The translations under genes and the position numbers were made by a program. From Herbiconiux gentiana (GTDB lineage Bacteria; Actinomycetota; Actinomycetes; Actinomycetales; Microbacteriaceae), in the NCBI RefSeq assembly GCF_024978135.1, contig NZ_JANTEZ010000001.1, positions 682,001 through 746,000 of the forward strand: 64,000 bases of DNA. Direction: 5' to 3'. Position 1 is the first letter of the stretch; every line of letters begins with the position of its first letter. This document shows positions 1-64,000 of this stretch, in pieces. The notes under the pieces were generated by a model, which worked only from the letters and a program-made list of their open reading frames with translations, was not told where the DNA came from and ran no database searches.

Positions 1-543
1 GCTCTTCACGACGCCCTCGACCGCGAAGGCCTGGTCGTCGGTGAGTGACTTGAAGGGGCTCAGCTTGAAGAGGTCGCTGTTGATGATCTCGGGGATGGTG
101 CGGGTGAAGACGCCGTCGAGCTTCAGACGGTCGAAGATGGCGTCGAAGCTGTCTTGGTAGAAGGCGCGGTTGTAGTATTCGGCGTTGACGATGCCGTCGT
201 TGCGATTGAGCACCTCGAAGGCGCCGACGCCGCTGAGCATCTCGATGAGGAACGACTCGAGGTCGAGGCAGACGGACTTGTTGAAGGTCTCGTCGAGGAT
301 GACGCGGAGGTTGGTGAGGTGGCTGCGCTCGATGCTCGCGAGGTGTTGGCGCATGCGGGTGGCTACGTTGAGGGATTCGCCGACGTAGATCTTGCGGCGA
401 TCGGATGCCCGGCCCGCGCCGGTCGTGTCGTCGTCGAGGATGTAGACGACCGGCCAGTTGGTGATGCGCTTGTCGCCGCTTCGCGCCCAGACGCCGACCT
501 CGTCCTTATCGAACGGGAGGCGAACGATCTCAGAGCTGGTCAT
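1..543 (-). CDS. GIY-YIG N-terminal protein, probably DUF2075-type, cut by window edge
   Basis: Only the first 181 codons lie in the window; the gene runs off the left edge. Residues from about 25 to 65 show a GIY-YIG nuclease core: VVYILDD followed by KIYVGESLNVATRMRQH, with the Tyr, Gly, Arg and His spacing of that fold. GIY-YIG domains of this kind are often fused to a DUF2075/Schlafen-like P-loop helicase, and the last visible residues (FKLSPFKSLTDDQ) look like the entry into such a domain, but the P-loop is not in view. The ATG at 543 lies inside the end of the MazG-like gene (14-base overlap), so the two are probably co-translated. A role in defence or nucleic-acid processing is an inference from the pairing. 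Confidence 0.6.
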   Translation of the reverse strand, partial: MTSSEIVRLPFDKDEVGVWARSGDKRITNWPVVYILDDDTTGAGRASDRRKIYVGESLNVATRMRQHLASIERSHLTNLRVILDETFNKSVCLDLESFLIEMLSGVGAFEVLNRNDGIVNAEYYNRAFYQDSFDAIFDRLKLDGVFTRTIPEIINSDLFKLSPFKSLTDDQAFAVEGVVKS

Positions 544-883
544 ACTTCGTGGACGTGCCGCGGGACTTCTCGATGGGGTACTTCTCGCGGGTCTTCGCGA
601 GCTTGGCGCGGACGATGTCGTCGGGGTTCAGCTCGAGGCGGGCCGCGAGGAGGTAGGCGTAGGTGAGCACGTCGGCGAGCTCGTCTTGGATCTGCTGCTC
701 ATCCGCATCCGGTGACCACTGGAAGAGCTCGAGCAGCTCGGCTGCCTCGATGGAGATGCTCTTCGCGAGGTTCTCGGGGGTGTGGAATTGGGCCCAGTCG
801 CGCTCGGCCACGAAGGCGGCCAGGGCTTCGTGGATGGAGGGATCGGCGGGCATGTGGTCAGGGTAGCAGCGGGACTTCGCCAC
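530..883 (-). CDS. MazG-like nucleotide pyrophosphohydrolase
   Basis: A 117-residue all-alpha NTP pyrophosphatase of the MazG/RS21-C6 type, which hydrolyses (d)NTPs to monophosphates. The metal-binding helices are visible as EAAELLELFQW and DELADVLTYAYLLA, the usual E..E and E..D pattern. The length suits single-domain house-cleaning enzymes. The GTG at 883 is the longest start; an ATG at 853 (MPADPS) is equally possible and neither has a convincing Shine-Dalgarno sequence. It overlaps the GIY-YIG gene by 14 bases, which suggests one functional unit. A 35-base stretch (746-780) recurs with two mismatches at 2650-2684 inside a chimeric ORF. Confidence 0.8.
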   Translation of the reverse strand: MAKSRCYPDHMPADPSIHEALAAFVAERDWAQFHTPENLAKSISIEAAELLELFQWSPDADEQQIQDELADVLTYAYLLAARLELNPDDIVRAKLAKTREKYPIEKSRGTSTKYDQL

Positions 884-955
884 TCCGGGGCCGGCCCCGA
901 ATATCAGAATATCTCGATGGAGCGCGAATATCAGGAAAATGCGATGGAATGACAG

Positions 956-973
956 TATCGTGACAATTCGATA
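956..973. promoter_or_regulatory. Predicted HipB operator, TATCG-N8-CGATA
   Basis: Upstream of hipB, TATCG (956-960) and CGATA (969-973) form a perfect inverted repeat separated by exactly eight bases. The known Escherichia coli HipB site is TATCC-N8-GGATA, so half-site size and spacing agree. The surrounding 895-985 stretch is unusually AT-rich for this window and carries two direct GAATATCAG copies (899-907 and 926-934) that may belong to the same autoregulatory region. Confidence 0.6.
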
Positions 974-985
974 GAAGGGAGCATC

Positions 986-1231
986 ATGACTGCCTACACT
1001 GCCCGGCTCAGGGCACCGGCCGACTTCGGGTTGGCGCTTCAGCAGGCGCGACTGGCTCGAGGAATGTCGCAGTCCGCGCTGGCCCAGGAGCTGGGAGTGA
1101 CGCAGAGCACTGTTAGTGCGATGGAGTCCGGCTCATCGACCATCTATCTCCGACGGCTGCTCGCCATGGCTGACGCCACTGGGATCGAGCTCAGCGCATC
1201 CTGGGAGGTCAGCGATGCGGCTGGCAGTTGA
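986..1231 (+). CDS. HipB-like XRE-family antitoxin/repressor
   Basis: An 81-residue helix-turn-helix protein. The HTH spans about residues 14-68, with the segment MSQSALAQELGVTQSTVSAM typical of XRE repressors. In hipBA loci HipB binds its own operators and neutralises the HipA kinase. Here the next gene is a HipA N-terminal fragment whose ATG (1215) lies inside this gene, the classic overlapping arrangement. The ATG at 986 follows GAAGGGAGCATC, giving a reasonable ribosome binding site. The upstream TATCG-N8-CGATA repeat supports autoregulation. Because the HipA partner lacks its kinase core, this may now act only as a repressor. Confidence 0.8.
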   Translation: MTAYTARLRAPADFGLALQQARLARGMSQSALAQELGVTQSTVSAMESGSSTIYLRRLLAMADATGIELSASWEVSDAAGS

Positions 1232-1691
1232 ACTCTACGGGACCGTCATCGGCACCATCGAAGGCGACGCTCGCACCTTCGACTTCGTCCCGTCGCGAGA
1301 GGGCATCGAGCAATTCGGGCCGAACAGCGCGGTGCTTTCGGTGGCCGTGCCTCTCACGCCGACCCAACGTCGAGATCATGCTGCACGGCGCCGCAACTGG
1401 TTCGGGGAGCTCCTCCCGGAAGGGGACCAGTACGACTACATGCTCGCGCAGGGACGTCTGGCACGTGGCGACACCCCCGCGTTCCTCGCTCGGTACGGCC
1501 GTGACACCGCCGGAGCTGCCCAGATTTGGGACATCGACGACCCGGCGGAGCCCGTCGAGCCCGGGCTCGAACTGCTCACCGATCGCGAGGTTCGTCGCCT
1601 CCTGGAAGATCCACCTCCCAGATCCTCGGTCGCGGCTGCGGATTCTTCGTCATCGCCAGTCTTGCCTGGTGAGGACGCGGTCGAGAGGTAG
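1215..1691 (+). pseudogene. HipA N-terminal fragment, kinase domain missing
   Basis: The 158-residue reading frame matches only the N-terminal part of HipA Ser/Thr kinases: WFGELLPEGDQYDYMLAQ is the conserved FxxLLPEG block and GRDTAGAAQIW the following G-D-xxGA element. Full HipA is usually 400 residues or more, and the catalytic core, P-loop-like segment and HxxN/DFD motifs are absent. After about residue 130 the sequence becomes low complexity and stops; the downstream DNA does not restore a kinase. GGAGG lies five bases before the ATG, and the start overlaps hipB by 17 bases. HipS of tripartite HipBST systems is a short HipA-like protein, but no HipT follows, so I prefer decay. Confidence 0.65.
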
Positions 1692-1836
1692 CCGATTCTC
1701 GGCAAAGTCCTCTAAGTGAACCCGCATCCGATATCGCGGGTAGCTGCCTGCTCACGTCGGCCGCGAGCCCGCTTAGCTCGCGCAGTTCTCTAGATTGCCC
1801 TTTACCCCAATGCAAAGCCCGGCCTAGACTTAGCCC

Positions 1837-2055
1837 GTGCCTCGCCCACAGAAGTACCGCGATGTGATCAAGGCGGTGCGAGCCAACGGGTGGGTGCTGA
1901 TCAGACAAGGGAAGGGCGATCACGAGGTCTGGGGAATTCCAGGCTCGTCATCTCCGAACGATAAGCACACCATCCCGCATCACAGTGAGGTGTCCGCCCG
2001 CATCATCGGCGACTTGATCAAGAAGCTCCCGCACACTCCCTACATCTGGCGATAG
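1837..2055 (+). CDS. hicA: HicA-type mRNA interferase toxin
   Basis: A 72-residue protein of the HicA/YcfA family, small dsRBD-fold toxins that cleave mRNA. Visible features are the N-terminal RDVIKAVRANGW helix, the RQGKGDHEVW segment carrying the putative catalytic His, and the C-terminal helix ARIIGDLIKKL. The start is GTG at 1837; the sequence before it gives no good Shine-Dalgarno, so translation may be weak. HicB follows eight bases downstream, the usual toxin-first order. A small lone toxin gene amid other toxin-antitoxin-like genes is typical of accessory DNA. Confidence 0.8.
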   Translation: MPRPQKYRDVIKAVRANGWVLIRQGKGDHEVWGIPGSSSPNDKHTIPHHSEVSARIIGDLIKKLPHTPYIWR

Positions 2056-2063
2056 GAGACGAT

Positions 2064-2456
2064 ATGGCGACGAAGGGCAAGGCCGAAGTGAAGGCACGAG
2101 CACGGCGAGATGGGCGCTGGTGGTACATCGAGTTCCCCGATCTCGGTACCTCCGGGCAGGCTCGGACGATCAAGGAGATCGATGAGATCGCGCTTGAGGT
2201 CGCCGCGCTGTGGCTCGACGTCGACGAAGCGACTCTCAGCGTGACCGTCGATCTCGAACTGCCCGAGGCCGCCGCGGACCTGTGGACGAAGGCTAACGAA
2301 GCTGACGCGCGGGCGCGTGAAGACGCGAAGGCCGCGGCAGTGCTCCGGCGGCGTGCCGTTGCGGCTCTGCAGGCGGAGCACATCAGTAAGGCCGATGCGG
2401 CTCGGCTGCTCGGGCTTTCACCTCAACGGATTAGTCAGCTCAGCAAGGCGTCGTAG
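2064..2456 (+). CDS. hicB: HicB-type antitoxin with C-terminal HTH
   Basis: A 130-residue partner for the preceding HicA. The N-terminal half resembles the HicB partial RNase-H fold (WWYIEFPDLGTSGQARTIKE). The C-terminal end carries a helix-turn-helix (ISKADAARLLGLSPQRISQL) for operator binding. A charged, probably helical linker with repeated Ala/Arg lies between. AGGAGACGAT precedes the ATG at a good distance. Together with hicA it forms a compact two-gene module that should be autoregulated through the HTH. Both genes look intact. Confidence 0.8.
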   Translation: MATKGKAEVKARARRDGRWWYIEFPDLGTSGQARTIKEIDEIALEVAALWLDVDEATLSVTVDLELPEAAADLWTKANEADARAREDAKAAAVLRRRAVAALQAEHISKADAARLLGLSPQRISQLSKAS

Positions 2457-2541
2457 CCAGCTAGCGTCACCCGAGACTTGGGCGGCCGACGCCCGCCCTC
2501 ACGTCGGTTGACGGGTGGGCGGGGTCGAGCACCCGCTCTTC

Positions 2542-2700
2542 TCAGGCGAGGAGGGCCTCGGCGTAGAACTCGGACGGGTTGTTCGCGAGCGAGGCCTTGA
2601 CCAGGCGGGACCCATCGTCGACCAGGACCTCGATCGCGTCGTCGGCCGACTCGATGGAGATGCTTTTCGCGAGTTTCTCGGGGGTAATGCGGGCCCCCAT
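2542..2700 (-). CDS. Chimeric 52-codon ORF: MazG-like fragment fused to SDR C-terminus
   Basis: Residues 6-16 (TPEKLAKSISI) copy the MazG-like protein at 530-883, whose own text is TPENLAKSISI. From residue 18 the frame copies the last ~35 residues of the SDR at 3889-4620: DDAIEVLVDD then SRLVKASLANNPSEFYAEAL, against SRLVKASLANDPSDFYAGAL in the parent. The DNA of 2650-2684 matches 746-780 at 33 of 35 positions, and 2527-2641 closely matches about 3876-3990. The join is in frame and the ORF ends at the same relative TGA as the SDR. It looks like a recombination scar between two resident genes. Whether it is expressed is unknown; a remnant is the safer reading. Confidence 0.5.
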   Translation of the reverse strand: MGARITPEKLAKSISIESADDAIEVLVDDGSRLVKASLANNPSEFYAEALLA

Positions 2701-2725
2701 CGCGCACTGTCTGAGCGGAGACAGT

Positions 2726-3688
2726 TCAGGCCGCGCCCTCGACTATCATTCGGATGATCAGACCGATCATGAGTTCTTTTTCTCGGGGGTCACTCATAGC
2801 GACCATGAGGGTAATTGCTGCGAGAGCGTTGCTCGTGATGCTAGGTGCGGCCCCGATACCCGTGAGTAATTCGTTGCGTGCGAGGAAGGTGACGAACAAC
2901 GCAGCCGCGCTGCGCTTGTTGCCGTCCGACAGCGGGTGATCCTTCACTACAAGGTAAAGCAGATTCGCCGCCTTCTCCTCAACCGTGAGGTAGAGATCCT
3001 GCCCAGCGAACCCTTGGTAAAGTGCCCCGATCACGCCCTTCAGCGCATCCCCGCGTTCGTTGCCGAAGAATGTGTCGTCGGGAAACTCGGAGGCTACCTG
3101 CGAGATTACCGCCCGGGCTTCATCGAGGGTGAGTGCCCATCCGGGAGTCGTGTCAGGCGTCGCATCGACCCGCCCTTGGTCGTAGTCGCGAAGCAGGATG
3201 AGCCCAGGAAGGTAGCCTGCCAGCACGTCAGCCACACCTGCGACGAGCTCGTCGGTGGAGCGAGTCAATATCTGCACGATCGACCCAAGTTGCTCCAGGC
3301 GTTCGTGGTTGATTGTGTAGCCTCGAACGAGGTACTCGCGGAGGCGCTCGGTGGCCCAGATTCGGAACTGTGTTGCGGTGCTGGTTCGCACCCTGTAACC
3401 GACGGAGATGATCAGGTCGAGGTTGTAGACCGGAACCTCGCGGGCGACCTGGCGGGAGCCTTCGGTGCGAACCTGTCGGAATTTCCGACAGGTTGCCGCC
3501 TCGTCGAGTTCGCCGTCTTGATAGATGTGTCGAATGTGCTCGACGATATTGGTGCGAGACGTCTCAAACAGCTCAGCGATCTGCTGCTGACTCAACCAGA
3601 CCGTCTCCGCATCGAATCGCACCTCGATAGTGGGCGCACCATCAGCGCGCTGATAGAGGATGATCTCGCCGGATGGCTGCACAGTCAC
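2726..3688 (-). CDS. RhuM-family protein with C-terminal Fic/Doc domain
   Basis: The 320-residue protein has two parts. The N-terminal ~200 residues match the RhuM family: LSQQQIAELFETSRTNIVEH, then RKFRQVRTEGSR, VYNLDLIISVGYRV and FRIWATERLREYLVRGY. The C-terminal part carries a Fic/Doc core, HPLSDGNKR, preceded by the helix ENERGDALKG-type segment. The Lys in place of the usual second Gly of HxFx[D/E]GNGR resembles Doc-type proteins rather than AMPylating Fic enzymes. Such fusions are annotated as virulence RhuM/Fic/DOC proteins and often sit in mobile or defence islands. The start is GTG at 3688 with GGAG nearby. No separate antitoxin is visible. Confidence 0.8.
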   Translation of the reverse strand: MTVQPSGEIILYQRADGAPTIEVRFDAETVWLSQQQIAELFETSRTNIVEHIRHIYQDGELDEAATCRKFRQVRTEGSRQVAREVPVYNLDLIISVGYRVRTSTATQFRIWATERLREYLVRGYTINHERLEQLGSIVQILTRSTDELVAGVADVLAGYLPGLILLRDYDQGRVDATPDTTPGWALTLDEARAVISQVASEFPDDTFFGNERGDALKGVIGALYQGFAGQDLYLTVEEKAANLLYLVVKDHPLSDGNKRSAAALFVTFLARNELLTGIGAAPSITSNALAAITLMVAMSDPREKELMIGLIIRMIVEGAA

Positions 3689-3851
3689 TCCGTATCTCCC
3701 TCCGAGTCAGCTCGACTCAACCGGCCGCGATCGAGAGACATCATCCTTTATCGAGAATTGACGAAACTTCTGCTATCGCCGTCTAGGTTCAGTATGCCCG
3801 CACTAACGAGACCTTGAGCTGCGAATGGCCCGCGGGTCGGTCAGCGGTTGT

Positions 3852-3877
3852 GCTCGGCGCCTGACGGGGCGCCGAGC
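3852..3877 (-). terminator. Hairpin downstream of SDR gene
   Basis: A perfect 10-bp stem, GCTCGGCGCC against GGCGCCGAGC, with a six-base loop, 12 bases past the SDR stop codon. There is no clear T-run, which is common for terminators in GC-rich actinobacteria. Confidence 0.5.
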
Positions 3878-3888
3878 ATCCGCTCTTC

Positions 3889-4620
3889 TCAGGCGGTCGC
3901 GCGGAGGGCTCCGGCGTAGAAGTCGGACGGGTCGTTCGCGAGGGAGGCCTTGACCAGGCGGGACCAGTCGTCGACCAGGACCTCGATCGCGTCGGAGGCG
4001 ACACCGTCGAGGGCGACGGCCGCGACCGCGCGCGGGGCCGTCATGGGGCCGTCGTAGCCGGCCATCATGTCGGTGTCGGCGGCTCCGAGGTGGACGCCCA
4101 CGACGAGGGTGTTCTGGGCGGCGAGCTCGAGGCGCACGCCGTTCGTCATCGCCCATTCGGCGGCCTTCGCGACCGAGTAGGCGTTGGCGCCGTTGATCGA
4201 GAACCACGAGAGGGCCGAGTGGAGGTCGACGATCGCTCCCCCGCCGTTGGCCGCGAGCACGGGGGCGAAGGCGCGGATCACGTTGAGGGTGCCGAAGAGG
4301 TGGGTGTCGAGCTCGCGGCGGAGGCCGGCCAGGTCGTTCTCGCCGAGGAGGTTGGCGCCCGTGGTGATGCCGGCGTTGTTGATGAGGAGGGTGAGGTCGG
4401 TGGCGTGGGTGGCGGCGTCCGTGATGGAGGTGTCGTCGAGGAGGTCTAGGCGGATGACCTCGACCCGCGGGTCGGTGAACTCGGTGTCAGGGATGCCGGC
4501 GGGGTTGCGGACGGCTGCGTAGACCTTGGCGGCGCCTCGGGCGAGGAGTTCGTCGACGAAACGGCGGCCGATGCCGCGGTTGGCGCCGGTGACTAGGGCT
4601 ACGGATCCGGAGATGTTCAT
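3889..4620 (-). CDS. Short-chain dehydrogenase/reductase under MerR control
   Basis: A 243-residue classical SDR. TGANRGIG near residue 12 binds NAD(P), NNAG is intact, and the catalytic YSVAK motif follows a Ser in SALSWF. The substrate cannot be told from sequence; these MerR-linked SDRs are usually induced by a small electrophile or aromatic. The ATG at 4620 is preferred over longer readings because it sits just before the SDR glycine-rich start and behind AAAGGACACCACC. The gene is divergent from the MerR regulator at 4718, sharing a 97-base promoter region. Its 3' end has been partly duplicated into the chimeric ORF at 2542-2700. Confidence 0.85.
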   Translation of the reverse strand: MNISGSVALVTGANRGIGRRFVDELLARGAAKVYAAVRNPAGIPDTEFTDPRVEVIRLDLLDDTSITDAATHATDLTLLINNAGITTGANLLGENDLAGLRRELDTHLFGTLNVIRAFAPVLAANGGGAIVDLHSALSWFSINGANAYSVAKAAEWAMTNGVRLELAAQNTLVVGVHLGAADTDMMAGYDGPMTAPRAVAAVALDGVASDAIEVLVDDWSRLVKASLANDPSDFYAGALRATA

Positions 4621-4663
4621 GGGTGGTGGTGTCCTTTCGGGGCCGCTGGGGGTGCGGCGTCGT

Positions 4664-4695
4664 CTTGTAGGGTAAGACTTCACGTTGACGTCAAG
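4664..4695 (-). promoter_or_regulatory. MerR-type promoter with 19-bp spacer and dyad operator
   Basis: Reading toward the SDR, TTGACG (4694-4689) and TACAAG (4669-4664) form a promoter with a 19-bp spacer instead of 17. This over-long spacer is the signature of promoters activated by MerR-type DNA distortion. An imperfect inverted repeat, CTTCACGT-tg-ACGTCAAG (4678-4695), covers the -35 and spacer. It is therefore the likely binding site of the divergently encoded MerR protein. Confidence 0.65.
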
Positions 4696-4717
4696 GGCAA
4701 GTCCTCGGGAGGTACTG

Positions 4718-5155
4718 ATGCCGGTTGTGGATGACGCGCTCGACGAGATGCGGATCGGGGAGCTGGCGGCTCGGGCCGGAGTCAGCACGAGGGCGCTGCG
4801 GTATTACGAGGAGCAGGGCATCCTGCAGTCGTCGCGCACGGCCAGCGGGCAGCGGGTCTATGGACTCGAGGCCGTGGATCGGGTGCGGCTGATTCAGCAT
4901 CTGTTCTCGGCGGGGCTGGCCAGTCGGACGATCGCGGTGATTCTGCCGTGCGTGGATACGGGGCATGCGCCGCCGGTGATGCTCGAAAGCCTGCACCGGG
5001 AGCGGGATCGGATCTCGCAGCTCATGGTGGATCTCGAGGCGGCTCGGGGGCGGTTGGATGAGGTGATCTCGATGACGGAGAACCCCGACGAGGCGCGGTG
5101 TGAGGCTGTGCGGGATTCGGCGGGGAGGACTTCGGTGATTTTGGGGGCCGGCTAG
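4718..5155 (+). CDS. MerR-family transcriptional regulator
   Basis: A 145-residue regulator. The N-terminal winged HTH is plain: MRIGELAARAGVSTRALRYY followed by EEQGILQSSRTASGQRVY. The C-terminal part is a helix that would form the dimer coiled coil (about residues 90-120). There is a single Cys in VILPCVDTG and one near the C-terminus (EARCEAV), with no metal-binding cluster, so an organic effector is more likely than a metal. The ATG at 4718 is chosen because GGGAGG precedes it; an upstream in-frame start at 4685 lacks one. It faces the SDR gene and the 19-bp-spacer promoter, its likely target. Confidence 0.85.
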   Translation: MPVVDDALDEMRIGELAARAGVSTRALRYYEEQGILQSSRTASGQRVYGLEAVDRVRLIQHLFSAGLASRTIAVILPCVDTGHAPPVMLESLHRERDRISQLMVDLEAARGRLDEVISMTENPDEARCEAVRDSAGRTSVILGAG

Positions 5156-5180
5156 CGCGCTCAGCGCTGCGCGGGCAGCC

Positions 5181-5909
5181 TCATCGCCGACGCACCACGT
5201 TGAACGCGACCTCCGAGCCGCGGTGGTAGTCCTCGGCGTAGAGCACCCGCTCCCCCGTCGACGTCAGGCACTGCTCCTCGGTCAGCAGCCACGGGCCGAG
5301 GCCCGCGAGGTTGTACCGCGATTCCGTGTCATCCGCCAGCTCGACCGCGCTGATGCGGGTGGCGGCCGAGACGATGCGGTGGCCGTGCTGCTCGAGCACG
5401 ACGGTGATCGAGCGGCTCCAGTCGCGGTAGGCGATCGGCCCGGGCAGCACCTCGCGCGGGATGGTGTTGACGCTGAAGACGATGGGGATGTCATCCCCGA
5501 AACGCAGCCGCTCCAGCCGGATCACGGGCGCACCCGGCTCGATGCCCAGGGCCGCAGCCCGCTTGGCGTCGACCGCCTGCTCCTGCACGTCGAGCACCGC
5601 GCTCGTCACCCGCATGCCACGGCCCTCGAGCACCTCGGAGATGCTCTCGTAGCGCGTCACCGGGCGCTCCACCTGCAGGCTGCCCAGCGCCGAGATGAAT
5701 CGGCCGTGGCCCTTGATCGCGTAGACCAGGCCCTCCTGCTCGAGCCGCTTCAAGGCCTCGCGGGTCGTCGACCGGCCCACTCCGAAGTGCTCCGACAGCT
5801 CGGCCTCGGTGGGCAGCCGATCGCCCGGCTGCATGCGCCGCTCGCGGATGAGCTGCTGGAGGTCGGCGTGGAGCTGATCGGGCATGCTCGCGCGCGTCTC
5901 GATCGTCAT
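5181..5909 (-). CDS. GntR-family regulator, HutC/FarR type with UTRA domain
   Basis: A repressor of about 242 residues. The N-terminal winged helix (RMQPGDRLPTEAELSEHFGV, then GRSTTREALKRLEQEGLV) is the GntR DNA-binding domain. The remainder is a UTRA effector domain, which in relatives binds a phosphorylated sugar. The ATG at 5909 (MTIETRASM) is favoured because GAGGAG lies nine bases upstream; the ATG at 5918 directly abuts it. It is the last gene of the ABC/kinase/SIS operon (23 bases after the SIS gene) and is the obvious regulator of that operon and of the divergent pair at 11227-13115. GTC[A/T]GAC palindromes at those promoters are candidate sites. Confidence 0.85.
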   Translation of the reverse strand: MTIETRASMPDQLHADLQQLIRERRMQPGDRLPTEAELSEHFGVGRSTTREALKRLEQEGLVYAIKGHGRFISALGSLQVERPVTRYESISEVLEGRGMRVTSAVLDVQEQAVDAKRAAALGIEPGAPVIRLERLRFGDDIPIVFSVNTIPREVLPGPIAYRDWSRSITVVLEQHGHRIVSAATRISAVELADDTESRYNLAGLGPWLLTEEQCLTSTGERVLYAEDYHRGSEVAFNVVRRR

Positions 5910-5932
5910 GGACTGCATCTCCTCGATCCGGC

Positions 5933-6964
5933 TCAGACTTCGGCGACTTTGGTGTCAGGTTGAGAGTAGTTGAACGTCTCGGTCGACGTCCCCATTCGAG
6001 CACCGGTCGCCTCCACGATGGCCTGCACCACGACGATCTCGGCGATGGCGCGCGCGAAACCGGGCAAATCGGCGGGCAGACGCACCACACGGGCTCCGGA
6101 TGCTCGGACCTCCGCCAGCGCGGCGTCGCTGGCGCCCGACACCACGATCACCGGCGCTCCGGCCCGAGCCAGGTCGGCCGCGAGTACGAGTTCGCGCGAA
6201 TCGCCGAACACGATGACCGCGGTGGTCTCCCCCGCCGGCTCCGCGGGACCGTGCAGGTACTGGTAGCCCTCGAAGGACGCGGCGGGGATCGCCAGCGCCT
6301 CGCGGAACATCAGCGAGGCCTCGACCGCCGTCGCGTACGAGAAGCCGCTGCCCACCACGTCGATCGACGAGACCCCCGAGAGGTGCGCCGCCAGGGCCGG
6401 TGCGGCCTCGAACGCCACCGCGAGCATCCGCTCGACCAGCGCCGGAACGGCGTCGGCATCGGCCGACTGCTCGCCCAGGCCGACTGCACCGAGCAGCTCG
6501 GAGTAGGCGAGCAGGGTGGAGATGTAGCCGATCGAGTAGACGGCCGAGTCGTCGAAGCCGCCGAGGTCGACGACGTGGTCGACCGCGCCCGAGACGGCCT
6601 GAGCCGGGTAGTTCGTGATACCCACCCGACGGCCGGGAGTGACGGCCGCGGCGGCCGCGATGGGCTCGGGGCTGCGGCCCGACTCCGTGACCACGACGTA
6701 GTGATCGCCGGGCTCGAAGTCGGCGGGCGCAGCCGCCAGGTCGGTGGGCGTGAGGTTGACGCTGCGCACACCGGCCCGGGTCAGGGCGGCGGTGAGGGTG
6801 AAGGCCGACGCGGTCGATGCCCCCATCGCAAGCACGGCGACGGTGTCTCCGGGGCGCCACGGGTCGATCGTCGCGCCCTGAAGCGAACTACGGATGCTCG
6901 TGAGCGCCGAGCGGAGCTCGGCGGGCTGGCGGCGGATGGCGACGGAGAAGGGCAGGTAGTCCAT
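5933..6964 (-). CDS. SIS-domain sugar isomerase/deaminase, AgaS/GlmS-like
   Basis: A 343-residue protein with two SIS (sugar isomerase) halves. The first contains VLAMGASTASAF and VVVTESGRSPEP, the Ser/Thr-rich phosphosugar-binding loop. The second contains VVGSGFSYATAVEASLMFREA and GPAEPAGE. This layout is seen in GlmS isomerase domains, AgaS and fructosamine deglycases, which act on sugar-6-phosphates bearing an amine. The ATG at 6964 lies 50 bases after the kinase stop, behind a GAGGACTCACC leader. It follows a BadF-type sugar kinase in the same operon, so it probably processes the kinase product. It is distinct from the second SIS protein at 11227. Confidence 0.8.
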   Translation of the reverse strand: MDYLPFSVAIRRQPAELRSALTSIRSSLQGATIDPWRPGDTVAVLAMGASTASAFTLTAALTRAGVRSVNLTPTDLAAAPADFEPGDHYVVVTESGRSPEPIAAAAAVTPGRRVGITNYPAQAVSGAVDHVVDLGGFDDSAVYSIGYISTLLAYSELLGAVGLGEQSADADAVPALVERMLAVAFEAAPALAAHLSGVSSIDVVGSGFSYATAVEASLMFREALAIPAASFEGYQYLHGPAEPAGETTAVIVFGDSRELVLAADLARAGAPVIVVSGASDAALAEVRASGARVVRLPADLPGFARAIAEIVVVQAIVEATGARMGTSTETFNYSQPDTKVAEV

Positions 6965-7014
6965 GGTGAGTCCTCGGTAGTGGGGTGAAGGGCGATCGTC
7001 GACGCGACGATCGG

Positions 7015-7941
7015 CTAGCTGGGGTGCAGCAGGCGGCGGGCGAGTTCGACCGCGCCGGCCACGGGCGGCTCTCGCAGCACCGTGAAGGAATGGTCGGGCA
7101 GGGTGCGGGCCAGGCGGCGGGAAAGGGCCCGCTCGAAGCCGGGCTGGTTCGTGACGACGCCTCCGGCGGCGACCACGGCAGAACCGACCGCGCCCCGCGC
7201 CACCGCGCGCTCGACGCCGAGCGCCAGGCGCTCCGCCTCGGCGATCACGATCGCGCCGGCGTCCGAGTCCTCGGCACCGGGGCGGGCGGCGACCTCGAAG
7301 ACGAGCGGGGCCAGTTCGGCCCACATCGTGATGCCGGCGCCCTGGGTGACCGCGTCGGAGAGCTGGTGCGCATCCGTGACCCCGAAGCGCTCGAAGAGCG
7401 CCCGGCCGAGATCGCCGGGATCGCCGGTGCGGTCGACGCGGTCGAAGACCGTGCGCACGGCCTCCCGGGCGATCGACGCGGCAGAGCCGGGGTCGGCGAG
7501 CATCCATCCGTAGCCACCGGTCGAGACGACCGCACCCTGGGCATCGTGACCGACCACGATCGACCCGGTGCCCGCGATGACCGCGATGCCCTGCCGCTGA
7601 CCGGCCGCCGGAACGAGGAGATCGGCGTCGTTCACGACAACCACCGGGCCCTGGTGCACGGAGCGGAGCGCCGAGGAGAGCTCGGCGATCTGCCGGGGGC
7701 TGTCGCACCCGTGGGCACCGACACCGAGCGGAGACCTGCTGTCCGCTCCCACCTCCCTCAACTCGAATTCCAGCACGTCCAGACCACTCAGATCGCCCGG
7801 ATCTCTGGGGTCGCGCCAGGTGGCCGTCGGGAAGACCCGGTCGATCACCGCGTCACCGCGGACGGCGCGGAGGTGGGTCTTGGTGCCGCCGACGTCCAGT
7901 CCGATCAGCGTCGGGCCGCCGGTCGCGTCCTGGCCGCTCAT
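7015..7941 (-). CDS. BadF/BadG-type sugar kinase, N-acetylglucosamine kinase-like
   Basis: A 308-residue ASKHA-fold kinase. IGLDVGGTKTHLRAV at the N-terminus is phosphate motif 1, VVVNDADLLVPAAG carries the catalytic Asp region, and IAGTGSIVVG is phosphate motif 2. A glycine-rich VAAGGVVTNQPGFE lies near the C-terminus. The family includes eukaryotic-type GlcNAc kinases and bacterial glucosamine kinases, so an amino sugar is a sensible substrate. Its ATG overlaps the upstream permease stop by four bases, which argues for translational coupling within the importer operon. It would phosphorylate the sugar that the ABC system imports. Confidence 0.8.
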   Translation of the reverse strand: MSGQDATGGPTLIGLDVGGTKTHLRAVRGDAVIDRVFPTATWRDPRDPGDLSGLDVLEFELREVGADSRSPLGVGAHGCDSPRQIAELSSALRSVHQGPVVVVNDADLLVPAAGQRQGIAVIAGTGSIVVGHDAQGAVVSTGGYGWMLADPGSAASIAREAVRTVFDRVDRTGDPGDLGRALFERFGVTDAHQLSDAVTQGAGITMWAELAPLVFEVAARPGAEDSDAGAIVIAEAERLALGVERAVARGAVGSAVVAAGGVVTNQPGFERALSRRLARTLPDHSFTVLREPPVAGAVELARRLLHPS

Positions 7942-8789
7942 CCTTTCAACGCCCCGTCGGTGAGACCGCCGATGACACGCTTCTGCAGGAAGACGAACGC
8001 GATGATCAGCGGAAGGCCCGAGAGCACCACGTGTGCGAACACGAGGTTCCACCGCAGACTCTGAGCCGAACTGTTCGCGAACGAATAGAGCGACAGCGGG
8101 AGGGTCTGACTCGCGGTGCCGGTGAGCAGGAACTGCGCGAAGAAGAAGTCGCCCCACACGTTGATCACCAGCATGATCGCGCCCACCACGAGGATCGGCG
8201 TGGCCAGCGGCAGCAGGACGCGGAAGAAGGTCTGCATCCGGCTCGCCCCGTCGATCGACGCGGCCTCCTCGAGATCGATCGGCATGCTGCGGATGAAGCC
8301 GGTGGTGAGGAACACCACGATCCCGAGCCGCGTACCGATCAGCACGAGCACGTAGCCAAGCGTCGTTCCGGTCAAGCCGATCTGGCGCAGCAGGAAGATG
8401 GTCGGGATGAGGGTGGGCGGCACCAGCATCGACAGGGCGATGACGTAGAACACCGCCTGCTGCCAGCGGGCCCGGCCGCGGGCGAACACCCACGACGCGG
8501 CGGCACCGACGAGCAGCACCACGAGGACCGTCGGCACCGTGACGAGCAGGCTGTTGCCGAGCGCCCGAAGGTAGTCGCCCTCGGTAAACACCGCGCCGTA
8601 GTTATCGAGCGCGGCGAGGTCGGTGGGCAGCGCGAGATCGAGTGACGCCGCTTCGCCCGCGGGCTTCAGGGAGTTCACCACGACCATCCACACCGGCACG
8701 AGCACCCACGGGATGGCGAAGAGCGACAGGCCCGCGATGCGCAGGGCGTTCCAGGTTCGGCGTCGCCGACCCATGCTTATGGCGGTCAT
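7938..8789 (-). CDS. Carbohydrate ABC transporter permease, MalG-like
   Basis: A 283-residue inner-membrane permease of the CUT1 sugar importer class, with six predicted membrane spans. The cytoplasmic EAA loop that contacts the ATPase is EAASIDGASRMQTFFRVLLP. It overlaps both neighbours by four bases and is coupled to the MalF-like partner. No ATPase gene is in this operon; CUT1 systems in actinobacteria commonly borrow a shared MsiK-type ATPase encoded elsewhere. Confidence 0.9.
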   Translation of the reverse strand: MTAISMGRRRRTWNALRIAGLSLFAIPWVLVPVWMVVVNSLKPAGEAASLDLALPTDLAALDNYGAVFTEGDYLRALGNSLLVTVPTVLVVLLVGAAASWVFARGRARWQQAVFYVIALSMLVPPTLIPTIFLLRQIGLTGTTLGYVLVLIGTRLGIVVFLTTGFIRSMPIDLEEAASIDGASRMQTFFRVLLPLATPILVVGAIMLVINVWGDFFFAQFLLTGTASQTLPLSLYSFANSSAQSLRWNLVFAHVVLSGLPLIIAFVFLQKRVIGGLTDGALKG

Positions 8790-9748
8790 GCGCGGAGCTC
8801 CCGTCGTCGGAGGTACCAGACGAGCGGCACGGCGACCACCACGACGAGCAGCGTCACGACGAGGCCGAGCGCGCTGCCGGTACCGAAGTTGCCCTGGGCC
8901 CATTGCATACGCAGCTCCACGTAGAGAGCCCGGGTCGAATCGCCCGGCCCGCCACCCGTGCTGGCCTGAATCACGTCGTAGGCGCTGAAGGCGCCGACGA
9001 GCGTCGAGACCACGTTGAAGGTGAAGGCCGGGGCGAGCAGGGGGAAGGTGATGCGCCAGAAGCTGGTCCAGGCGGATGCTCCGTCCAGCCGCGCCGCTTC
9101 CAGCACGTCGCCCGGCACCGCGTTGATGCCGGCGATGTAGACGACCGTCGTGAGGCCGATCCACTTCCAGGCGTCCATGAAGGCGACGGCCGCGAGTGCC
9201 GTCGAGGGCTCACCCAGCCATGCCCAGTCGAAGCCGGGCACCACGATGCCGATGAAGTCGTTGACCGGCCCATCCGGTTTCAGCAGGCCCCGCCAGATGT
9301 ACCCGACGGCGAGCGGGGAGATCAGCACGGGGATGAAGAAGATCGAGCGGAAGAAGCCGTTGACGCGGTTCGAGTCGCGGAGCGCGTAGGCCAGGCTGAG
9401 GCCGATGACGTTCTGGAACGCCATGGCGATCAGCGCGTACAGCACCGTGACGACCACCGGGTGGAGGAGGCTGCCCTGCTCCATCAGCAGTGCGATGTTG
9501 TCCCACCCGTTGAAGGTGATGGCGCTGGAGTAGGTCGTCCAGTTCGTGAAGGCGAAGTAGAGGTTGAGCACCTGGGGCAGCAAGAAGAAGACACCGACCA
9601 GCACGTAGGCCGGCACGGCGAACTTCGCCAGACCGCGGAGGGTGCCCGACCCTCCCCGGGGCCCCGGGCGGGGAGGACCGGAGATGGTCCTCCCCGCCCG
9701 GAGCGAGGGCACGGCCGCACGCCGGCCGGTGCGATTCGAGACGGTCAC
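8786..9748 (-). CDS. Carbohydrate ABC transporter permease, MalF-like
   Basis: A 320-residue permease partner of the MalG-like protein. The EAA loop reads EAARLDGASAWTSFWRITFP. The first ~40 residues are basic and proline-rich (RTGRRAAVPSLRAGR) before the first membrane span, and the DNA coding for them contains a perfect 16-bp hairpin at 9664-9701. The start is GTG at 9748, overlapping the binding-protein stop by four bases. The conserved permease fold begins near LAKFAVPAYVLVG; no better start lies between the hairpin and that point. Confidence 0.9.
   Translation of the reverse strand: MTVSNRTGRRAAVPSLRAGRTISGPPRPGPRGGSGTLRGLAKFAVPAYVLVGVFFLLPQVLNLYFAFTNWTTYSSAITFNGWDNIALLMEQGSLLHPVVVTVLYALIAMAFQNVIGLSLAYALRDSNRVNGFFRSIFFIPVLISPLAVGYIWRGLLKPDGPVNDFIGIVVPGFDWAWLGEPSTALAAVAFMDAWKWIGLTTVVYIAGINAVPGDVLEAARLDGASAWTSFWRITFPLLAPAFTFNVVSTLVGAFSAYDVIQASTGGGPGDSTRALYVELRMQWAQGNFGTGSALGLVVTLLVVVVAVPLVWYLRRRELRA
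9664..9701. repeat. Perfect 16-bp inverted repeat inside permease 5' end
   Basis: Arms at 9664-9679 and 9686-9701 (CCGGGCGGGGAGGACC and its complement) with a six-base loop. It sits 44-81 bases past the binding-protein stop codon but inside the permease reading frame. A strong RNA stem here could protect the upstream message or slow transcription, raising binding protein over permease. The BMP transporter operon has a comparable hairpin right after its binding-protein gene (27192-27225). Confidence 0.7.
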
Positions 9749-11040
9749 CAGCCCTCGAGCCCCTGTGCCTTCGCCGCGGTGCCGAGCTCGGTCTGCAGCT
9801 GGTCGGCGACATCCTGCGGCGAGGTCTGGCCCGCGATGAGCTCGGACATGAGCGGCGTGATTCCGTTCATCGCGCCGGGGAGGTCGGTCTGCAGCAGGGC
9901 GCGGACGGGACCCTCGTCGTAGGCCGCCTTGATCTGCTTCATCAGCTCGCTCGTCTCGGGGTCATCGGTGCCCTCGATCAGGGGGAAGGTGCCCGACTGC
10001 TCGATGTACGAGGGGTAGTTCTCCCCCGTCGCGAACCGGATGAAGTCGAGCGCCGCGGCCTCTCGGGTGCTGTCGCCGGTCTTCGGTGCGAAGTAGCTGC
10101 CGAGGATGCCCGGCTGGATCAGCGCCTCCTTCGATGCCGCACCGACGGTACTGAAGCCGATCGTGGCATCGACCTTCGCCGAGTCGCCGTTGGCCGCGTC
10201 GACGTACACCGGCGCGATGTTCGAGTGGATCAGCTGGTAGGCGGCTTCACCCGAGAGCACGTCGGCGACGTTGTCCTCGAAGGTCGCGGTGGAGATGTCG
10301 GGGCTCATGCACCCGTCGGTGAGCAGGGTCTCGTACTCGTCGAGCCCCGCGAGCAGCGGAGAGTCGGAGTCGCCGAGCGACGCGGAACGGTCGATGATCG
10401 TGCCCGCCCAGTCGTCGTCCGACATGGAGGTGCCGTACAGGAGCGGAAGGGATGCGGTGGGCCACCCAGAGCCGCCGGCTTCGGCGAGCGTGGTGATTCC
10501 GGCACCCGACAGCGTCGCGCACTGGGCCTGGATCTCGTCGACCGTCGTGGCCGGCTCCAGACCGTTCGCCGCGAGCACGTCCTTGTTGTAGTAGACGCCC
10601 CACACCTCGGGGAAGTTCGTGATGGCCGAGTAGACCTTGCCGTCGAGGCCCCGGCCGCTGCCGTCGTAGAGCTCGCCCGACGCGTCGACGAAGTCCTCGT
10701 CGGAGAGGTCCTGGAGGTTCTCGGTGGGGTTGAGCATGGAGATGTAGGAGGAGGTCGGTGAGAACTCCATCAGGTCGGGACGGTCTCCCGCAGCCCACTT
10801 GGTGAGCAGCGAGTCCTCGTACCCGTCGGAGCTGATGGGCACCAGATCGACCTTGTTGCCGGAGGACTTCTCGTAGGCGCTGTAGACGTCGAGCAGAGCA
10901 TCCGAGTCCTGGGTGTTGTACCAGACCGTGAGCGTCGTGCTGCCCGAGTCGCCCCCGGATGATCCGGAGCAGCCGGAGAGGGCGAGGCCGGCGACGCCGA
11001 TGAGGGCGACCGCCGGGAGGACGTGGGGGCTGTGGCGCAT
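9745..11040 (-). CDS. Sugar ABC transporter lipoprotein, extracellular solute-binding family 1
   Basis: A 431-residue substrate-binding lipoprotein. The signal peptide ends in a lipobox, VAGLALSGCSGSS, so the mature protein would be anchored by Cys in the outer leaflet. The body resembles family 1 sugar-binding proteins (TLTVWYNTQDSDALLDVYSA near the N-terminus). AAGGAGATCCC precedes the ATG at 11040. It is the first gene of the operon running to the GntR regulator. The divergent promoter region 11041-11226 contains two GTC[A/T]GAC sites. Substrate unknown; the downstream kinase and SIS enzymes suggest an amino sugar or sugar-amine adduct. Confidence 0.88.
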   Translation of the reverse strand: MRHSPHVLPAVALIGVAGLALSGCSGSSGGDSGSTTLTVWYNTQDSDALLDVYSAYEKSSGNKVDLVPISSDGYEDSLLTKWAAGDRPDLMEFSPTSSYISMLNPTENLQDLSDEDFVDASGELYDGSGRGLDGKVYSAITNFPEVWGVYYNKDVLAANGLEPATTVDEIQAQCATLSGAGITTLAEAGGSGWPTASLPLLYGTSMSDDDWAGTIIDRSASLGDSDSPLLAGLDEYETLLTDGCMSPDISTATFEDNVADVLSGEAAYQLIHSNIAPVYVDAANGDSAKVDATIGFSTVGAASKEALIQPGILGSYFAPKTGDSTREAAALDFIRFATGENYPSYIEQSGTFPLIEGTDDPETSELMKQIKAAYDEGPVRALLQTDLPGAMNGITPLMSELIAGQTSPQDVADQLQTELGTAAKAQGLEGW

Positions 11041-11100
11041 GGGATCTCCTTGTAACGGTGCTTCGGATGGGATGTCGAAGTTATGACAACATCTTTGTAT

Positions 11101-11107
11101 GTCAGAC
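11101..11107. promoter_or_regulatory. Candidate GntR half-palindrome GTCAGAC upstream of importer operon
   Basis: GTCAGAC is an odd palindrome (GTC-n-GAC). Read toward the importer operon it sits in TTGTCTGACATAC, over a plausible -35 TTGTCT that is 17 bases from TCATAA. The same core recurs at 11207 and 12251, all within this divergent cluster, so it is a candidate operator for the GntR protein at 5181-5909. Confidence 0.4.
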
Positions 11108-11158
11108 AAGTTACTTGCCGTGTCGGCCATGTTACAAGAAAAACTTCGCAACTCCGAT

Positions 11159-11213
11159 TTGCTGGCCTCCTGACTGGACTGTTATAAACAGACAGAACCA
11201 CCAGTTGTCTGAC
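11159..11213 (+). promoter_or_regulatory. Predicted promoter of SIS/PfkB operon with downstream GTCTGAC operator
   Basis: TTGCTG (11159-11164) and TATAAA (11183-11188) are separated by 18 bases and form a fair sigma-70-type promoter for the gene at 11227. GTCTGAC at 11207-11213 lies just after the expected transcription start, an appropriate place for a repressor. AGGAGAATC precedes the ATG. Confidence 0.5.
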
Positions 11214-11226
11214 TTCCAGGAGAATC

Positions 11227-12240
11227 ATGCTGAACTTCGACCCCGTCCACTACATCGACGTCGAGAGCGGCGCGGCTGCGCTCGCCGCCCCGATCCGCGC
11301 CGCGATCGGCGAGCGCCTCGCTGCCGGTGCCACGAACATCTTCTTCGCCGGCTCGGGTGGTGTCGCCTTCCTCGCGCTTCCCGCCGCTCGCCTGCTCCAG
11401 ACGTCGTCGACCTTCCCGACCTTCACCGAGATGGGCGCCGAGTTGATCGTCCAGGGCAACGTGAACCTCGGCGCGGGTTCCATCGTGATCGCCCCCTCGG
11501 TCTCGGGCACGACGAAAGAGGCGATCGCCACGCTTGAGTACGCACAGTCCAAGGGCGCGACCGTCATCACCCTCACCGGCACCGCGGGTACGCCGCTCGC
11601 CGAGAAGGCCGACATCAACCTGCAGAACGACTGCGCCGACGACACCTCGAGCGAGAACTACCTGCTTCAGACCCTCCTGATCGCCCTGTCGATCATGGAT
11701 GCCCGCGGTGAGATCGCCGACTACGACCGCATCGTGGCGGAGCTGTCGACGCTCCCCGAACTGCTGGTCGCCGCCAAGGAGCAGTTCGACCCGCGTGCGG
11801 CCGAGCTGGCGCAGGAGATGGCGGAGGAGCAGAACCACATCATCACCTCCGCCGGCGGATCCTGGTTCGAGGCGGCCTACTACGGCATGTGCATCCTCGA
11901 GGAGATGCAGTGGATCTGGACCCGACCCGTGCACGCCTCGGACTTCTTCCACGGAACCCTGGAACTCGTCGAGGAGGACACCAGCGTCATCCTGCTCAAG
12001 GGCGAGGGCGAGACCCGCGAGCTGACCGACCGCGTCGAGGCCTTCGTGCCCACCGTGTCGAAGAAGCTGCGGATCATCGACTCGAAGAACTTCGAGCTGG
12101 CCGGCATCTCCGACGACGTGCGCGCGCTGATCTCACCGATCGTGTTCGCCGCGGTGCTCGAGCGCCTCAGCGCCCACCTCGAGGTCGTGCGCGACCACCC
12201 GTTGACGACCCGCCGCTACTACCGCCGGGTGTCGTACTGA
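11227..12240 (+). CDS. SIS-domain sugar-amine deglycase/isomerase, FrlB-like
   Basis: A 337-residue SIS protein. IFFAGSGGVAFLALPAARLL is the first phosphosugar-binding loop and VIAPSVSGTTKEAI the second, with the Ser/Thr cluster that holds the phosphate. It is followed 38 bases later by a PfkB kinase, the same FrlB/FrlD pairing known from fructoselysine use: the kinase makes the 6-phosphate and the SIS enzyme splits it into glucose-6-phosphate and the free amine. A conserved acidic segment EEMQWIWTRPVHASDFFHGT contains candidate catalytic residues. The best guess is a fructosamine-6-phosphate-type substrate, but other sugar-amine phosphates are possible. Confidence 0.75.
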   Translation: MLNFDPVHYIDVESGAAALAAPIRAAIGERLAAGATNIFFAGSGGVAFLALPAARLLQTSSTFPTFTEMGAELIVQGNVNLGAGSIVIAPSVSGTTKEAIATLEYAQSKGATVITLTGTAGTPLAEKADINLQNDCADDTSSENYLLQTLLIALSIMDARGEIADYDRIVAELSTLPELLVAAKEQFDPRAAELAQEMAEEQNHIITSAGGSWFEAAYYGMCILEEMQWIWTRPVHASDFFHGTLELVEEDTSVILLKGEGETRELTDRVEAFVPTVSKKLRIIDSKNFELAGISDDVRALISPIVFAAVLERLSAHLEVVRDHPLTTRRYYRRVSY

Positions 12241-12243
12241 TCG

Positions 12244-12260
12244 GTCTAGTGTCTGACTAG
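12244..12260. promoter_or_regulatory. Inverted repeat with GTCTGAC between SIS and PfkB genes
   Basis: CTAGT (12246-12250) and ACTAG (12255-12259) flank GTCTG, so the third GTCTGAC copy (12251-12257) sits in a small palindrome just after the SIS stop codon. It could be a secondary operator or part of an internal control element. Confidence 0.35.
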
Positions 12261-12278
12261 CCCCACGAGAATGAATGG

Positions 12279-13115
12279 ATGCCCGTGATCGACGCTCCCT
12301 CCCCCGACAGCCCCTCGGCGACAGCACCCCGCTTCGCCGTGGTGGGCGACAACACCATCGATCGCTACCTCGACGGCGACGGCGGTGTGCTCGTCGGCGG
12401 GAACGCGTTGAACGTCGCCGTGCAGCTCGCGCTGCACGGCGACGCGGTGCGGTACTTCGGTGCCGTGGCCGACGATCGCGACGGCCGGATCATCCGCGCG
12501 GCGCTGGACAGCGCGGGCATCGGGGACGCCGACGTGTCGACACTGCCCGGCTTCTCGGCGGTGACCGAGATCCGCACCCTCGCGAACGGTGACCGCGTGT
12601 TCGAGCGGGAGGAGTTCGGCGTCACCGCCGACTACTACCCCTCGAACGCGGAGATCGAGTCCATCGCGCAGGCGGATCGGGTGCACATCGGCATGCTGCC
12701 GAGGGCCGGCGAGCTGCGCGCCGCCCTGCGTGCCTCGAATCCGCACTGCGTCATCAGCCAGGACCTCGGTGTCTCGGCCGGCACCGACTCTCTCGACATC
12801 GCGTTCTCGTCGGGTGCCATGCTCGAGGGCACCTCCCCCGAGGAGGAGCTGGAACAGCAGCTCGCCGCGGGGGTGCGGTTCGCCGTCGTGACGCTCGGCG
12901 AGGACGGAAGCATCGGGTCGTCGCAGGCCGGGTGGGTTGTGCACTGCGCTGCGGCACCGACCACCGTGGTCGATACGACCGGGGCGGGTGACAGCTTCAT
13001 CGCAGGCTTCCTGCACGCTCACGCGCAAGGGGCGGAGCTGGAGTCCTGCCTCGCCTCGGGGGCGGATTGGGCCGCCGTCACCTGTGGGCACGTGGGCGGG
13101 TGGCCGCAGGACTAG
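12279..13115 (+). CDS. PfkB-family carbohydrate kinase, FrlD-like
   Basis: A 278-residue ribokinase-fold enzyme. VGGNALNVAVQLALHGDAV near the N-terminus is the sugar-binding start, and VDTTGAGDSFIAGFLHAHA carries the ATP-binding anion hole and catalytic Asp. PfkB kinases next to an FrlB-like SIS protein are typically fructoselysine 6-kinases. It is shorter than many PfkB proteins (usually 300-320), as FrlD proteins tend to be. With the BadF-type kinase at 7015, the locus holds two sugar kinases of unrelated folds. Confidence 0.75.
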   Translation: MPVIDAPSPDSPSATAPRFAVVGDNTIDRYLDGDGGVLVGGNALNVAVQLALHGDAVRYFGAVADDRDGRIIRAALDSAGIGDADVSTLPGFSAVTEIRTLANGDRVFEREEFGVTADYYPSNAEIESIAQADRVHIGMLPRAGELRAALRASNPHCVISQDLGVSAGTDSLDIAFSSGAMLEGTSPEEELEQQLAAGVRFAVVTLGEDGSIGSSQAGWVVHCAAAPTTVVDTTGAGDSFIAGFLHAHAQGAELESCLASGADWAAVTCGHVGGWPQD

Positions 13116-13162
13116 CGCTCGAGCAGGACGAAAGGCAGGACGAGCAGCGCCTCCGCCGCGGG

Positions 13163-13196
13163 CCCCGGGAGAAAGACGGCATTCTCTCCCCCGGGC
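13163..13196. terminator. Possible bidirectional terminator hairpin
   Basis: CCCGGGAGAA and TTCTCTCCCCCGGG can pair with a small bulge between the convergent PfkB and TetR genes. The CCCGGG cores pair perfectly. Confidence 0.35.
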
Positions 13197-13223
13197 GTCG
13201 CGGCAGGACGACCGAGGTCCAAC

Positions 13224-13805
13224 TCACCTGAGCTCGGCAGCCGCCGCTCGGAGTTCGGCGAAGGCGGCCGCCGTGTAGGTGGTCAGCTCGCCCGGTGTGT
13301 CGTCGTGCGACGGGTCGGACCAGCGGCGGTAGCCGAGACCGAAGGCGAGCACGCCGAGCTCGGCTGCGACCTGCGCCGCCGTGTCGCTGACGCCGCGGGC
13401 TCGCAGCGCATCCGCCATCGCCGCCGCCAGGCCGATGCTCTTCATCGCGTTGCGCGCGCGCAGCTCCTCGTTCGCGTCGATCGCCGCATGCAGGCGAGGG
13501 CCGAGGCCGCGGTTGAAGTCGGTCATCGCACCGGATGCGCGGTCGAGCCCCGCGGCCACCGCCTCGAGCGGGGTCGCCTCGGCCGGCGCGGCCAGGATGC
13601 CCTCGGCCAGCAGACCGCTCAGCATCTCCTGCCCGGCCGAGAGCAGCTCGCGCTTGTCGCTGAAGTGCCGGAAGAACGTGCTGCGCGTCAGCTCGGCGCG
13701 CTCGGCGATCTGCGCGACGGTCGTCTCGTCATAGCCCTGTTCGGTGAAGAGGTCGAGGGCCGCTTCGACGAGGCGATCGCGCGCATCCGGTTTCCATCTG
13801 GGCAT
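13224..13805 (-). CDS. TetR-family repressor
   Basis: A 193-residue regulator. The N-terminal HTH is typical: DRLVEAALDLFTEQGYDETT then VAQIAERAELTRSTFFRHFS with the FRHF recognition helix end. The C-terminal helical domain resembles the TetR_C_33/MftR-like type and gives no ligand clue. It is divergent from an NAD-dependent reductase at 13890. Two 22-bp palindromes in the 84-base gap, three helical turns apart, are its likely operators and would control both genes. Confidence 0.88.
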   Translation of the reverse strand: MPRWKPDARDRLVEAALDLFTEQGYDETTVAQIAERAELTRSTFFRHFSDKRELLSAGQEMLSGLLAEGILAAPAEATPLEAVAAGLDRASGAMTDFNRGLGPRLHAAIDANEELRARNAMKSIGLAAAMADALRARGVSDTAAQVAAELGVLAFGLGYRRWSDPSHDDTPGELTTYTAAAFAELRAAAAELR

Positions 13806-13818
13806 AGTTCATCCTACG

Positions 13819-13840
13819 TGATGCGACAGGTGTCTCATCA
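13819..13840. promoter_or_regulatory. TetR operator O1, 22-bp palindrome
   Basis: Half-sites TGATGCGACA (13819-13828) and TGTCTCATCA (13831-13840) are inverted and differ at one position. They are separated by GG. This lies 14 bases upstream of the TetR start codon. Confidence 0.7.
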
Positions 13841-13851
13841 AGGTGCTACGG

Positions 13852-13873
13852 TGATGGGACATCAGTCGCATCA
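13852..13873. promoter_or_regulatory. TetR operator O2, 22-bp palindrome
   Basis: Half-sites TGATGGGACA (13852-13861) and AGTCGCATCA (13864-13873) repeat the O1 design. The start-to-start distance to O1 is 33 bp, three turns of helix, so two dimers would bind on the same face. It ends 16 bases before the reductase ATG and overlaps its likely promoter. Confidence 0.7.
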
Positions 13874-13889
13874 CCTGTGGAGGTCGCTC

Positions 13890-14771
13890 ATGCGCGTCTT
13901 CATCACCGGGGCAACCGGACTCATCGGCTCGGCCGTCGTGGCCGAACTGCTCGCGAACGGGCACTCCGTCACCGCTCTCGCCCGCTCGGACGCGTCGGCG
14001 GCCGCGGCCACTGCAGCCGGCGCCACCGCCGTGCGCGGATCGCTCGTCGACCTCGACGTGCTGCAGTCGGCGGCAGCGTCCGCCGACGGGGTGATCCACC
14101 TCGCGTTCGGCAATGACTTCAGCTCGGCCGAGGCGCTCACCCAGAACATCGCCGAGGAGTCGGCCGCGCTCGCCACCCTGGGCGACGCCCTCGTCGGCAC
14201 GGGCAAGCCGCTCGTCACGGTCTCGGGCACGCCGTGGATCCCGGGGCGCGCGTCGACCGAGAACGACCCGTTGCCCCTCGACGGGCCGGTCGGCGGGCGC
14301 GGCGTCTCAGTAGAGCGGATGCTCGGCCTCTCGTCGCGCGGAGTGCGCGGCTCGGCCATCCGGCTGCCCCGCACCGTGCACAACGAGGGGCAGGGCGGAT
14401 TCGCCGGACTGCTGACACAGTTCGCGCGGCAGGCCGGGGTCGCGGGGTACCCGGGCGACGGGGCTCAGCGCTGGCCGGCCGTGCACGCGCTGGACGCGGC
14501 GGTGCTGTTCCGGCTCGCGCTCGAGGGCTCGCCTGCCGGGCGAGCGTGGCACGCCGTCCACGACGAGGGCGACACGGTGCTCGACATCGTCTCGGTGATC
14601 GGGCGGCGCCTCGGGCTGCCGGTCGAACCGCGTCCCTTGTCGGAGTTCGGCCCGATCGGTCCAGTCTTCGCGACCGATCAGCCGGCGTCGAGCGCCCTCA
14701 CGCGCGCGGAGCTCGGCTGGCAGCCGACGCACCCCCGCCTGCTCGCCGACCTCGAGCAGCTGGAGGCCTAG
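13890..14771 (+). CDS. NAD(P)-dependent epimerase/dehydratase-like reductase
   Basis: A 293-residue extended-SDR protein. MRVFITGATGLIGSAVVAEL carries the TGxxGxxG nucleotide motif. No clear YxxxK is present where expected, as is common in atypical SDRs of this subfamily (for example SDR_a/NmrA-like reductases). GGAGGTCGCTC precedes the ATG at 13890, which decides the start. The gene is divergent from TetR and sits behind its second operator, so it is the presumed regulated target. Induction would occur when an unknown ligand releases TetR. Confidence 0.8.
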   Translation: MRVFITGATGLIGSAVVAELLANGHSVTALARSDASAAAATAAGATAVRGSLVDLDVLQSAAASADGVIHLAFGNDFSSAEALTQNIAEESAALATLGDALVGTGKPLVTVSGTPWIPGRASTENDPLPLDGPVGGRGVSVERMLGLSSRGVRGSAIRLPRTVHNEGQGGFAGLLTQFARQAGVAGYPGDGAQRWPAVHALDAAVLFRLALEGSPAGRAWHAVHDEGDTVLDIVSVIGRRLGLPVEPRPLSEFGPIGPVFATDQPASSALTRAELGWQPTHPRLLADLEQLEA

Positions 14772-14871
14772 CGCTGCGCGCCCATCTCGAGCCGGATGTC
14801 GGTGCCTCCGTCTATGGTTACCGCAATCCCTACGATCACGCCGTTACACCGATCACGAGAGTAGGAAACCC

Positions 14872-15141
14872 ATGCCGAAAGACGCATCTCGCAACGCTCA
14901 CAAAAGCCGTCCCGATGGAAGTCAGCGAGACCCTCATCCTCTGGCGAAATCTGAGGAGGGACTCCCGTTTCCGCTTTCTTTCGACATCAGCATCGGCGAG
15001 ACGGAACGGTTCAGCAAGCTGGCGACTCGCTCCCGACTATCCGGTGCGGAACTGGCCCGCCATGCGTTCGTGGCGGGGTTGGAGCAGATGGAAGAGGACA
15101 TCCGGCTCGTCGACGCATTGCGGGAGGCCGCTTCCGATTGA
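14872..15141 (+). CDS. Small protein, possible ribbon-helix-helix
   Basis: An 89-residue protein I do not recognise. The first 30 residues are charged and probably disordered. From about residue 36, FDISIGETERFSKLATRSRL then SGAELARHAFVAGLEQMEED looks like a beta-strand followed by two helices, the ribbon-helix-helix pattern of small antitoxins and repressors. GTAGGAAACCC precedes the ATG. It stands alone between the reductase and a convergent MFS gene, and no toxin partner is next to it. Confidence 0.5.
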   Translation: MPKDASRNAHKSRPDGSQRDPHPLAKSEEGLPFPLSFDISIGETERFSKLATRSRLSGAELARHAFVAGLEQMEEDIRLVDALREAASD

Positions 15142-15199
15142 GCTAACCATGCTGACAGATCGTGGGTGGCGCTCGACCGTGACCGGAGTCGGCTTGGGT

Positions 15200-16429
15200 T
15201 CAGGCCGCCGCCGGGCGGGGCTTCAGGGAGACCAGGAGGCCGCCGATGACGGCGCCGAGCGCGATCGCCACCTGGAAGGTGGCCGACTGCAGGCCGCCGA
15301 CGCTCTCGAGGCGGGAGGGTTCGGCGCGGGCCATCCACGTGGTGAGGGTCGTGGGCACCGCGCCGAAGCCGAGGCCCCAGACCGCGACGGCGGTGATGAG
15401 TCCGGCCGCGGTGCCGCCCGCGATCGCGAAGGTGATCATCGCCGCGCCCAGGGCGACGGGAAAGAGGAGCACGGCGACGCGCATCCGCTTGTCTGCCAGG
15501 GGGCCCGCCACCAGGTTGCCCGCCGTGACCGCGAGACCGTAGATGACGAGGAGCAGGGAGAGCTGCGAGGGGTCGAGACCGCCGATGTCGGTGGCCGCCG
15601 GGCGGATGTAGGTGAAGCCGGTGAAGTGGCCGGCCGCGATCAGGGCGGTGGCGAGGAGGCCTAGGAGGATGAGGCGTGAGCGGAGGGTGTCGAGCAGCGG
15701 GCGGAAGCCGGGGGCGCCGGTCGAGCGCACGCTCGGCAGCACCAGCAGCTGCGCGAGAATCGCGACCACACCCACGACGGCGGCCAGCACGAAGACGGCG
15801 CGCCAGCCCCAGAGCTCGCCGAGCCAGGTTCCGAGCGGGATGGCCGCGACCGTCGCCAGCGAGACGCCGACGTTCACGACGGTGAGGCCGCGGCCGAGGC
15901 GGTCGGCGGGCACGAGGCGGGCGGTGATGGAGATGGCGAGGGCCCAGAATCCGCCGAGGGAGATGCCGAGCAGCACGCGAGCGGCCAGGAGGACGGGGTA
16001 GCCGGGCGCGATGGCGACCAGGAGGTCGGAGACGACGGCCAGCGCCGAGAGGCCGAGCATGAGGTAGCGGCGGTCGACGCGCGGGAGGACCACGGGCAAC
16101 GTGAGGCCGGCGATGGCGGCGACGATCGCGGTGACGGTGACCGACTGGCCGGCGACGCCCTCGGTCACCCCGAGGTCGGTGGCGACGCGGGTGAGGAGGC
16201 TCGCGGGGAGGAACTCGGCCATCACGATGGCGAAGACGCCGAGTGAGAGGGAGACGACGCCGAGCCAGGAGGTGGGGGTGGTCGGGGTGCCGGGCGCGGT
16301 GGGGGTGGTCGGGGTGCCCGGCATGGTGGGGGTGATCGGGGTGCCCGGTGCAGTGGCCGTGCTGGCCGTGCTGGCGGGGCTGGCGGGGCTGGGCGAGGCG
16401 AGCTCGTTCGAGGTCATGAGGAGATGCAA
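15200..16429 (-). CDS. MFS transporter, DHA1-type efflux
   Basis: A 409-residue major facilitator with 12 predicted spans. The motif A region PLADKRMRV between spans and LGGFWALAISITARLVPADR, typical of sugar/drug efflux (AraJ/YdhP-like) members, support drug:H+ antiporter-1 type function; cargo unknown. The first ~50 residues are low complexity: three near-identical nine-residue units (PGTPTTPTA-like) encoded by a 27-bp tandem repeat. Starts at 16429 or 16417 (MTSNELAS) are both possible and neither has a clear ribosome site. Confidence 0.85.
   Translation of the reverse strand: MHLLMTSNELASPSPASPASTASTATAPGTPITPTMPGTPTTPTAPGTPTTPTSWLGVVSLSLGVFAIVMAEFLPASLLTRVATDLGVTEGVAGQSVTVTAIVAAIAGLTLPVVLPRVDRRYLMLGLSALAVVSDLLVAIAPGYPVLLAARVLLGISLGGFWALAISITARLVPADRLGRGLTVVNVGVSLATVAAIPLGTWLGELWGWRAVFVLAAVVGVVAILAQLLVLPSVRSTGAPGFRPLLDTLRSRLILLGLLATALIAAGHFTGFTYIRPAATDIGGLDPSQLSLLLVIYGLAVTAGNLVAGPLADKRMRVAVLLFPVALGAAMITFAIAGGTAAGLITAVAVWGLGFGAVPTTLTTWMARAEPSRLESVGGLQSATFQVAIALGAVIGGLLVSLKPRPAAA
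16272..16352. repeat. Three 27-bp tandem repeats in MFS N-terminus
   Basis: Units start at 16272, 16299 and 16326 and differ by a few substitutions. Being 27 bp, each adds nine residues in frame, so copy number could vary without breaking the gene. Shorter 9-bp repeats (CTGGCCGTG, CTGGCGGGG) continue to about 16395. Confidence 0.85.
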
Positions 16430-16504
16430 CGGGATGCGCGGCGTGGCATTCCCGAGCGGAGCGCCCGAGATCCGGAGCTCCGGAGCTCCGAGTGCCAGTG
16501 AGGC

Positions 16505-16656
16505 AGGGCGTCAGTGCGGCCGCGCGGCAGAGTGTCAGTGCGCCAGAGCGTCAGTGCGGCAGAGCGTCAGTGCGGCGGAGCATCAGAGCGGTAGAGCGCC
16601 CGCGCGCCAAAGCACCAGAGCGCCAAAGCGGCAGAGCGGTAGAGCGCCAGAGCCAC
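16505..16656. repeat. 16-bp minisatellite, about 9.5 copies
   Basis: Unit consensus AGAGCGTCAGTGCGGC. Full units start at 16505, 16529, 16545, 16561, 16577, 16593, 16609, 16625 and 16641, with one half unit at 16521-16528. The units at 16545 and 16561 are identical; outer copies diverge. Each unit is itself two 8-bp halves of the form AGAGCGnC. It fills the gap between the MFS gene and the divergent membrane-protein gene at 16710. Its role is unknown; with promoters on both sides it could affect expression. Confidence 0.85.
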
Positions 16657-16709
16657 TGAAGCGGGCCGGCCGGCGGGCGACGCGGCCCGCGGCGTGAGAC
16701 GGTGGAGGC

Positions 16710-18095
16710 ATGACGACGTCGACACGGGGTGGAACGGTGCGCATCGGGGGCAGCCCGGGGCTCCGGAGCTGGAAGCTGGTGCTCGGCGTCACGGGGTTCG
16801 GCAGCCTGGCGCTCGCGGCGCTGCCGGCGGCGGGCTACGACGCACTCGGTCTCGGCGAGTGGAGCTGGCCGCTGGGGTTCCTATCGGTGCTTGTGGTGCT
16901 CGCGGGCGGGATCCTGCTCGGCCTGCACCTCGCCTACGGGGGCATCGTCTGGCACCCCGACGAACGGGTGGCCGTGCTGCGCGGCAGGCGGGTGCCGATC
17001 GACACGATCACCGAGGCCTGGCGCTCGCTCAGCTCGAACGGCACCGCGAGCTACCTCACCTACCGCTTCGTCTCCACCGACGGCCCGTCGGTGCGGGTGC
17101 TCGTCGCCGGTAACCCGATGAAGGGGCTCGACGACACCGGCCTTCAGCAGTTGGCGCGGTTCGTGGCCGCGCTGCCGCTGGTGGTTCCGGATGCTCGGCC
17201 GGCACCCGCGGGCGACGCCTCCGCCCTGTCGGACCGGCAGCGTGCCGCGGCGGTCACCCTCACGACGGGCGGGGGGAAGTCGCGGGTCGGGCGCGAGATG
17301 CTGCTCGACGAGCTGCGTGCTGCCGTCGCGCCGACCGAAGCCGGAGACCCTGCCACCGCCGCACCGGATGACGACTCGGCCGCGTATCTGCCGCCGGCAT
17401 CCGCTCGTCGTCGCCGGCCGGAGGGTGAGACGCTCTCGGCGCGCGAGGTCGAGCGGCTGGTGCGCGACTGGGATGCCGACGACCGTGACGCCGCGCGGAT
17501 GCTCGCCGAGGAGCCCACCCGCGCGCGACCCCTTCGGCGGCTGTTCTTCTGGCTGATGATCGCGTCGTTGGGGGTCGCGGTCGCGGTGATCATCCTGGCG
17601 ATCGCCGACGAGCAGCTGAACGGGGTGCTGCTCGACGCGAACGGAGAGGATCTGATCGTCCTGTTCATCGTGGGGCCGGGGTTGCTCGGGCTGCTGTTCT
17701 ACATCGCGTGGTGCGCGGCCGCGGATGCCCACCTCCGGTCCGTGCGTCGGCTCGGGGAGCGGTGGCTCGACGAGCGGGCGCAAGAGGATCCGGAGGTGCG
17801 GCAGCGCGGGCTGGCCACTCCCCTGCTCGCGGGCTGGGCCGTCTCGGTGCAGCGGCTGCGGACCGTGCTGGCCTTCCTGATCTGCCTGGTCGGGTTCTTC
17901 GTGATGATCGCGGCGATCTTCTTCTTCACCGAAGAGGCGGTGCTGGGCGGGGTCGTCGCGCTGGGTGTCGGGCTCGTGCTCGAGGTCGTCGCGGTGCTGA
18001 TGTTCCTCCGGGTGCAGCGGCAGAAGCGGGCGGATGCGGAGCAGCTCGTGCTGCTGGGCGGGTGGCGGGTGCTCCCTCCCGCGATCGAGGACTGA
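16710..18095 (+). CDS. Membrane protein of unknown function
   Basis: A 461-residue protein I do not recognise. Two membrane spans lie at about residues 22-75, then a PH-like or soluble segment (VWHPDERVAVLRGRRVPIDT) and a linker rich in Ala, Asp and Pro. Four more spans follow near residues 275-300, 310-335, 385-410 and 412-435. EVERLVRDWDADDRDAARML in the middle is probably helical and cytoplasmic. GGTGGAGGC precedes the ATG. The 3' end is the first unit of a 49-bp tandem array that continues past the stop. Confidence 0.6.
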   Translation: MTTSTRGGTVRIGGSPGLRSWKLVLGVTGFGSLALAALPAAGYDALGLGEWSWPLGFLSVLVVLAGGILLGLHLAYGGIVWHPDERVAVLRGRRVPIDTITEAWRSLSSNGTASYLTYRFVSTDGPSVRVLVAGNPMKGLDDTGLQQLARFVAALPLVVPDARPAPAGDASALSDRQRAAAVTLTTGGGKSRVGREMLLDELRAAVAPTEAGDPATAAPDDDSAAYLPPASARRRRPEGETLSAREVERLVRDWDADDRDAARMLAEEPTRARPLRRLFFWLMIASLGVAVAVIILAIADEQLNGVLLDANGEDLIVLFIVGPGLLGLLFYIAWCAAADAHLRSVRRLGERWLDERAQEDPEVRQRGLATPLLAGWAVSVQRLRTVLAFLICLVGFFVMIAAIFFFTEEAVLGGVVALGVGLVLEVVAVLMFLRVQRQKRADAEQLVLLGGWRVLPPAIED

Positions 18096-18206
18096 GGGCC
18101 GCGCCCGCGGGTGGCGGGTGCTGCCTCCCGCGATCGAGGAGTGAGGGCGGCGCCTGCGGGTGGCGCGTGCTGTCTCCCACGACCGAGGACTGAGGGCGGC
18201 GCGTCG
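18060..18206. repeat. Three 49-bp tandem repeats spanning a stop codon
   Basis: Units start at 18060, 18109 and 18158. The first encodes the last residues of the membrane protein (WRVLPPAIED and stop). Since 49 is not a multiple of three, later copies are out of frame but keep the stop-like TGAGGGC segment. The array fills the whole gap up to the convergent tatB gene and probably arose by slippage. Confidence 0.85.
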
Positions 18207-18207
18207 G

Positions 18208-18633
18208 TCACTGCGTCTGCGCGGCCTCCGTCGGGGCATCGAGGGTGGCCACCGGTGCCGGGCGGTTGACGCGGGTGAGCAGGGCCTCCTGCCAGCCGCC
18301 GGGGGCGACGGGACGCGGGCGAGCGCCGGGACCGGGGCCGGTCGGCGCGGGCGGTGTAAGGGGTGCGGGGGCGTCGGCGGGGGCATCCGTCAGCGCGTCG
18401 CGGACGATGCGGCGGGGGTCGTACTGGCGCGGGTCGAGGCGGCGCCACTCGTCGGCGTCGAAGTCGGGGCCGAGCTCTTCGGTGACGCGAGCCTTCGCCG
18501 TCTCGGTGAGGCCGCGGATGGTGCGCACGAACGAGGCGAGCTTCTCGGCGTAGAGCGGGAGGCGCTCCGGGCCGAGGAGGAAGGCCGCCAGGACGGCGAT
18601 GAGGAGGAGCTTCTCGAGGGTGAGTCCGAACAT
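18208..18633 (-). CDS. tatB: Sec-independent translocase subunit TatB
   Basis: A 141-residue TatB. The single N-terminal membrane helix is GLTLEKLLLIAVLAAFLLGP, followed by the RLPLYAEKLASFVRTI amphipathic helix. The DPRQYDPRRIVRDAL segment is typical of actinobacterial TatB. The C-terminal third is Pro/Ala-rich and probably disordered. TatB with TatC forms the receptor for twin-arginine signals. It is the last gene of tatA-tatC-tatB here, 13 bases after tatC. Confidence 0.85.
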   Translation of the reverse strand: MFGLTLEKLLLIAVLAAFLLGPERLPLYAEKLASFVRTIRGLTETAKARVTEELGPDFDADEWRRLDPRQYDPRRIVRDALTDAPADAPAPLTPPAPTGPGPGARPRPVAPGGWQEALLTRVNRPAPVATLDAPTEAAQTQ

Positions 18634-18646
18634 GGGGGCCTCCGGG

Positions 18647-19474
18647 TCAGTGTGCGGCGACGAGGTCGTCGGATACGGCGGTCGGGATGGGAGCGGGTGG
18701 GTCGTTCACGAGGGCGGCTGCGGCGTTGCGGCGGGCCACGGCCCGGTCGTGCAGCACCGCGATCAGGGCGGCGGCCGCGAAGAGGGCGCACATTGGCACG
18801 GCCAGGAGGAACATCGACATCAGGTCGGCCGACGGGGTGGCCAGGGCGCTGAAGAGCACGATGCCGATCACGACGACGCGCCAGCTGCGCACCACGGATG
18901 CTCCGGGCAGGACGCCCGCGAAATTCAGCAGCACGACGAACACGGGCAGCACGAAGGCCACCCCGACGGCGAGGACGAGCTTCATCACGAAGTCGACGTA
19001 GTACGACGCGACCAGCACCGTGCTGTCGTCCGCCGGGGTGAAGCCTGCCAGCAACTCCACCACGTGGGGGAAGAGCGCGAGGCCGGTCAGGCAGCCGGCG
19101 ATGAAGAGGGGCAGCGCCGCGGCGAGGAAGCCGAGCGTGAAGCGGCGCTCCCGGCGGGTGAGGCCCGGCAGGAAGAAGCCGAACAGCTGGTGCAGCCAGA
19201 CGGGGCTGGCCAGCGCCAGTCCGGCGAAGAACGCGATGCGCATCTTCAGGTCGAAGGCGGCGCTGACGCTGTCGAAGTTCAGGCTGGCGTTGCGCGACTC
19301 GGCGAGGGCCTCGATCGGGGCTCTCAGCACGTCCAGGATCTGGTCGGAGACGAGGTAGCCGACGACCACGCCCACCAGCACGGCCAGCCCCGACCGGACG
19401 GCCCGCCGACGCACCTCGCGGAGGTGGTCGGCGAGCGTCATGGTGGAGGTGTTGCGCGGTTCTCGGCCGGGCAT
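18647..19474 (-). CDS. tatC: Sec-independent translocase subunit TatC
   Basis: A 275-residue polytopic protein with six membrane spans. TMTLADHLREVRRRAV at the N-terminus is the conserved TatC start that contacts the RR signal, and LFSALATPSADLMSMFLLAVP is the characteristic fifth-sixth span region. The ATG at 19474 is chosen because GGAGGTGACGAG precedes it; longer readings run into tatA. The tatA stop lies five bases upstream. Confidence 0.92.
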   Translation of the reverse strand: MPGREPRNTSTMTLADHLREVRRRAVRSGLAVLVGVVVGYLVSDQILDVLRAPIEALAESRNASLNFDSVSAAFDLKMRIAFFAGLALASPVWLHQLFGFFLPGLTRRERRFTLGFLAAALPLFIAGCLTGLALFPHVVELLAGFTPADDSTVLVASYYVDFVMKLVLAVGVAFVLPVFVVLLNFAGVLPGASVVRSWRVVVIGIVLFSALATPSADLMSMFLLAVPMCALFAAAALIAVLHDRAVARRNAAAALVNDPPAPIPTAVSDDLVAAH

Positions 19475-19478
19475 CTCG

Positions 19479-19790
19479 TCACCTCCGGTCGGCGAGCGAG
19501 ACGGCCTCGCGCGGGGCGAGGGCCGCATCCGGGGCCGTGTCGGCGCTCGCCGCAGCGGCGTCGGCGGGCACCGTGACCGGGGCGGTGGTCACGACGGGCG
19601 CGGTCGCGACGGGCGAGGTGGGCGCGGCTGTCTCGGCGGGCTTCGAGTCCTGCACCTCCGTCTTCAGGATGCGCGCGGATTCGCCGAGGCTCTTGGCGAG
19701 CCGGGGCAGCTTGGCCGCTCCGAAGAACAGGAGCACGACCGCCAGCACGATGAGGGCGTGCCAGCCGGTGAGGTTCTGGAGGATTCCCAT
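19479..19790 (-). CDS. tatA: Sec-independent translocase subunit TatA
   Basis: A 103-residue TatA/E. The membrane helix LIVLAVVLLFFGAAKLPRLA with the FGAAKLP hinge is diagnostic, followed by the amphipathic KSLGESARILKTEVQD helix. The C-terminal half is Thr/Val/Ala-rich low complexity. TatA forms the translocation pore. It heads the tat trio, and its upstream gap holds a short tandem repeat before a Tat-exported dioxygenase on the same strand. Confidence 0.92.
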   Translation of the reverse strand: MGILQNLTGWHALIVLAVVLLFFGAAKLPRLAKSLGESARILKTEVQDSKPAETAAPTSPVATAPVVTTAPVTVPADAAAASADTAPDAALAPREAVSLADRR

Positions 19791-19810
19791 GATGTCGTCT
19801 GCTTTCTGTG

Positions 19811-19893
19811 GTGGATGGTCGGGTTCCGAGGTGGGTGGTGGGTGGTCGGGTTCCGAGGTGGGTGGTCGGGTTCGGGTGGGGGGTGGTCGGGTC
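19811..19893. repeat. Short degenerate GT-rich tandem repeat between dioxygenase and tatA
   Basis: About four copies of GGTGGTCGGGTTCCGAGGTG-like units, 19-28 bases each, fill the gap between the dioxygenase stop and tatA. Copies at about 19811, 19840, 19861 and 19880 are recognisable. Confidence 0.7.
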
Positions 19894-20914
19894 AGGACTG
19901 GGCGGCGCCGCCGGGGGCGCCTGTGGGCGGGGTGCCGCCGGGCATCCCGCCGCCGGCACCCCCGCCACCACCGCCGCCCGACGGGGCCGAGCCGGCCGTG
20001 GGGGTCGTGCTCGTGTCGACGCGCACCGTGAGGGCGACCGAGTAGCCCGAGGTCACGTCGCCCGAGACCGTCGCGAGCTGCAGGGAGCCGCCGTCGTCAC
20101 CGAAGACGTTGTCGGAGTCGAGGCTGACCTGCGCCAGGTTGGCGCTGGAGCCCGCGTAGCCGGAGGTGGCGTAGACGGTGTCGCAGGCATCCTGGGGCAG
20201 GGCCACCTGGGAGGTGGCGATCGCGTTGGCCGAGTCGCCGATGTCGTCGACGCTCGGGTAGACCTCGAAGTGGATGTGGGGCCAGCGTCCGCTGTAGCAG
20301 GCGGGGAAGATCGAGGTGTACGACACCGTGCCGGAGCTGTCGGCGACCTGCACCCCGCGGAGGTAGGTCTCGTTCTCGACGCCGGAGGAGTACATCGAGT
20401 AGTTGCCGTCGGCGTCGCAGTGCCAGACGTAGACGGCGACGTTCTCGAAGGCCTTGTCGCCGTTCGCCATGTCGAGCACGGTCAGCGACAGGGCCATCGG
20501 CACGCCGGCGGCGGTCGCTCCCCCACCGATGCTGGTGCGGATGTCGCTGCGCACGACGCCCGACTCCTCGAGCACGTCGGCGCCGTTCGAGCCGTCGCCC
20601 GGGTAGGGGCCGGCGGTCTCGTCGGGGATCTCGCCGGCGGGGAGGGTGCCGGTGCCGGTGCCGGCCGAGCCGGTCGCGGTGCCGGTGCCGGCTCCTGTCG
20701 AGCTCGACGACCCGGTGGCCGTCGTGGTGCAGGCGGCGAGCGCCACCGCACCGAGCCCGAAGCCGGCCACGCCGAGCACGGCCCGTCGGCTGATCAGCGT
20801 GCGGATGTCGAACGCGACTCCCTGGTCGACCACCTCCTCGTCGGCACGGTCGAGCAGTCGCCCTTCGTAGGCAGGGCCGTCGGGGGTGTGGGTGGGTTCG
20901 GGGATTCTCGTCAT
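19892..20914 (-). CDS. Tat-exported lipoprotein, intradiol ring-cleavage dioxygenase family
   Basis: A 340-residue protein with a twin-arginine signal, SRRAVLG at about residues 42-48, running into a lipobox LAAC at 59-62. It should be exported folded and then lipidated. The fold is the intradiol dioxygenase one: Tyr172 (WHCDADGNYS), Tyr207 (PACYSGRW) and His213/His215 (WPHIHFEVY) match the Fe(III) ligands Tyr, Tyr, His, His. Such enzymes open catechol rings between the hydroxyls. The C-terminal ~30 residues are Gly/Pro repeats. It lies just upstream of tatACB on the same strand. Extracellular attack on plant-derived catechols is an inference. Confidence 0.8.
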   Translation of the reverse strand: MTRIPEPTHTPDGPAYEGRLLDRADEEVVDQGVAFDIRTLISRRAVLGVAGFGLGAVALAACTTTATGSSSSTGAGTGTATGSAGTGTGTLPAGEIPDETAGPYPGDGSNGADVLEESGVVRSDIRTSIGGGATAAGVPMALSLTVLDMANGDKAFENVAVYVWHCDADGNYSMYSSGVENETYLRGVQVADSSGTVSYTSIFPACYSGRWPHIHFEVYPSVDDIGDSANAIATSQVALPQDACDTVYATSGYAGSSANLAQVSLDSDNVFGDDGGSLQLATVSGDVTSGYSVALTVRVDTSTTPTAGSAPSGGGGGGGAGGGMPGGTPPTGAPGGAAQS

Positions 20915-21009
20915 GATGGCCTCTCGGGTCTATCGCGGCTGGTCACCCCACTCTCGGTGGGTTCCCTACGCGTGCCCTATGGCGCCCCTATGACGTGGCT
21001 ATGGATGCA

Positions 21010-21422
21010 TCAGGTCAGCCACGGGTCGACGACATCGATGCCGAGACCCTCGAAATCGATCACGTTCCGGGTCGCCAGGGTGGCGCCGAAGGTGAGGCAG
21101 GTGGCCGCGATCATGCCGTCCTCGATCGAGAGGGGGCGCCCGCGCCGCGATCGTAGCTCGTTCAGTTCGGCGTACGCCCGCGCCGACCGCTCGTCGAACG
21201 GGAGCACGTCGTGGCGGAACGCCCGCACCGTCGCCTCGATGCCCGCGACCAGCTCGTCGCGCCGTCGACCCTCGGGCAGCAGCCGGGCGCCGCGGAGCAG
21301 CTCACGACGGAGACCGCCGAGATGGCGGCCGGCTCACGCAGTGCCGCCAGCCAGTTCAGCACCACGGGCGACGGCCGCTGACGCAGCGGCTCGCTCAGCA
21401 CGTTCGTGTCGAGGACGATCAC
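21010..21422 (-). pseudogene. VapC-type PIN-domain toxin, single-base frameshift
   Basis: The frame starts with GTG at 21422 (VIVLDTNVLSEPLRQRPSP), a normal VapC start with the first catalytic Asp. After AAISAVSV it goes out of frame. One base added near 21306 restores ELLRGARLLPEGRRRDELVA and joins the downstream frame RAFRHDVLPFDERSARAYAE, which carries the remaining acidic residues (IEDGMIAAT). So a single deletion has split an otherwise complete ~135-residue PIN toxin. A sequencing error cannot be excluded. The GTGA overlap with vapB is intact. Confidence 0.8.
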
Positions 21423-21646
21423 GACAGGTCGAGGTCGCGGGGCGCCGATCGGGGTGGCAGAACCAGGTCGTCACCTCGCTGAGCGTCGCCGAGCTCGAGC
21501 CACGCCCGCACCAGCTCCGATCCCGAGACGGCCGAGGTCAGGATCGCGCGAGCCTCCGCCTCCATCGAGCGATGATTCTGCGCGGCCCGCTCCTTGAGCC
21601 GGCGCTGCACGTCGTCGTCGAGGTTGCGCACCACGATCGCTGCCAT
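21419..21646 (-). CDS. VapB/FitA-type antitoxin
   Basis: A 75-residue antitoxin. The N-terminal ribbon-helix-helix is AAIVVRNLDDDVQRRLKERA, followed by NHRSMEAEARAILTSAV, the standard FitA/VapB DNA-binding segment. The C-terminal tail LPPRSAPRDLDLS would thread into the PIN toxin. GGAGGTGGAC precedes the ATG at 21646. Its partner is frameshifted, so the pair may be inactive or held only as a repressor. Confidence 0.85.
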   Translation of the reverse strand: MAAIVVRNLDDDVQRRLKERAAQNHRSMEAEARAILTSAVSGSELVRAWLELGDAQRGDDLVLPPRSAPRDLDLS

Positions 21647-21757
21647 GTCCACCTCCGAAGTGATAGCAGATGCTAGCACGGGCGGCGGGACGAGCATTCA
21701 GAAGGCAGGCGTAGGGTGGTAACCGACAAACGTTGGATATCACCAGGAGGTCGTACC

Positions 21758-22540
21758 GTGGACCGGTTCGCTGATCGTGTCGTGCTCATCACCGGAGGAG
21801 GGTCGGGACTCGGCCGCGCCGCCGCCGTTCGGCTGGCCAAGGAGGGGGCGAGACTCGCTCTCGTCGACGTGTCGGAGCAGGGGCTCGGCGCATCCGTCGA
21901 CGCCGTGAAGGAGGCGAGCCCCGAGGCGGAGGTCGTGACGATCGTCGCCGACGTCTCGAAGGAGGAGGACGTCGACCGCTACGTGGCCGCCACCCTCGAG
22001 GCCTTCGGTCGCATCGACGGCTTCTTCAACAACGCCGGCATCGAGGGCAGGCAGAACCTCACCGAGGCGTTCACCGCCGCCGAGTTCGACCGCGTGGTGG
22101 CGATAAACCTGCGCGGGGTGTTCCTCGGGCTCGAGAAGGTGCTGAAGGTGATGCGCGAGCAGGGCTCGGGCATGGTGGTGAACACGGCGAGCGTGGGCGG
22201 CATCCGCGGCATCGGCAACCAGTCGGGCTACGCGGCCGCGAAGCACGGCGTCGTCGGGCTGACGCGCAACTCGGCCGTCGAGTACGGCGAGTACGGCATC
22301 CGCATCAACGCCATCGCCCCAGGCGCCATCTGGACGCCCATGGTCGAGAACTCGATGAAGCAGCTCGACCCGGAGAACCCGCGGGGTGCGGCCGAGCAGT
22401 TCATCCAGGCCAACCCCACCAAGCGCTACGGCGAGGCGCCCGAGATCGCCTCGGTGGTCGCCTTCCTGCTGAGCGACGACGCCTCGTACGTCAACGCCAC
22501 GGTCGTGCCGATCGACGGCGGGCAGTCCTACAAGTACTGA
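21758..22540 (+). CDS. Classical SDR, possible oxidation step of the B6 pathway
   Basis: A 260-residue SDR: TGGGSGLG (residues 12-19), NNAG (91-94), Ser145, Tyr158 and Lys162 in YAAAKHG. GTG at 21758 is the start because AGGAGGTCGTACC precedes it. It is the outermost gene of the IclR/BMP-importer neighbourhood and is convergent with IclR. The substrate is unknown. Because the B6 gene set has only one GMC oxidoreductase, this SDR is a candidate for the missing oxidation of 4-pyridoxate at C5. That is an inference from position only; the gene could be unrelated. Confidence 0.75.
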   Translation: MDRFADRVVLITGGGSGLGRAAAVRLAKEGARLALVDVSEQGLGASVDAVKEASPEAEVVTIVADVSKEEDVDRYVAATLEAFGRIDGFFNNAGIEGRQNLTEAFTAAEFDRVVAINLRGVFLGLEKVLKVMREQGSGMVVNTASVGGIRGIGNQSGYAAAKHGVVGLTRNSAVEYGEYGIRINAIAPGAIWTPMVENSMKQLDPENPRGAAEQFIQANPTKRYGEAPEIASVVAFLLSDDASYVNATVVPIDGGQSYKY

Positions 22541-22563
22541 GCGACGAACGAGGGCGACGAATC

Positions 22564-23361
22564 TCAGGCGCGGTGCGCGATGGCCTCGCGGAAGGCCTTC
22601 GCGCCCGCCCGGACGGTCTCGGCGATCTGCGTCTTGTGCTCGTCGGAGAGCCGGTAGTCGGGTGCCACGATCGTGAGCGCGCCGACCGAGACGCCACTCG
22701 TCTGCACGCTCGCCGCCGAGGCCCAGACCCCGCGGTCGACCTCGCCGGCGCTCTCGGCGTAGCCGGTGGAGCGCATGGCGTCGAGGTCGTCTTCCAGCTT
22801 CTTGCGCGATGACTTCGACAGGACCGGCCCGAGCCGGTTGAAGTACTGCGCCAGCTTTGCCGGGGGCAGCTCGCTCAGGAGCAGCTTCGCCGCGGCCCCG
22901 CCGTACAGCGGCATCAGCGCCCCGGGCTGGAACGAGATCGAGATCGGATGATCGGACTCCGCGATCGCGAGGCACACCGCCGAGTCGTTGACCCGCCGCA
23001 GGTACAGGGCGGTCTCGCCGGTCTCCTCGGCCATCCGGTTGAGGATGGGCTGCACCTGCGCGCGGAAGTCGATCACCGACTCCGCCGCCCGCGACAAGCG
23101 CAGGATCTGGGGCGAGAGCACGAACCGGCCCTTCTCCCGCTCCTCGATCAGGTCGAGCTCGCGCAGCAGCGAGATGTAGCGATAGGCGCTCGGCACCGAG
23201 ATGTCGTGCTTCTCGAGCACGTTGTCGACCGTGAGCTCGGGGGTCGATTCGCTGAACTCGAGCAGGATCTGCAGGGCGCGTCGCGCGCTGTCGACACCCT
23301 TGGTGCGCTGCGGCTCGGCCGCTGCCGCGGCCGCGGGCTCGTTCTCGTCGTTGGCAATCAT
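22564..23361 (-). CDS. IclR-family transcriptional regulator
   Basis: A 265-residue regulator. A winged HTH occupies about residues 22-85 (LTVDNVLEKHDISVPSAYRY as recognition region). The C-terminal IclR effector domain (residues ~100-260) ends in SGVSVGALTIVAPDYRLSDE. IclR proteins sense small organic acids and control catabolic operons as repressors or activators. It follows the BMP-importer genes with a 43-base gap, so it is probably the last gene of that operon. It is the prime candidate to bind the element shared by the importer and lactonase promoters. Confidence 0.85.
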   Translation of the reverse strand: MIANDENEPAAAAAAEPQRTKGVDSARRALQILLEFSESTPELTVDNVLEKHDISVPSAYRYISLLRELDLIEEREKGRFVLSPQILRLSRAAESVIDFRAQVQPILNRMAEETGETALYLRRVNDSAVCLAIAESDHPISISFQPGALMPLYGGAAAKLLLSELPPAKLAQYFNRLGPVLSKSSRKKLEDDLDAMRSTGYAESAGEVDRGVWASAASVQTSGVSVGALTIVAPDYRLSDEHKTQIAETVRAGAKAFREAIAHRA

Positions 23362-23404
23362 GATCGGCTCCCGATCCTACCGGCGGTCTCGGCGACGGAT
23401 GTCG

Positions 23405-24340
23405 TCATCGGGCCCCACGCGAGTAGGCCGCGCCGAGCGCCGGCGGCACGACCGAGCTCCGGGCGAACACGATCAGCATCACGATGACGATGAGGAACGG
23501 CAGCATCTTGATGATGTCGGCCGGCACCGAGACACCGCTCACCTGCAGCGCCGGGCCGATGGCGACGGCGAGCCCGTAGACGAGCGAGGTGATCATGACG
23601 ATCAGGATGCGCCCGCGGGACAGCATCGTGATCACGATCGCGATGAATCCGAGGCCGTTGGTGAGCATCGGGCTGAAGGTCGACGTGGTGAGGAGCGCGA
23701 GATAGGCGCCGCCCATTCCGGCCAGGGCACCGTTCAGCACCACCGCGATCGAGCGGGTGCGCATCACGCTGCCGCCGGCGGCGTCGAGCGACGAGGGCTT
23801 CTGCCCGGCCGAACGGGTCGACAGCCCCCAGTTCGTCCTGGCCATGGCGAACGCGAGACCGAGGGTGATCAGGATGACCACCCAGAAGATGCCCGACTGC
23901 GAGAACACCGCCTGGCCGACGACCGGGATCTCCGACAGGCCCGGGATGGGCATCGACGGCTGCGATCCGAGGCTCGCCGGGGACTTCGTGTAGTTCTGCA
24001 GGTAGAGCACGCTCGTGATGCCCTCGCCGATCAGCGTGACGGCGAGGCCGATGACGATCTGATTGAGCCCGAGCCAGACGTTGAGCACCAGCATGGCGAG
24101 GTTGGCCACGACTCCGCCGACAGCGCCGGCGAGCATCCCGAACCAGAAGTTGCCGGTGGTGAGGGTGGTGACGAACGCGACGTAGGCGCCGATCAGCATG
24201 ACGCCCTCGAGACCGAGGTTCAGCACGCCGGCCTGCTCGCCGATCGTCTCACCCACGGAGGCGAGCATGAGGGGCAGGGCCTGGGCGATCACCGTGGCGA
24301 CGAAGACGGTGACGAAGGCGGTGGAGAGCAGGTCGCTCAT
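23405..24340 (-). CDS. BMP-type ABC importer permease 2
   Basis: A 311-residue inner-membrane permease of the BPD_transp_2/RbsC-like family found with Med/BMP binding proteins. QAGVLNLGLEGVMLIGAYVA is its characteristic signature. About nine hydrophobic spans. It overlaps the first permease by four bases (24337-24340), showing translational coupling. Known relatives import nucleosides; context here suggests a pyridine vitamer. Confidence 0.88.
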   Translation of the reverse strand: MSDLLSTAFVTVFVATVIAQALPLMLASVGETIGEQAGVLNLGLEGVMLIGAYVAFVTTLTTGNFWFGMLAGAVGGVVANLAMLVLNVWLGLNQIVIGLAVTLIGEGITSVLYLQNYTKSPASLGSQPSMPIPGLSEIPVVGQAVFSQSGIFWVVILITLGLAFAMARTNWGLSTRSAGQKPSSLDAAGGSVMRTRSIAVVLNGALAGMGGAYLALLTTSTFSPMLTNGLGFIAIVITMLSRGRILIVMITSLVYGLAVAIGPALQVSGVSVPADIIKMLPFLIVIVMLIVFARSSVVPPALGAAYSRGAR

Positions 24341-25542
24341 GCCCTGGTCCTCTCGGTAGCGGCGGGATCGGTGGGGCCGGGGTCGGCCGGATCGGCGGGG
24401 TCGACCGGGGCCGCGAGCGGCGCGAAGGCCGAGACACGACCGGGGCGCGAGGGGCGCACGAGGCTCGTGACCGTGCGGCGGAGCCCGGCCGGCAGATAGC
24501 TCTGCCCGAGGCGGCGCCGCTCGCCGATGTATTCCGTGATGGTCATGAACAGCAGGATGAGGCCGACGATCACGAGCAGGAAGTCGACGTTCACACCCGC
24601 CTGCTGCGCCGCCAGGGTGCCGCCCGTGGCGAGCACCGCGTAGAACGCCACGAACGGCAGCGACGCGATGGGCCGGAAACGCGCGAGGAAGACCAGGGGC
24701 ATCACGGCGTCGCCGTAGCGCGGATCCCAGTCGGCGCGCTGGTAGCTGAACTGGCCGAGGATGTCGATCGATCCGGCGAAGGCGATCAGGCCGCTCGACA
24801 GGGCGAACAGGAGGATGACCATCCAGGTGGAGTTGAGACCGACGTGGCGGGCCGCCTTGGGGCTCGCACCGAAGATGTCGACCCGCAGGCCGAAGGAGGT
24901 GCGGCTCAGCACGAACTGCGCCACGACGGCCAGCACGATCGCGATCACGAAGCCGATGTGGATCTCGGTGCCGGGGATGTAGGGCAGCAGCTGGTCGTCG
25001 GGGATGACGACGGTCTGCGGCGTCGTGGTCGCCGGGTCCTTGAACACGCCCTTGATGAGGAGGTTCACCACGCCGACCGCGATGAACGACATCACGAGCG
25101 AGGTGATGATCTCGTTCGTGCCGTAGCGGGCCTTCAGGATGGCGGGCACGAGCGACCAGACGGCCCCCGCGAGCACCGCGACCACGAAGACGATGAGGGT
25201 GGCGAGCGCCGCCGGCATCACGCCGAAGAGCACCGGGCCGAGTCCCGAGGCCACGACCGCGCCGAGCAGGTACTGCCCGTTGTAGCCGAGGTTCCAGAGC
25301 TGACCGCGGAAGGCGACGATGAGCCCCACCGCGACGATGACGAGCGGTGCCATCAGCACGAGGCTGCGCTGCCAGTTGTCGCCGGTGACGCCGTACTTCC
25401 AGACGCCGGCGAAGAACTCGGTGGGGCTGGCGCCGATGGCCAGCATGATCAGCGCCGAGACGATCAGGGCGAGCAGCACCGGCACGACCGACCGCACGAA
25501 GCCCTGCAGGATGCGCTGGGCGGAACTGGTCCGGGTGTCCAT
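24337..25542 (-). CDS. BMP-type ABC importer permease 1
   Basis: A 401-residue permease of the same family, longer than its partner. VAFRGQLWNLGYNGQYLLGA is the equivalent signature. After the last span comes a ~60-residue cytoplasmic tail ending in a DPADPADPGPTDP repeat. Its ATG shares one base with the ATPase stop (TGATG). Confidence 0.88.
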   Translation of the reverse strand: MDTRTSSAQRILQGFVRSVVPVLLALIVSALIMLAIGASPTEFFAGVWKYGVTGDNWQRSLVLMAPLVIVAVGLIVAFRGQLWNLGYNGQYLLGAVVASGLGPVLFGVMPAALATLIVFVVAVLAGAVWSLVPAILKARYGTNEIITSLVMSFIAVGVVNLLIKGVFKDPATTTPQTVVIPDDQLLPYIPGTEIHIGFVIAIVLAVVAQFVLSRTSFGLRVDIFGASPKAARHVGLNSTWMVILLFALSSGLIAFAGSIDILGQFSYQRADWDPRYGDAVMPLVFLARFRPIASLPFVAFYAVLATGGTLAAQQAGVNVDFLLVIVGLILLFMTITEYIGERRRLGQSYLPAGLRRTVTSLVRPSRPGRVSAFAPLAAPVDPADPADPGPTDPAATERTRA

Positions 25543-27137
25543 CAGTCGGTGCCCTCGATCGCGCCGGTCATGTAGTGCCCCACCTTCTCGGCCGTTCCCG
25601 GCCCGTCGTTCGTCACGCCGCCCACGAGGCGGCCCCGGGAGATGACCTCGATGCGGTGCGACAGCTCGATCAGTTCGTCGAGGTCGGTCGACAGCAGCAG
25701 CACCGATCCGCCGTCCGCGGCGAAGTCGATGAGCAGCTCGCGCACGAGGTGCACGGTCTTGAGGTCGAGGCCGTAGGTCGGCTTGTTCACGACCACCAGC
25801 TTCGCTCCCCCGGTGAGCTCACGGGCGAGCAGGATCTTCTGGATGTTGCCACCCGAGAGCGTTCCGGCGCGGGTCGCCGGCGATGGGGTGCGGATGCCGT
25901 ACTCCGCGATCAGGCGGTCGGCCTCGATGTCGACGGCCTTCGACTGGATGCGTCCCGACTTCCAGAACGGCGCCTGGCCGATGCGCTTGATCACGAGGTT
26001 CAGCGCGACCGACATGGAGCCGACCGTGCCCTCGTGCAGGCGGTCGTCGGTGACGTAGCGCACACCGAGCTGCTGGCGGCTGCGCACGCCGGTGCGGGTG
26101 ATGTCCTCGCCGTCGAAGACGACGGTGCCGGAAGCGGCGGGGCGCTGACCGGCGACCACCTCGGACAGGGCCTGCTGCCCGTGTCCGTCGATGCCCGCGA
26201 TGCCGAGGATCTCGCCGGCGCGGACGGTGAGCGTGACATCCTCGGTCTCGACGTCGTGGCCCGGGCCACGGCTGGTCACGCCCGAGAGCTGGAGGCGCAC
26301 CGGGCGGCTCGAGAGGTCGAGGGCCGCGGTTTCGCGCTGCGCCTCACCCGCTCCGGCCAGGTCGACGGCGTCGGAGCCGGCTGCCGCCAGGTCGTCGCCG
26401 AACATGGCGGCGAGGATGGCGTCCTGCGCCTGCTCCTCACTGTAGGAGGCGAGCTCGTCGACGCCGATGTGGCCGACGTTGCGGCCGCCGCGGAGCACGG
26501 TGACGCAGTCGCCCATCGCGTAGGCCTCGCGCAGCTTGTGCGTGATCAGCACGACGGCGAGGCCCTGGGCCTTGACCCGGGCGATGCTCTCGCCGAGGTG
26601 CTCGATCGCCTGCGGCGTCAGCATCGACGTGGGCTCGTCGAGCACCAGCAGGCGGCTGCCCTTCCACATCGCCTTCGCGATCTCGACCTGCTGCTGCTGG
26701 CCGAGCCCGAGGTCGGAGGTGAGGGCGTGCGGGTCGATCTCGACGCCGAGCAGCTCGGCGAGCTCGCCGAGGCGCTGGGTGGCGCGCTTGGTGTCGCGCA
26801 TCACGCCCGAGTCGCCGAGCATCAGGTTCTCGAGCACCGTGAACGCCGGCACGAGGGTGGAGTGCTGGTGCACGACGCCGATGCCGAGGTCGACGGCGAC
26901 CTTGGGCGAGCTGATGTCGACCGGCTGCCCGCCGATCGAGACCGTTCCGGAGTCGGGCTGCTGCATGCCGGCGAGGATGCTGATGAGGGTCGACTTGCCG
27001 GCCCCGTTCTCACCGAGCAGGCAGTGCACCTGGCCGCTGACGATGTCGAGCGAGATGTCGTCGTTGGCGACGACCCCGGGGAACGCCTTGGTGATGCCCC
27101 GGAGGGAGATCACCTCGGAGGTGGTCGTTGTCGTCAC
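25542..27137 (-). CDS. BMP-type ABC importer ATPase, two nucleotide-binding domains
   Basis: A 531-residue sugar/nucleoside-type ATPase with duplicated domains. Domain 1 has Walker A GENGAGKST, signature LGLGQQQQVEIAK and Walker B LLVLDEPTSML. Domain 2 has a degenerate Walker A (GIDGHGQQA), signature TLSGGNIQKILLAREL and LVVVNKPTYGLD where DEP is expected, as is normal for the second half in this family. The start is GTG at 27137 because AAGGAG precedes it; the longer reading has no support. It powers the two permeases downstream. Confidence 0.9.
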   Translation of the reverse strand: MTTTTTSEVISLRGITKAFPGVVANDDISLDIVSGQVHCLLGENGAGKSTLISILAGMQQPDSGTVSIGGQPVDISSPKVAVDLGIGVVHQHSTLVPAFTVLENLMLGDSGVMRDTKRATQRLGELAELLGVEIDPHALTSDLGLGQQQQVEIAKAMWKGSRLLVLDEPTSMLTPQAIEHLGESIARVKAQGLAVVLITHKLREAYAMGDCVTVLRGGRNVGHIGVDELASYSEEQAQDAILAAMFGDDLAAAGSDAVDLAGAGEAQRETAALDLSSRPVRLQLSGVTSRGPGHDVETEDVTLTVRAGEILGIAGIDGHGQQALSEVVAGQRPAASGTVVFDGEDITRTGVRSRQQLGVRYVTDDRLHEGTVGSMSVALNLVIKRIGQAPFWKSGRIQSKAVDIEADRLIAEYGIRTPSPATRAGTLSGGNIQKILLARELTGGAKLVVVNKPTYGLDLKTVHLVRELLIDFAADGGSVLLLSTDLDELIELSHRIEVISRGRLVGGVTNDGPGTAEKVGHYMTGAIEGTD

Positions 27138-27191
27138 TGCTGCTCCTTGGGTATCAGGGGCCGGGAGGCGGACTTCGGGGTGAGAAAGGGG

Positions 27192-27225
27192 GCCGGTGCC
27201 GGAGACTGCACGCTCCGGCACCGGC
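27192..27225 (-). terminator. Attenuator-like hairpin after the BMP lipoprotein gene
   Basis: A perfect 13-bp stem (GCCGGTGCCGGAG and its complement) with an eight-base loop lies between the binding-protein gene and the ATPase gene. Such partial terminators commonly keep binding protein in excess over membrane components. There is no T-run. Confidence 0.65.
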
Positions 27226-27238
27226 GGGGCGCCTCGGG

Positions 27239-28345
27239 TCAGGCGCCCTTCTTGGCCGCGATGACCGCGGCGACCTCGTCGGCCGAGGTGGCGATCGTCG
27301 GCGTGATGGAGCCGTCGATGATGCCCTGGGAGGCCTTCTCCACGGCGGCCGTGATCTCCGGCGTCATCGCGTCGGTCTCCTGCAGGTACATGCCGCCGTT
27401 CTCGACGTCGACCGGGTAGGTGACGGTGCCGAACGTCCCGGCCTCGACGTCCTTGATCGCGGCGACGTAGGCCGGCTCGTAGTTCCAGCGCACCGAGGTG
27501 AGCAGCTTGCTCGCGTCGCTGAGGCCGGGGGTGACGTCACCGATGTCGGCGATGTACTTGACGTTCGACGCGGCGTCGATGGCCTGCAGGTAACCCTGCG
27601 TCGCACCGTCGCCCATGCCGAACACGACGTCGGCGCCCGAGGCGATGATCTGCTCGGTGGCGGTCTTGCCGCCGGCGGCGTCGGCGTAGGCCGCCGGGCC
27701 GACCGAGGTGTAGAGCACCTGGATGCTCGGGTCGACGCTGTAGACGCCCTCCGCGAAGCCCGACGACATGGCGAACCAGTTCGCGTTGTCGGCCGAGAGC
27801 ACGAGGCCCACCTTCTTCGAGGTGGTCGACATCGCCGCGGCGATACCGGCGAGGTAGCCGCCCTCCTGGCCCTCGGGCTTGGCCGAGGCGATCTGGTTCG
27901 GCACGTTCTGCTCGGAGCCGGCGTCCTGGATCAGGATCGGCACCTTGGTGGCGGCGGCGACGCTGGCCGCACCGACGCCGTAGCCCGAGGCGTGCGCGAC
28001 GATGAACTGCGCTCCCCCGTCGGCCACCTGCGTGAGCACGGTCTCGATGTTGTCGTAGCCGGCGTCGGGGACGACGGTGACCTCGATGCCGAGCTCCTTG
28101 GCGGCCTCATTGGCCGCCTCGATGCCCGCCTGGTTGTAGCCGAAGTCGCTCTCGTTCTCGGGAGCGACCAGGGCGAACTGGGTGACCTCCGTGCCGCCGG
28201 CCGCGGCCGTCGAGGTGGAGTCGGAGTCGTCGCCGCCACGGCCGGACGAGCAGGCCGCCAGGCTCACGGCGAGGGCGCCGGTGACGGTCAGGACGGCGAG
28301 GCGGGTTGCTGTGCGGTGGCGGCCACCGCGAGTGAAACTGTTCAT
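27239..28345 (-). CDS. BMP-family substrate-binding lipoprotein
   Basis: A 368-residue lipoprotein. Signal peptide with lipobox SLAAC, Cys at residue 32. The body is the Bmp/Med fold: QFALVAPENESDFGYNQAGI, then DAGYDNIETVLTQVADGGAQ and FGMGDGATQGYLQAI. Characterised relatives (PnrA, NupN-type) bind purine nucleosides. Here the divergent and downstream genes encode a B6-degrading set, so a pyridine vitamer is a sensible but unproven ligand. GAGGAAG lies about 10 bases before the ATG. It is the first gene of the importer-IclR operon. Confidence 0.88.
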   Translation of the reverse strand: MNSFTRGGRHRTATRLAVLTVTGALAVSLAACSSGRGGDDSDSTSTAAAGGTEVTQFALVAPENESDFGYNQAGIEAANEAAKELGIEVTVVPDAGYDNIETVLTQVADGGAQFIVAHASGYGVGAASVAAATKVPILIQDAGSEQNVPNQIASAKPEGQEGGYLAGIAAAMSTTSKKVGLVLSADNANWFAMSSGFAEGVYSVDPSIQVLYTSVGPAAYADAAGGKTATEQIIASGADVVFGMGDGATQGYLQAIDAASNVKYIADIGDVTPGLSDASKLLTSVRWNYEPAYVAAIKDVEAGTFGTVTYPVDVENGGMYLQETDAMTPEITAAVEKASQGIIDGSITPTIATSADEVAAVIAAKKGA

Positions 28346-28426
28346 TGCCGAGATCTTCCTCTCAGGGTGATGGGCCCCTGGTCGTTGTGGTGTCGGTGCG
28401 GTGGATCCTCTTACATTGTGCAGGGG

Positions 28427-28445
28427 TAGCGATACGATATGAGAA
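28427..28445. promoter_or_regulatory. Shared regulatory element, copy 1, importer promoter
   Basis: TAGCGA-tac-GATATGAGAA. The same TAGCGA and GATATGAGAA blocks occur at 29015-29030 without the three-base spacer. It lies about 90 bases upstream of the BMP lipoprotein start, near its likely promoter. Candidate IclR operator. Confidence 0.5.
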
Positions 28446-28528
28446 GAATCCGTGAATGCCAAGCACGACTTCCAGTTGTTACACGTCCGAAACACGCTCC
28501 GTCGACGATGACAGGAGGAGGCTTCACC

Positions 28529-28921
28529 ATGAACCGCAGAGCTCTGCCACTCGTTCTCGCCGTCGCTGCACTGACCCTCACCGCGTGCGCATCCACTCCG
28601 ACCATCTCGGAGCAGGACGCATCGGCGCTGGCCGATCTCGCCGCGGTCGCGGGCCCGACGTCGAACGTCGATCCCGCCACGATCACGAGCACCGAGTGCT
28701 GGCTGCCCTCGGATCACCTGATCGACGACGACAGCGTCAGCAGCACGACCTTCAAGGTGCTCTGCCGAGCGCACTACACCGATGCGAGCGGAGATCGATA
28801 CCAGGATGCCACCTGCGTGGGCGACCTGGCCGCGCATCCGGCCCTCGACCACTGCTACCGCTGGGCCCCCTACACGGGAGAGCCCGCGTTCGACGACTTC
28901 CCCGCCGTACCGGCAGGCTGA
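28529..28921 (+). CDS. Small secreted lipoprotein of unknown function
   Basis: A 130-residue lipoprotein with signal and lipobox LTLTACASTP (Cys about residue 20). The mature part has five Cys, including ECWLPSDHLIDDDS, FKVLCRAHYTD, DATCVGDL and DHCYRW, which could form two disulfides. AGGAGGAGG precedes the ATG at 28529. It sits alone between the importer and the lactonase promoter, within the B6 locus. I do not recognise the family; a role in substrate capture is only a guess. Confidence 0.65.
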   Translation: MNRRALPLVLAVAALTLTACASTPTISEQDASALADLAAVAGPTSNVDPATITSTECWLPSDHLIDDDSVSSTTFKVLCRAHYTDASGDRYQDATCVGDLAAHPALDHCYRWAPYTGEPAFDDFPAVPAG

Positions 28922-28974
28922 GGGCCGTGCACTGAGACCGGGTGTTTCGGGATTGTGAACTCCGGCCCGATTGC

Positions 28975-29030
28975 TTGACACCGGAGAAATCTCTCTCATA
29001 ACGTGATCCTCACTTAGCGAGATATGAGAA
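28975..29030 (+). promoter_or_regulatory. Promoter of lactonase operon with shared regulatory element, copy 2
   Basis: TTGACA (28975-28980) is a perfect -35. A 16-base gap leads to CATAAC (28997-29002), or 17 to ATAACG. Immediately downstream, TAGCGAGATATGAGAA (29015-29030) repeats the element at 28427-28445. TCTCATA (28994) and TATGAGA (29023) are inverted to each other, so the element overlaps the -10 and start site, as a repressor site would. Confidence 0.6.
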
Positions 29031-29049
29031 TCACGGAAGCGAGACGTCG

Positions 29050-29808
29050 ATGACCGACCCGAAGGTGTATCTGCTCGACGGAGGGACGCTCGTCATCGAC
29101 GAGTCGGATGTGCACTGGCACATCAACGCCGGCAACCCCGTGCGCTTCCCCGTGTACAGCGTGCTGATCGAGCATCCCGACGCCCTGATCCTCTACGACA
29201 CGGGGTTCGACCTCGGCCACGTCAACGCCGTGCTGCCATTCGAGCTGCCGCTGCAGACGCCGGAGCAGACGATCCCGGCCCAGCTGGCGGCCTGCGGCTT
29301 CAGCCCCGACGACGTCGACATCGTCGTGAACTCGCACTTCCATTTCGACCACGTCGGCGGCAACAAGCACCTCAGGAAGGCCACCACCCTGGTGCACAAG
29401 GAGGAGCTGCGGCACGCGAAGGTGCCGGAGCCGTTCGAGCGTCTGGGCTACTCCGACCTGAGCTTCGACCACGCCGATGTGACCTACAAGCCCATCTCAG
29501 GCGACTACGAGATCGTGCCGGGCGTCTGGCTGTTCGAGACCCCGGGCCACACCATCGGCCACTACTCGCTGCTCGTCGAGCTCGAGAACGAGCGCAGCAT
29601 GCTGTTCTGCGGCGACGCCGCGTACACCCGCACCACCCTCGAGAAGGAGTGGATCGCGGGCTTCCACCTCGACCCCACCAAGTCGGTCGAGGCCATCCGC
29701 CGGCTCAACTATCTCGCCCGCACCAAGGACGCCGACATCTACCCCTCGCACGAGCTCGCTCCGTTCGAGACCTGGAAGCTCGCACCCGAGTACTACGGAG
29801 GAAACTGA
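29050..29808 (+). CDS. Metallo-beta-lactamase-fold lactonase, probable 4-pyridoxolactonase
   Basis: A 252-residue enzyme of the AHL-lactonase-like branch. The dinuclear zinc motif is HFHFDH (His96, His98, Asp100, His101), with His167 (TPGHTIGH), Asp189 (FCGDA) and His234 (YPSHE). This branch contains quorum-quenching lactonases and 4-pyridoxolactonase, which opens 4-pyridoxolactone to 4-pyridoxate in vitamin B6 degradation. The next gene encodes an SDR, matching pyridoxal 4-dehydrogenase, and the remaining B6 families lie downstream, so I favour pyridoxolactonase. AGCGAGACGTCG precedes the ATG; the promoter above is strong. Confidence 0.75.
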   Translation: MTDPKVYLLDGGTLVIDESDVHWHINAGNPVRFPVYSVLIEHPDALILYDTGFDLGHVNAVLPFELPLQTPEQTIPAQLAACGFSPDDVDIVVNSHFHFDHVGGNKHLRKATTLVHKEELRHAKVPEPFERLGYSDLSFDHADVTYKPISGDYEIVPGVWLFETPGHTIGHYSLLVELENERSMLFCGDAAYTRTTLEKEWIAGFHLDPTKSVEAIRRLNYLARTKDADIYPSHELAPFETWKLAPEYYGGN

Positions 29809-29810
29809 CC

Positions 29811-30545
29811 ATGCCCGAGACCACACAGCGCGTTGCCCTCGTCACCGGAGCGGCCCAGGGCATCGGGGCCGCGATCGCCGACGAGCTCGCCGCCGAGGGC
29901 CTGAAGGTCGTCGTCGCCGACGTGAACGAGGAGGGCGCCCGCGCGGTCGCCGCCCGCAACGACGGCGTCGCCAAGGTGCTCGACGTCAGCGACCCCGAGC
30001 GCGTGGCCGTCGTCATCGACGAGATCGTCGCCGAGTTCGGCCGCATCGATGTGCTCGTCAACAACGCCGCCCTCGTACCTCTTACTCCGTGGGCCGACAT
30101 CACCTTCGAGGAGTGGCGCCGCGTGATGAGCGTCAACCTCGACGGCATCTACCTCGTCACCCACGCCGTGACCGAGGTGATGGGTCGCGGCGGTTACGGC
30201 CGCATCGTGAACATCGCCTCGAACACCTTCGTCGCGGGGACACCCGACTGCGCGCACTACGTCGCCACCAAGGGTGCGTCCATCGGTCTCGTGCGCGCGC
30301 TGGCCGGTGAGCTCGGCCGGCTCGGCATCACGATCAACGCGGTGGCGCCCGGCATCATCGCGAGCGAGGGTGTGCTGAACGGTCCGCACCAGGCGGGCTT
30401 CGACTACGTCGTGCCGATGCAGGCGTTCGACCGTCGGGGGCTCCCCCAGGACGTCGCGCCCGCCGTGGCCTTCCTCGCCTCGGAGAAGGCCGGCTGGATC
30501 ACCGGGCAGACCCTCGTGGTCGACGCCGGCCACACGCGCAACTGA
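29811..30545 (+). CDS. SDR, probable pyridoxal 4-dehydrogenase
   Basis: A 244-residue classical SDR: TGAAQGIG (12-19), NNAA (84-87), Ser137, Tyr150 and Lys154 (HYVATKG). In Mesorhizobium-type B6 degradation, an NAD-dependent SDR oxidises pyridoxal, as its hemiacetal, to 4-pyridoxolactone. The gene starts three bases after the lactonase stop, behind GGAGGAAACTG, so the two consecutive steps are co-transcribed. Sequence alone would allow other alcohols. Confidence 0.75.
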   Translation: MPETTQRVALVTGAAQGIGAAIADELAAEGLKVVVADVNEEGARAVAARNDGVAKVLDVSDPERVAVVIDEIVAEFGRIDVLVNNAALVPLTPWADITFEEWRRVMSVNLDGIYLVTHAVTEVMGRGGYGRIVNIASNTFVAGTPDCAHYVATKGASIGLVRALAGELGRLGITINAVAPGIIASEGVLNGPHQAGFDYVVPMQAFDRRGLPQDVAPAVAFLASEKAGWITGQTLVVDAGHTRN

Positions 30546-30547
30546 CG

Positions 30548-32086
30548 ATGGGCACGAGCAGCACCAACACCCGCACCGATGTCCTGATCATCGGCGCGGG
30601 GTCGGCGGGCAGCGTCGTCGCGAACCGGCTGAGCGCCGACCCGTCGCGGAGCGTGACCGTGCTCGAGGCCGGCACGCGCGTGACCGATCCCGAGATGCGA
30701 CGGCCCGAGCTCTGGCCGTTCATCCACGGCCGCTCCTATGACTGGGCGTACCGCACCACCCCGCAGCCCGGTCTCGCCGGCCGTTCGCTCGACTGGGCGC
30801 GCGGCCGCGGCCCCGGCGGCTCGAGCCTCGTGCATGCCATGGCGCACATGCGCGGCTGCCGGGCCGACTTCGACCGCTGGGTCGAGGCCACCGGCGACGA
30901 GCGGTGGGGGTGGGATGCTCTGCTGCCCTACTTCGACCGCACCGAGTCGGTGCTTCCCGTGCTCCGGCCGGGCCCCGAGCTCTCGAGCCCGCTGGTGCAG
31001 GACTACCTCGCCGCGTGGGAGTCGCTGGGAGTGCCGAGCATTCCCGACCACAACCACAACGGCGGCGAGATGCTGGGCGCGACCCCGAACTCGGTGACCA
31101 TCCGCGACGGCGAGCGGGTGACCGTCTCCGACGTCTACCTCGACCCCGTGCTGGAGCGGCCGAACCTCACCCTCCACACCGGCGTCACGGTGCACCGGCT
31201 GCTGATCGACGGCGGCCGGGTGACGGGCGTCACCGTGACGATCGACGGTCGCGACGGGGTGCTGACGGCCGACGAGGTGATCCTCTGCGGCGGCTCGATC
31301 GGTGACCCGCTGCTGCTCATGCGCTCGGGCATCGGCGACCCCGCCGTGCTCGAGGCCGCGGGTGTCGAGGTGCTGCTGCCGTCGGAGCAGGTCGGCAAGA
31401 ACCTGCACGACCACCTCCTGGGGGCCGGCAACGTCTACACCTCGCGCCGCGACGTGCCCCCGACGCGGCTGCAGCTGTCGGAGTCGATGACGTACCAGTC
31501 GCGGCTCGGGCTCACCGAGACCGCCGGGCCGATCGACCTCGTGGTCGGCTGTGTCGTCGGGCCGAGCGCGTCCGAGGCGCTGGCAGCCGAGGCCGCCGAC
31601 GCCGTCCCGGGGCACGCGTACACGCTGCTGTTCGGGGTGACCAACCCCACCAGCCGAGGATCGCTCCGGATCTCGGGGCCCGACCTCGACGACGAGCCGG
31701 TGATCGACCCGAACTACCTCGACACCGAGCACGACCGGGAGCTGTTCCGCCTGGCGCTCGAGCGCGCGCGCCTCGTGGGCGCCTCGGCGGGCCTGTCGGC
31801 CTGGCGCGACCGCGAGGTGCTGCCGGGGCGCTCGCTCGCCGCCGGCGACGACGCCGCGGCCGACGCGTTCATCGCTCGGGCGGCCATCACGCACCACCAC
31901 CCCGTGGGCACCCTGCGCATGGGTGACGGCGACGAGGCCCCGGTCACGCCGGAACTGCGCGTGCGGGGCCTCGACAACCTGTTCGTGGTGGACGCCGCGG
32001 TGATCCCCTCGATCACCGCGGGCCCGGTGCACGCCTCCGTGCTCGCGATCGCGGAGGCGTTCAGCGCGCGTTACACGGCGCTGTAG
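30548..32086 (+). CDS. GMC flavoprotein oxidoreductase, probable pyridoxine 4-oxidase
   Basis: A 512-residue GMC enzyme. The FAD motif is DVLIIGAGSAGSVVANRLS and the second signature GPGGSSLVHAMAHMRG. The active-site block ITHHHPVGTLRMG contributes His449 and His451; the second block SITAGPVHAS has Pro493 where most GMC enzymes carry Asn or His. From memory, Mesorhizobium loti pyridoxine 4-oxidase uses His460, His462 and an unusual Pro504, giving the same 42-residue spacing. The related 4-pyridoxate dehydrogenase is also GMC-type, so that is the main alternative. It is the third gene of the lactonase operon. Confidence 0.75.
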   Translation: MGTSSTNTRTDVLIIGAGSAGSVVANRLSADPSRSVTVLEAGTRVTDPEMRRPELWPFIHGRSYDWAYRTTPQPGLAGRSLDWARGRGPGGSSLVHAMAHMRGCRADFDRWVEATGDERWGWDALLPYFDRTESVLPVLRPGPELSSPLVQDYLAAWESLGVPSIPDHNHNGGEMLGATPNSVTIRDGERVTVSDVYLDPVLERPNLTLHTGVTVHRLLIDGGRVTGVTVTIDGRDGVLTADEVILCGGSIGDPLLLMRSGIGDPAVLEAAGVEVLLPSEQVGKNLHDHLLGAGNVYTSRRDVPPTRLQLSESMTYQSRLGLTETAGPIDLVVGCVVGPSASEALAAEAADAVPGHAYTLLFGVTNPTSRGSLRISGPDLDDEPVIDPNYLDTEHDRELFRLALERARLVGASAGLSAWRDREVLPGRSLAAGDDAAADAFIARAAITHHHPVGTLRMGDGDEAPVTPELRVRGLDNLFVVDAAVIPSITAGPVHASVLAIAEAFSARYTAL

Positions 32087-32096
32087 AGCCGGTTCG

Positions 32097-32555
32097 CTAC
32101 TCGGTGCTGAAGGTGCCGACGTAGCGGGCCGTCTCGATCACCGAGTCGGCGTACTTCTGCAGGAACTCCTCGCGCGAGGGGTCGCCCTCGACGGGCGTCT
32201 TCAGCGCGTAGAGGTGGAAGAAGTAGTGGTGGTCGCCGTGACCGGCCGGCGGCTGCGGGCCGTAGTACTGCGTGGCGCCCGCGCCGTTCGGGGCGACGTG
32301 CACCCCGGGGGCCGAGAGGTCGAGCGTTCCGTCGATGGGCGGGATGCCGTAGGCGACCCAGTGGGTGAAGCCGTTGGGCAGCGGCGCGTCGGGGTCGTTC
32401 AGGATGAGCGCGAACTCGACGGTGCCCTCGGGAGCGCCCGAGACCTCGATGGTCGGGGTGTCGTTGCCGCCGTCGGCGCTGTAGTTCGCCGGGATGCGGC
32501 CGCCGTTCGGGAAGTCGGGGCTCGAGACGGCGAGCTTGTCGATTAAGAGGGCCAT
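32097..32555 (-). CDS. YbhB/YbcL-type PEBP-family protein
   Basis: A 152-residue phosphatidylethanolamine-binding/Raf-kinase-inhibitor-like protein. The ligand site is visible as LNDPDAPLP, FTHWVAYGIP and YYGPQPPAGHGDHHYFFHLY. Bacterial members are cytosolic or periplasmic with poorly known roles. It is the last gene of the long minus-strand B6 operon, 31 bases after the hydrolase, and ends 10 bases from the convergent GMC gene. No known B6 step needs it; binding of an anionic intermediate is conceivable. Confidence 0.85.
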   Translation of the reverse strand: MALLIDKLAVSSPDFPNGGRIPANYSADGGNDTPTIEVSGAPEGTVEFALILNDPDAPLPNGFTHWVAYGIPPIDGTLDLSAPGVHVAPNGAGATQYYGPQPPAGHGDHHYFFHLYALKTPVEGDPSREEFLQKYADSVIETARYVGTFSTE

Positions 32556-32586
32556 GGGTGGTTCCTTTCGGTGGGTGGTGCGGGTG

Positions 32587-33426
32587 TCAGACCCCGAGGG
32601 CGAGCGCGATCTCTGCGGCCACCAGCTCGGGATGCTCTTCGGGGATGTAGTGGTCGGCCTCGGCCACGACGACGAAACGGTCGTCGGGCCGCTCGGTCAT
32701 GGCGCTCGCCCAGGAGGGCTCGCTGACGATCCTGCTCGCCTCGCCGCGGAGGTGCACCATCGGCACGGCGACTTCACGGAACTCGTCGAGGTACGGGGTG
32801 CGGAAGCCCTCGATCAGCTGCCGCATGGCGGCCGGGTCGGCGCGGGGCACCCAGCTGTCGGCGGCATCCTGCCGGTAGCCCCAGCGGGCGCGGCGCTCGA
32901 CGGCGCCGGGCAGGATGGCCGGGTAGCGCTCGCGCAGATACTGCTCGATGGCGGCCCGGTCGGGGAACGAGCGGAAGCCGGCGGCGACCCGCACGTCGAG
33001 CTCGTCGAGCACCTCCGGTTCGACGAAGGGGGTGTAGTCGACGACCACCGCGCCCGTGACCCGGCCCGGCTGACGGGCGGCCGCGAGCCAAGCGTTGCGC
33101 CCGCCGAGCGAGTGCCCGGCGACGAGCGCCCGCTCGAGGCCGAGGGCGTCGAGCACGGTGACGACGTCGGAGACGAAGTCGTCGCCGGTGTAGCCGCTGG
33201 CGGGTTTGTCGCTCCGGCCGTGTCCGCGCTGGTCGAGCGCGATCACGGTGGCCCGGGAGGCGAGGGCGTCGCCCACCGGCTCCCAGACCGCGTGGTTGGC
33301 GGAGGTGCCGTGCAGCAGCACCACCGCCGGGCCCGAGCCGCGCATCCGGAACGCCAGGTCGACGCCGGCGCCGCGGGTGCGCAGGAGCCCGTCGCCGATC
33401 TCGACGACGGGCACGCTGCGGGACAT
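32587..33426 (-). CDS. Alpha/beta hydrolase, probable (E)-2-(acetamidomethylene)succinate hydrolase
   Basis: A 279-residue alpha/beta-hydrolase. The nucleophile elbow GHSLGG gives Ser106, the acid is Asp130 (VVVDYTP) and the His is His259 (EADHYIPEEHP). From memory, the Mesorhizobium loti enzyme triad is Ser106-Asp130-His258, almost the same numbering. The reaction releases succinate semialdehyde, acetate, ammonia and CO2 from the ring-opened product, ending B6 pathway I. The ATG shares a base with the preceding stop (TGATG). Without context the fold would fit many esterases. Confidence 0.75.
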   Translation of the reverse strand: MSRSVPVVEIGDGLLRTRGAGVDLAFRMRGSGPAVVLLHGTSANHAVWEPVGDALASRATVIALDQRGHGRSDKPASGYTGDDFVSDVVTVLDALGLERALVAGHSLGGRNAWLAAARQPGRVTGAVVVDYTPFVEPEVLDELDVRVAAGFRSFPDRAAIEQYLRERYPAILPGAVERRARWGYRQDAADSWVPRADPAAMRQLIEGFRTPYLDEFREVAVPMVHLRGEASRIVSEPSWASAMTERPDDRFVVVAEADHYIPEEHPELVAAEIALALGV

Positions 33427-34361
33427 CAGACGTTCGGGATGGTCGACAGGGTCTTCCGCGCCGCGATGAGACCGGTGATGATCTCCTTGCGCTTGGCGTC
33501 GACGTCGCCCTCGCCGTACTCGTACATGCCGGCGCCCGACTTGAAGCCGAGCTCGCCCGCGGCGATCTTGTCCTTGATGAACTGAGGGGTGTCGGTGGAG
33601 TTGTCGAGGTCCTTGTTCAGGTAGCTCGAGACGGCCTGGTAGATGTCGAGGCCGGCCATGTCGAGCAGACGGGTCGGGCCGACGACGGAGAGCTTGTAGC
33701 CGATCCCCCACTTCACGGCGGCGTCGAGGCCCTCGGGGGTGACGATGCCCTCCTCGAGCAGCGCCATGCACTCGCGCAGGATCGCGTAGAGCACGCGGTT
33801 CTCGACGAAGCCGGGGATCTCCTTCTCGATCACGGGCACGTAGTTGAAGGCCTTGACGATCTCGGCGAGCTTGTCGACCAGGGTGGGGTCGGTGGCCTCG
33901 CCCGGGATGATCTCGATCATCGGGATGAGGTGCGGCGGGTTCGACCAGTGCATGCCGATCAGGCGGCCGGGCACGGTGAGGCTCTTCGCCATGGTGCTGA
34001 TCGGGATGCCCGAGGTGTTCGTCGCGATGATGACGTCGTCACCCACCCGCGCCTCGAGGTCGGCGAAGACCTTCTGCTTGAGCTCGAGCTTCTCGGGCAC
34101 GGCCTCGATGATCAGCTCGGTGCCGGCGAGGGCGGCGTCGAGGTCGGTGCCGAAGGTGACGGATCCGCCGGGGGCCGACGGGGAGTCGACGGCCTCGAGC
34201 ACGCCCTGCACGACGCCGTAGGCGGCCTCGGCGCGGGCGATCGCGTCCTCGGAGATGTCGTAGAGGCGCACGGTGCTGCCGGCGCGGGCCAGGGTGGCGG
34301 CGATGCCGGGGCCCATGGTTCCCGAGCCGATGACGGTGGCGACGGTGGGGAGACTGCTCAT
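33426..34361 (-). CDS. 3-hydroxyacyl-CoA dehydrogenase-like enzyme, probable FHMPC 5-dehydrogenase
   Basis: A 311-residue NAD-dependent enzyme. The Rossmann motif is VIGSGTMGPGIAATLARAG, catalytic-region His138 lies in GMHWSNPPHLIPMIEI, and the C-terminal dimer domain contains GFVENRVLYAILRECMALLE. In B6 pathway I the 5-formyl-3-hydroxy-2-methylpyridine-4-carboxylate dehydrogenase belongs to this family and makes the 4,5-dicarboxylate. No beta-oxidation genes are adjacent, which favours that role. I use ATG 34361; GTG at 34373 is an alternative. Confidence 0.75.
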   Translation of the reverse strand: MSSLPTVATVIGSGTMGPGIAATLARAGSTVRLYDISEDAIARAEAAYGVVQGVLEAVDSPSAPGGSVTFGTDLDAALAGTELIIEAVPEKLELKQKVFADLEARVGDDVIIATNTSGIPISTMAKSLTVPGRLIGMHWSNPPHLIPMIEIIPGEATDPTLVDKLAEIVKAFNYVPVIEKEIPGFVENRVLYAILRECMALLEEGIVTPEGLDAAVKWGIGYKLSVVGPTRLLDMAGLDIYQAVSSYLNKDLDNSTDTPQFIKDKIAAGELGFKSGAGMYEYGEGDVDAKRKEIITGLIAARKTLSTIPNV

Positions 34362-34454
34362 CGTGGTGCTCACTTTCGCGGGGTGGAGTGGTGTGGGGTG
34401 GTCGGAGGTGGGGGTGGGGCGTCGGGCGTCGGGTGCGGGCCGTCGGCCCGCGGG

Positions 34455-35234
34455 TCAGATGCCCGGCGGCAGGGCGATCGGCGAGATGCCGATGCCGAAC
34501 GCCGACTCGACGCGGTCGAGGCGGCGGTTGAAGAAGGTCCAGAAGTTGTGCTGGGCCTTCGCCGGGTAGATGCGGTCGAACTTCTCCTTGGTCTCCTCGG
34601 CGTCGGGCTCGATCGGGGCGAAGCCCGAGGCCTTGAGGTCGACCTGGAAGCGCGCGGCCTTCTCGAGGAAGATGCCGGTGAGGGTCACCTCGGCCACGGT
34701 CGAGCCGACGAAGGCGACACCGTGATTGGCGAGGAGGATCGCCTGCGCGTCGCCGAGCGCCTTCGCCGCCGCGACGCCGAGCGGCACCGTGGTGATGATG
34801 TGGCTCGTCTCGGTGAAGCGCGGCACACCCTCGTAGGCGAACCAGACGCCGTGGTTGTTGTACGGCTTCAGCGGCTCCTCCGAGGCGCCGAGCACCGTGG
34901 AGTAGTGGGCGTGCGAGTGACCGACGAAGTTCACGTCGGGGCGCGCCTTCATGATCTCGGCATGCAGCGGCCACTCGAGGTGACGGAGGCCCGAGCCCTC
35001 GAGCACGTTCCCGTCGAAGTCGATCAGGATGAAGTCGTCGCCCTCGACCTCGCTGAGGGCGAGGTTGCCGCGCTTGAGCCAGAGGCCCCGGCCGAACGGG
35101 TCGCGGAACGACAGGTGCCCCATCGACATGTCGCCGTGCCCCTCGAGTTCGAGGATGCGGTGGGCCCGCGCGACGTCGGCGAGGATGCTCGCGATGGACT
35201 GGTCTTCGTAGTACTGGGTGTGCGAGTAGCTCAT
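34455..35234 (-). CDS. Class II aldolase-fold enzyme, probable HMPDC 4-decarboxylase
   Basis: A 259-residue class II aldolase/adducin family protein. GHSHAHYS gives metal ligands His106, His108 and perhaps His110; LLANHGVAFVG supplies His171; HAEIMKARPDV carries Glu93. The family includes fuculose-phosphate aldolase and 3-hydroxy-2-methylpyridine-4,5-dicarboxylate decarboxylase. The latter fits exactly between the FHMPC dehydrogenase and monooxygenase genes. GGAGCATCC precedes the ATG. It is 93 bases upstream of the next gene in the operon. Confidence 0.78.
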   Translation of the reverse strand: MSYSHTQYYEDQSIASILADVARAHRILELEGHGDMSMGHLSFRDPFGRGLWLKRGNLALSEVEGDDFILIDFDGNVLEGSGLRHLEWPLHAEIMKARPDVNFVGHSHAHYSTVLGASEEPLKPYNNHGVWFAYEGVPRFTETSHIITTVPLGVAAAKALGDAQAILLANHGVAFVGSTVAEVTLTGIFLEKAARFQVDLKASGFAPIEPDAEETKEKFDRIYPAKAQHNFWTFFNRRLDRVESAFGIGISPIALPPGI

Positions 35235-35290
35235 GGATGCTCCTTCGAGACGGGTCGGGTGGGGCGGGTCGTGCCGGTCGGGACGTTCGG

Positions 35291-35872
35291 TTACTTCGAG
35301 GCGAGCACGTCGGCGACGGTCATGCCGCCGACCCGGGCGTTGACCCGGCCACCGGTGGCCACCGCCGCGATGATGACGATCTCGTCGGGCCGCGGTGCAT
35401 CCGGAAGCGTCAGCGTGATCGCGTCGTAGTGCGACCGAACGTAGACCTCGTCCTTGTACGCCAGCGGGATGTCGATCGGAGCGCCGGTGGGCGCGACCTT
35501 CGTGGCCGAGGAGATCCAGGCCTCGCCGCCGCCGACCGCGTCGCGGAGGGCGTTGCCGAAGACGGTGGTCACGCAGGCCACGATGTGCTCCTGCTCGCCG
35601 TTCACGCCGACCATCCCGCCCTTGCCGTAGCTCTCGACGGGGCGCCCGCCGAGCAGGGCGGCCGCTCGGCGGCCGAGCTCCGTGCCGAGGCTCGCGCTGG
35701 CGTCGGTGAGGGGCGAGAGGTCGTCGACCCAGCGGCCCGTGAACGGGTTCTCGAACACGACGGCGACTGCGGCCTTCACCAGCGGCTGCTCGGGCGCGGG
35801 GCCGAGCTCGTGCACGGTCTCCTGCACGAACGAGTGCCAGGCCCTGACCTTGTAGATGGAGTCGATGCTCAT
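35291..35872 (-). CDS. DUF1185 'amino acid synthesis' family protein
   Basis: A 193-residue protein of the DUF1185 family (PF06684), whose function is not established despite the name. Recognisable features are AVVFENPFTGRWVDDLSPL near residue 40 and GKGGMVGVNGEQEHIVACV in the middle. It overlaps the monooxygenase gene by four bases (ATGA), so the two are translationally coupled. Its place between ring decarboxylation and ring opening suggests an accessory role in handling a pyridine intermediate, but that is inference. Confidence 0.7.
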   Translation of the reverse strand: MSIDSIYKVRAWHSFVQETVHELGPAPEQPLVKAAVAVVFENPFTGRWVDDLSPLTDASASLGTELGRRAAALLGGRPVESYGKGGMVGVNGEQEHIVACVTTVFGNALRDAVGGGEAWISSATKVAPTGAPIDIPLAYKDEVYVRSHYDAITLTLPDAPRPDEIVIIAAVATGGRVNARVGGMTVADVLASK

Positions 35873-37011
35873 GCTGCGTGTACCTCGTGTCGCTTGGGGT
35901 CGGTCGGGTTGTAGAGGGCGGTCTCGACGCTCTCGCCGGTGAACTGGTTGCCGTTCGCCATCTCGCGGGTATCGGCGTACCACTGCGAGCGGTCCTGGGC
36001 GCGGTCGGTGTAGGGGCGCTCGAGGCGCTCCCACTCCTGCAGCGCTCCGGGCAGCTCGTCGTCCGCGGCCTCGGTGGCCGCGACGGCGAGCGTCCAGGCG
36101 TTCTGCATCGCGGTTCCGGCGCCCTGGGCGAGGGCCGGGCACATGGCGTGCGCCGAGTCGCCGATCAGAGCGACGCGTCCCTCGGTCCACCGGTCGAGAC
36201 GGGTGGTCTGGTAGCCGTAGTAGCGGCCCTGCACTCCCGCCGCCTCCTCGAGCACGGGGGCGAGCTGCGGGAAGATCGACGTCCACAGCTCGAGGTCGAT
36301 CGGCACGCGCGAGCCGTCGGCGTCGGCCGAGGGCGACATCAGCGCGATGTACAGCTCCTCGTCGTTGGCCGGCGTGTAGAGCACGCGCAGCACGCGGGGG
36401 TCGAGGTTCCAGAAGTCGATCACGTTGTCCCACTCGGTGTCGGGCTCGAGCGCCTGCAGCTCGGCCTTCTTGCGGGGCACGAGGAAGCGGGTGATGCCGT
36501 CGCGCGAGCGCTCGCGCTTCAGCGGGATCTTCAGCGAGTCGCGCACCGCCGAGCCCACGCCGTCGGCGCCGATCACCAGGTCGGCCTGGGCGGTCTCGCC
36601 GTTCGCGAAGGTCACCGTACCCTCGGGGGTCGCACCGGTCACCGCGGAGTCGGCCACGATCTCGACACCCGACTCCCGCGCCGCGGTGAGCAGCGTCTGG
36701 TGCAGGTGCGGCCGCGTCATCGTGCGCCAGCGGATGCCCTCCAGGGTCTCCTGCGACTGGATGACGTTGTTCATGCGGGTCTCGTACGCCGGCGGGGTCA
36801 TCGACCGCGCGTCGAGGTCGGGCGTGGCGCCGATGGCGTCGAGCACCTGGAGGCTGTTGTTCCAGAGCACGATGCCCGCTCCCTCGGCGCGGAGCTCCGA
36901 GGCGCGCTCGTGGAGCCGGACGCTCCATCCGCGCTGGGCGAGTGCGGTGGCCGCGGTCAGTCCCGCGAACCCTCCGCCCGAGATCTCGGCGTGACGGCGG
37001 CTGTCGGTCAT
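35869..37011 (-). CDS. FAD-dependent monooxygenase, probable 2-methyl-3-hydroxypyridine-5-carboxylate oxygenase
   Basis: A 380-residue group A flavin monooxygenase. GGGFAGLTAATALAQRGWSV binds FAD, and GDSAHAMCPALAQGAGTAMQ is the second conserved GD motif. Aromatic-ring hydroxylases of this length include MHPC oxygenase, which both hydroxylates and cleaves the pyridine ring to (E)-2-(acetamidomethylene)succinate. The neighbours for the steps before and after are present, making this the best assignment. The ATG at 37011 opens behind a GACAGACAGGACAGAC stretch with no strong ribosome site. Confidence 0.78.
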   Translation of the reverse strand: MTDSRRHAEISGGGFAGLTAATALAQRGWSVRLHERASELRAEGAGIVLWNNSLQVLDAIGATPDLDARSMTPPAYETRMNNVIQSQETLEGIRWRTMTRPHLHQTLLTAARESGVEIVADSAVTGATPEGTVTFANGETAQADLVIGADGVGSAVRDSLKIPLKRERSRDGITRFLVPRKKAELQALEPDTEWDNVIDFWNLDPRVLRVLYTPANDEELYIALMSPSADADGSRVPIDLELWTSIFPQLAPVLEEAAGVQGRYYGYQTTRLDRWTEGRVALIGDSAHAMCPALAQGAGTAMQNAWTLAVAATEAADDELPGALQEWERLERPYTDRAQDRSQWYADTREMANGNQFTGESVETALYNPTDPKRHEVHAA

Positions 37012-37086
37012 GTCTGTCCTGTCTGTCTGGTCGTGGTGTGCGTGTCTGTTCGCGTCGCGCGCGGTCGGGTCAGGGCCGATGGCCCG

Positions 37087-38223
37087 TCAGAGTCCCGTGG
37101 CGGCGCCGATCCTGATGGCGGAGAGGCCGATCACCTCGGCGATGCCGACGGCGTTCTCGACGCCGGCCGCTCCGGCGAACTCCTCGGCCCCGGTCGGCGT
37201 GTGATAGCGCCAGCCCTCGGCGCGGCCGACGCCCACGAGGGCGGCGCGGGCCACGCGGGTGACGTTGCCGAAGTCGGTGGCGAAGCCGAGCGCGGGCGGG
37301 TCGGCGATGAACTCGCGACCGGCGGCGGCGAAGGCGTCGCCCACGAGGGCGATCACCTCGGGGTCGGGGCGCACGGGCGCGATCGGCGCCGAGCTGGTCC
37401 AGACGGCCTCGCCGACGATGCCGTGCACCGTGTCGGCGAGCGCGTCGAGCCCCTCGTCGTCGTCGGCGAAGAGCAGGAAGGAGGCCTCGAAGACCATCCC
37501 CGCCCCTTCCTCGACGTCGCCGTCGACGGAGACCGACTCGATGATCAGGCGGGCCGGGTCGACGGCCCCGGCGAGCGCCGTGACGTTCGCCAGGGCCACG
37601 AGCGGCGTGCAGACGACGTCGCGGCGCAGGGTGCGCACCCCCACCACGCGGGCGGTCTCCCGGCGCATGGCGAGCGAGGCGGGCCAGACGGTGTCGATGA
37701 ACTCCGGATGCGGGTAGAGCACGACGTCCACGTCGTCCCAGACACCGGCCGCGGCCGTGAGGGCCTTGCCGCTGCCGCGCTCGCGGGTGAGCGGGGAGTG
37801 GATCTCGTCGGCCGGGCATCCGACGACCACGACCCGACCGGTGAGCTGCTCGCGCACGGCGGCGAGCGCCAGAGCGGCACCGATCACGCCGGCGGACTGC
37901 GGACCGTGGCCGCAGGAGTGCACCGGAGCGACGTGGCCCTCGGCGTCGTAGGAGGCGGGGGCGTCGTAGACGGCGATGACGCCGACGGTCGCGCCCGGGG
38001 CGCCGAGGTCGAGCTCGGCTCGGAAGGCCGTGGCCATGCCCGCGACACCCTCGGTGACCGTGTAGCCTGCGCCGCGCAACAGGCCCACCAGGTGCGCAGC
38101 GGTCTCGGTCTCCTGGTGCGCCAGTTCGGGATGCGCGGTGACGAAGTCGACCGTCTCGCCGATCACCGGGGCGAGCCCCGCGACGGCCTCGCGGTACTGT
38201 TCATCGAGCTGCTGCTCGGTCAT
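37087..38223 (-). CDS. Atypical M20-family amidohydrolase
   Basis: A 378-residue M20-like metallo-hydrolase and the first gene of the minus-strand B6 operon. The metal motifs are unusual: AVYDAPASYDAEGH where most M20 members read HxD or DMDALP, and PVHSCGHGPQSAG where CGHDGH is common. ADEIHSPLTRERG supplies the acidic residue. This resembles the AbgB-like branch that splits amides with few visible His ligands. Possible substrates are an N-acyl or amide form of a vitamer, or a salvage side product. GAGGGGGCGCAGC precedes the ATG. Confidence 0.65.
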   Translation of the reverse strand: MTEQQLDEQYREAVAGLAPVIGETVDFVTAHPELAHQETETAAHLVGLLRGAGYTVTEGVAGMATAFRAELDLGAPGATVGVIAVYDAPASYDAEGHVAPVHSCGHGPQSAGVIGAALALAAVREQLTGRVVVVGCPADEIHSPLTRERGSGKALTAAAGVWDDVDVVLYPHPEFIDTVWPASLAMRRETARVVGVRTLRRDVVCTPLVALANVTALAGAVDPARLIIESVSVDGDVEEGAGMVFEASFLLFADDDEGLDALADTVHGIVGEAVWTSSAPIAPVRPDPEVIALVGDAFAAAGREFIADPPALGFATDFGNVTRVARAALVGVGRAEGWRYHTPTGAEEFAGAAGVENAVGIAEVIGLSAIRIGAATGL

Positions 38224-38372
38224 GCTGCGCCCCCTCGTCGGTGTCCATCCGCGGTCACAATTCTTATTATGTGGATCGCAGTGTCAGCATATGACGCGAC
38301 CTCCTCGAATTATTCATGACCGGGCAAGATGTAACAAGGCCTTAACACGGCCCGGACGACAGGAGCCGCATC

Positions 38373-40091
38373 ATCGACGATCACGACATCGCCCCCGACT
38401 GGTGGAAGAGCGCGGTGGTGTACCAGGTGTACCCGCGCAGCTTCCAGGACTCCGACGGCGACGGGATCGGCGACCTGCCGGGCATCCGGCGCCGCCTCGA
38501 CCATCTCGAGCGCCTGGGCGTCGACGTGGTGTGGCTGTCGCCCGTGTACCGGTCGCCGCACGCCGACAACGGCTACGACATCAGCGACTACCGCGACATC
38601 GATCCGCAGTTCGGCACCCTCGACGACCTCGACGCCCTGCTCGCCGATCTGCACGCCCGGGGCATGAAGCTCGTGATGGACCTCGTGGTGAACCACAGCT
38701 CAGACGAGCATCCGTGGTTCGTCGAGTCGCGCTCGAGCCGAGACAGCCCCAAGCGCGACTGGTACTGGTGGCGGCCGGCCCGGCCGGGCCGCGAGCCGGG
38801 CACCCCGGGCGCCGAGCCCACCAACTGGGAGTCGTTCTTCTCAGGGCCGACGTGGGCGTACGACGAGGCGACGGGCGAGTACTACCTGCATCTGTTCGAC
38901 CGCAAGCAGCCCGACCTCAACTGGGAGAACCCCGAGGTGCGCGAGGCCGTCTACGAGATGATGCGCTGGTGGTTCGACCGGGGCGTCGACGGGTTCCGGA
39001 TGGACGTGATCAACCTCATCTCGAAGGACCTCGCCCTGCTCGACGGCGTCATCGCGCCGGGGCGGACGCTCGGCGACGGGTCGCCGCACGACATCGGCGG
39101 GCCGCGCCTGCACGAGTTCCTGCAGGAGATGCACCGCGAGGTCTTCGCCGGCCGCACGGGGCTGATCACGGTCGGCGAGACGCCCGGGGTCACGCTCGAG
39201 GAGGCGGTGCTGTTCACCGACCCGGCGCGGCGCGAGGTCGACATGGTGTTCCAGTTCGAGCACGTCGGGCTCGATCACGGCCCCGACACGAAGTTCCGGT
39301 CGCGGCGCCTCCAGCCCGGCGAGCTGGCCGAGTCGCTCACCCGGTGGCAGGATGCGCTCGCCGACGTCGGCTGGAACAGCCTGTACTTCGCCAACCACGA
39401 CCAGCCCCGCTCGGTCTCGCGTTTCGGTGACGACAGCCCCGTGCACCGGCGTTCCTCCGCGACGGCGCTCGCGACCGTGCTGCACCTGCAGCGGGGAACG
39501 CCCTACGTCTACCAGGGCGAGGAGCTCGGGATGACGAACTCCCCCTTCGCCGCAATTGACGACTACCGCGACCTGGAGTCGCTCAACTGGTACGCCGAGA
39601 GCCTCGCCGCGGGTGCCGTGGCCGAGGACTCCCTCTGGGGGCTCGCGGCCGTCAGTCGCGACAACGCCCGCACGCCGGTGCAGTGGGACGACTCCCCCGA
39701 GGCCGGCTTCACCTCCGGCACCCCGTGGATCGCGGTCAATCCGAACAGCGCCGAGATCAACGCGGCTGCGCAGTACGACGACCCCTCCTCGGTGTTCTCG
39801 ATGCACCGCGCCCTGATCGCGCTGCGGCACGAGCTGCCCGTGGTCGCGCACGGGACGTTCCGGCGGGTCGATGCCGGAGACCCGGCGGTCTTCGCCTTCG
39901 AGCGCGCGCTCGACGACGACCGGTTGCTCGTCGTGGTGAACCTCTCCTCGGAGCCGCGCGCGGTGCGGCTCGAGGCGTCCGAAACGGAGCGCTGGTCGAG
40001 CGCCTCGGTGCTGCTCGCCAATCTCGCTGACGCGTCGGCGTCGGCGTGGGCGGATCTCCGCCCGTGGGAGGCCAAGGTGCTGCGCGCCTAG
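38373..40091 (+). CDS. GH13 alpha-glucosidase / oligo-1,6-glucosidase; start appears to be AUC
   Basis: A glycoside hydrolase family 13 enzyme of about 572 residues. Conserved regions are GMKLVMDLVVNHSSDEH, DGFRMDVINLIS (nucleophile Asp), VGETPG (acid Glu) and FANHDQPRS. The family-typical N-terminus DWWKSAVVYQVYPRSF is encoded upstream of the first standard start, GTG 38415. Between the in-frame stop at 38343 and that GTG there is no ATG, GTG or TTG. AGGAG at 38361 is seven bases before ATC at 38373, which would give an AUC start. Either initiation is non-canonical or one base is wrong in the assembly. Confidence 0.85.
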   Translation: MDDHDIAPDWWKSAVVYQVYPRSFQDSDGDGIGDLPGIRRRLDHLERLGVDVVWLSPVYRSPHADNGYDISDYRDIDPQFGTLDDLDALLADLHARGMKLVMDLVVNHSSDEHPWFVESRSSRDSPKRDWYWWRPARPGREPGTPGAEPTNWESFFSGPTWAYDEATGEYYLHLFDRKQPDLNWENPEVREAVYEMMRWWFDRGVDGFRMDVINLISKDLALLDGVIAPGRTLGDGSPHDIGGPRLHEFLQEMHREVFAGRTGLITVGETPGVTLEEAVLFTDPARREVDMVFQFEHVGLDHGPDTKFRSRRLQPGELAESLTRWQDALADVGWNSLYFANHDQPRSVSRFGDDSPVHRRSSATALATVLHLQRGTPYVYQGEELGMTNSPFAAIDDYRDLESLNWYAESLAAGAVAEDSLWGLAAVSRDNARTPVQWDDSPEAGFTSGTPWIAVNPNSAEINAAAQYDDPSSVFSMHRALIALRHELPVVAHGTFRRVDAGDPAVFAFERALDDDRLLVVVNLSSEPRAVRLEASETERWSSASVLLANLADASASAWADLRPWEAKVLRA

Positions 40092-41431
40092 TCGCCGCCC
40101 GCCGCCTGGGCGCGTTCCCGCGCATCCGCCTGTTCGTACGTGCGCAGGACTGCGGCGAGGGTGTGCGTGTAGCCCACGGCCTCGTGGCCGACGACCTCGA
40201 CCACCGGGCAGAGCGCGACCAGCACGATCACCGAGACCAGGGCCGCGACACTACCCGGATCGGCGAGATCGAGCGTCCCGCGGCCGGCCGTGGCACCCAC
40301 CGCGAGCGCGGCGACCAGCGGAACGCAGGCCGCGATCAGCAGCGGCAGATGGGTCAGGTCGTAGGAGCGCAGCAGCACGCTCCAGGTGATGAAGATCATC
40401 GCGATCATCACCGCCACGGGAACGGCGAGCGCCAGCGCGATCTGGAACACGGTCAGGCTCTCGCCTTCGATGGCCGCTGCGGCGATGCGGAGGCCGGCGC
40501 CCACCGCGGCGATCGAGCCGAACATCGGCAGGTGGGCGTAGCGCCAGGCGAAGGTGCGCGAGGGCCAGCGCTCCAGCACGATCCGGGACGGGATGAGGAA
40601 GTAGGCCCACCAGAACCCGGCTGCGATCACGAGCCCCGACGCGACGAGGGCCGCCGCCTCGAGCGACCAGCCGCGCTCCTGGGTGAGCGCCCCCACCGCG
40701 GCCACCGTCGCTGCGATCACCTCGCCGAGGGCGATCAGGGTCAGCAGACCGAACCGCTCGGCGAGGTGGCCGGCGTTCCACGGTGTGCGTCCGATCCGGC
40801 GTTCGAGCAGCACGGGCGCCACCATCTCCGCCGATGCCAGCACGACGATCGCGACGACCGTGACGGGCACCGCCAGCGGAACGACGGCGGTGAGCAGCCA
40901 GAGCAGCTGGGCGACGGTGATCGTCACGGCGTAGGCGACGTCGATGCGCCGGTGCCGGGCATCCTGAGCAGCCGCCCGCAGCCAGAGCGCGATCAGCGGT
41001 ACGCGCATCACGATGTAGCCGACCACCATCAGCAGGTTGTTCGGGCTCTCCCCCCCGGCCGCCGACTCGAAGCTCACCGGCAGACCGAACATCAGCACCA
41101 CCGCGCCCACCATCTGCACGATGGTCAGCACCCGGAACAGCGCGTCGTCGTTGCCGTAGGCCGAGGCGAACCAGCTGAAGTTCATCCACGCCCAGCTGAT
41201 CGCCCAGATGGCGAAGAGGTAGGCCCCCACCGCCGACCAGACGTGGCCTTCGCCGACCTGGTGCGCGAGCTGCTCGGCCGCCGCGGCGAACGCGATCACG
41301 TACACGAGGTCGTAGAGCAGTTCGAGGGGCGTCACCGCGCGGCCGGGCCCGCCGGAGCGCTGTCCGCGGAGCGGCCGCAGACGATGCCGCAGCTCGTCCT
41401 CGAGTCGCGACCTGAACCTCTCGTCGACCAT
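40088..41431 (-). CDS. Low temperature requirement protein A (LtrA) family
   Basis: A 447-residue polytopic membrane protein with about 12 hydrophobic spans. The LtrA core is TPLELLYDLVYVIAFAAAAE at residues 33-52 and WAWMNFSWFASAYGNDD further on; AERFGLLTLIALGEVIAAT is the other diagnostic block. LtrA was named for growth of Listeria at low temperature; the molecular role is unclear. ATG 41431 is preferred to upstream starts because it precedes the family core directly. It is convergent with the glucosidase and they share the CTAG of their stop codons. Confidence 0.85.
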   Translation of the reverse strand: MVDERFRSRLEDELRHRLRPLRGQRSGGPGRAVTPLELLYDLVYVIAFAAAAEQLAHQVGEGHVWSAVGAYLFAIWAISWAWMNFSWFASAYGNDDALFRVLTIVQMVGAVVLMFGLPVSFESAAGGESPNNLLMVVGYIVMRVPLIALWLRAAAQDARHRRIDVAYAVTITVAQLLWLLTAVVPLAVPVTVVAIVVLASAEMVAPVLLERRIGRTPWNAGHLAERFGLLTLIALGEVIAATVAAVGALTQERGWSLEAAALVASGLVIAAGFWWAYFLIPSRIVLERWPSRTFAWRYAHLPMFGSIAAVGAGLRIAAAAIEGESLTVFQIALALAVPVAVMIAMIFITWSVLLRSYDLTHLPLLIAACVPLVAALAVGATAGRGTLDLADPGSVAALVSVIVLVALCPVVEVVGHEAVGYTHTLAAVLRTYEQADARERAQAAGGD

Positions 41432-41567
41432 GCCCGCCGCCCTTCGCCCGACCCCCGACCAGCTGGGGCCCAGTCCAGCAGATCCGCGCCCCGGCGTCCA
41501 GGGCAGCGCACCTGAGGGTCGGCCGCGCATGCCCCCTCCCGCATGGACGTCGGGTCAGGATGGAGGC

Positions 41568-43301
41568 ATGACCGACGCGGATGCGCCCCGAGACCGTTCC
41601 TCTGACGAGAGCAACCCCTACGCCGCCAGGCCCTGGCTCGCCGCCTACGCCGACGGGGTGCCTGACCAGATCGACGCGCCGAGCGAGACGCTGCCGCAGA
41701 TGATCGACGCGAGCGTCACGCGCTATGGCCGCACGCCCGCTCTGGAGTTCTTCGGCGCCGTCACGAGCTACCGCGAGCTCGGCGAGCAGATCGAGCGGGC
41801 GGCCGAGGGGCTACGGCGGCTCGGCGTGAAGAAGGGCGACCGCGTCGCGATCGTGCTGCCGAACTGCCCGCAGCACGTCGTCGCCTTCTACGCGGCCCTG
41901 CGGCTCGGGGCGATCGTGATCGAGCACAACCCCCTCTACACCGCTCGCGAGCTGCGCCACCAGTTCGAGGACCACGGCGCCCGCGTCGCCATCGCGTGGG
42001 ACAAGACCTTCGACACCCTCGCCGGCTTCCCCGACGACCTGAAGCTCGACCGCATCGTGAGCGTCGACATCACCGAGGCCCTGCCGTTCGGCAAGCGACT
42101 CGCCCTGAAGCTGCCGGTGAAGAAGGCGCGGGAGTCACGGGCGCAGCTGACCGCGACACCGCGGTCCGCGCATCCGCTCACCTGGGCGAAGCTGCTCGAC
42201 CACCGTCGTGTGTCGCGCAAGGTCGCGGGGCCCGCGCTCGACGACGTCGCGCTGCTGCAGTACACCAGCGGCACCACCGGCACGCCGAAGGGCGCCGTCC
42301 TCACGCACGCGAACCTCCGGGCGAACGCCGCCCAGGGGCGCGCGTGGGTGCCCGGCCTGCTCGACGGCGAGGAGACGTTCTACGGGGTGCTGCCGCTCTT
42401 CCACGCCTACGGCATGACGCTCTGCCTCACCTTCGCGATGAGCATCGGGGCGAAGCTCGTGCTGTTCCCGAAGTTCGACCTGGGGTTGGTGACGGATGCT
42501 GCGCGAACCTCTCCCCCGACGTTCCTGCCCGCCGTCCCGCCCATCTACGACCAGCTCGCCCGGGCGGCCTCGCGCGGCACGATCGATCTCTCGAGCGTGC
42601 GCTTCGCGATCTCGGGGGCGATGAGCCTGCCGGTCGCCACGGTCACGCGCTGGGAGGAGGCCACGGGCGGCCTGCTGGTCGAGGGGTACGGGATGACCGA
42701 GTCCTCCCCCGTGGCGCTCGGCAACCCGATCGGGCCGTCGCGGCGGCCGGGCACCGTGGGGGTGCCGTTCCCGTCGACGGAGATCCGCGTGGTCGACCCG
42801 GCGACGCTCGAGGACCTGCCGATCGGCGAGCCCGGCGAACTGCTGATCCGCGGGCCGCAGGTGTTCCAGGGCTACTGGGGGCGGCCGGGCGACACTGCCG
42901 CGACGCTGCTCGCCGGCGGCTGGCTGCGCTCGGGCGACATCGCCACCGTCTCGTCCGATGGCTTCGTGACCATCGTCGACCGGCTGAAGGAGATCATCAT
43001 CACGGGCGGCTTCAACGTCTCGCCGACCGAGGTCGAGGACGCGCTGGGCTCGCACCCCGACGTCGAGAGCGCGGCCGTGGTCGCCCTGCCGCGCGACAGC
43101 GGCGGCGAGGAGGTGGCGGCGGCCGTCGTGCTGCGCTCCGGCGCGACGCTCGACGTCGAGGCGCTGCGCGACTACTGCCGCACCCGGCTCGCCGCCTACA
43201 AGGTGCCGCGCCGCATCGTGGCGGTCGACGACCTGCCCCGCTCGCTGATCGGCAAGGTGCTGCGCCGCGAGGTGCGGGAGCGGCTGCTCGCGGCGCAGTA
43301 G
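41568..43301 (+). CDS. Long-chain acyl-CoA ligase (AMP-binding)
   Basis: A 577-residue adenylate-forming enzyme. The P-loop-like AMP motif is YTSGTTGTPKGAV, later motifs are GYGMTESSP, SGDIATVSSDGFVTIVDRLK and the C-terminal catalytic Lys in LIGKVLRREVRE. Such enzymes activate fatty acids to acyl-CoA. ATG 41568 behind GGATGGAGGC is chosen. The EAL-DICT gene begins 14 bases downstream and may be co-transcribed. Confidence 0.9.
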   Translation: MTDADAPRDRSSDESNPYAARPWLAAYADGVPDQIDAPSETLPQMIDASVTRYGRTPALEFFGAVTSYRELGEQIERAAEGLRRLGVKKGDRVAIVLPNCPQHVVAFYAALRLGAIVIEHNPLYTARELRHQFEDHGARVAIAWDKTFDTLAGFPDDLKLDRIVSVDITEALPFGKRLALKLPVKKARESRAQLTATPRSAHPLTWAKLLDHRRVSRKVAGPALDDVALLQYTSGTTGTPKGAVLTHANLRANAAQGRAWVPGLLDGEETFYGVLPLFHAYGMTLCLTFAMSIGAKLVLFPKFDLGLVTDAARTSPPTFLPAVPPIYDQLARAASRGTIDLSSVRFAISGAMSLPVATVTRWEEATGGLLVEGYGMTESSPVALGNPIGPSRRPGTVGVPFPSTEIRVVDPATLEDLPIGEPGELLIRGPQVFQGYWGRPGDTAATLLAGGWLRSGDIATVSSDGFVTIVDRLKEIIITGGFNVSPTEVEDALGSHPDVESAAVVALPRDSGGEEVAAAVVLRSGATLDVEALRDYCRTRLAAYKVPRRIVAVDDLPRSLIGKVLRREVRERLLAAQ

Positions 43302-43315
43302 TCGATACTGGAGCC

Positions 43316-44551
43316 ATGGGGGCTGGGGACGTGGGAGCCAGGGGCATCGGGCTCGTCGGGACGGCGTTCCAGCCGATCGTCGAGATCGCGTCGGGGCGGG
43401 TCGTCGCCCATGAGGCGCTGTCCCGGTTCGCCGACGGCGGCGGTGCGGTGGCGCCCGACGTCGCGTTCGCGGAGGCGTACGCGAGCGGGCGGATCGAGCG
43501 CGTCGACGCCGACTGCCTCGAGCGAGCCGTCGACGCCGCGGGTGGGTTGGGCGGGCGCGACGCGCACGAGCTGTTCCTGAACGTCGAGCCGCCGACCCTC
43601 TGGCGCAGCGAGCTGCCCGCCGCCCTGCGGCACGGCCTGCCCGTGACCATCGAGATCACCGAGCGCGCGCTCGCCCGGGACACGGGGCGGCTGCTCGGCG
43701 CCATCCGTCGGCTGCGCGAGCTCGGCCACGCGATCGCCGTCGACGACCTCGGTGCCGAGCCCGCGACCCTGGCGCTCCTGCCCCTGATCGCCCCCGACGT
43801 GATCAAGCTCGACATGGCACTGATCCGGGAGCGGCCCGACCGGAACGCGGCGCGGATCATGACCGCGATCGCCGACTACGCCGGGCACAGCGAAGCCCTC
43901 GTGCTCGCCGAGGGAATCGAGAATGAGCGGCAGGAGCTGATGGCCCGCGCGCTCGGCGCCACCCTCGGGCAGGGCTGGCACTACGGCCGCCCCCGCCCCG
44001 CCGACGAGGCCGCCCGCGTGGCGACGAGCCCCGAGGAGCGCACCGAGTGGCGGGCGCAGGTCTCGCGTTCGGCCCGCGCGTCCGCGCGGGTGGACGGTTC
44101 GGCGACGCCGTTCGAGCTCGTCGGCGCTTCCGTCGAGCCCCGCCGGGCCGACCGGGCGCTGCTGCTGCAGGTGAGCCGCTTCCTCGAGGAGCGGGCCGCG
44201 GCCGGCGGGGACAGCGCGGTGATGCTCGCCACCTTCCAGCGCGACTCGAACGTCACCCCCGCCACCCGGCGGCGCTACGAGTGGCTCGTCGATCGCGGCT
44301 GTCTGCTCACCGTCTTCACGGTCGGCGAGCCCGCCGGCCTCCCGGCGCCTGCGCACAGCAGGGTGATCGCTCCCGACGACCGGCTGGCCGCCGAGTGGGA
44401 CGTGATCGTGCTGACCGCCGACCACGCCGCCGCGTTGACCGCGCGCGAGGTCGATCCGGGCGGGCATCCGGGCAGCGACTACGACTTCGTGCTCACGACC
44501 GACCGCGACCTCGTCACCCGAGCGGCTCTGGCCCTGTTCACGAGCGACTGA
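43316..44551 (+). CDS. EAL-domain protein with C-terminal DICT sensory domain
   Basis: A 411-residue protein. Residues ~15-235 form an EAL domain, a cyclic-di-GMP phosphodiesterase: HEALSRF, LFLNVEPP, IEITERA, VDDLGAE, VIKLDM, LAEGIENERQ and QGWHYGRP are all present. The usual VDDFGTG reads VDDLGAE, a mild deviation, but the metal and catalytic acids look conserved. Residues ~260-410 resemble the DICT domain, proposed to bind ligands in two-component and c-di-GMP proteins. No GGDEF partner is in view. Confidence 0.8.
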   Translation: MGAGDVGARGIGLVGTAFQPIVEIASGRVVAHEALSRFADGGGAVAPDVAFAEAYASGRIERVDADCLERAVDAAGGLGGRDAHELFLNVEPPTLWRSELPAALRHGLPVTIEITERALARDTGRLLGAIRRLRELGHAIAVDDLGAEPATLALLPLIAPDVIKLDMALIRERPDRNAARIMTAIADYAGHSEALVLAEGIENERQELMARALGATLGQGWHYGRPRPADEAARVATSPEERTEWRAQVSRSARASARVDGSATPFELVGASVEPRRADRALLLQVSRFLEERAAAGGDSAVMLATFQRDSNVTPATRRRYEWLVDRGCLLTVFTVGEPAGLPAPAHSRVIAPDDRLAAEWDVIVLTADHAAALTAREVDPGGHPGSDYDFVLTTDRDLVTRAALALFTSD

Positions 44552-44587
44552 CCGGGTCGGGAATAACCCGGGCCCCTCGGCGTTGAA

Positions 44588-44608
44588 CTTGAGCGTAAGG
44601 CACTCAAG
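44588..44608. promoter_or_regulatory. HAIR element (HspR operator)
   Basis: CTTGAGC-N7-ACTCAAG. The HspR inverted repeat consensus is CTTGAGT-N7-ACTCAAG, so only one base differs and spacing is exact. It lies 20 bases before the Clp ATPase start, implying heat-shock control. Confidence 0.85.
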
Positions 44609-44627
44609 TTTCAAACCAGGAGGTTTC

Positions 44628-47315
<2,688 letters not shown>

Positions 47316-47333
47316 TCCTGAACTGACGGCGTC

Positions 47334-47359
47334 GGGCCGGGGACTTCGGTTCCCGGCCC
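47334..47359 (+). terminator. Terminator after Clp ATPase gene
   Basis: An 11-bp stem, GGGCCGGGGAC paired with GTTCCCGGCCC (one G-U pair), closed by a UUCG tetraloop and followed by TTCGTCGTTC. It lies 19 bases past the stop. Confidence 0.8.
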
Positions 47360-47450
47360 TTCGTCGTTCGCGGTTCTCCACAGGGGGCTGACGGCTTGTC
47401 GAGGATATGTCACACTGTCCTGAGCAAATCTCACACTCAGGAGGGTGATC

Positions 47451-48767
47451 ATGACGATCCCGACGAAGAACAGTTCCCCCGGCCGACGCGCGCGCCGCGC
47501 CGCCTCGACCCTCGGCGTCCTCGCGGTGGCCGCCGGCGCGGTGCTCGTGCCGACCGCCGCCCACGCCGAGGACGTGCCGCCGACCGCCACGGCCGACACC
47601 TACACCGTGGGCTCGGGCGTGCTCTTCCGCGTGGCGGCCGCACAGGGGCTGCTCGCGAACGACCTCAACCTGGGGCTCGGCCAGTTCGCCGCCCCGGCCA
47701 CCGATCCCGGCCACGGAACGCTCGACGTCGAGCTCGACGGCAGCTTCACCTACCTGCCCGCGGCCGGATTCACGGGCGCCGACAGCTTCACCTACTGCAT
47801 CAAGATCGCCGACACGCTCCCGTGCCTGTCCGCCGAGGTGAAGGTCTCGCTCACCGTCGATCCGTCGATGGAGCGCATCGGGGGCGCCGATCGCTTCGCC
47901 GTGTCGGCCGCCGTCTCGCAGGAGACGTTCGACCCCGAGGTCGGCACCGCCTACATCGCCTCCGGCGAGACCTTCCCCGACGCCCTGTCGGCGTCGGCCG
48001 CGGCGGGCGCCGAGGGCGGGCCGGTGCTGCTGGTGCGCAAGAACGCCATCTCCACCGAGGTCGACGCCGAGCTGCGCCGACTGCAGCCGCAGCGCATCGT
48101 CGTCGTGGGCGGCGAGCAGGCCATCGCTGCGACGGTCGAGACGGCGCTCGGCACCTACACCGACGTCGTGGAGCGCATCGGCGGGGCCGACCGCTTCGTG
48201 GTGTCGGCCGCGATCTCGAAGTCGAGCTTCGGCGCCGACCGCCCTGTGGCCTACGTCGCTTCCGGTGAGGACTTCCCCGACGCCCTAGCGGGCTCGGCGG
48301 CCGCCGGCGTGAAGGGCGGCCCCGTGCTGCTCGTGCGCCACGACGGCGTGCCGACGGCCGTGGCAGACGAGCTGCGCCGGCTGAATCCGGCGAAGATCGT
48401 GCTGCTGGGTGGCCCGACCGCGGTCTCCGACGCCACGAAGGCCGCCCTCGAGGCGATCAAGCCCGTCACCCGCATCGGCGGCGCCGACCGTTTCGTGGTG
48501 GCATCGGCCGTCTCGGCCGACGCGTTCTCGACCACCGACACCCACACGGTGTACGTGGCCTCGGGCGAGAAGTTCCCCGACGCGCTCGCGGGCTCGGCGG
48601 CGGCCATCGCCGGCCACGCGCCCGTGCTGCTCGTCACCCGCGACGGCCTGCCGGCCGCCACCGCGACCGAGCTCGACCGCCTGAACCCGACGCGCATCGT
48701 CGTGCTCGGCGGCGAGCAGGCGATCTCGGCGGCGACCTACACGGCGCTGAAGTCGCACCTGGGCTGA
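47451..48767 (+). CDS. Secreted protein with Ig-like domain and three cell-wall-binding repeats
   Basis: A 438-residue exported protein. A Sec signal ends at about AAHAEDV. Residues ~40-135 look like a bacterial cadherin/Big-type domain (GHGTLDVELDGSFTYLPAAG). Three CW_binding_2 repeats follow, each opening with RIGGADRF and containing ASGE-FPDAL (at about 141, 245 and 341). These repeats bind cell-wall polymers. The number and length are typical for the family. AGGAGGGTGATC precedes the ATG at 47451. Confidence 0.85.
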   Translation: MTIPTKNSSPGRRARRAASTLGVLAVAAGAVLVPTAAHAEDVPPTATADTYTVGSGVLFRVAAAQGLLANDLNLGLGQFAAPATDPGHGTLDVELDGSFTYLPAAGFTGADSFTYCIKIADTLPCLSAEVKVSLTVDPSMERIGGADRFAVSAAVSQETFDPEVGTAYIASGETFPDALSASAAAGAEGGPVLLVRKNAISTEVDAELRRLQPQRIVVVGGEQAIAATVETALGTYTDVVERIGGADRFVVSAAISKSSFGADRPVAYVASGEDFPDALAGSAAAGVKGGPVLLVRHDGVPTAVADELRRLNPAKIVLLGGPTAVSDATKAALEAIKPVTRIGGADRFVVASAVSADAFSTTDTHTVYVASGEKFPDALAGSAAAIAGHAPVLLVTRDGLPAATATELDRLNPTRIVVLGGEQAISAATYTALKSHLG

Positions 48768-48773
48768 CGCCCG

Positions 48774-48818
48774 GCCGTGGTGCGGCCCCCGCGACGCTCG
48801 CGTCGGCCGCACCACGGC
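48774..48818 (+). terminator. Terminator after cell-wall-binding protein
   Basis: A perfect 14-bp stem, GCCGTGGTGCGGCC and its complement, with a 17-base loop, immediately downstream of the stop codon. Confidence 0.75.
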
Positions 48819-48830
48819 ACCACCACCGCA

Positions 48831-48890
48831 CCGGCCGCATCAGCGCGACGCCCGACCGCGCCGGCCGCATCACCGCGACGCCCGACCGCG
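48831..48890. repeat. Two 30-bp tandem repeats
   Basis: 48831-48860 and 48861-48890 differ at one position. They lie in the 163-base gap upstream of the small ORF at 48931. Confidence 0.85.
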
Positions 48891-48930
48891 CCTCCGTGCT
48901 GCGGGCGCCTCCCACCCCTAGGATCTGCGC

Positions 48931-49206
48931 ATGAGCATGCTGCACCTCGACCCCGACCGGATGATCGGCGAGTCCCGGCTCCTCGATACGGTGACGCCCC
49001 GGCCCCCGTCGGAGCGCGTGAGGCTGGCCCGCGCCGAGGTCATCCGCGTGCTCACCACCACGGCGAACGACCGCGCCGACGCCGAGCAGGACTACCTCGA
49101 CGCCCTCGACGCCCACCACCGCGCCTACGCCGCCGCCCTCGCCGCCGACTTCACGCCCGCCGACCTCGAGCGCCTCGGTCTCGCGCCGTCGACGCCAGAG
49201 CGCTAG
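48931..49206 (+). CDS. Small protein of unknown function
   Basis: A 91-residue, charged, probably helical protein I do not recognise. The centre (RLARAEVIRVLTTTANDRAD then AEQDYLDALDAHHRAYAAAL) is predicted as two helices that could pack as a coiled coil. No signal peptide or membrane span. The ATG lacks a clear ribosome site; codon use matches neighbours, so I accept it with moderate confidence. Confidence 0.5.
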   Translation: MSMLHLDPDRMIGESRLLDTVTPRPPSERVRLARAEVIRVLTTTANDRADAEQDYLDALDAHHRAYAAALAADFTPADLERLGLAPSTPER

Positions 49207-49375
49207 GCCCGCTGGCTGACGGCTGATCGCTGACGCCCGGTCGCACAGGCCCGAGCGCTGACACCGGGTCAAGCCCTCGGCGGCGGACGCACTCGGTCGT
49301 AGGGTCGCCGCTACGAGTGATCGGACGTCGGAGAGACCTCCTCGACGGAACCGATCCCGAAGCGAGGAGACCTCA

Positions 49376-49810
49376 ATGACCACCGCACGCGACATCATGA
49401 CGCCCGACCCCCAGTGCGTGAAGGAGGGCGAGACCCTCGTCGACGCCGCCCGCCTGATGCGGGCGCACGACACCGGCGCCCTGCCGATCTGCGGTGACGA
49501 CGGCCGCCTGGTGGGCATGCTGACCGACCGCGACATCGTCGTGAAGTGCCTCGCCGACGGCGGCGACCCGGCCACCGTGACCGCGGGCAGCCTGGCCGAG
49601 GGGGCGCCCGTGACCATCGGCGCCGACGACGACGTGCGGGAGGCGCTCGAGACCATGAAGGCGCACCAGGTGCGCCGCCTGCCGGTGATCGACGGGCACG
49701 ACCTCGTCGGCATCATCAGCCAGGCCGACATCGCCCTGTCGCTCAGCGCCATAGAGACCGGAGAGACCGTCGAGGAGATCTCCGAGGGCCCGGAGAACGG
49801 CAGCGTCTGA
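49376..49810 (+). CDS. Two-CBS-domain protein, HRP1-like
   Basis: A 144-residue protein made of two CBS repeats: ARDIMTPDPQCVKEGETL to GRLVGMLTDRDIVV, then SLAEGAPVTIGADDDVREAL to DLVGIISQADIALSL. CBS pairs bind adenosine nucleotides. Stand-alone versions in actinobacteria resemble hypoxic response protein 1 and are often stress induced. GAGGAGACCTCA precedes the ATG. Confidence 0.88.
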   Translation: MTTARDIMTPDPQCVKEGETLVDAARLMRAHDTGALPICGDDGRLVGMLTDRDIVVKCLADGGDPATVTAGSLAEGAPVTIGADDDVREALETMKAHQVRRLPVIDGHDLVGIISQADIALSLSAIETGETVEEISEGPENGSV

Positions 49811-49864
49811 CGGCAGTCGCCGGCGCGGCACCCGGGCGCGGGCGCCCGGCGCTATCGGCGGCAG

Positions 49865-50353
49865 TCAGCGGTGCAGCGCCTCGTGCCGCCGCGCGGTGAA
49901 CCAGGTCGGGTTCGACGAGATCTTCGGCAGCCGCCGCCCGATCCACACCGACCGCGCCGCGAAGAACCCCCCGGCGCCGCCCGACACGACGGCGACCACG
50001 ATCGTGATCGTCGTCGCCTGCCACGATCCCAGCACGAGCGCCAGCACGATCCACGGCACCGCCGTGCCGATCGCCACGATGTGCAACGCCGCGAACCCGC
50101 GCTCGCGCACCGTCAGCGGGCGGCGGTTGAGCAGCGGCCAGGCGACGAGCCCCACCAGCAGCGCCCAGCCCCCGGCCCCGAGCGCCGAGAGCAGGCTCGA
50201 CAGTGCTGCGGCGCTCCACGAGAAGACGTTGTTGCCGGCCGCGACGAGCAGGAGCGTTTGACTCGAGGCGAGGGCCGCGACCGCGGCGGCGAAGGCTCCT
50301 TCGACGGCGAACCAGCCGGTGCGGTTGGCCGGCTGGTGCTCTGATCCGATCAT
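49865..50353 (-). CDS. Four-span membrane protein of unknown function
   Basis: A 162-residue membrane protein with about four hydrophobic segments (residues ~15-40, 45-75, 85-110 and 112-135) and a basic C-terminal tail ending in TARRHEALHR. I do not recognise the family. The ATG at 50353 has AAAGGACGATCG before it. It lies convergent to the CBS gene. Confidence 0.6.
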   Translation of the reverse strand: MIGSEHQPANRTGWFAVEGAFAAAVAALASSQTLLLVAAGNNVFSWSAAALSSLLSALGAGGWALLVGLVAWPLLNRRPLTVRERGFAALHIVAIGTAVPWIVLALVLGSWQATTITIVVAVVSGGAGGFFAARSVWIGRRLPKISSNPTWFTARRHEALHR

Positions 50354-50436
50354 CGATCGTCCTTTCCCGGCCACGCTGCCGGAGTGGTGCGGCGAGCCCC
50401 CGTCGTCGTCGACCGGTGCCCGCGGTGTTCCTGCTC

Positions 50437-50538
50437 CTACTGTGTTCCGGAGCAGCGGTCGCCGCAAGGCACCACACCGGGGGCCATCTCGTCCTGTGCC
50501 GACTGTTCGGAGCCGGTGACGAGATCGACGGGTGTCAC
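50437..50538 (-). CDS. 33-codon ORF coupled to the phosphatidyltransferase stop
   Basis: GTG at 50538 overlaps the upstream TGA (GTGA), a common coupling arrangement. The peptide ends VPCGDRCSGTQ with a CxxxC pair. It is too short to assess by composition, and nothing else supports it. Confidence 0.25.
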   Translation of the reverse strand: MTPVDLVTGSEQSAQDEMAPGVVPCGDRCSGTQ

Positions 50539-51074
50539 ACCCGATCCCGCGCCTCCCGCGCCGTCACGATCGAGTACTGCACGTTCGCCAGTGCGTGCAG
50601 CACGACCCCGACTCCGACGAGCCCCAGCGCCAGGGCGGCGGGCAGCGAGGGAGCCGGCGCCATCCACTCGGCGAGGAGCAGCAGCGGGAACCCCACCATC
50701 AGCAGCACCGTGCGCAGCTTGCCGAACCAGCGCACCCGCACGGTGCCGGGCCGCGCCACCAGGATCACGACGCCCAGCAGCAGGTCGCTCGCGAGCAGCA
50801 CGATCGCCATCCAGAGCGGCACGAGCCCCGCGATCACGAGCGTGATGCACACCGTGAGCTGGCTCACCCGGTCGGCGAGCGGGTCGAGCCGCTGCCCGAG
50901 CTCGGTCACCAGGTCGAAGCGCCGCGCGATGAACCCGTCGGCCCAGTCGGTGACCCCCAGCACGATCAGCAGCACCAGTGCCAGAAGCGGATCATCGAGC
51001 ACGAGCAGCGCGACCACGAACAGCGGCGTCAGGACGAGCAGCCGCCCGATCGAGATCGCGTTGGGCAGGTTCAC
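50535..51074 (-). CDS. CDP-alcohol phosphatidyltransferase
   Basis: A 179-residue membrane enzyme of phospholipid synthesis. The family motif DG-x2-AR-x8-G-x3-D-x3-D is complete: DWADGFIARRFDLVTELGQR then LDPLADR. Similar length and layout to PgsA-type phosphatidylglycerophosphate synthases, but cardiolipin or inositol-phosphate acceptors are possible. About five spans. GTG 51074 overlaps the previous gene by four bases. Confidence 0.85.
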   Translation of the reverse strand: MNLPNAISIGRLLVLTPLFVVALLVLDDPLLALVLLIVLGVTDWADGFIARRFDLVTELGQRLDPLADRVSQLTVCITLVIAGLVPLWMAIVLLASDLLLGVVILVARPGTVRVRWFGKLRTVLLMVGFPLLLLAEWMAPAPSLPAALALGLVGVGVVLHALANVQYSIVTAREARDRV

Positions 51075-51289
51075 TGCTCCGGCAGCGCCTCTGAGGTGAT
51101 GATCGAGCCCGTCCAGCCCTTCTGGGCGGCGATGATCGCCGTGAGCTCGGCGTTGATGTAGAGGGTTCCCCCGTCGGGCCCGGCGGAGTGGAAGTAGGAG
51201 TCGTTGAAGACGCTGTCGCTCAGCACGACCTTGACGTTGGGATACGTCTGGACGATGCGCGCGATGGCCTTCTCCGGGTCAGACACCAC
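51071..51289 (-). CDS. Small protein of unknown function, coupled to phosphatidyltransferase
   Basis: A 72-residue soluble protein: EKAIARIVQTYPNVKVVLSD, then SYFHSAGPDGGTLYINAELT. Alternating hydrophobics suggest a small alpha/beta fold. I do not recognise it. AGGAGG lies immediately before two GTG codons (51289 and 51286); the second has the better spacing. It is divergent from the STAS gene by 50 bases and coupled to the phosphatidyltransferase. Confidence 0.5.
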   Translation of the reverse strand: MVSDPEKAIARIVQTYPNVKVVLSDSVFNDSYFHSAGPDGGTLYINAELTAIIAAQKGWTGSIITSEALPEQ

Positions 51290-51339
51290 CCCTCCTTTCG
51301 ATAGCCTGGGTCCAGCTTACTTCTAGGGGGTACCAGTCG

Positions 51340-51672
51340 ATGGAGTTCCAGACCGAAACACTCGGCGACGGCGTCGTCGTGATCCGGGGTGAGGGCCGGC
51401 TCAACATGGTGTCCGGCCCGGCCCTCCGGGAGACGGTGCTGCGGGAGCTCGAGGCGGGCAACCCCCGGGTGGTCGTCGAGCTCGACCGCATCGCGTTCAT
51501 GGACTCCTCCGGCCTCGGGGCCCTGATCAGCTGCCTCAAGGCAGCCCGCGAGAAGGGCGGCGACCTCCGCATCGTCGGCCCGTCGACCCAGGTGTCGATG
51601 GTGCTCCGGCTGTCGAACGTCGACACGATCCTCCCGCCTTTCGAGAGCGTCGAGGCGGCCTATCGTGACTGA
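51340..51672 (+). CDS. STAS-domain anti-sigma factor antagonist, RsbV-like
   Basis: A 110-residue STAS protein. AFMDSSGLGALISCLKAARE contains the conserved Ser that the partner kinase phosphorylates. Unphosphorylated antagonist binds the anti-sigma kinase and frees the sigma factor. The next gene (RsbW-like) overlaps by eight bases, and a PP2C phosphatase faces them, completing a partner switch. No sigma factor gene is adjacent. Confidence 0.88.
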   Translation: MEFQTETLGDGVVVIRGEGRLNMVSGPALRETVLRELEAGNPRVVVELDRIAFMDSSGLGALISCLKAAREKGGDLRIVGPSTQVSMVLRLSNVDTILPPFESVEAAYRD

Positions 51673-52102
51673 GTCGGTGACCAGCCTGCTGTTCAACTCG
51701 CCGCCCGACGACGTCGACGCGGTGCACGAGTTCCTCGAACAGGTCTGGCAGGCGAACCCCGGCATCGGCGAGTTCGACCGCATGGCCTTCGAGACGGCGC
51801 TGATCGAGCTGTCGGCGAACGTCATCCAGCACGCCTCCGGCGAGGGCGGCGTGACCTGCGTGCTGTCGGTCACGAGCGACGCCGACGGCCTGCACGCCTC
51901 CCTCTCCGACACGGCGGATGCGGGCGGGATCGTGCTCGTCGACCGCGCCATGCCCGACGAGCTCAGCGAGTCCGGCCGGGGCATCGCGCTGATCCAGGCG
52001 CTCGTCGACGAGCTCCGTTACGAGCGCATCGACGAGCGCAACGTCTGGACCATCCGCAAGGCACCTCAGGCGATCGAGCCACCCGCTGCGGCCGAGGCCT
52101 AG
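51665..52102 (+). CDS. Anti-sigma factor Ser/Thr kinase, RsbW-like
   Basis: A 145-residue GHKL ATPase. The N box is ALIELSANVIQHA, and SGRGIALIQALVDEL is the ATP-lid region. Short anti-sigma kinases of this kind phosphorylate a STAS antagonist and hold a sigma factor. The GTG at 51665 overlaps the antagonist gene, indicating tight stoichiometry. Confidence 0.85.
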   Translation: MTESVTSLLFNSPPDDVDAVHEFLEQVWQANPGIGEFDRMAFETALIELSANVIQHASGEGGVTCVLSVTSDADGLHASLSDTADAGGIVLVDRAMPDELSESGRGIALIQALVDELRYERIDERNVWTIRKAPQAIEPPAAAEA

Positions 52103-52104
52103 GC

Positions 52105-53358
52105 CTAGCCCGCCGCCCTGGCCCGCCGCGCCAGCACGACGACGCTGACGTCGTCGTCGGCACCGCGTGCGGCCACCAATGCGGCGAAGCGATCTACCGC
52201 GTCCTGGGGCCCGGATGCGCCCGCCACGATCGCGGCGACCTCGTCGAGCGCCTCCAGGGTTCCGCCGAACAGGTCGAGCACCCCGTCGGTGACGACCACC
52301 AGGCTCTCGCCCGGATCAAGCGACACTTCACCGACCCCCCAGCGCCCGCCGGCGACGATGCCGATCGGCAGCCCGGTGGCGTCGAGGCGCTTGATCGAGC
52401 CGTCGCGACGCACGATCGCCGAGAGCCCGTGCCCCGCATCCGCGTACCGGATGCGGCCGCTCTCGGTGTCGACGACCCCGTGCACCAGGGTGGCGAAGCT
52501 CGAGGTCTGACCGAGGTCGCCGAATAGCTGCTCGTTCACCGCCGACACGGTCTCGGCGACGTCGTCCCCGGAGCGCGACAGGAAGGCGGCGCGCACCGTC
52601 GCGGCCATGATGGCCCCGCCCGTGCCCTTGCCCATCACGTCGGCGAGGGTGAACTCGAGCCCCTCGGCCGTGGCGTGCCAGGAGTAGAAGTCGCCGCCCA
52701 CGACGCGCTTCGGGATGCTCGTGCCCGCCACGTCGCAGTCGGGCGCGGCCGGCTGCTCGCGCGGCAGCAGGCTCTGCTGCACGAGAGCGGCGCGGTCCTG
52801 GTCCTTGCTGTCCTCGAGCTCGCGTTCGACCCAGGAGCTCAGCTCCTGCAGCAGCCGCACCTCGTCCGGTCCGAACTCGCGCGGGCTGGAGTCGACGAGG
52901 CAGAGGGTGCCGAGGTTGTAATCGTCGCCGAGGTTCAGCGGCGCCCCGGCGTAGAAGCGGATGTGGCGCTCACCGGTCACCGTGGACCGCCAGCTGAAGC
53001 GGTCGTCCTTCGTCGCATCCGGCACCACGAGCACGTCGGGCCGCTGGATCGTGATGTCGCAGAACGACTGGGCGCGGTCGCTGACCGGGGAGGTGCCCGG
53101 CAGCTGCGGCGACTTGGTGAACTGCCGCGTCTCGTCGAGCAGGTTGATCTCGGCGACCGGGACGCCGAACAGCTCGCGGGCCAGGCGGGTGATGCGGTCG
53201 AAGCGCTCCTCGGGCGGGGTGTCGAGCAGCTCCAGCTTCTCGACCGCGGCGACCCGCAGCTGCTCGAACCGGTCGGCGCCGAGCCCGGCGAACCGCGCGT
53301 CGTCGGCGCTGCCCGGGCCGGAGCCGGTGGCCGTCTGGTCGTCGGTGCTCGTCCCCAT
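52105..53358 (-). CDS. GAF-containing PP2C/SpoIIE phosphatase, RsbU-like
   Basis: A 417-residue protein. Residues ~30-195 form a GAF domain (VAEINLLDETRQFTKSP); ~215-415 are a SpoIIE-type phosphatase with VGGDFYSW, DVMGKGTGGAIMA and DDDVSVVVLA, carrying the metal-binding Asp residues. It should dephosphorylate the STAS antagonist at 51340 in response to a signal sensed by GAF. It is tail-to-tail with the antagonist-kinase pair, three bases apart. Confidence 0.88.
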   Translation of the reverse strand: MGTSTDDQTATGSGPGSADDARFAGLGADRFEQLRVAAVEKLELLDTPPEERFDRITRLARELFGVPVAEINLLDETRQFTKSPQLPGTSPVSDRAQSFCDITIQRPDVLVVPDATKDDRFSWRSTVTGERHIRFYAGAPLNLGDDYNLGTLCLVDSSPREFGPDEVRLLQELSSWVERELEDSKDQDRAALVQQSLLPREQPAAPDCDVAGTSIPKRVVGGDFYSWHATAEGLEFTLADVMGKGTGGAIMAATVRAAFLSRSGDDVAETVSAVNEQLFGDLGQTSSFATLVHGVVDTESGRIRYADAGHGLSAIVRRDGSIKRLDATGLPIGIVAGGRWGVGEVSLDPGESLVVVTDGVLDLFGGTLEALDEVAAIVAGASGPQDAVDRFAALVAARGADDDVSVVVLARRARAAG

Positions 53359-53430
53359 GTCCTCCAGCGTAGCCAACGACGTGACCGACCCCGGACGCGC
53401 GGGACCGGCCGCACCCGCTACCCTGGGGCC

Positions 53431-54711
53431 GTGCTCACGATTCCGGCGCGCACCCTCCGCCTCGTCGCCGCCCACTGGCCGGCGCTCCTGGCGTGGTATC
53501 TCGCGGGCTGGCTGGCGCGCTACCTGATCATCGAGCTCGCCTCGTACTTCGGCGCCACGAGCGCCCTGATCGGTCTGCTCATCCTCCCGCTCGCGGCGCT
53601 CGCGCGGCTCGGCAGCTTCATCGCGATGTTCCTCGTGCTGCGTCCGAGCATGCCCTCCTTCCAGGAGCTGCGCCGATCGGGCCGGGGCACCGAGGAGCCG
53701 GGCGCGCCCGAGACCGGACGACGACGGGTGACCGAGATCGTGCTGACGAGCATCCTGCCGTTCTTCACCTTCTATGCGGCCTGGCAGTTCCTCAGCGTCG
53801 ACGTGCAGCAGTACGCCACCGGGTCGCTCGAGAACATCGACCCGTTCCAGAGCGGGGTCGACCGCTCGGCGGCGGTGCTGAACGTGCGGCTCGACGTCTG
53901 GTCGATCGGCGTGATCGTGGTCGCCTTCGCCGGGCGCACCCTGCTGAAGCGCTACCGGGTTAAGCTGCCGGCCTGGTCGAGCGTGATCGCCGTCTACTGC
54001 GAGGCCGTCTGGATCTACGTCGCCCTCTACTTCATCAACAGCTACCTGGGCCAGTTCAGCTCCTGGGTCTCGAGCCGGGCCGCCGTGCAGTGGTACGAGA
54101 CGGTCAAGGCCGCCGCGTTCGAGGCGGTGCACCCGATCGGTGTCGCCTGGGCGGCCGTGGAGTGGGCGATCGGCCGCACCGGCGGTCTGGTGCTGCTCCC
54201 CCTGGCCTGGCTGACCCTCGCCGGAATCGTCTACGGCCGCGCCCTCGCGGCGCCGAAGATCACCTACCGACCGAAGAACGCCTACTACACCAGCGCCCGC
54301 AAACGCATCGACGGGCTGCCCGGCCAGCTGCGACGGCGACTGGCGGAGCTGGGCGACGGCGTCACCGGGCGGTTCAAGCCGACCGTCTCGGCCTTCCTGC
54401 TGATCTGGCGGGCCGGGGCCGCCCCGATGGGGCTGTTCGTGCTCGGCTACACGGTGATCGAGGCCGGCTCGTCGTGGCTGCTGCTCGCCGGGGTGCGACT
54501 GATCGGGCCGCACGACCTGCACGCGTGGTGGATGAACTTCGACGACATGCTCGTGTTCGTGGTCGGGGTGATCGTCGAGCCGCTGCGGCTGTGCCTGATC
54601 GCGGCGGCCTACGACTTCTGCCTGCGCCGGCTCGAGGAGCGGCGGGAGGCCGCCGAGGGCACCGGGCGGTCGGACGCCACGGAGCAGGCCGGGACCGTCG
54701 CTACAGCGTGA
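53431..54711 (+). CDS. Multi-span membrane protein of unknown function
   Basis: A 426-residue membrane protein with about eight spans, including WPALLAWYLAGWLARYLI at the N-terminus. I do not recognise the family; it may be specific to Micrococcales. GTG at 53431 is the first suitable start after the divergent phosphatase gene. Its 3' end overlaps the convergent gene by 11 bases. Confidence 0.6.
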   Translation: MLTIPARTLRLVAAHWPALLAWYLAGWLARYLIIELASYFGATSALIGLLILPLAALARLGSFIAMFLVLRPSMPSFQELRRSGRGTEEPGAPETGRRRVTEIVLTSILPFFTFYAAWQFLSVDVQQYATGSLENIDPFQSGVDRSAAVLNVRLDVWSIGVIVVAFAGRTLLKRYRVKLPAWSSVIAVYCEAVWIYVALYFINSYLGQFSSWVSSRAAVQWYETVKAAAFEAVHPIGVAWAAVEWAIGRTGGLVLLPLAWLTLAGIVYGRALAAPKITYRPKNAYYTSARKRIDGLPGQLRRRLAELGDGVTGRFKPTVSAFLLIWRAGAAPMGLFVLGYTVIEAGSSWLLLAGVRLIGPHDLHAWWMNFDDMLVFVVGVIVEPLRLCLIAAAYDFCLRRLEERREAAEGTGRSDATEQAGTVATA

Positions 54712-55237
54712 GACTGAGGTAGCGCGGCAGCTCGTCGACGACCTCGACGTTCAACCGCAGCTGGTCGCCCGCGTCGGCGGGCACCACGAAGACCGCCTCC
54801 AGCGTGTAGTCGCCCGTCTGCTCCGAGTCGCAGTAGAGCGGCACGTCGAGATCGAAGCCGAGGTCGACCCCCGTGCCGGTGTCGGGGCTCCAGGTGCGTG
54901 ACGGCGCCCCGCTCCGGGTCTCCTCCAGGTCCATCAGGCAGCTCGGTGCCGTCGCACCCTCGGGCGACACCGCGACCGAGACGACCACGACATCCGTTCC
55001 GGGCGGGGCCCCCGCGTCGGCCGGCAGCTCGGTCGAGCGGATGCGCTGCACCTCCGTGACCCGCCACTCGGCTCCCCCGAAGCCGACGTCGGCGCCGCGC
55101 TCGACCGTGACCGGGCTGCTCGCCCGCTGGCTCCAGTAGCTGAGCCAGTCCGACGAGAAGGTCACGAACAGCGACGCCGGCACCAGCACGACGACCGCGA
55201 CGAGTGCGATCGCGTTGCGCTTCAGCCAGCCGCCCAT
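54701..55237 (-). CDS. Membrane-anchored exported protein, third of a related trio
   Basis: A 178-residue protein with one N-terminal span (NAIALVAVVVLVPASLFVTF) and an outside beta-rich domain with two Cys (SCLMD, LYCDSEQ). ATG 55237 shares a base with the upstream stop. It forms one operon with the two proteins before it, all single-span with an extracellular domain. Family unknown to me. Confidence 0.55.
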   Translation of the reverse strand: MGGWLKRNAIALVAVVVLVPASLFVTFSSDWLSYWSQRASSPVTVERGADVGFGGAEWRVTEVQRIRSTELPADAGAPPGTDVVVVSVAVSPEGATAPSCLMDLEETRSGAPSRTWSPDTGTGVDLGFDLDVPLYCDSEQTGDYTLEAVFVVPADAGDQLRLNVEVVDELPRYLSLTL

Positions 55238-55890
55238 CACTCGGCGCCTGCCGCGGGGTCGCCGAGCAGCGGCGCCTCCGTCTCGATGCTCGGCTCCGTG
55301 GTGAGGGCGGTGAGGTCGACCGGCACGACGAGCAGGGAGTCGGTGCGCGGGTCGGAGTCGATGCCGAGCTCGAGTCGGGCGCCCCGTCCGTCGGCGCTGT
55401 CGAGGTCGGCGCGCGGCACCTCGAACAGCAGGGGGCCGGTCAGCGGCACCCCGACGCTGAGCGGCAGCCCGGCGAGCGCCGACAGGCCCGGGCGGTCGGA
55501 GGCGCTGTAGCGGCGGTCACCCAGGCGCAGCGACGCGTTGCCGAGCAGGGCGGCGCGGTCGTCGACCACGGCCGAGACGCTCAGGTCGACGACGATCCAC
55601 ACCCCGGTGGTGGCTCCCTGCCAACCGTTGGCGGTCTGCACGCTGTCGGCCGCACGCACCCCGTGCACGGTGGCCTCGATGTTGCGGCCGACGAGGGTGT
55701 CGCCCACGCGGCCCTCGACGGGGATCGCCGCCTGCCAGCCGCCGCCGCGCGGCGCCGTGTCGGACACGACGGCCGCGATCGCGAGCAGCGCGACGAGCAC
55801 CAGGGCGCTGAGGGCGTGCCGCCACCACGGTACAGCCGCGGGCGCGGACGGGGCGACGGGGGCGTCCGCCGGGTCGGCCGGGACGGTCAT
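55237..55890 (-). CDS. Membrane-anchored exported protein, second of trio
   Basis: A 217-residue protein: a proline/alanine-rich cytoplasmic lead, one span (HALSALVLVALLAIAAVVSD), then an extracellular domain with repeated beta-strand patterns (VWIVVDLSVSAVVDDRAALL). It may belong to the DUF4352-like immunoglobulin-type group. It overlaps the first gene by four bases and the third by one. Confidence 0.55.
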   Translation of the reverse strand: MTVPADPADAPVAPSAPAAVPWWRHALSALVLVALLAIAAVVSDTAPRGGGWQAAIPVEGRVGDTLVGRNIEATVHGVRAADSVQTANGWQGATTGVWIVVDLSVSAVVDDRAALLGNASLRLGDRRYSASDRPGLSALAGLPLSVGVPLTGPLLFEVPRADLDSADGRGARLELGIDSDPRTDSLLVVPVDLTALTTEPSIETEAPLLGDPAAGAE

Positions 55891-56549
55891 CCGCCGACCC
55901 CTGCCCCGACGTCGTCGACCTCGAGCTCGGCGCGCGCGGTCACGAAGGGATCGATGAAGCGGTGGCCGTAGGTGACGAAGCCGTCGGCCTGGTAGACCTT
56001 GTCGTAGACGTCGACGACCAGCGTGTCGCCCGCGGCGAGGGCGCCGTCGGCGACCTGCCAGATGTAGGCCAGCTCGACCGGCACCCGGGGCTGCAGCTCG
56101 GCCAGCTCGGTGGCGTCGTCGAGGACGACCACGGTGAACGGCGCGGAGTCGGCGTCGAGCCCCGGGACCTCGACCGGGCGGAGGTTGTCGGCGGCCCCGA
56201 TGCCGTTCCCGGCGCTGACCGGCTCGTCGCTGAGGTTCTCGGCCTCGGTGACGAGCACGAGCAGGCGCTTGCCCGGCTCGGGTTCGATGTCCTGCTCGGG
56301 GAAGCCGTCGATCAGCACCGCGCGCTCGACGGCGAGGCGCAGCTGGGCGCCGGTGACGCTCTCGCCGGCGCCGACGACCGGCATGGGGGTCGAGGCGGCA
56401 TCGGCGAGCCCGCCGAACCCGGCCGTGGCGAGCAGCACGAGGCCGGTCAGACCGGTGACCACGTACTTCGTGGGCACCTTCTCGCCGAGCGCCCTGGCAC
56501 GGTCTCGTGCTCGCGCGCGCGTCGGAGGTGCCGGCGGAGTGGTCGTCAC
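55887..56549 (-). CDS. Membrane-anchored exported protein, first of trio
   Basis: A 220-residue protein with a basic N-terminus, one span (YVVTGLTGLVLLATAGFGG) and an extracellular domain (AVLIDGFPEQDIEPEPGKRL, then LAYIWQVADGALAAGDTLVV). GTG at 56549 is the start. Together the trio may form an envelope complex; no enzyme motif is visible. Confidence 0.55.
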   Translation of the reverse strand: MTTTPPAPPTRARARDRARALGEKVPTKYVVTGLTGLVLLATAGFGGLADAASTPMPVVGAGESVTGAQLRLAVERAVLIDGFPEQDIEPEPGKRLLVLVTEAENLSDEPVSAGNGIGAADNLRPVEVPGLDADSAPFTVVVLDDATELAELQPRVPVELAYIWQVADGALAAGDTLVVDVYDKVYQADGFVTYGHRFIDPFVTARAELEVDDVGAGVGG

Positions 56550-56623
56550 CCGTCACATGGTAGCGGGGGTGACGACCACGGCGAGGCGTCGGCGCCTGCC
56601 GGTGACGGTGCCAGTGCCGCGGA

Positions 56624-57589
56624 TCAGTACCAGTTGACCGACTGCGAGTGCGACCAGGCCGAGCAGGGCGTGCCGTAGCCGGCCGCGATGTACTTCAGCC
56701 CCCAGCTGATCTGGGTCACCGGGTTCGTGGCCCAGTCGTCGGCGATGGTCGACATCTTGCTGCCGGGCAGCGACTGCGGGATGCCGTAGGCGCCGCTCGA
56801 GGCGTTCTCGGCCTGGTAGTTCCAGCCCGACTCCTTCGTCCAGAGCGAGTCGAGGCACTGGAACTGGTCGCTGCCCCAGCCGTAGTCGGAGGCCGCGATC
56901 TGGGCCGCGGCGGCGCGGGCGCCGTCGGGGGTGGTGGAGGCGGCGAGCTGCTCGGCCGCGGCCTGCGCGGCGGCCGCGGCTTCGGCGGCGGCCTGGGCGG
57001 CAGCGGCCTCGGCGGCGGCCTGAGCTGCCGCAGCGGCGTCGGCGGCGGCCTTGTCGAGAGCGGCCTTCTGGTTCTGCACCGAGGCGGTCTGGGTGACGGC
57101 CTGATTCGTCAGCGTCTGCACCGTGGTGGTGTCGAGGTAGGCGTAGTTCGCCAGCGAGGCGATCGACGTCGACAGTGCGGTGGTGTCGACCTGACCCTTC
57201 GCGGCCGAGAGTACCGAGGTGGCCTGGCTGACCGCGCGGTCGGCCCGCTCGTCGGCCTGCTTCGACGTCGTGTCGAAGAGGGCGTCGACCGCCTTCTGCG
57301 CGTCGGTGCTCGGCAGGGCGGTGCCGGCCGCCGTGACGGTGGAGGCGATCGTCGAGCCGACCGAGACGGTCTGCGCGTTCGCGATCGTGGGGTGCGCGAA
57401 GCAGGTGAGGGTGACGAGGAGGCCTGCGGCGGCGAAGCCGGCCACCGGCACGGCGGCGGTGCGGTGCTTGCGGCGGCGCTCGTCGGCCTTGCGGGCGGAG
57501 GCGCTGCGCTCGTCGGCGCGGCGGTCGCGGCGGGTGAGGGTCGGGGTGGTCTGGGGCCTGTCGGGGGTGGTGTTCTCAGCGGTGCTCAT
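56624..57589 (-). CDS. Secreted lytic transglycosylase-like protein with Ala-rich coiled coil
   Basis: A 321-residue exported protein. Basic N-terminus, membrane signal at ~47-72, then a helical region with long Ala/Gln repeats (AAADAAAAAQAAAEAAAAQA). The C-terminal ~90 residues are an SLT-like domain: CLDSLWTKESGWNYQAENAS then GAYGIPQSLPGSKM, with the conserved catalytic Glu in KESGW. Such proteins cut peptidoglycan and aid resuscitation or division. AGGGAACAC precedes the ATG. Confidence 0.8.
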   Translation of the reverse strand: MSTAENTTPDRPQTTPTLTRRDRRADERSASARKADERRRKHRTAAVPVAGFAAAGLLVTLTCFAHPTIANAQTVSVGSTIASTVTAAGTALPSTDAQKAVDALFDTTSKQADERADRAVSQATSVLSAAKGQVDTTALSTSIASLANYAYLDTTTVQTLTNQAVTQTASVQNQKAALDKAAADAAAAAQAAAEAAAAQAAAEAAAAAQAAAEQLAASTTPDGARAAAAQIAASDYGWGSDQFQCLDSLWTKESGWNYQAENASSGAYGIPQSLPGSKMSTIADDWATNPVTQISWGLKYIAAGYGTPCSAWSHSQSVNWY

Positions 57590-57874
57590 GTGTTCCCTGG
57601 GGTGGGCCAACGGATGCACGGCGTGCGCAGATCGGGCAGCCTGCAGTCCAGCCGCGGTTCGAGCTCGGGTGAGAACGACAGCGCAGAGGCCCTCGTGGGG
57701 TGGGGGCGCGGTGCCTGGCGGCGATTGGCGGTGACGGTCGGTGTCGGGTTGAAGCCGTCACGGCTTCTGTCACGATCCGCCCGGCCAGGATGGGTTCCCG
57801 GCGTCGCAGGCGAACGATTGAAGCCACAAGTATGGGTCGCGTTTCTGGGAAACCTCTCCATACGCGGTAATGGG
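57590..57874. other. 285-base leader region upstream of the transglycosylase
   Basis: The longest gene-free stretch in this half of the window. In actinobacteria such cell-wall hydrolase genes often have a c-di-AMP riboswitch in front. I looked for its usual conserved core and did not find a convincing match. Several short GC-rich stems are possible, such as GAAGCCGTGACGGCTTC near 57750-57770. Confidence 0.4.
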
Positions 57875-58351
57875 TCAGAGGCCTCCGCCGCCTCCAGGCG
57901 CCGCTTCCGCCGTTCCCGCCGTCTGCGCCGGCCAGACGTAGGGCAGATCGATCGGCACGCCGGGGAAGAGCTCGCCGTAGAACTCGGGATCCTTGCGCAG
58001 GAGGTTGGAGCGGTGACTGAGGTGGAAGGCTTCGTCACCGATCCACGGCGGCAGCGCGAGTGCGCTCTGCGGCAGCGCGTCGACCTCCGGCGCGAACGCG
58101 AGCACCTGGGGGCGCACGGTGTCGGCGTGGCCCTGCGCGATCCACTCGTCGGTCACCTCGAGGGCGTACTTGGTGAGCGCCGGGAGGTACCCCCGCCACA
58201 TCGTCGCGGCCGGGTGATTGCGCCACCCGTAGGTGAGGATCGTGACGGCGCGGAGCACCTGCAGCGCCTCGACCCGCTGCTTGCCGAGCCGCGCCCGGTC
58301 GAGCGCTCGGGCACTGGCGCGGAAGTCGGGGTACGGCAAGAAGGTCTGCAC
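57875..58351 (-). CDS. MSMEG_6728-family protein
   Basis: A 158-residue conserved actinobacterial protein: VQTFLPYPDFRASARALDRA, then LGKQRVEALQVLRAVTILTY and GWRNHPAATMWRGYLPALTK. It resembles the pyrimidine-dimer glycosylase-like group by motif, but function is not established. GTG at 58351 matches the family start; upstream in-frame sequence is not conserved-looking. Confidence 0.8.
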   Translation of the reverse strand: MQTFLPYPDFRASARALDRARLGKQRVEALQVLRAVTILTYGWRNHPAATMWRGYLPALTKYALEVTDEWIAQGHADTVRPQVLAFAPEVDALPQSALALPPWIGDEAFHLSHRSNLLRKDPEFYGELFPGVPIDLPYVWPAQTAGTAEAAPGGGGGL

Positions 58352-58528
58352 CCCGACGACCGTACGCCGCGGCAGGCAGGATGGGGGCACCGGGATGGGG
58401 TACATCCCGCACGGTGCCGTGAGCGCCCGGCAAAGCGCCGGGAGCCCCTTTGCGGAAGGCGCCGACCGGAGAACGATGGGGGGAAGGGCGGTCTTGCACC
58501 GCATCCGCGAACTGAACGGACAGCACTC

Positions 58529-58750
58529 ATGAAGAAGATCCTCGTCATCGTCGCCTTCGCCGCCGGCTACGTGGTCGGCGCCCGCGCCGGTCGCCGCCGC
58601 TACGAGCAGATCCGCGACAAGGCCCAGCAGCTCTGGAACGACGACCACGTGCAGTCGGCGGTGCAGAACGCCGGCGACAAGGTCGAGCAGGTCGCGGGCA
58701 AGGCCGTCGACAAGGCGGGCGACCTCATCGGCAAGGTACGCTCGCACTGA
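58529..58750 (+). CDS. YtxH-like small membrane protein
   Basis: A 73-residue protein: one N-terminal span (ILVIVAFAAGYVVGARAGRR) followed by an amphipathic helix (EQIRDKAQQLWNDDHVQSAV). This is the YtxH/DUF pattern of stress-related envelope proteins. The next gene, DUF3618, is 20 bases downstream and usually co-occurs. Confidence 0.75.
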   Translation: MKKILVIVAFAAGYVVGARAGRRRYEQIRDKAQQLWNDDHVQSAVQNAGDKVEQVAGKAVDKAGDLIGKVRSH

Positions 58751-58770
58751 CCTCCCGGGAAGGACCGTCC

Positions 58771-59169
58771 ATGGCGAAGAAGAAGTCCAGCGAGCAGCTC
58801 TCGGTGCCGAAGGCCATCTCCGAGGTGGCCCGCGGTGTCGCGACGGCCCGCACCATGCGGCCGCACGACCACTCCGACGCGGGCCCCGCCGGTGCCGACG
58901 GCGACGTGGAGCGCGAGGCGCCCCAGCGCAGCCGGGCCGAGCTGAAGGCCGACATCGCGGCGACGCGGGCGCAGCTGGCCGGGCTCGTCGACGAGATCGA
59001 GCACCGGCTCGACGTGCCGGCCCGCGCCGAGGTGATCGTCGACGATTTCAAGGCCGACCCGAAGACGGCGGTGGTCACGCACAAGAAGACCACCGTTGCG
59101 GCGGCCGTCGTGGTCGCCGCCGTGGGCACCGGGATCGCCCTGCTCGTGCGGGCGATCGCCAAGAAGTAG
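58771..59169 (+). CDS. DUF3618 membrane protein
   Basis: A 132-residue protein. RAELKADIAATRAQLAGLVD then EIEHRLDVPARA is the DUF3618 helix, followed by a C-terminal span (AAAVVVAAVGTGIALLVRAI). Found widely in actinobacteria beside YtxH-like and phage-shock type genes. GGAAGGACCGTCC precedes the ATG. Confidence 0.8.
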   Translation: MAKKKSSEQLSVPKAISEVARGVATARTMRPHDHSDAGPAGADGDVEREAPQRSRAELKADIAATRAQLAGLVDEIEHRLDVPARAEVIVDDFKADPKTAVVTHKKTTVAAAVVVAAVGTGIALLVRAIAKK

Positions 59170-59186
59170 CACCCTCCCTCAACCAA

Positions 59187-59226
59187 GAACGCCCGGCCAC
59201 CGCAGACGCTGCGGGGCCGGGCGTTC
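59187..59226. terminator. Bidirectional terminator
   Basis: A 12-bp stem, GAACGCCCGGCC and its complement, with an inner CCGCA/TGCGG stem, placed between convergent genes. Confidence 0.85.
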
Positions 59227-59267
59227 TCATTCCCGTGCCGGGGCGGGGCGGGGCGGGGCGGTCGAAC

Positions 59268-60476
59268 CTATGCCACGACCTCGGCCGGCGGTGCCGGGGG
59301 TCCGGCCTTCGCCGCCGGATCCTTCTTGCGCCGCTTCCGATGCGGCTCGGGCTCGGGCGCCGGCCCGTTCCAGACCTTGATGATCGCCCAGCCCACCGCC
59401 GCGATCGGCACCGACAGCACCGCACCCACGATGCCGCCGAGGATGGTGCCCGCGGTCAGTGCCACCAGGATGACCAGCGGATGCAGCTTCAGCGACTGCG
59501 CCATCACCACCGGCTGCAGGAAGTTGCCCTCGAGCTGGTTCACCGCGATCACGATGCCCACCACGACCAGCGCCGCGACCGGGCCATTGGCCACCAGGGC
59601 CACCAGCGCGGCCAGCACCCCGGCGAGGGTCGCCCCGATCAGCGGGATGAACGCCCCGATGAAGACGATGATCGCGAGCGGCAGCGCCAGCGGCACCCCC
59701 ACGATCGCGATGCCGACCCCGATCGCCACCGAGTCGACCAGCGCCACGACGGCGGTGCCGCGGATGTAGCCGCCGAGGGTGCGCACTGCCGTGTGCCCGA
59801 TGCGCTCACCGCGCTCGTGGCGGTAGCCCTTGAACGGCTTCAGCAGGAAGGCCCAGATCTGCGGTCCGTCTTTCATGAAGAAGAACAGGATGACGATCGC
59901 GAGCACGGCCCCGGTGATGACCTCGCCCGCCGCCGACACCCCGGCGAGCGCCCCCGAGCCGAACTGGCTGCTGGTGAGGAAGTCGATGCCGGCGTTCTTC
60001 GCGTCGTCGATCTGCTGGGCGCTGATGTCGAACGGCAGGCTCGTCACGAAGTCCTGCAGGTTGTCGACGCCCTGCGACGCCCGGTCGCCGAGCTCGTCCC
60101 ACTGGCCGCGCACGGCGAAGACGATGAGGGTGATCAGCCCGCCGAACACCACGATCGCGGCCACCAGCGTGACCCACGTGGCCATCATCGCCGAGAAGCC
60201 GTGGTGCTTCAGCCAGCGCAGCACCGGGCTCACGGCCGCCGCCAGGATGACCGCGATCAGCAGCGGGATGACGACGAGCTTCAGCTGCACCAACGCGAAC
60301 ACCACCACCGTGGCGAGGATGAGCACCACGATGATCTGCCCGCTCCGCAGCGCGAGCTGCCCGAACTTGTCGGTGAGCATCGACGTGAGCGTGGGGCGCG
60401 ACACGGGGTCGGCGGACGTCGGGGTCGCGGCGCCCGGCGGATTGGGTCGGGCGAGGGCGGAGTCGTCTGTCGGCAT
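59268..60476 (-). CDS. AI-2E family transporter
   Basis: A 402-residue membrane protein of the PF01594 family with about eight spans. IPLLIAVILAAAVSPVLRWL and the terminal NQLEGNFLQPVVMAQSLKLH block are typical. Members export diverse solutes or Na+/H+; AI-2 export is proven for few. The C-terminal tail is Lys/Pro-rich. Confidence 0.85.
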   Translation of the reverse strand: MPTDDSALARPNPPGAATPTSADPVSRPTLTSMLTDKFGQLALRSGQIIVVLILATVVVFALVQLKLVVIPLLIAVILAAAVSPVLRWLKHHGFSAMMATWVTLVAAIVVFGGLITLIVFAVRGQWDELGDRASQGVDNLQDFVTSLPFDISAQQIDDAKNAGIDFLTSSQFGSGALAGVSAAGEVITGAVLAIVILFFFMKDGPQIWAFLLKPFKGYRHERGERIGHTAVRTLGGYIRGTAVVALVDSVAIGVGIAIVGVPLALPLAIIVFIGAFIPLIGATLAGVLAALVALVANGPVAALVVVGIVIAVNQLEGNFLQPVVMAQSLKLHPLVILVALTAGTILGGIVGAVLSVPIAAVGWAIIKVWNGPAPEPEPHRKRRKKDPAAKAGPPAPPAEVVA

Positions 60477-60513
60477 GGGTTCACCTTCTCACGATCGTCG
60501 GCCGACCGCGCGG

Positions 60514-61455
60514 TCAGCCGACCTCGACCAGCACCCGCGGCAGCTCGCTGAGCAGCTCGCTCGCGAGGAAGCCGAGCGGGCCGACCCGCACCGCCAGCCG
60601 GTCGCCCGCCGCCGCGTGGGCGTGCGTCGCCCAGACCGCCGCCTGCTCGAGCGACGTGCCCCGGGCGCAGAGCCCGGTGATCGCCCCGGCGAGCACGTCG
60701 CCGCTGCCGGAGGTGCCAAGCCCGCCGTGACCGGTGCCGACGACCCACAGGCGCCCGTCGGGGTGCGCGACGTGGTTCTGGCACGACACGACGGCATCGT
60801 ACTCGCGGGCGACGGCACGGGCCACCGCGCCGAGGTCGGGGTCGTCGCCCTCGGCGAGCTCCGCGTCGTCGGTCGACGCCAGGAGCCGCCCGGCCTCCCC
60901 CACGTTCGGCGTCAGCACGAGCCGCCCGGCGAGCGACTCGCGCGCCGAGGAGTCGGGCAGCACACCGAGCGCGTAGGCGTCGAGCACCACCACGGTGGAG
61001 TCGTCGAGAAGCTCCGGCAGTCGGTCGAGCATCCGCTTCGCCTCGTCGGCGTCGTCGAGCCCGGGACCCACGAGCACCGCGTCGGCCGAACCCAGGTCGT
61101 CGGCGGCGACGTCGATCGAGCCGCCGTCGATGTGCCCCGCGCTCTCGGGCAGCGGCACCACCCCCGACTCGGGCAGGGCCACGGCCGCCGTCAGCGCCAC
61201 GCTCTCGGCGAGCGCGATGGTGAGCCGACCGGCCCCGACCCGCAAGGTGGCCTCCGCAGCGAGCAGCGCGGCTCCGGGCGAGCGGCGGTCGCCGCCCACG
61301 ACGAGCACCTGCCCGCGGTCGTACTTCGAGGAACCGGGGCCCGGCAGGGGCCAGTCGCGCAGCACGCCGGGGGTGACGACGACGGGCGGCGGCGCATCCT
61401 GAACCCGGTCGGCGGTGGTCGACGCGGTGGTCGAAGCGGTCTCGTCACTGGTCAT
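60514..61455 (-). CDS. nnrD: ADP-dependent NAD(P)H-hydrate dehydratase
   Basis: A 313-residue ribokinase-like repair enzyme that returns hydrated NAD(P)H to its normal form. Motifs: SSKYDRGQVLVVGGDRRSPG, VLVGPGLDD, LTPNVGEAGRLL and GTSGSGDVLAGAITGL, the catalytic anion hole. No fused epimerase domain (NnrE) is present. It overlaps the phosphatase gene by 11 bases. Confidence 0.88.
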   Translation of the reverse strand: MTSDETASTTASTTADRVQDAPPPVVVTPGVLRDWPLPGPGSSKYDRGQVLVVGGDRRSPGAALLAAEATLRVGAGRLTIALAESVALTAAVALPESGVVPLPESAGHIDGGSIDVAADDLGSADAVLVGPGLDDADEAKRMLDRLPELLDDSTVVVLDAYALGVLPDSSARESLAGRLVLTPNVGEAGRLLASTDDAELAEGDDPDLGAVARAVAREYDAVVSCQNHVAHPDGRLWVVGTGHGGLGTSGSGDVLAGAITGLCARGTSLEQAAVWATHAHAAAGDRLAVRVGPLGFLASELLSELPRVLVEVG

Positions 61456-62176
61456 CGGTGTCTCCCGGATGCTCGGTCGGCGCCGCCAGGGCGTCGAGGT
61501 GCTCGTGCTCGGCGAACGTCGCCACCGCCCAGCGACCGCGCCCCGAGGGTCGCACCAGCCGGGTGACGGACGCGTTGGTGACGGTGTGGTCCTGCGCGAA
61601 GTCGAGGATCTCCTCCTCGCCCATCTCGCCGCAGACGTAGAGGAAGAGCATCACGACGGCGTCGTGGGCGGCCACCAGCGCGGTGCCCTCGTCGTCGACG
61701 TCGTCGACGTCCTTCAGGAACGAGCGGATGCGCAGCGCCACGTCGGCCCACGACTCCCCTCCCGGCGGCCGGTAGTAGAACTTGCCCAGCCACCGGCGGC
61801 GAGCGGCCTCCTCGGGGAAGCGGGCCTCGACGCCGACGGCGGTCAGCCGGTCGAGGATGCCGAGCTCACGGTCGCGCAGACGCTCGTCGACGCGGGGTGT
61901 CATCGCGACCCCGGCCTCGGCGAGGGCGAGCTCGATGGTCTGCCGGGCCCGCAGATAGGAGGAGCTCCACACCGTCGTCGGCACGCCGTACTCGGCGTGC
62001 TCGGCGATCCAGGCTCCGAGGGCCCGCGCCTGCTGCTCGCCCAGCGGCGAGAGCGGCACGTCGGCGTCCCGCCATTCGACGGGGATCTCCTCGTCACCGG
62101 CCTCCTGCGCCGCCGTGGCCTGCACGTTCGCCGTGCTCTCCCCGTGCCGCACCAACCACAGCTCTGTCGCGCCCAT
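61445..62176 (-). CDS. Histidine phosphatase family protein
   Basis: A 243-residue phosphoglycerate-mutase-like phosphatase. The catalytic RHG is in LWLVRHGESTANVQ, with RDRELGILDRLTAVG and the second His in VAAHDAVVMLF. The substrate is undetermined. ATG 62176 follows GTGAGGGG. It is the first gene of the pair with nnrD. Confidence 0.85.
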   Translation of the reverse strand: MGATELWLVRHGESTANVQATAAQEAGDEEIPVEWRDADVPLSPLGEQQARALGAWIAEHAEYGVPTTVWSSSYLRARQTIELALAEAGVAMTPRVDERLRDRELGILDRLTAVGVEARFPEEAARRRWLGKFYYRPPGGESWADVALRIRSFLKDVDDVDDEGTALVAAHDAVVMLFLYVCGEMGEEEILDFAQDHTVTNASVTRLVRPSGRGRWAVATFAEHEHLDALAAPTEHPGDTDDQ

Positions 62177-62290
62177 CCCCTCACGGTATGCCGCCGCCGC
62201 GCATCCGCCACCCCCGCCCCCGGCCCCCTTGACGCCGCTGGCCGTCTTGACGCCCTGGCCCCCACGGCCACGCCGGGCCATGATCGAGGC

Positions 62291-63349
62291 ATGAGCACGA
62301 TCGCGCCGATGCTGGCCAAGGCCGTCCCCGCCGTCCCCGCGCCCGAGAGCGTCGACGGCGGGCTCCTCTACGAACCGAAGTGGGACGGGTTCCGCGGGGT
62401 GATCTCCTACGACGGCTCGGGCACGGCCGACGGGGTCGAGATCGGCAGCCGCGGGTCGAAGCCGCTGACGCGGTACTTCCCCGAGCTCACCGAGGCGCTG
62501 GCGCGCATCCTGCCCGGGCCCTGCGTGCTCGACGGCGAGATCGTGGTGCCGATCGCGGTCGACGGAGGCCGGGCGAAGCTCGACTGGGAGGCGCTCTCGC
62601 AGCGCATCCACCCGGCGGCCTCGCGCGTGGCGAAGCTCGCCGTCGAGACCCCGGCGCTGTTCGTGGCGTTCGACCTGCTGGAGCGGGACGACGAGTCGCT
62701 GCTCGAGCGGCCGTTCTCGGCCCGGCGCGACGCGCTCGAGGAGCTCGCCGACGGGCTGCCTGCGCCGTTCCACCTCTCGCGCACCACCGCCGACGTCGAA
62801 CTCGCCCGGCGCTGGCTCGAGGAGTTCGAGGGCGCCGGGCTCGACGGGGTGGTCGCCAAGCCGCTCGCCGCCGCCTACGCCCCGGGCAAGCGCGTGATGC
62901 TGAAGGTGAAGCACCACCGCACCGCCGACGTCGTGGTGACGGGCTACCGCGTGCACACGAGCGGGCGCGGCGTCGGATCGCTGCTGCTGGGGCTCTACGA
63001 CGGCGACGGGCGGGGCGACCTGCGGGGCGTGGGCGGGGCCTCCGCGTTCACCGACAAGCGCCGGCTCGAGCTGATCGACGAGCTGGAGCCCTACGTCGAG
63101 CGCGACGCCGACGGGCAGCCGGTGCGGGGCGAGGGCGAGCGCAGCCGCTTCTCGTCGAGCAAGGACGTGTCGTTCGTGAAGCTGCGGCCCGAGCTGGTGG
63201 CCGAGGTGCGGTACGACCAGATGGAGGGGCTGCGGTTCCGGCACACGGTGCAGTTCGAGCGCTGGCGGCCCGATCGCGAGGCGCGCTCGTGCACCTTCGA
63301 GCAGCTCGACCGGCCGATCGCGTACGACCTGGGCGACGTGCTCGACTGA
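62291..63349 (+). CDS. ATP-dependent DNA ligase, LigC-like
   Basis: A 352-residue ligase. Motif I with the AMP-accepting Lys30 is EPKWDGFR; DGEIVVP is motif III, GLDGVVAKPL motif IV and VMLKVKHHRTAD motif V. The C-terminal OB-fold (VRYDQMEGLRFRHTVQF) follows. No polymerase or nuclease domain is fused, so it is the stand-alone LigC kind. It is convergent with the LigD-type polymerase gene at the window edge. Confidence 0.9.
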   Translation: MSTIAPMLAKAVPAVPAPESVDGGLLYEPKWDGFRGVISYDGSGTADGVEIGSRGSKPLTRYFPELTEALARILPGPCVLDGEIVVPIAVDGGRAKLDWEALSQRIHPAASRVAKLAVETPALFVAFDLLERDDESLLERPFSARRDALEELADGLPAPFHLSRTTADVELARRWLEEFEGAGLDGVVAKPLAAAYAPGKRVMLKVKHHRTADVVVTGYRVHTSGRGVGSLLLGLYDGDGRGDLRGVGGASAFTDKRRLELIDELEPYVERDADGQPVRGEGERSRFSSSKDVSFVKLRPELVAEVRYDQMEGLRFRHTVQFERWRPDREARSCTFEQLDRPIAYDLGDVLD

Positions 63350-63376
63350 GGCGCGCGCCCTTCGGGGGGCAGCCGA

Positions 63377-64000
63377 TCAGTCGTCGTGGCGGGCCCGGCT
63401 CGGCTGCACGCGCGGCGGCTCACCTGGCATCTTCGGGTAGTCGGGCGGGAACGGCAGCTCGCCGAGCCCCGACTCGAGGTCGCGGGCCCACCACTCCATC
63501 AGCACGTCGATGGTGCCCGGATGCTCGGCCATCCCCGCCCACGGATCGCCGACCGTGCGCAGCCGCTCGGGCACCGTCAGCACGGTGAACGCGGTGGGGT
63601 CGGCGTCGGGCAGCTCGTCCCAGGTGATCGGGCACGAGACCGGAGCGTGGGCGAGCGCCCGAGGGCTGTAGGCGCCGGCCATGGTGCGGTCGCGGTTGGC
63701 CTGGTTGAAGTCGACGAAGACGCGCTGCCCGCGCTCCTCCTTCCACCAGTTGGTGGTGACCTGCTCGGGCATCCGTCGTTCGAGCTCGCGGGCGGCGGCG
63801 ATCACCGCGTGCCGCACGTCGAGGAACTCGCGGGTCGGCTCGATCGGCGCGAAGACGTGCAGGCCGCGGTTGCCCGAGGTCTTGATGAAGGCGTCGAGGC
63901 CGGCGTCGGCCAATACCTTGCGCAGCTCGAACGCGATCGGCACGGCGTCGCCGAAGTCGGTGCCCGGCTGCGGGTCGAGGTCGATGCGCAGCTGGTCGGG
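63377..64000 (-). CDS. LigD-type polymerase (PrimPol) domain protein, cut by window edge
   Basis: 208 codons are visible and the start lies beyond 64000. RIDLDPQPG near the edge holds the catalytic Asp pair, KTSGNRGLHVFAPI is the His-containing motif, and RVFVDFNQANRDRTMAGAYS completes the LigD polymerase signature. It fills DNA ends in non-homologous end joining. Here it is separate from the ligase gene. No Ku gene is in view. Confidence 0.85.
   Translation of the reverse strand, partial: PDQLRIDLDPQPGTDFGDAVPIAFELRKVLADAGLDAFIKTSGNRGLHVFAPIEPTREFLDVRHAVIAAARELERRMPEQVTTNWWKEERGQRVFVDFNQANRDRTMAGAYSPRALAHAPVSCPITWDELPDADPTAFTVLTVPERLRTVGDPWAGMAEHPGTIDVLMEWWARDLESGLGELPFPPDYPKMPGEPPRVQPSRARHDD

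What the first reader, a model, noticed from the sequence alone, without database searches (positions are those of the whole stretch)
21758..38223. Near-complete vitamin B6 degradation (pathway I) locus with its own BMP-type importer
Seen in sequence: AHL-lactonase-like MBL enzyme, SDR, GMC oxidase, alpha/beta hydrolase, 3-hydroxyacyl-CoA-dehydrogenase-like enzyme, class II aldolase-like enzyme and aromatic flavin monooxygenase, in two facing operons, next to a BMP-type ABC importer and IclR regulator. Established: Mesorhizobium loti degrades pyridoxine by pathway I using exactly these families. Inference: this organism imports and breaks down a B6 vitamer. To my knowledge a BMP-type importer has not been tied to vitamin B6. 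DUF1185, M20, PEBP and a lipoprotein have no assigned steps.
Basis: partly seen in the sequence, partly recalled or inferred. Interest (0 to 1): 0.9.

Follow-up and report, generated by a model that had tools for sequence, protein, structure and literature searches.

The report
Vitamin B6 degradation cluster with importer
This soil-type actinobacterium carries a gene cluster that looks built to take up and break down vitamin B6, and genome comparison ties its transporter, of a family known mainly for nucleosides, to vitamin B6, for which few bacterial importers are known.

Summary
In detail: every family named is at the stated place, and six of seven catabolic enzymes match characterised vitamin B6 pathway I enzymes best. 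Two pass curated equivalog cut-offs: 4-pyridoxolactonase and SDR-type pyridoxal 4-dehydrogenase. The class II aldolase-type decarboxylase is the weak member, and the locus has no GMC 4-pyridoxate dehydrogenase (4PADH) of the M. loti kind. The BMP importer is the new part. It belongs to a distinct subfamily, found in 24 of the 25 genomes (of 398 of the family) that hold the ring-opening oxygenase, and in one other. In 199 M. loti-family genomes all 25 with the lactonase have it (24 on one contig, 4.4-4.8 kb away); the 4 others that have it carry a pyridoxamine-pyruvate aminotransferase homologue nearby. In M. loti LU it runs with lactonase, aminotransferase and pyridoxal dehydrogenase. Ribose-contacting Asp and Lys of nucleoside binders are replaced. 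Nine actinobacterial loci with only the lower pathway carry an NMT1-type importer instead. DUF1185 and PEBP are near-constant partners. The SDR at 21.7 kb is probably not part. Nothing was tested at the bench.

The parts
22564..23361 (-). IclR-type regulator, probable regulator of the locus
   Evidence: Pfam IclR_C and HTH_IclR; homologues in 30 of 42 actinobacterial loci, 21 of the 26 with the BMP; control of the locus inferred
23405..24340 (-). ABC permease 2 (BPD_transp_2)
   Evidence: 44.7% identical to the M. loti LU homologue in the lactonase run
24337..25542 (-). ABC permease 1 (BPD_transp_2)
   Evidence: 44.1% to the M. loti LU homologue
25542..27221 (-). ABC ATPase with two nucleotide-binding stretches
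   Evidence: 47.9% to the M. loti LU homologue
27239..28345 (-). BMP-type substrate-binding lipoprotein, proposed binder of a vitamin B6 vitamer
   Evidence: Pfam Bmp 74.5 bits, scanned with a longer reading frame; start set at 28345; tree; residues
28409..28446 (.). conserved element in the divergent importer/lipoprotein promoter region, candidate regulator site
   Evidence: footprint over 11 loci, the window and 10 relatives; position; function inferred
28529..28921 (+). small lipoprotein without Pfam family, first gene of the + run
   Evidence: no family; homologue in 26 of 26 actinobacterial loci with the BMP
28990..29022 (.). TCTC...GAGA element upstream of the lactonase, candidate regulator site
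   Evidence: resemblance seen by eye to the stretch upstream of the oxygenase in G242, G230, G288
29050..29808 (+). 4-pyridoxolactonase
   Evidence: NF047925 426 bits, cut-off 325; PDB 3AJ3 1e-75
29808..30545 (+). pyridoxal 4-dehydrogenase, SDR type
   Evidence: NF047923 383 bits, cut-off 325
30548..32086 (+). pyridoxine 4-oxidase (GMC)
   Evidence: PDB 3T37 and 4HA6 about 1e-153, next kind 4e-68; no NCBIfam equivalog passes; 52% to the PNO-like gene of M. loti LU
32097..32555 (-). PEBP-family protein, conserved partner of unknown step
   Evidence: Pfam PBP; present in 81 of 87 loci; 17-row alignment
32587..33432 (-). 2-(acetamidomethylene)succinate hydrolase (alpha/beta hydrolase)
   Evidence: PDB 3KXP 1e-58, next 1e-18
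33426..34373 (-). FHMPC 5-dehydrogenase (3HCDH type); proposed also to oxidise 4-pyridoxate
   Evidence: PDB 4OM8 5e-89; NF042925 best family, 390 bits, below its cut-off of 500; Ser121, His142, Glu154, Asn192 invariant in 14 sequences (their catalytic role is recalled)
34455..35234 (-). class II aldolase-type enzyme, probable HMPDC 4-decarboxylase
   Evidence: Pfam Aldolase_II; PDB Mlr6791 64 bits, behind three 'Aldolase' entries; 34% over 187 aa to the M. loti LU enzyme
35291..35875 (-). DUF1185 (PF06684) protein, proposed late-step accessory of ring opening
   Evidence: present in 83 of 87 loci; model pLDDT 87.3, only 3BYQ and 2QTP match at E under 0.001
35869..37011 (-). 2-methyl-3-hydroxypyridine-5-carboxylate oxygenase (MHPCO), ring opening
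   Evidence: PDB 3ALJ 1e-120, next kind 3e-25; 55% to M. loti MHPCO
37087..38223 (-). M20 amidohydrolase-like protein, co-located accessory of unknown step
   Evidence: Pfam Peptidase_M20; in 16 of 42 actinobacterial loci, at varying places

Best explanation
The locus imports an unphosphorylated vitamin B6 vitamer (pyridoxal and/or pyridoxine, in relatives also pyridoxamine) through the BMP-type ABC system and degrades it by pathway I. Pyridoxine is oxidised to pyridoxal (GMC oxidase), pyridoxal to 4-pyridoxolactone (SDR), the lactone opened to 4-pyridoxate (MBL lactonase), the 5-hydroxymethyl group oxidised through FHMPC to the dicarboxylate (3HCDH-type enzyme, proposed here to do both oxidations because no 4PADH is in the locus), the dicarboxylate decarboxylated (class II aldolase-type enzyme), the ring opened (MHPCO), and the product hydrolysed towards succinate semialdehyde (AAMS hydrolase). 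DUF1185 and PEBP are proposed to assist around and after ring opening; IclR to control expression. Shown by sequence: family and best-match assignments, gene order, co-occurrence. From established knowledge of pathway I, recalled: the order of reactions. Inferred: substrate of the importer, dual action of the dehydrogenase, roles of DUF1185, PEBP, M20 and the small lipoprotein.
For: Enzymes. Importer: B6-type BMP in 25 of 398 family genomes and MHPCO in 25 of 398, 24 shared, Fisher 3e-36, not corrected for relatedness. In 199 genomes of the M. loti family: lactonase in 25, this BMP in 29, all 25 shared; 24 of 25 on one contig at 4.4-4.8 kb, one on split contigs; the other 4 have a pyridoxamine-pyruvate aminotransferase homologue (about 66-71% to that of M. 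loti) within about 4 kb, over the equivalog cut-off in the 3 scanned. Of 19 further-studied genomes 7 have the BMP subfamily at 490 bits or more, next best 148 bits, and the same 7 have the lactonase over cut-off. M. loti LU: BMP-ATPase-permease-permease-lactonase-aminotransferase-pyridoxal dehydrogenase on one strand. Tree: 38 B6-locus BMPs apart from 28 other BMP rows. Asp and Lys reported to engage ribose (PMC13325309, passages) are Ile and Trp in 13 of 13 B6-locus BMPs; 20 and 18 of 26 other BMPs keep them. All 26 actinobacterial loci with the BMP have lactonase and dehydrogenase; 9 of 9 lower-pathway-only loci have neither in the stretch held and carry an NMT1-type binding protein.
Against: No binding, uptake or growth data. 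FHMPC dehydrogenase is below its curated cut-off (390 vs 500). The decarboxylase is not closest to the M. loti enzyme. One step has no proven enzyme, and an unlinked one is possible: of the 8 lower-pathway-only genomes searched, 6 hold a GMC match to 4PADH at 1e-40 or better, three of them at 1e-100 or better and 40-46% identity (G404, G406, G408). G003 has importer and small lipoprotein with none of the searched catabolic genes within the 31 kb read. G188 has MHPCO without the importer. The BMP tree was a quick search with long-branch warnings.
Confidence: 0.8

Rival explanations
1. The importer brings in something other than a free B6 vitamer, such as 4-pyridoxolactone, a B6 glycoside or adduct, or a nucleoside for unrelated use, and is only a linked passenger.
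For: BMP structures with a named ligand among the best fold hits mostly hold nucleosides (PnrA, Lbp-guanosine, BmpD); the importer stands without the searched catabolic genes in G003.
Against: Linkage and co-occurrence in two bacterial phyla with different gene orders; link to the pyridoxamine aminotransferase homologue where the lactonase is absent; replacement of the ribose-contacting residues. A vitamer derivative is not excluded.
Confidence: 0.15
2. The 4-pyridoxate to FHMPC step is done by an unlinked enzyme, or by the pyridoxine oxidase, and not by the 3HCDH-type dehydrogenase.
For: In M. loti LU a separate GMC enzyme lies between decarboxylase and FHMPC dehydrogenase, recalled as the place of 4PADH. 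Among the 8 lower-pathway-only genomes searched, 6 (G403, G404, G406, G407, G408, G412) hold GMC matches to it at 1e-40 or better, and G155 has a second one besides its oxidase. In the own genome the oxidase itself is the only such match.
Against: Such matches are not specific: M. loti LU has nine further GMC matches at 40-44%. The lower-pathway-only loci hold no oxidase. G402 (the genome of G188), G405 and G414 have no match at 1e-40. The M. loti FHMPC dehydrogenase is recalled to interconvert FHMPC and 4-pyridoxate.
Confidence: 0.45
3. The locus degrades another 3-hydroxypyridine, not vitamin B6.
For: MHPCO homologues at 37-42% occur in plasmids (12 records), the three opened in other gene contexts, and some loci with MHPCO, DUF1185 and PEBP lack dehydrogenase and decarboxylase in the stretch held (L112, L121, L130).
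Against: Lactonase and pyridoxal dehydrogenase are over equivalog cut-offs and the oxidase is by far closest to pyridoxine 4-oxidase; relatives add a pyridoxamine aminotransferase homologue.
Confidence: 0.04

Closest known systems
Vitamin B6 degradation pathway I of Mesorhizobium loti
   Same: Same enzyme families for pyridoxine oxidation, pyridoxal dehydrogenation, lactone opening, FHMPC oxidation, ring opening and AAMS hydrolysis; the M. loti LU locus also holds DUF1185, PEBP and a BMP importer.
   Different: No 4PADH in the locus; divergent decarboxylase; different gene order; no pyridoxamine aminotransferase found in this window; BMP beside the lactonase but on the opposite strand.
BMP/PnrA-type nucleoside ABC importers (PnrA, BmpD, BmpA) and the riboflavin binder RfuA
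   Same: Bmp domain, two permeases, tandem ATPase; predicted fold closest to PnrA, a Conexibacter protein and Lbp, with RfuA at rank 21.
   Different: 17-24% identity over ranks 1-22; Asp and Lys reported to engage ribose replaced by Ile and Trp; His118 and Trp190 fixed in 13 of 13, against 1 and 0 of 26 others; linked to B6 genes.
Known prokaryotic B6 transporters PdxU, PdxU2/HmpT and P5PA (PMC9997740, passages)
   Same: Uptake of a B6 vitamer, as proposed here.
   Different: Different protein families (PF07155 and PF13531 as given there).
TgnF of trigonelline degradation (named in PMC7913881, passages)
   Same: Described there as homologous to HcdD, a protein of the family formerly called DUF1185, and as stimulating succinate semialdehyde oxidation.
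   Different: Trigonelline route; the authors saw no such effect for HcdD. The trigonelline paper itself was not held.

Membership tests
Vitamin B6 degradation pathway I | 4-pyridoxolactonase | tested here: met
   NF047925 426 bits over 325; 3AJ3
Vitamin B6 degradation pathway I | pyridoxal 4-dehydrogenase | tested here: met
   NF047923 383 bits over 325
Vitamin B6 degradation pathway I | pyridoxine 4-oxidase | tested here: met
   PDB 3T37/4HA6 about 1e-153 vs 4e-68; by best match only, no curated cut-off
Vitamin B6 degradation pathway I | 4-pyridoxate dehydrogenase of the M. loti GMC kind in the locus | tested here: not met
   No separate one in 42 actinobacterial loci: the highest match, 300 bits in G338, is its oxidase gene; 41 of 45 proteobacterial loci have it. 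Own genome's only match at 1e-40 is the oxidase. Hence filed as a variant
Vitamin B6 degradation pathway I | FHMPC 5-dehydrogenase | tested here: inconclusive
   4OM8 5e-89 and conserved residues, but below the NCBIfam cut-off
Vitamin B6 degradation pathway I | HMPDC decarboxylase | tested here: inconclusive
   right superfamily and place, weak match to Mlr6791
Vitamin B6 degradation pathway I | MHPC oxygenase | tested here: met
   3ALJ 1e-120 vs 3e-25
Vitamin B6 degradation pathway I | AAMS hydrolase | tested here: met
   3KXP 1e-58 vs 1e-18
Vitamin B6 degradation pathway I | growth on a B6 vitamer and enzyme activities | not testable with these tools
   needs the bench
BMP/PnrA-type ABC importer | Bmp binding protein with two BPD_transp_2 permeases and a tandem ATPase | tested here: met
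   fold
BMP/PnrA nucleoside-binding branch | Asp and Lys that engage the ribose | tested here: not met
   Ile268 and Trp287 in 13 of 13; residues named in PMC13325309, matched to columns by motif. Works like a BMP importer, not filed as a nucleoside importer
Vitamin B6 importer | binding and uptake of a B6 vitamer | not testable with these tools
   only comparative evidence

The most novel reading that the evidence does not exclude
A distinct BMP subfamily, shared by Actinomycetota and Alphaproteobacteria, is a vitamin B6 vitamer importer, a transporter class not yet tied to B6 in the papers searched. B6-degrading bacteria divide uptake between it (vitamers, upper pathway) and an NMT1-type importer (4-pyridoxate, lower pathway), and actinobacteria run a shortened pathway I in which one NAD-dependent dehydrogenase replaces 4PADH.
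Probability: 0.45. Interest if true: 0.75.

Novelty: new variant of a known kind. Interest (0 to 1): 0.62.

Why it matters
B6 uptake is an acknowledged gap: a 2023 comparative-genomics paper states that only three prokaryotic transporters of B6 vitamers have been characterised and that their identity is unknown in most species, E. coli and B. subtilis included (PMC9997740, passages). A BMP subfamily with a residue signature (AHASG, Trp190, Ile268, Trp287) and close linkage to B6 genes gives a testable candidate, present also in M. loti, the organism in which this pathway was worked out (recalled). It also shows where the label 'nucleoside importer' should not be propagated, gives DUF1185 and PEBP a pathway context, and poses a clear enzymological question on the missing 4-pyridoxate dehydrogenase. 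If the NMT1-type importer takes up 4-pyridoxate, the lower-only loci would be a route for removal of the main animal excretion product of B6 (recalled knowledge plus inference).

Tried and rejected
Rejected: the SDR at 21716-22540 as a pathway member or as 4PADH (close homologue in one relative only, about 18 kb from its cluster). Rejected: plasmid MHPCO relatives at 37-42% as B6 clusters; the three opened of 12 (H1-H3) show other gene contexts, the other nine were not opened. Rejected as a lead from memory: DUF1185 as a RidA-like fold; the model matches only the two solved DUF1185 proteins at E under 0.001, everything else at 0.01 or worse, and the published description is a chorismate-mutase-like fold (PMC2954203, passages). 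Led nowhere: a paper search for M. loti locus tags (none found), one for 4-pyridoxate and gut degradation (20 of 216 listed, nothing relevant among them), and the identity of PDB 8IQA, 8IL8 and 8IX6 beyond 'Aldolase'. The papers were seen as listings, save those named with passages: PMC9997740, PMC7093131, PMC13325309, PMC2954203, PMC7913881.
Full report
WHAT IS THERE. The window lies on a contig of a 3.85 Mb genome. Its genus is that of G205, whose cluster contig has the length of a Herbiconiux solani contig (183,646 bases), so the organism is most likely a Herbiconiux species (Microbacteriaceae); this is an inference. Between 22.5 and 38.2 kb lie an IclR regulator, an ABC importer (two permeases, tandem ATPase, BMP lipoprotein), a small lipoprotein, lactonase-SDR-GMC on the + strand, and PEBP-hydrolase-3HCDH-aldolase-DUF1185-monooxygenase-M20 on the - strand.

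ENZYMES. Against all solved structures the GMC enzyme is closest to pyridoxine 4-oxidase, the monooxygenase to MHPC oxygenase, the hydrolase to AAMS hydrolase, the 3HCDH enzyme to FHMPC dehydrogenase and the MBL enzyme to 4-pyridoxolactonase, each with a wide gap to the next kind. NCBIfam passes the lactonase and the SDR-type pyridoxal dehydrogenase over their cut-offs; the FHMPC dehydrogenase has its own family as best hit, but at 390 bits, under the cut-off of 500. MHPCO is 55% identical to the M. loti enzyme; positions recalled from the literature as substrate contacts (Tyr82, Arg181, Arg211, Tyr223 of M. loti) correspond, by my count, to Tyr76, Arg175, Arg209 and Tyr221, all invariant in the 8-row alignment. 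The class II aldolase-type enzyme matches the M. loti protein Mlr6791 weakly (64 bits, fourth in the list; 34% over 187 aa to the M. loti LU enzyme), so its role rests on superfamily and place.

CONSERVATION. MHPCO at E 1e-50 or better is in 25 of 398 family genomes, 16 of 85 genera, and in 5 of the 11 genomes of the same genus, the own one counted. Of the 24 relatives' loci read, 23 hold hydrolase, dehydrogenase, aldolase-type enzyme and DUF1185 besides MHPCO, with rearrangements of order. A scan of GTDB species genomes kept 80 loci of 100 relatives, from Microbacteriaceae, Streptomyces, Streptomonospora, Georgenia and Arthrobacter to Mesorhizobium and other Alphaproteobacteria. In the table of 87 loci (42 actinobacterial, 45 proteobacterial) DUF1185 is present in 83 and PEBP in 81; of the loci lacking one or both, G012, G177, L099 and L100 are contigs under 11 kb, G248, L107 and L114 are not. 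An aminotransferase whose best family is pyridoxamine-pyruvate transaminase is in 14 of the 26 actinobacterial loci with the BMP, not in the window; the one scanned scores 406 bits, under the cut-off of 600.

THE MISSING STEP. In M. loti LU a second GMC enzyme stands between decarboxylase and FHMPC dehydrogenase. By recall this is the place of mlr6792, the 4-pyridoxate dehydrogenase; the assignment was not tested. It is present in 41 of 45 proteobacterial loci (937 bits or more) and as a separate gene in none of the 42 actinobacterial ones: the highest match there, 300 bits in G338, is that locus's oxidase. In the own genome the only match at 1e-40 is the pyridoxine oxidase; G402 (the genome of G188), G405 and G414 have none. 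Against this stands that 6 of the 8 lower-pathway-only genomes searched hold unlinked GMC matches, three of them (G404, G406, G408) at 1e-100 or better and 40-46% identity; M. loti LU itself has nine such further enzymes at 40-44%, so they need not be 4PADH, but they cannot be excluded. FHMPC dehydrogenase keeps Ser121, His142, Glu154 and Asn192 in all 14 sequences. The M. loti enzyme is recalled to be a dismutase that also forms 4-pyridoxate. The simplest proposal is that one enzyme makes both oxidations in actinobacteria; I put this at about even odds.

THE IMPORTER. (a) Co-occurrence in the family: the B6-type BMP profile hits 25 of 398 genomes at 1e-45, 24 of them among the 25 MHPCO genomes. 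The exceptions are G188, which has only the lower pathway and an NMT1-type importer, and G003, which has importer and small lipoprotein without the searched catabolic genes. Relatedness was not corrected for. (b) M. loti family, 199 genomes: lactonase over cut-off in 25, BMP in 29, all 25 shared, Fisher 6e-28; 24 on one contig with starts 4,415-4,839 bases apart, one on split contigs. (c) The four genomes with BMP but no lactonase at 1e-90 (G470, G497, G591, G602) all have a pyridoxamine aminotransferase homologue, about 66-71% to that of M. loti, within about 4 kb; the three scanned pass the equivalog cut-off, the fourth (L191) was not scanned. (d) M. loti LU: BMP, ATPase, permeases, lactonase, aminotransferase and pyridoxal dehydrogenase in one direction, the last two over cut-off. 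(e) In 19 further-studied genomes the BMP subfamily reaches 490 bits or more in 7 and at most 148 bits in the rest; the same 7, and no other, have the lactonase over cut-off. (f) Tree of 26 actinobacterial and 12 alphaproteobacterial B6-locus BMPs and 28 other BMP rows (26 different): the B6 group is one side of a branch (98*, quick search, long-branch warnings). The B6 rows had been gathered by similarity to the window protein, which favours such grouping, but their place in B6 loci is independent of it. (g) Pocket: the BmpA paper reports Asp98, Lys242 and Asp225 as placed to engage ribose and two Phe that sandwich the base (PMC13325309, passages). By alignment the B6 group has Ile268 and Trp287 at what I read as the Asp225 and Lys242 columns in 13 of 13 and aromatic residues at 70 and 220; the other BMPs have Asp in 20 of 26 and Lys in 18 of 26, and one of 26 has Trp. 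The matching of BmpA numbers to columns is my reading of the motif pattern; Asp98 was not placed. The predicted fold, pLDDT 84, is closest to PnrA, a Conexibacter protein and Lbp.

TWO IMPORTERS. Of the 42 actinobacterial loci 26 have the BMP, and all 26 have lactonase and pyridoxal dehydrogenase; 21 have the oxidase over 400 bits. Of the 16 without BMP, G368, G177, G012, L099 and L100 are short contigs (three of these genomes, G368, G177 and G012, have the BMP on another contig), L087 ends inside the BMP gene, L107 has only MHPCO and PEBP, and 9 (G188, L082, L097, L102-L106, L108) have the lower pathway only. These 9 all match the NMT1-type binding protein, whose query came from G188, and hold no upper-pathway gene in the stretch read. 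Eight of the nine genomes were searched for the lactonase and none has it over cut-off (L105 not searched). Of the 45 proteobacterial loci 40 have the BMP and 29 the NMT1-type protein. Among the 26, one (G047) has both. Hence the proposal that BMP carries vitamers and the NMT1 type carries 4-pyridoxate.

DUF1185, PEBP AND OTHERS. DUF1185 is solved (3BYQ, 2QTP) and was proposed for amino-acid metabolism from fold and context (PMC2954203, passages). A coumarin paper reports that the homologous TgnF stimulates succinate semialdehyde oxidation in Acinetobacter baylyi, while finding no effect for its own protein (PMC7913881, passages). As pathway I also leads to succinate semialdehyde (recalled), a late-step accessory role is plausible but unproven. 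A conserved element in the divergent importer/lipoprotein promoter (28409-28446) and another before the lactonase (28990-29022) are candidate regulator sites.

VERDICT. Enzymes: a new member of a known pathway, in a variant without the M. loti 4PADH in the locus. Importer: a well-supported new candidate class of vitamin B6 importer. That no earlier report exists is only as good, on an open-access library.

Noticed in passing
L190, L192, L193 (three genomes of the M. loti family): Importer and pyridoxamine aminotransferase without the lactonase, beside a gene that looks MmgE/PrpD-like by eye (no NCBIfam hit in L192) and SDR genes; L192 also has a 3-hydroxyisobutyrate-dehydrogenase-like gene (scanned), L193 a similar one by eye: possibly a different B6 route.
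   Followed up: partly
L191 (G497): Importer, pyridoxamine aminotransferase homologue and a GMC enzyme 56% identical to the window's pyridoxine oxidase, without lactonase.
   Followed up: partly
L041:14978-15697 (G242) and equivalents in relatives: An Amidohydro_2 (PF04909) gene between oxidase and PEBP in G242 and G026, its homologue in 12 of 42 actinobacterial loci, none found in the window; step unknown.
   Followed up: partly
L188 (G003): B6-type BMP importer with the small lipoprotein but none of the searched catabolic genes in 31 kb; perhaps salvage only.
   Followed up: partly
L112, L121, L130: MHPCO, DUF1185, PEBP and hydrolase without dehydrogenase and decarboxylase in the stretch held: perhaps another pyridine substrate.
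   Followed up: no
L078: Pyridoxine oxidase matched in two pieces, so perhaps split or broken.
   Followed up: no
window 19892-20914, - strand: Protein with a Dioxygenase_C domain (Pfam) and a lipoprotein-like start by eye; L074 has it at 82% about 5 kb from its MHPCO gene.
   Followed up: no
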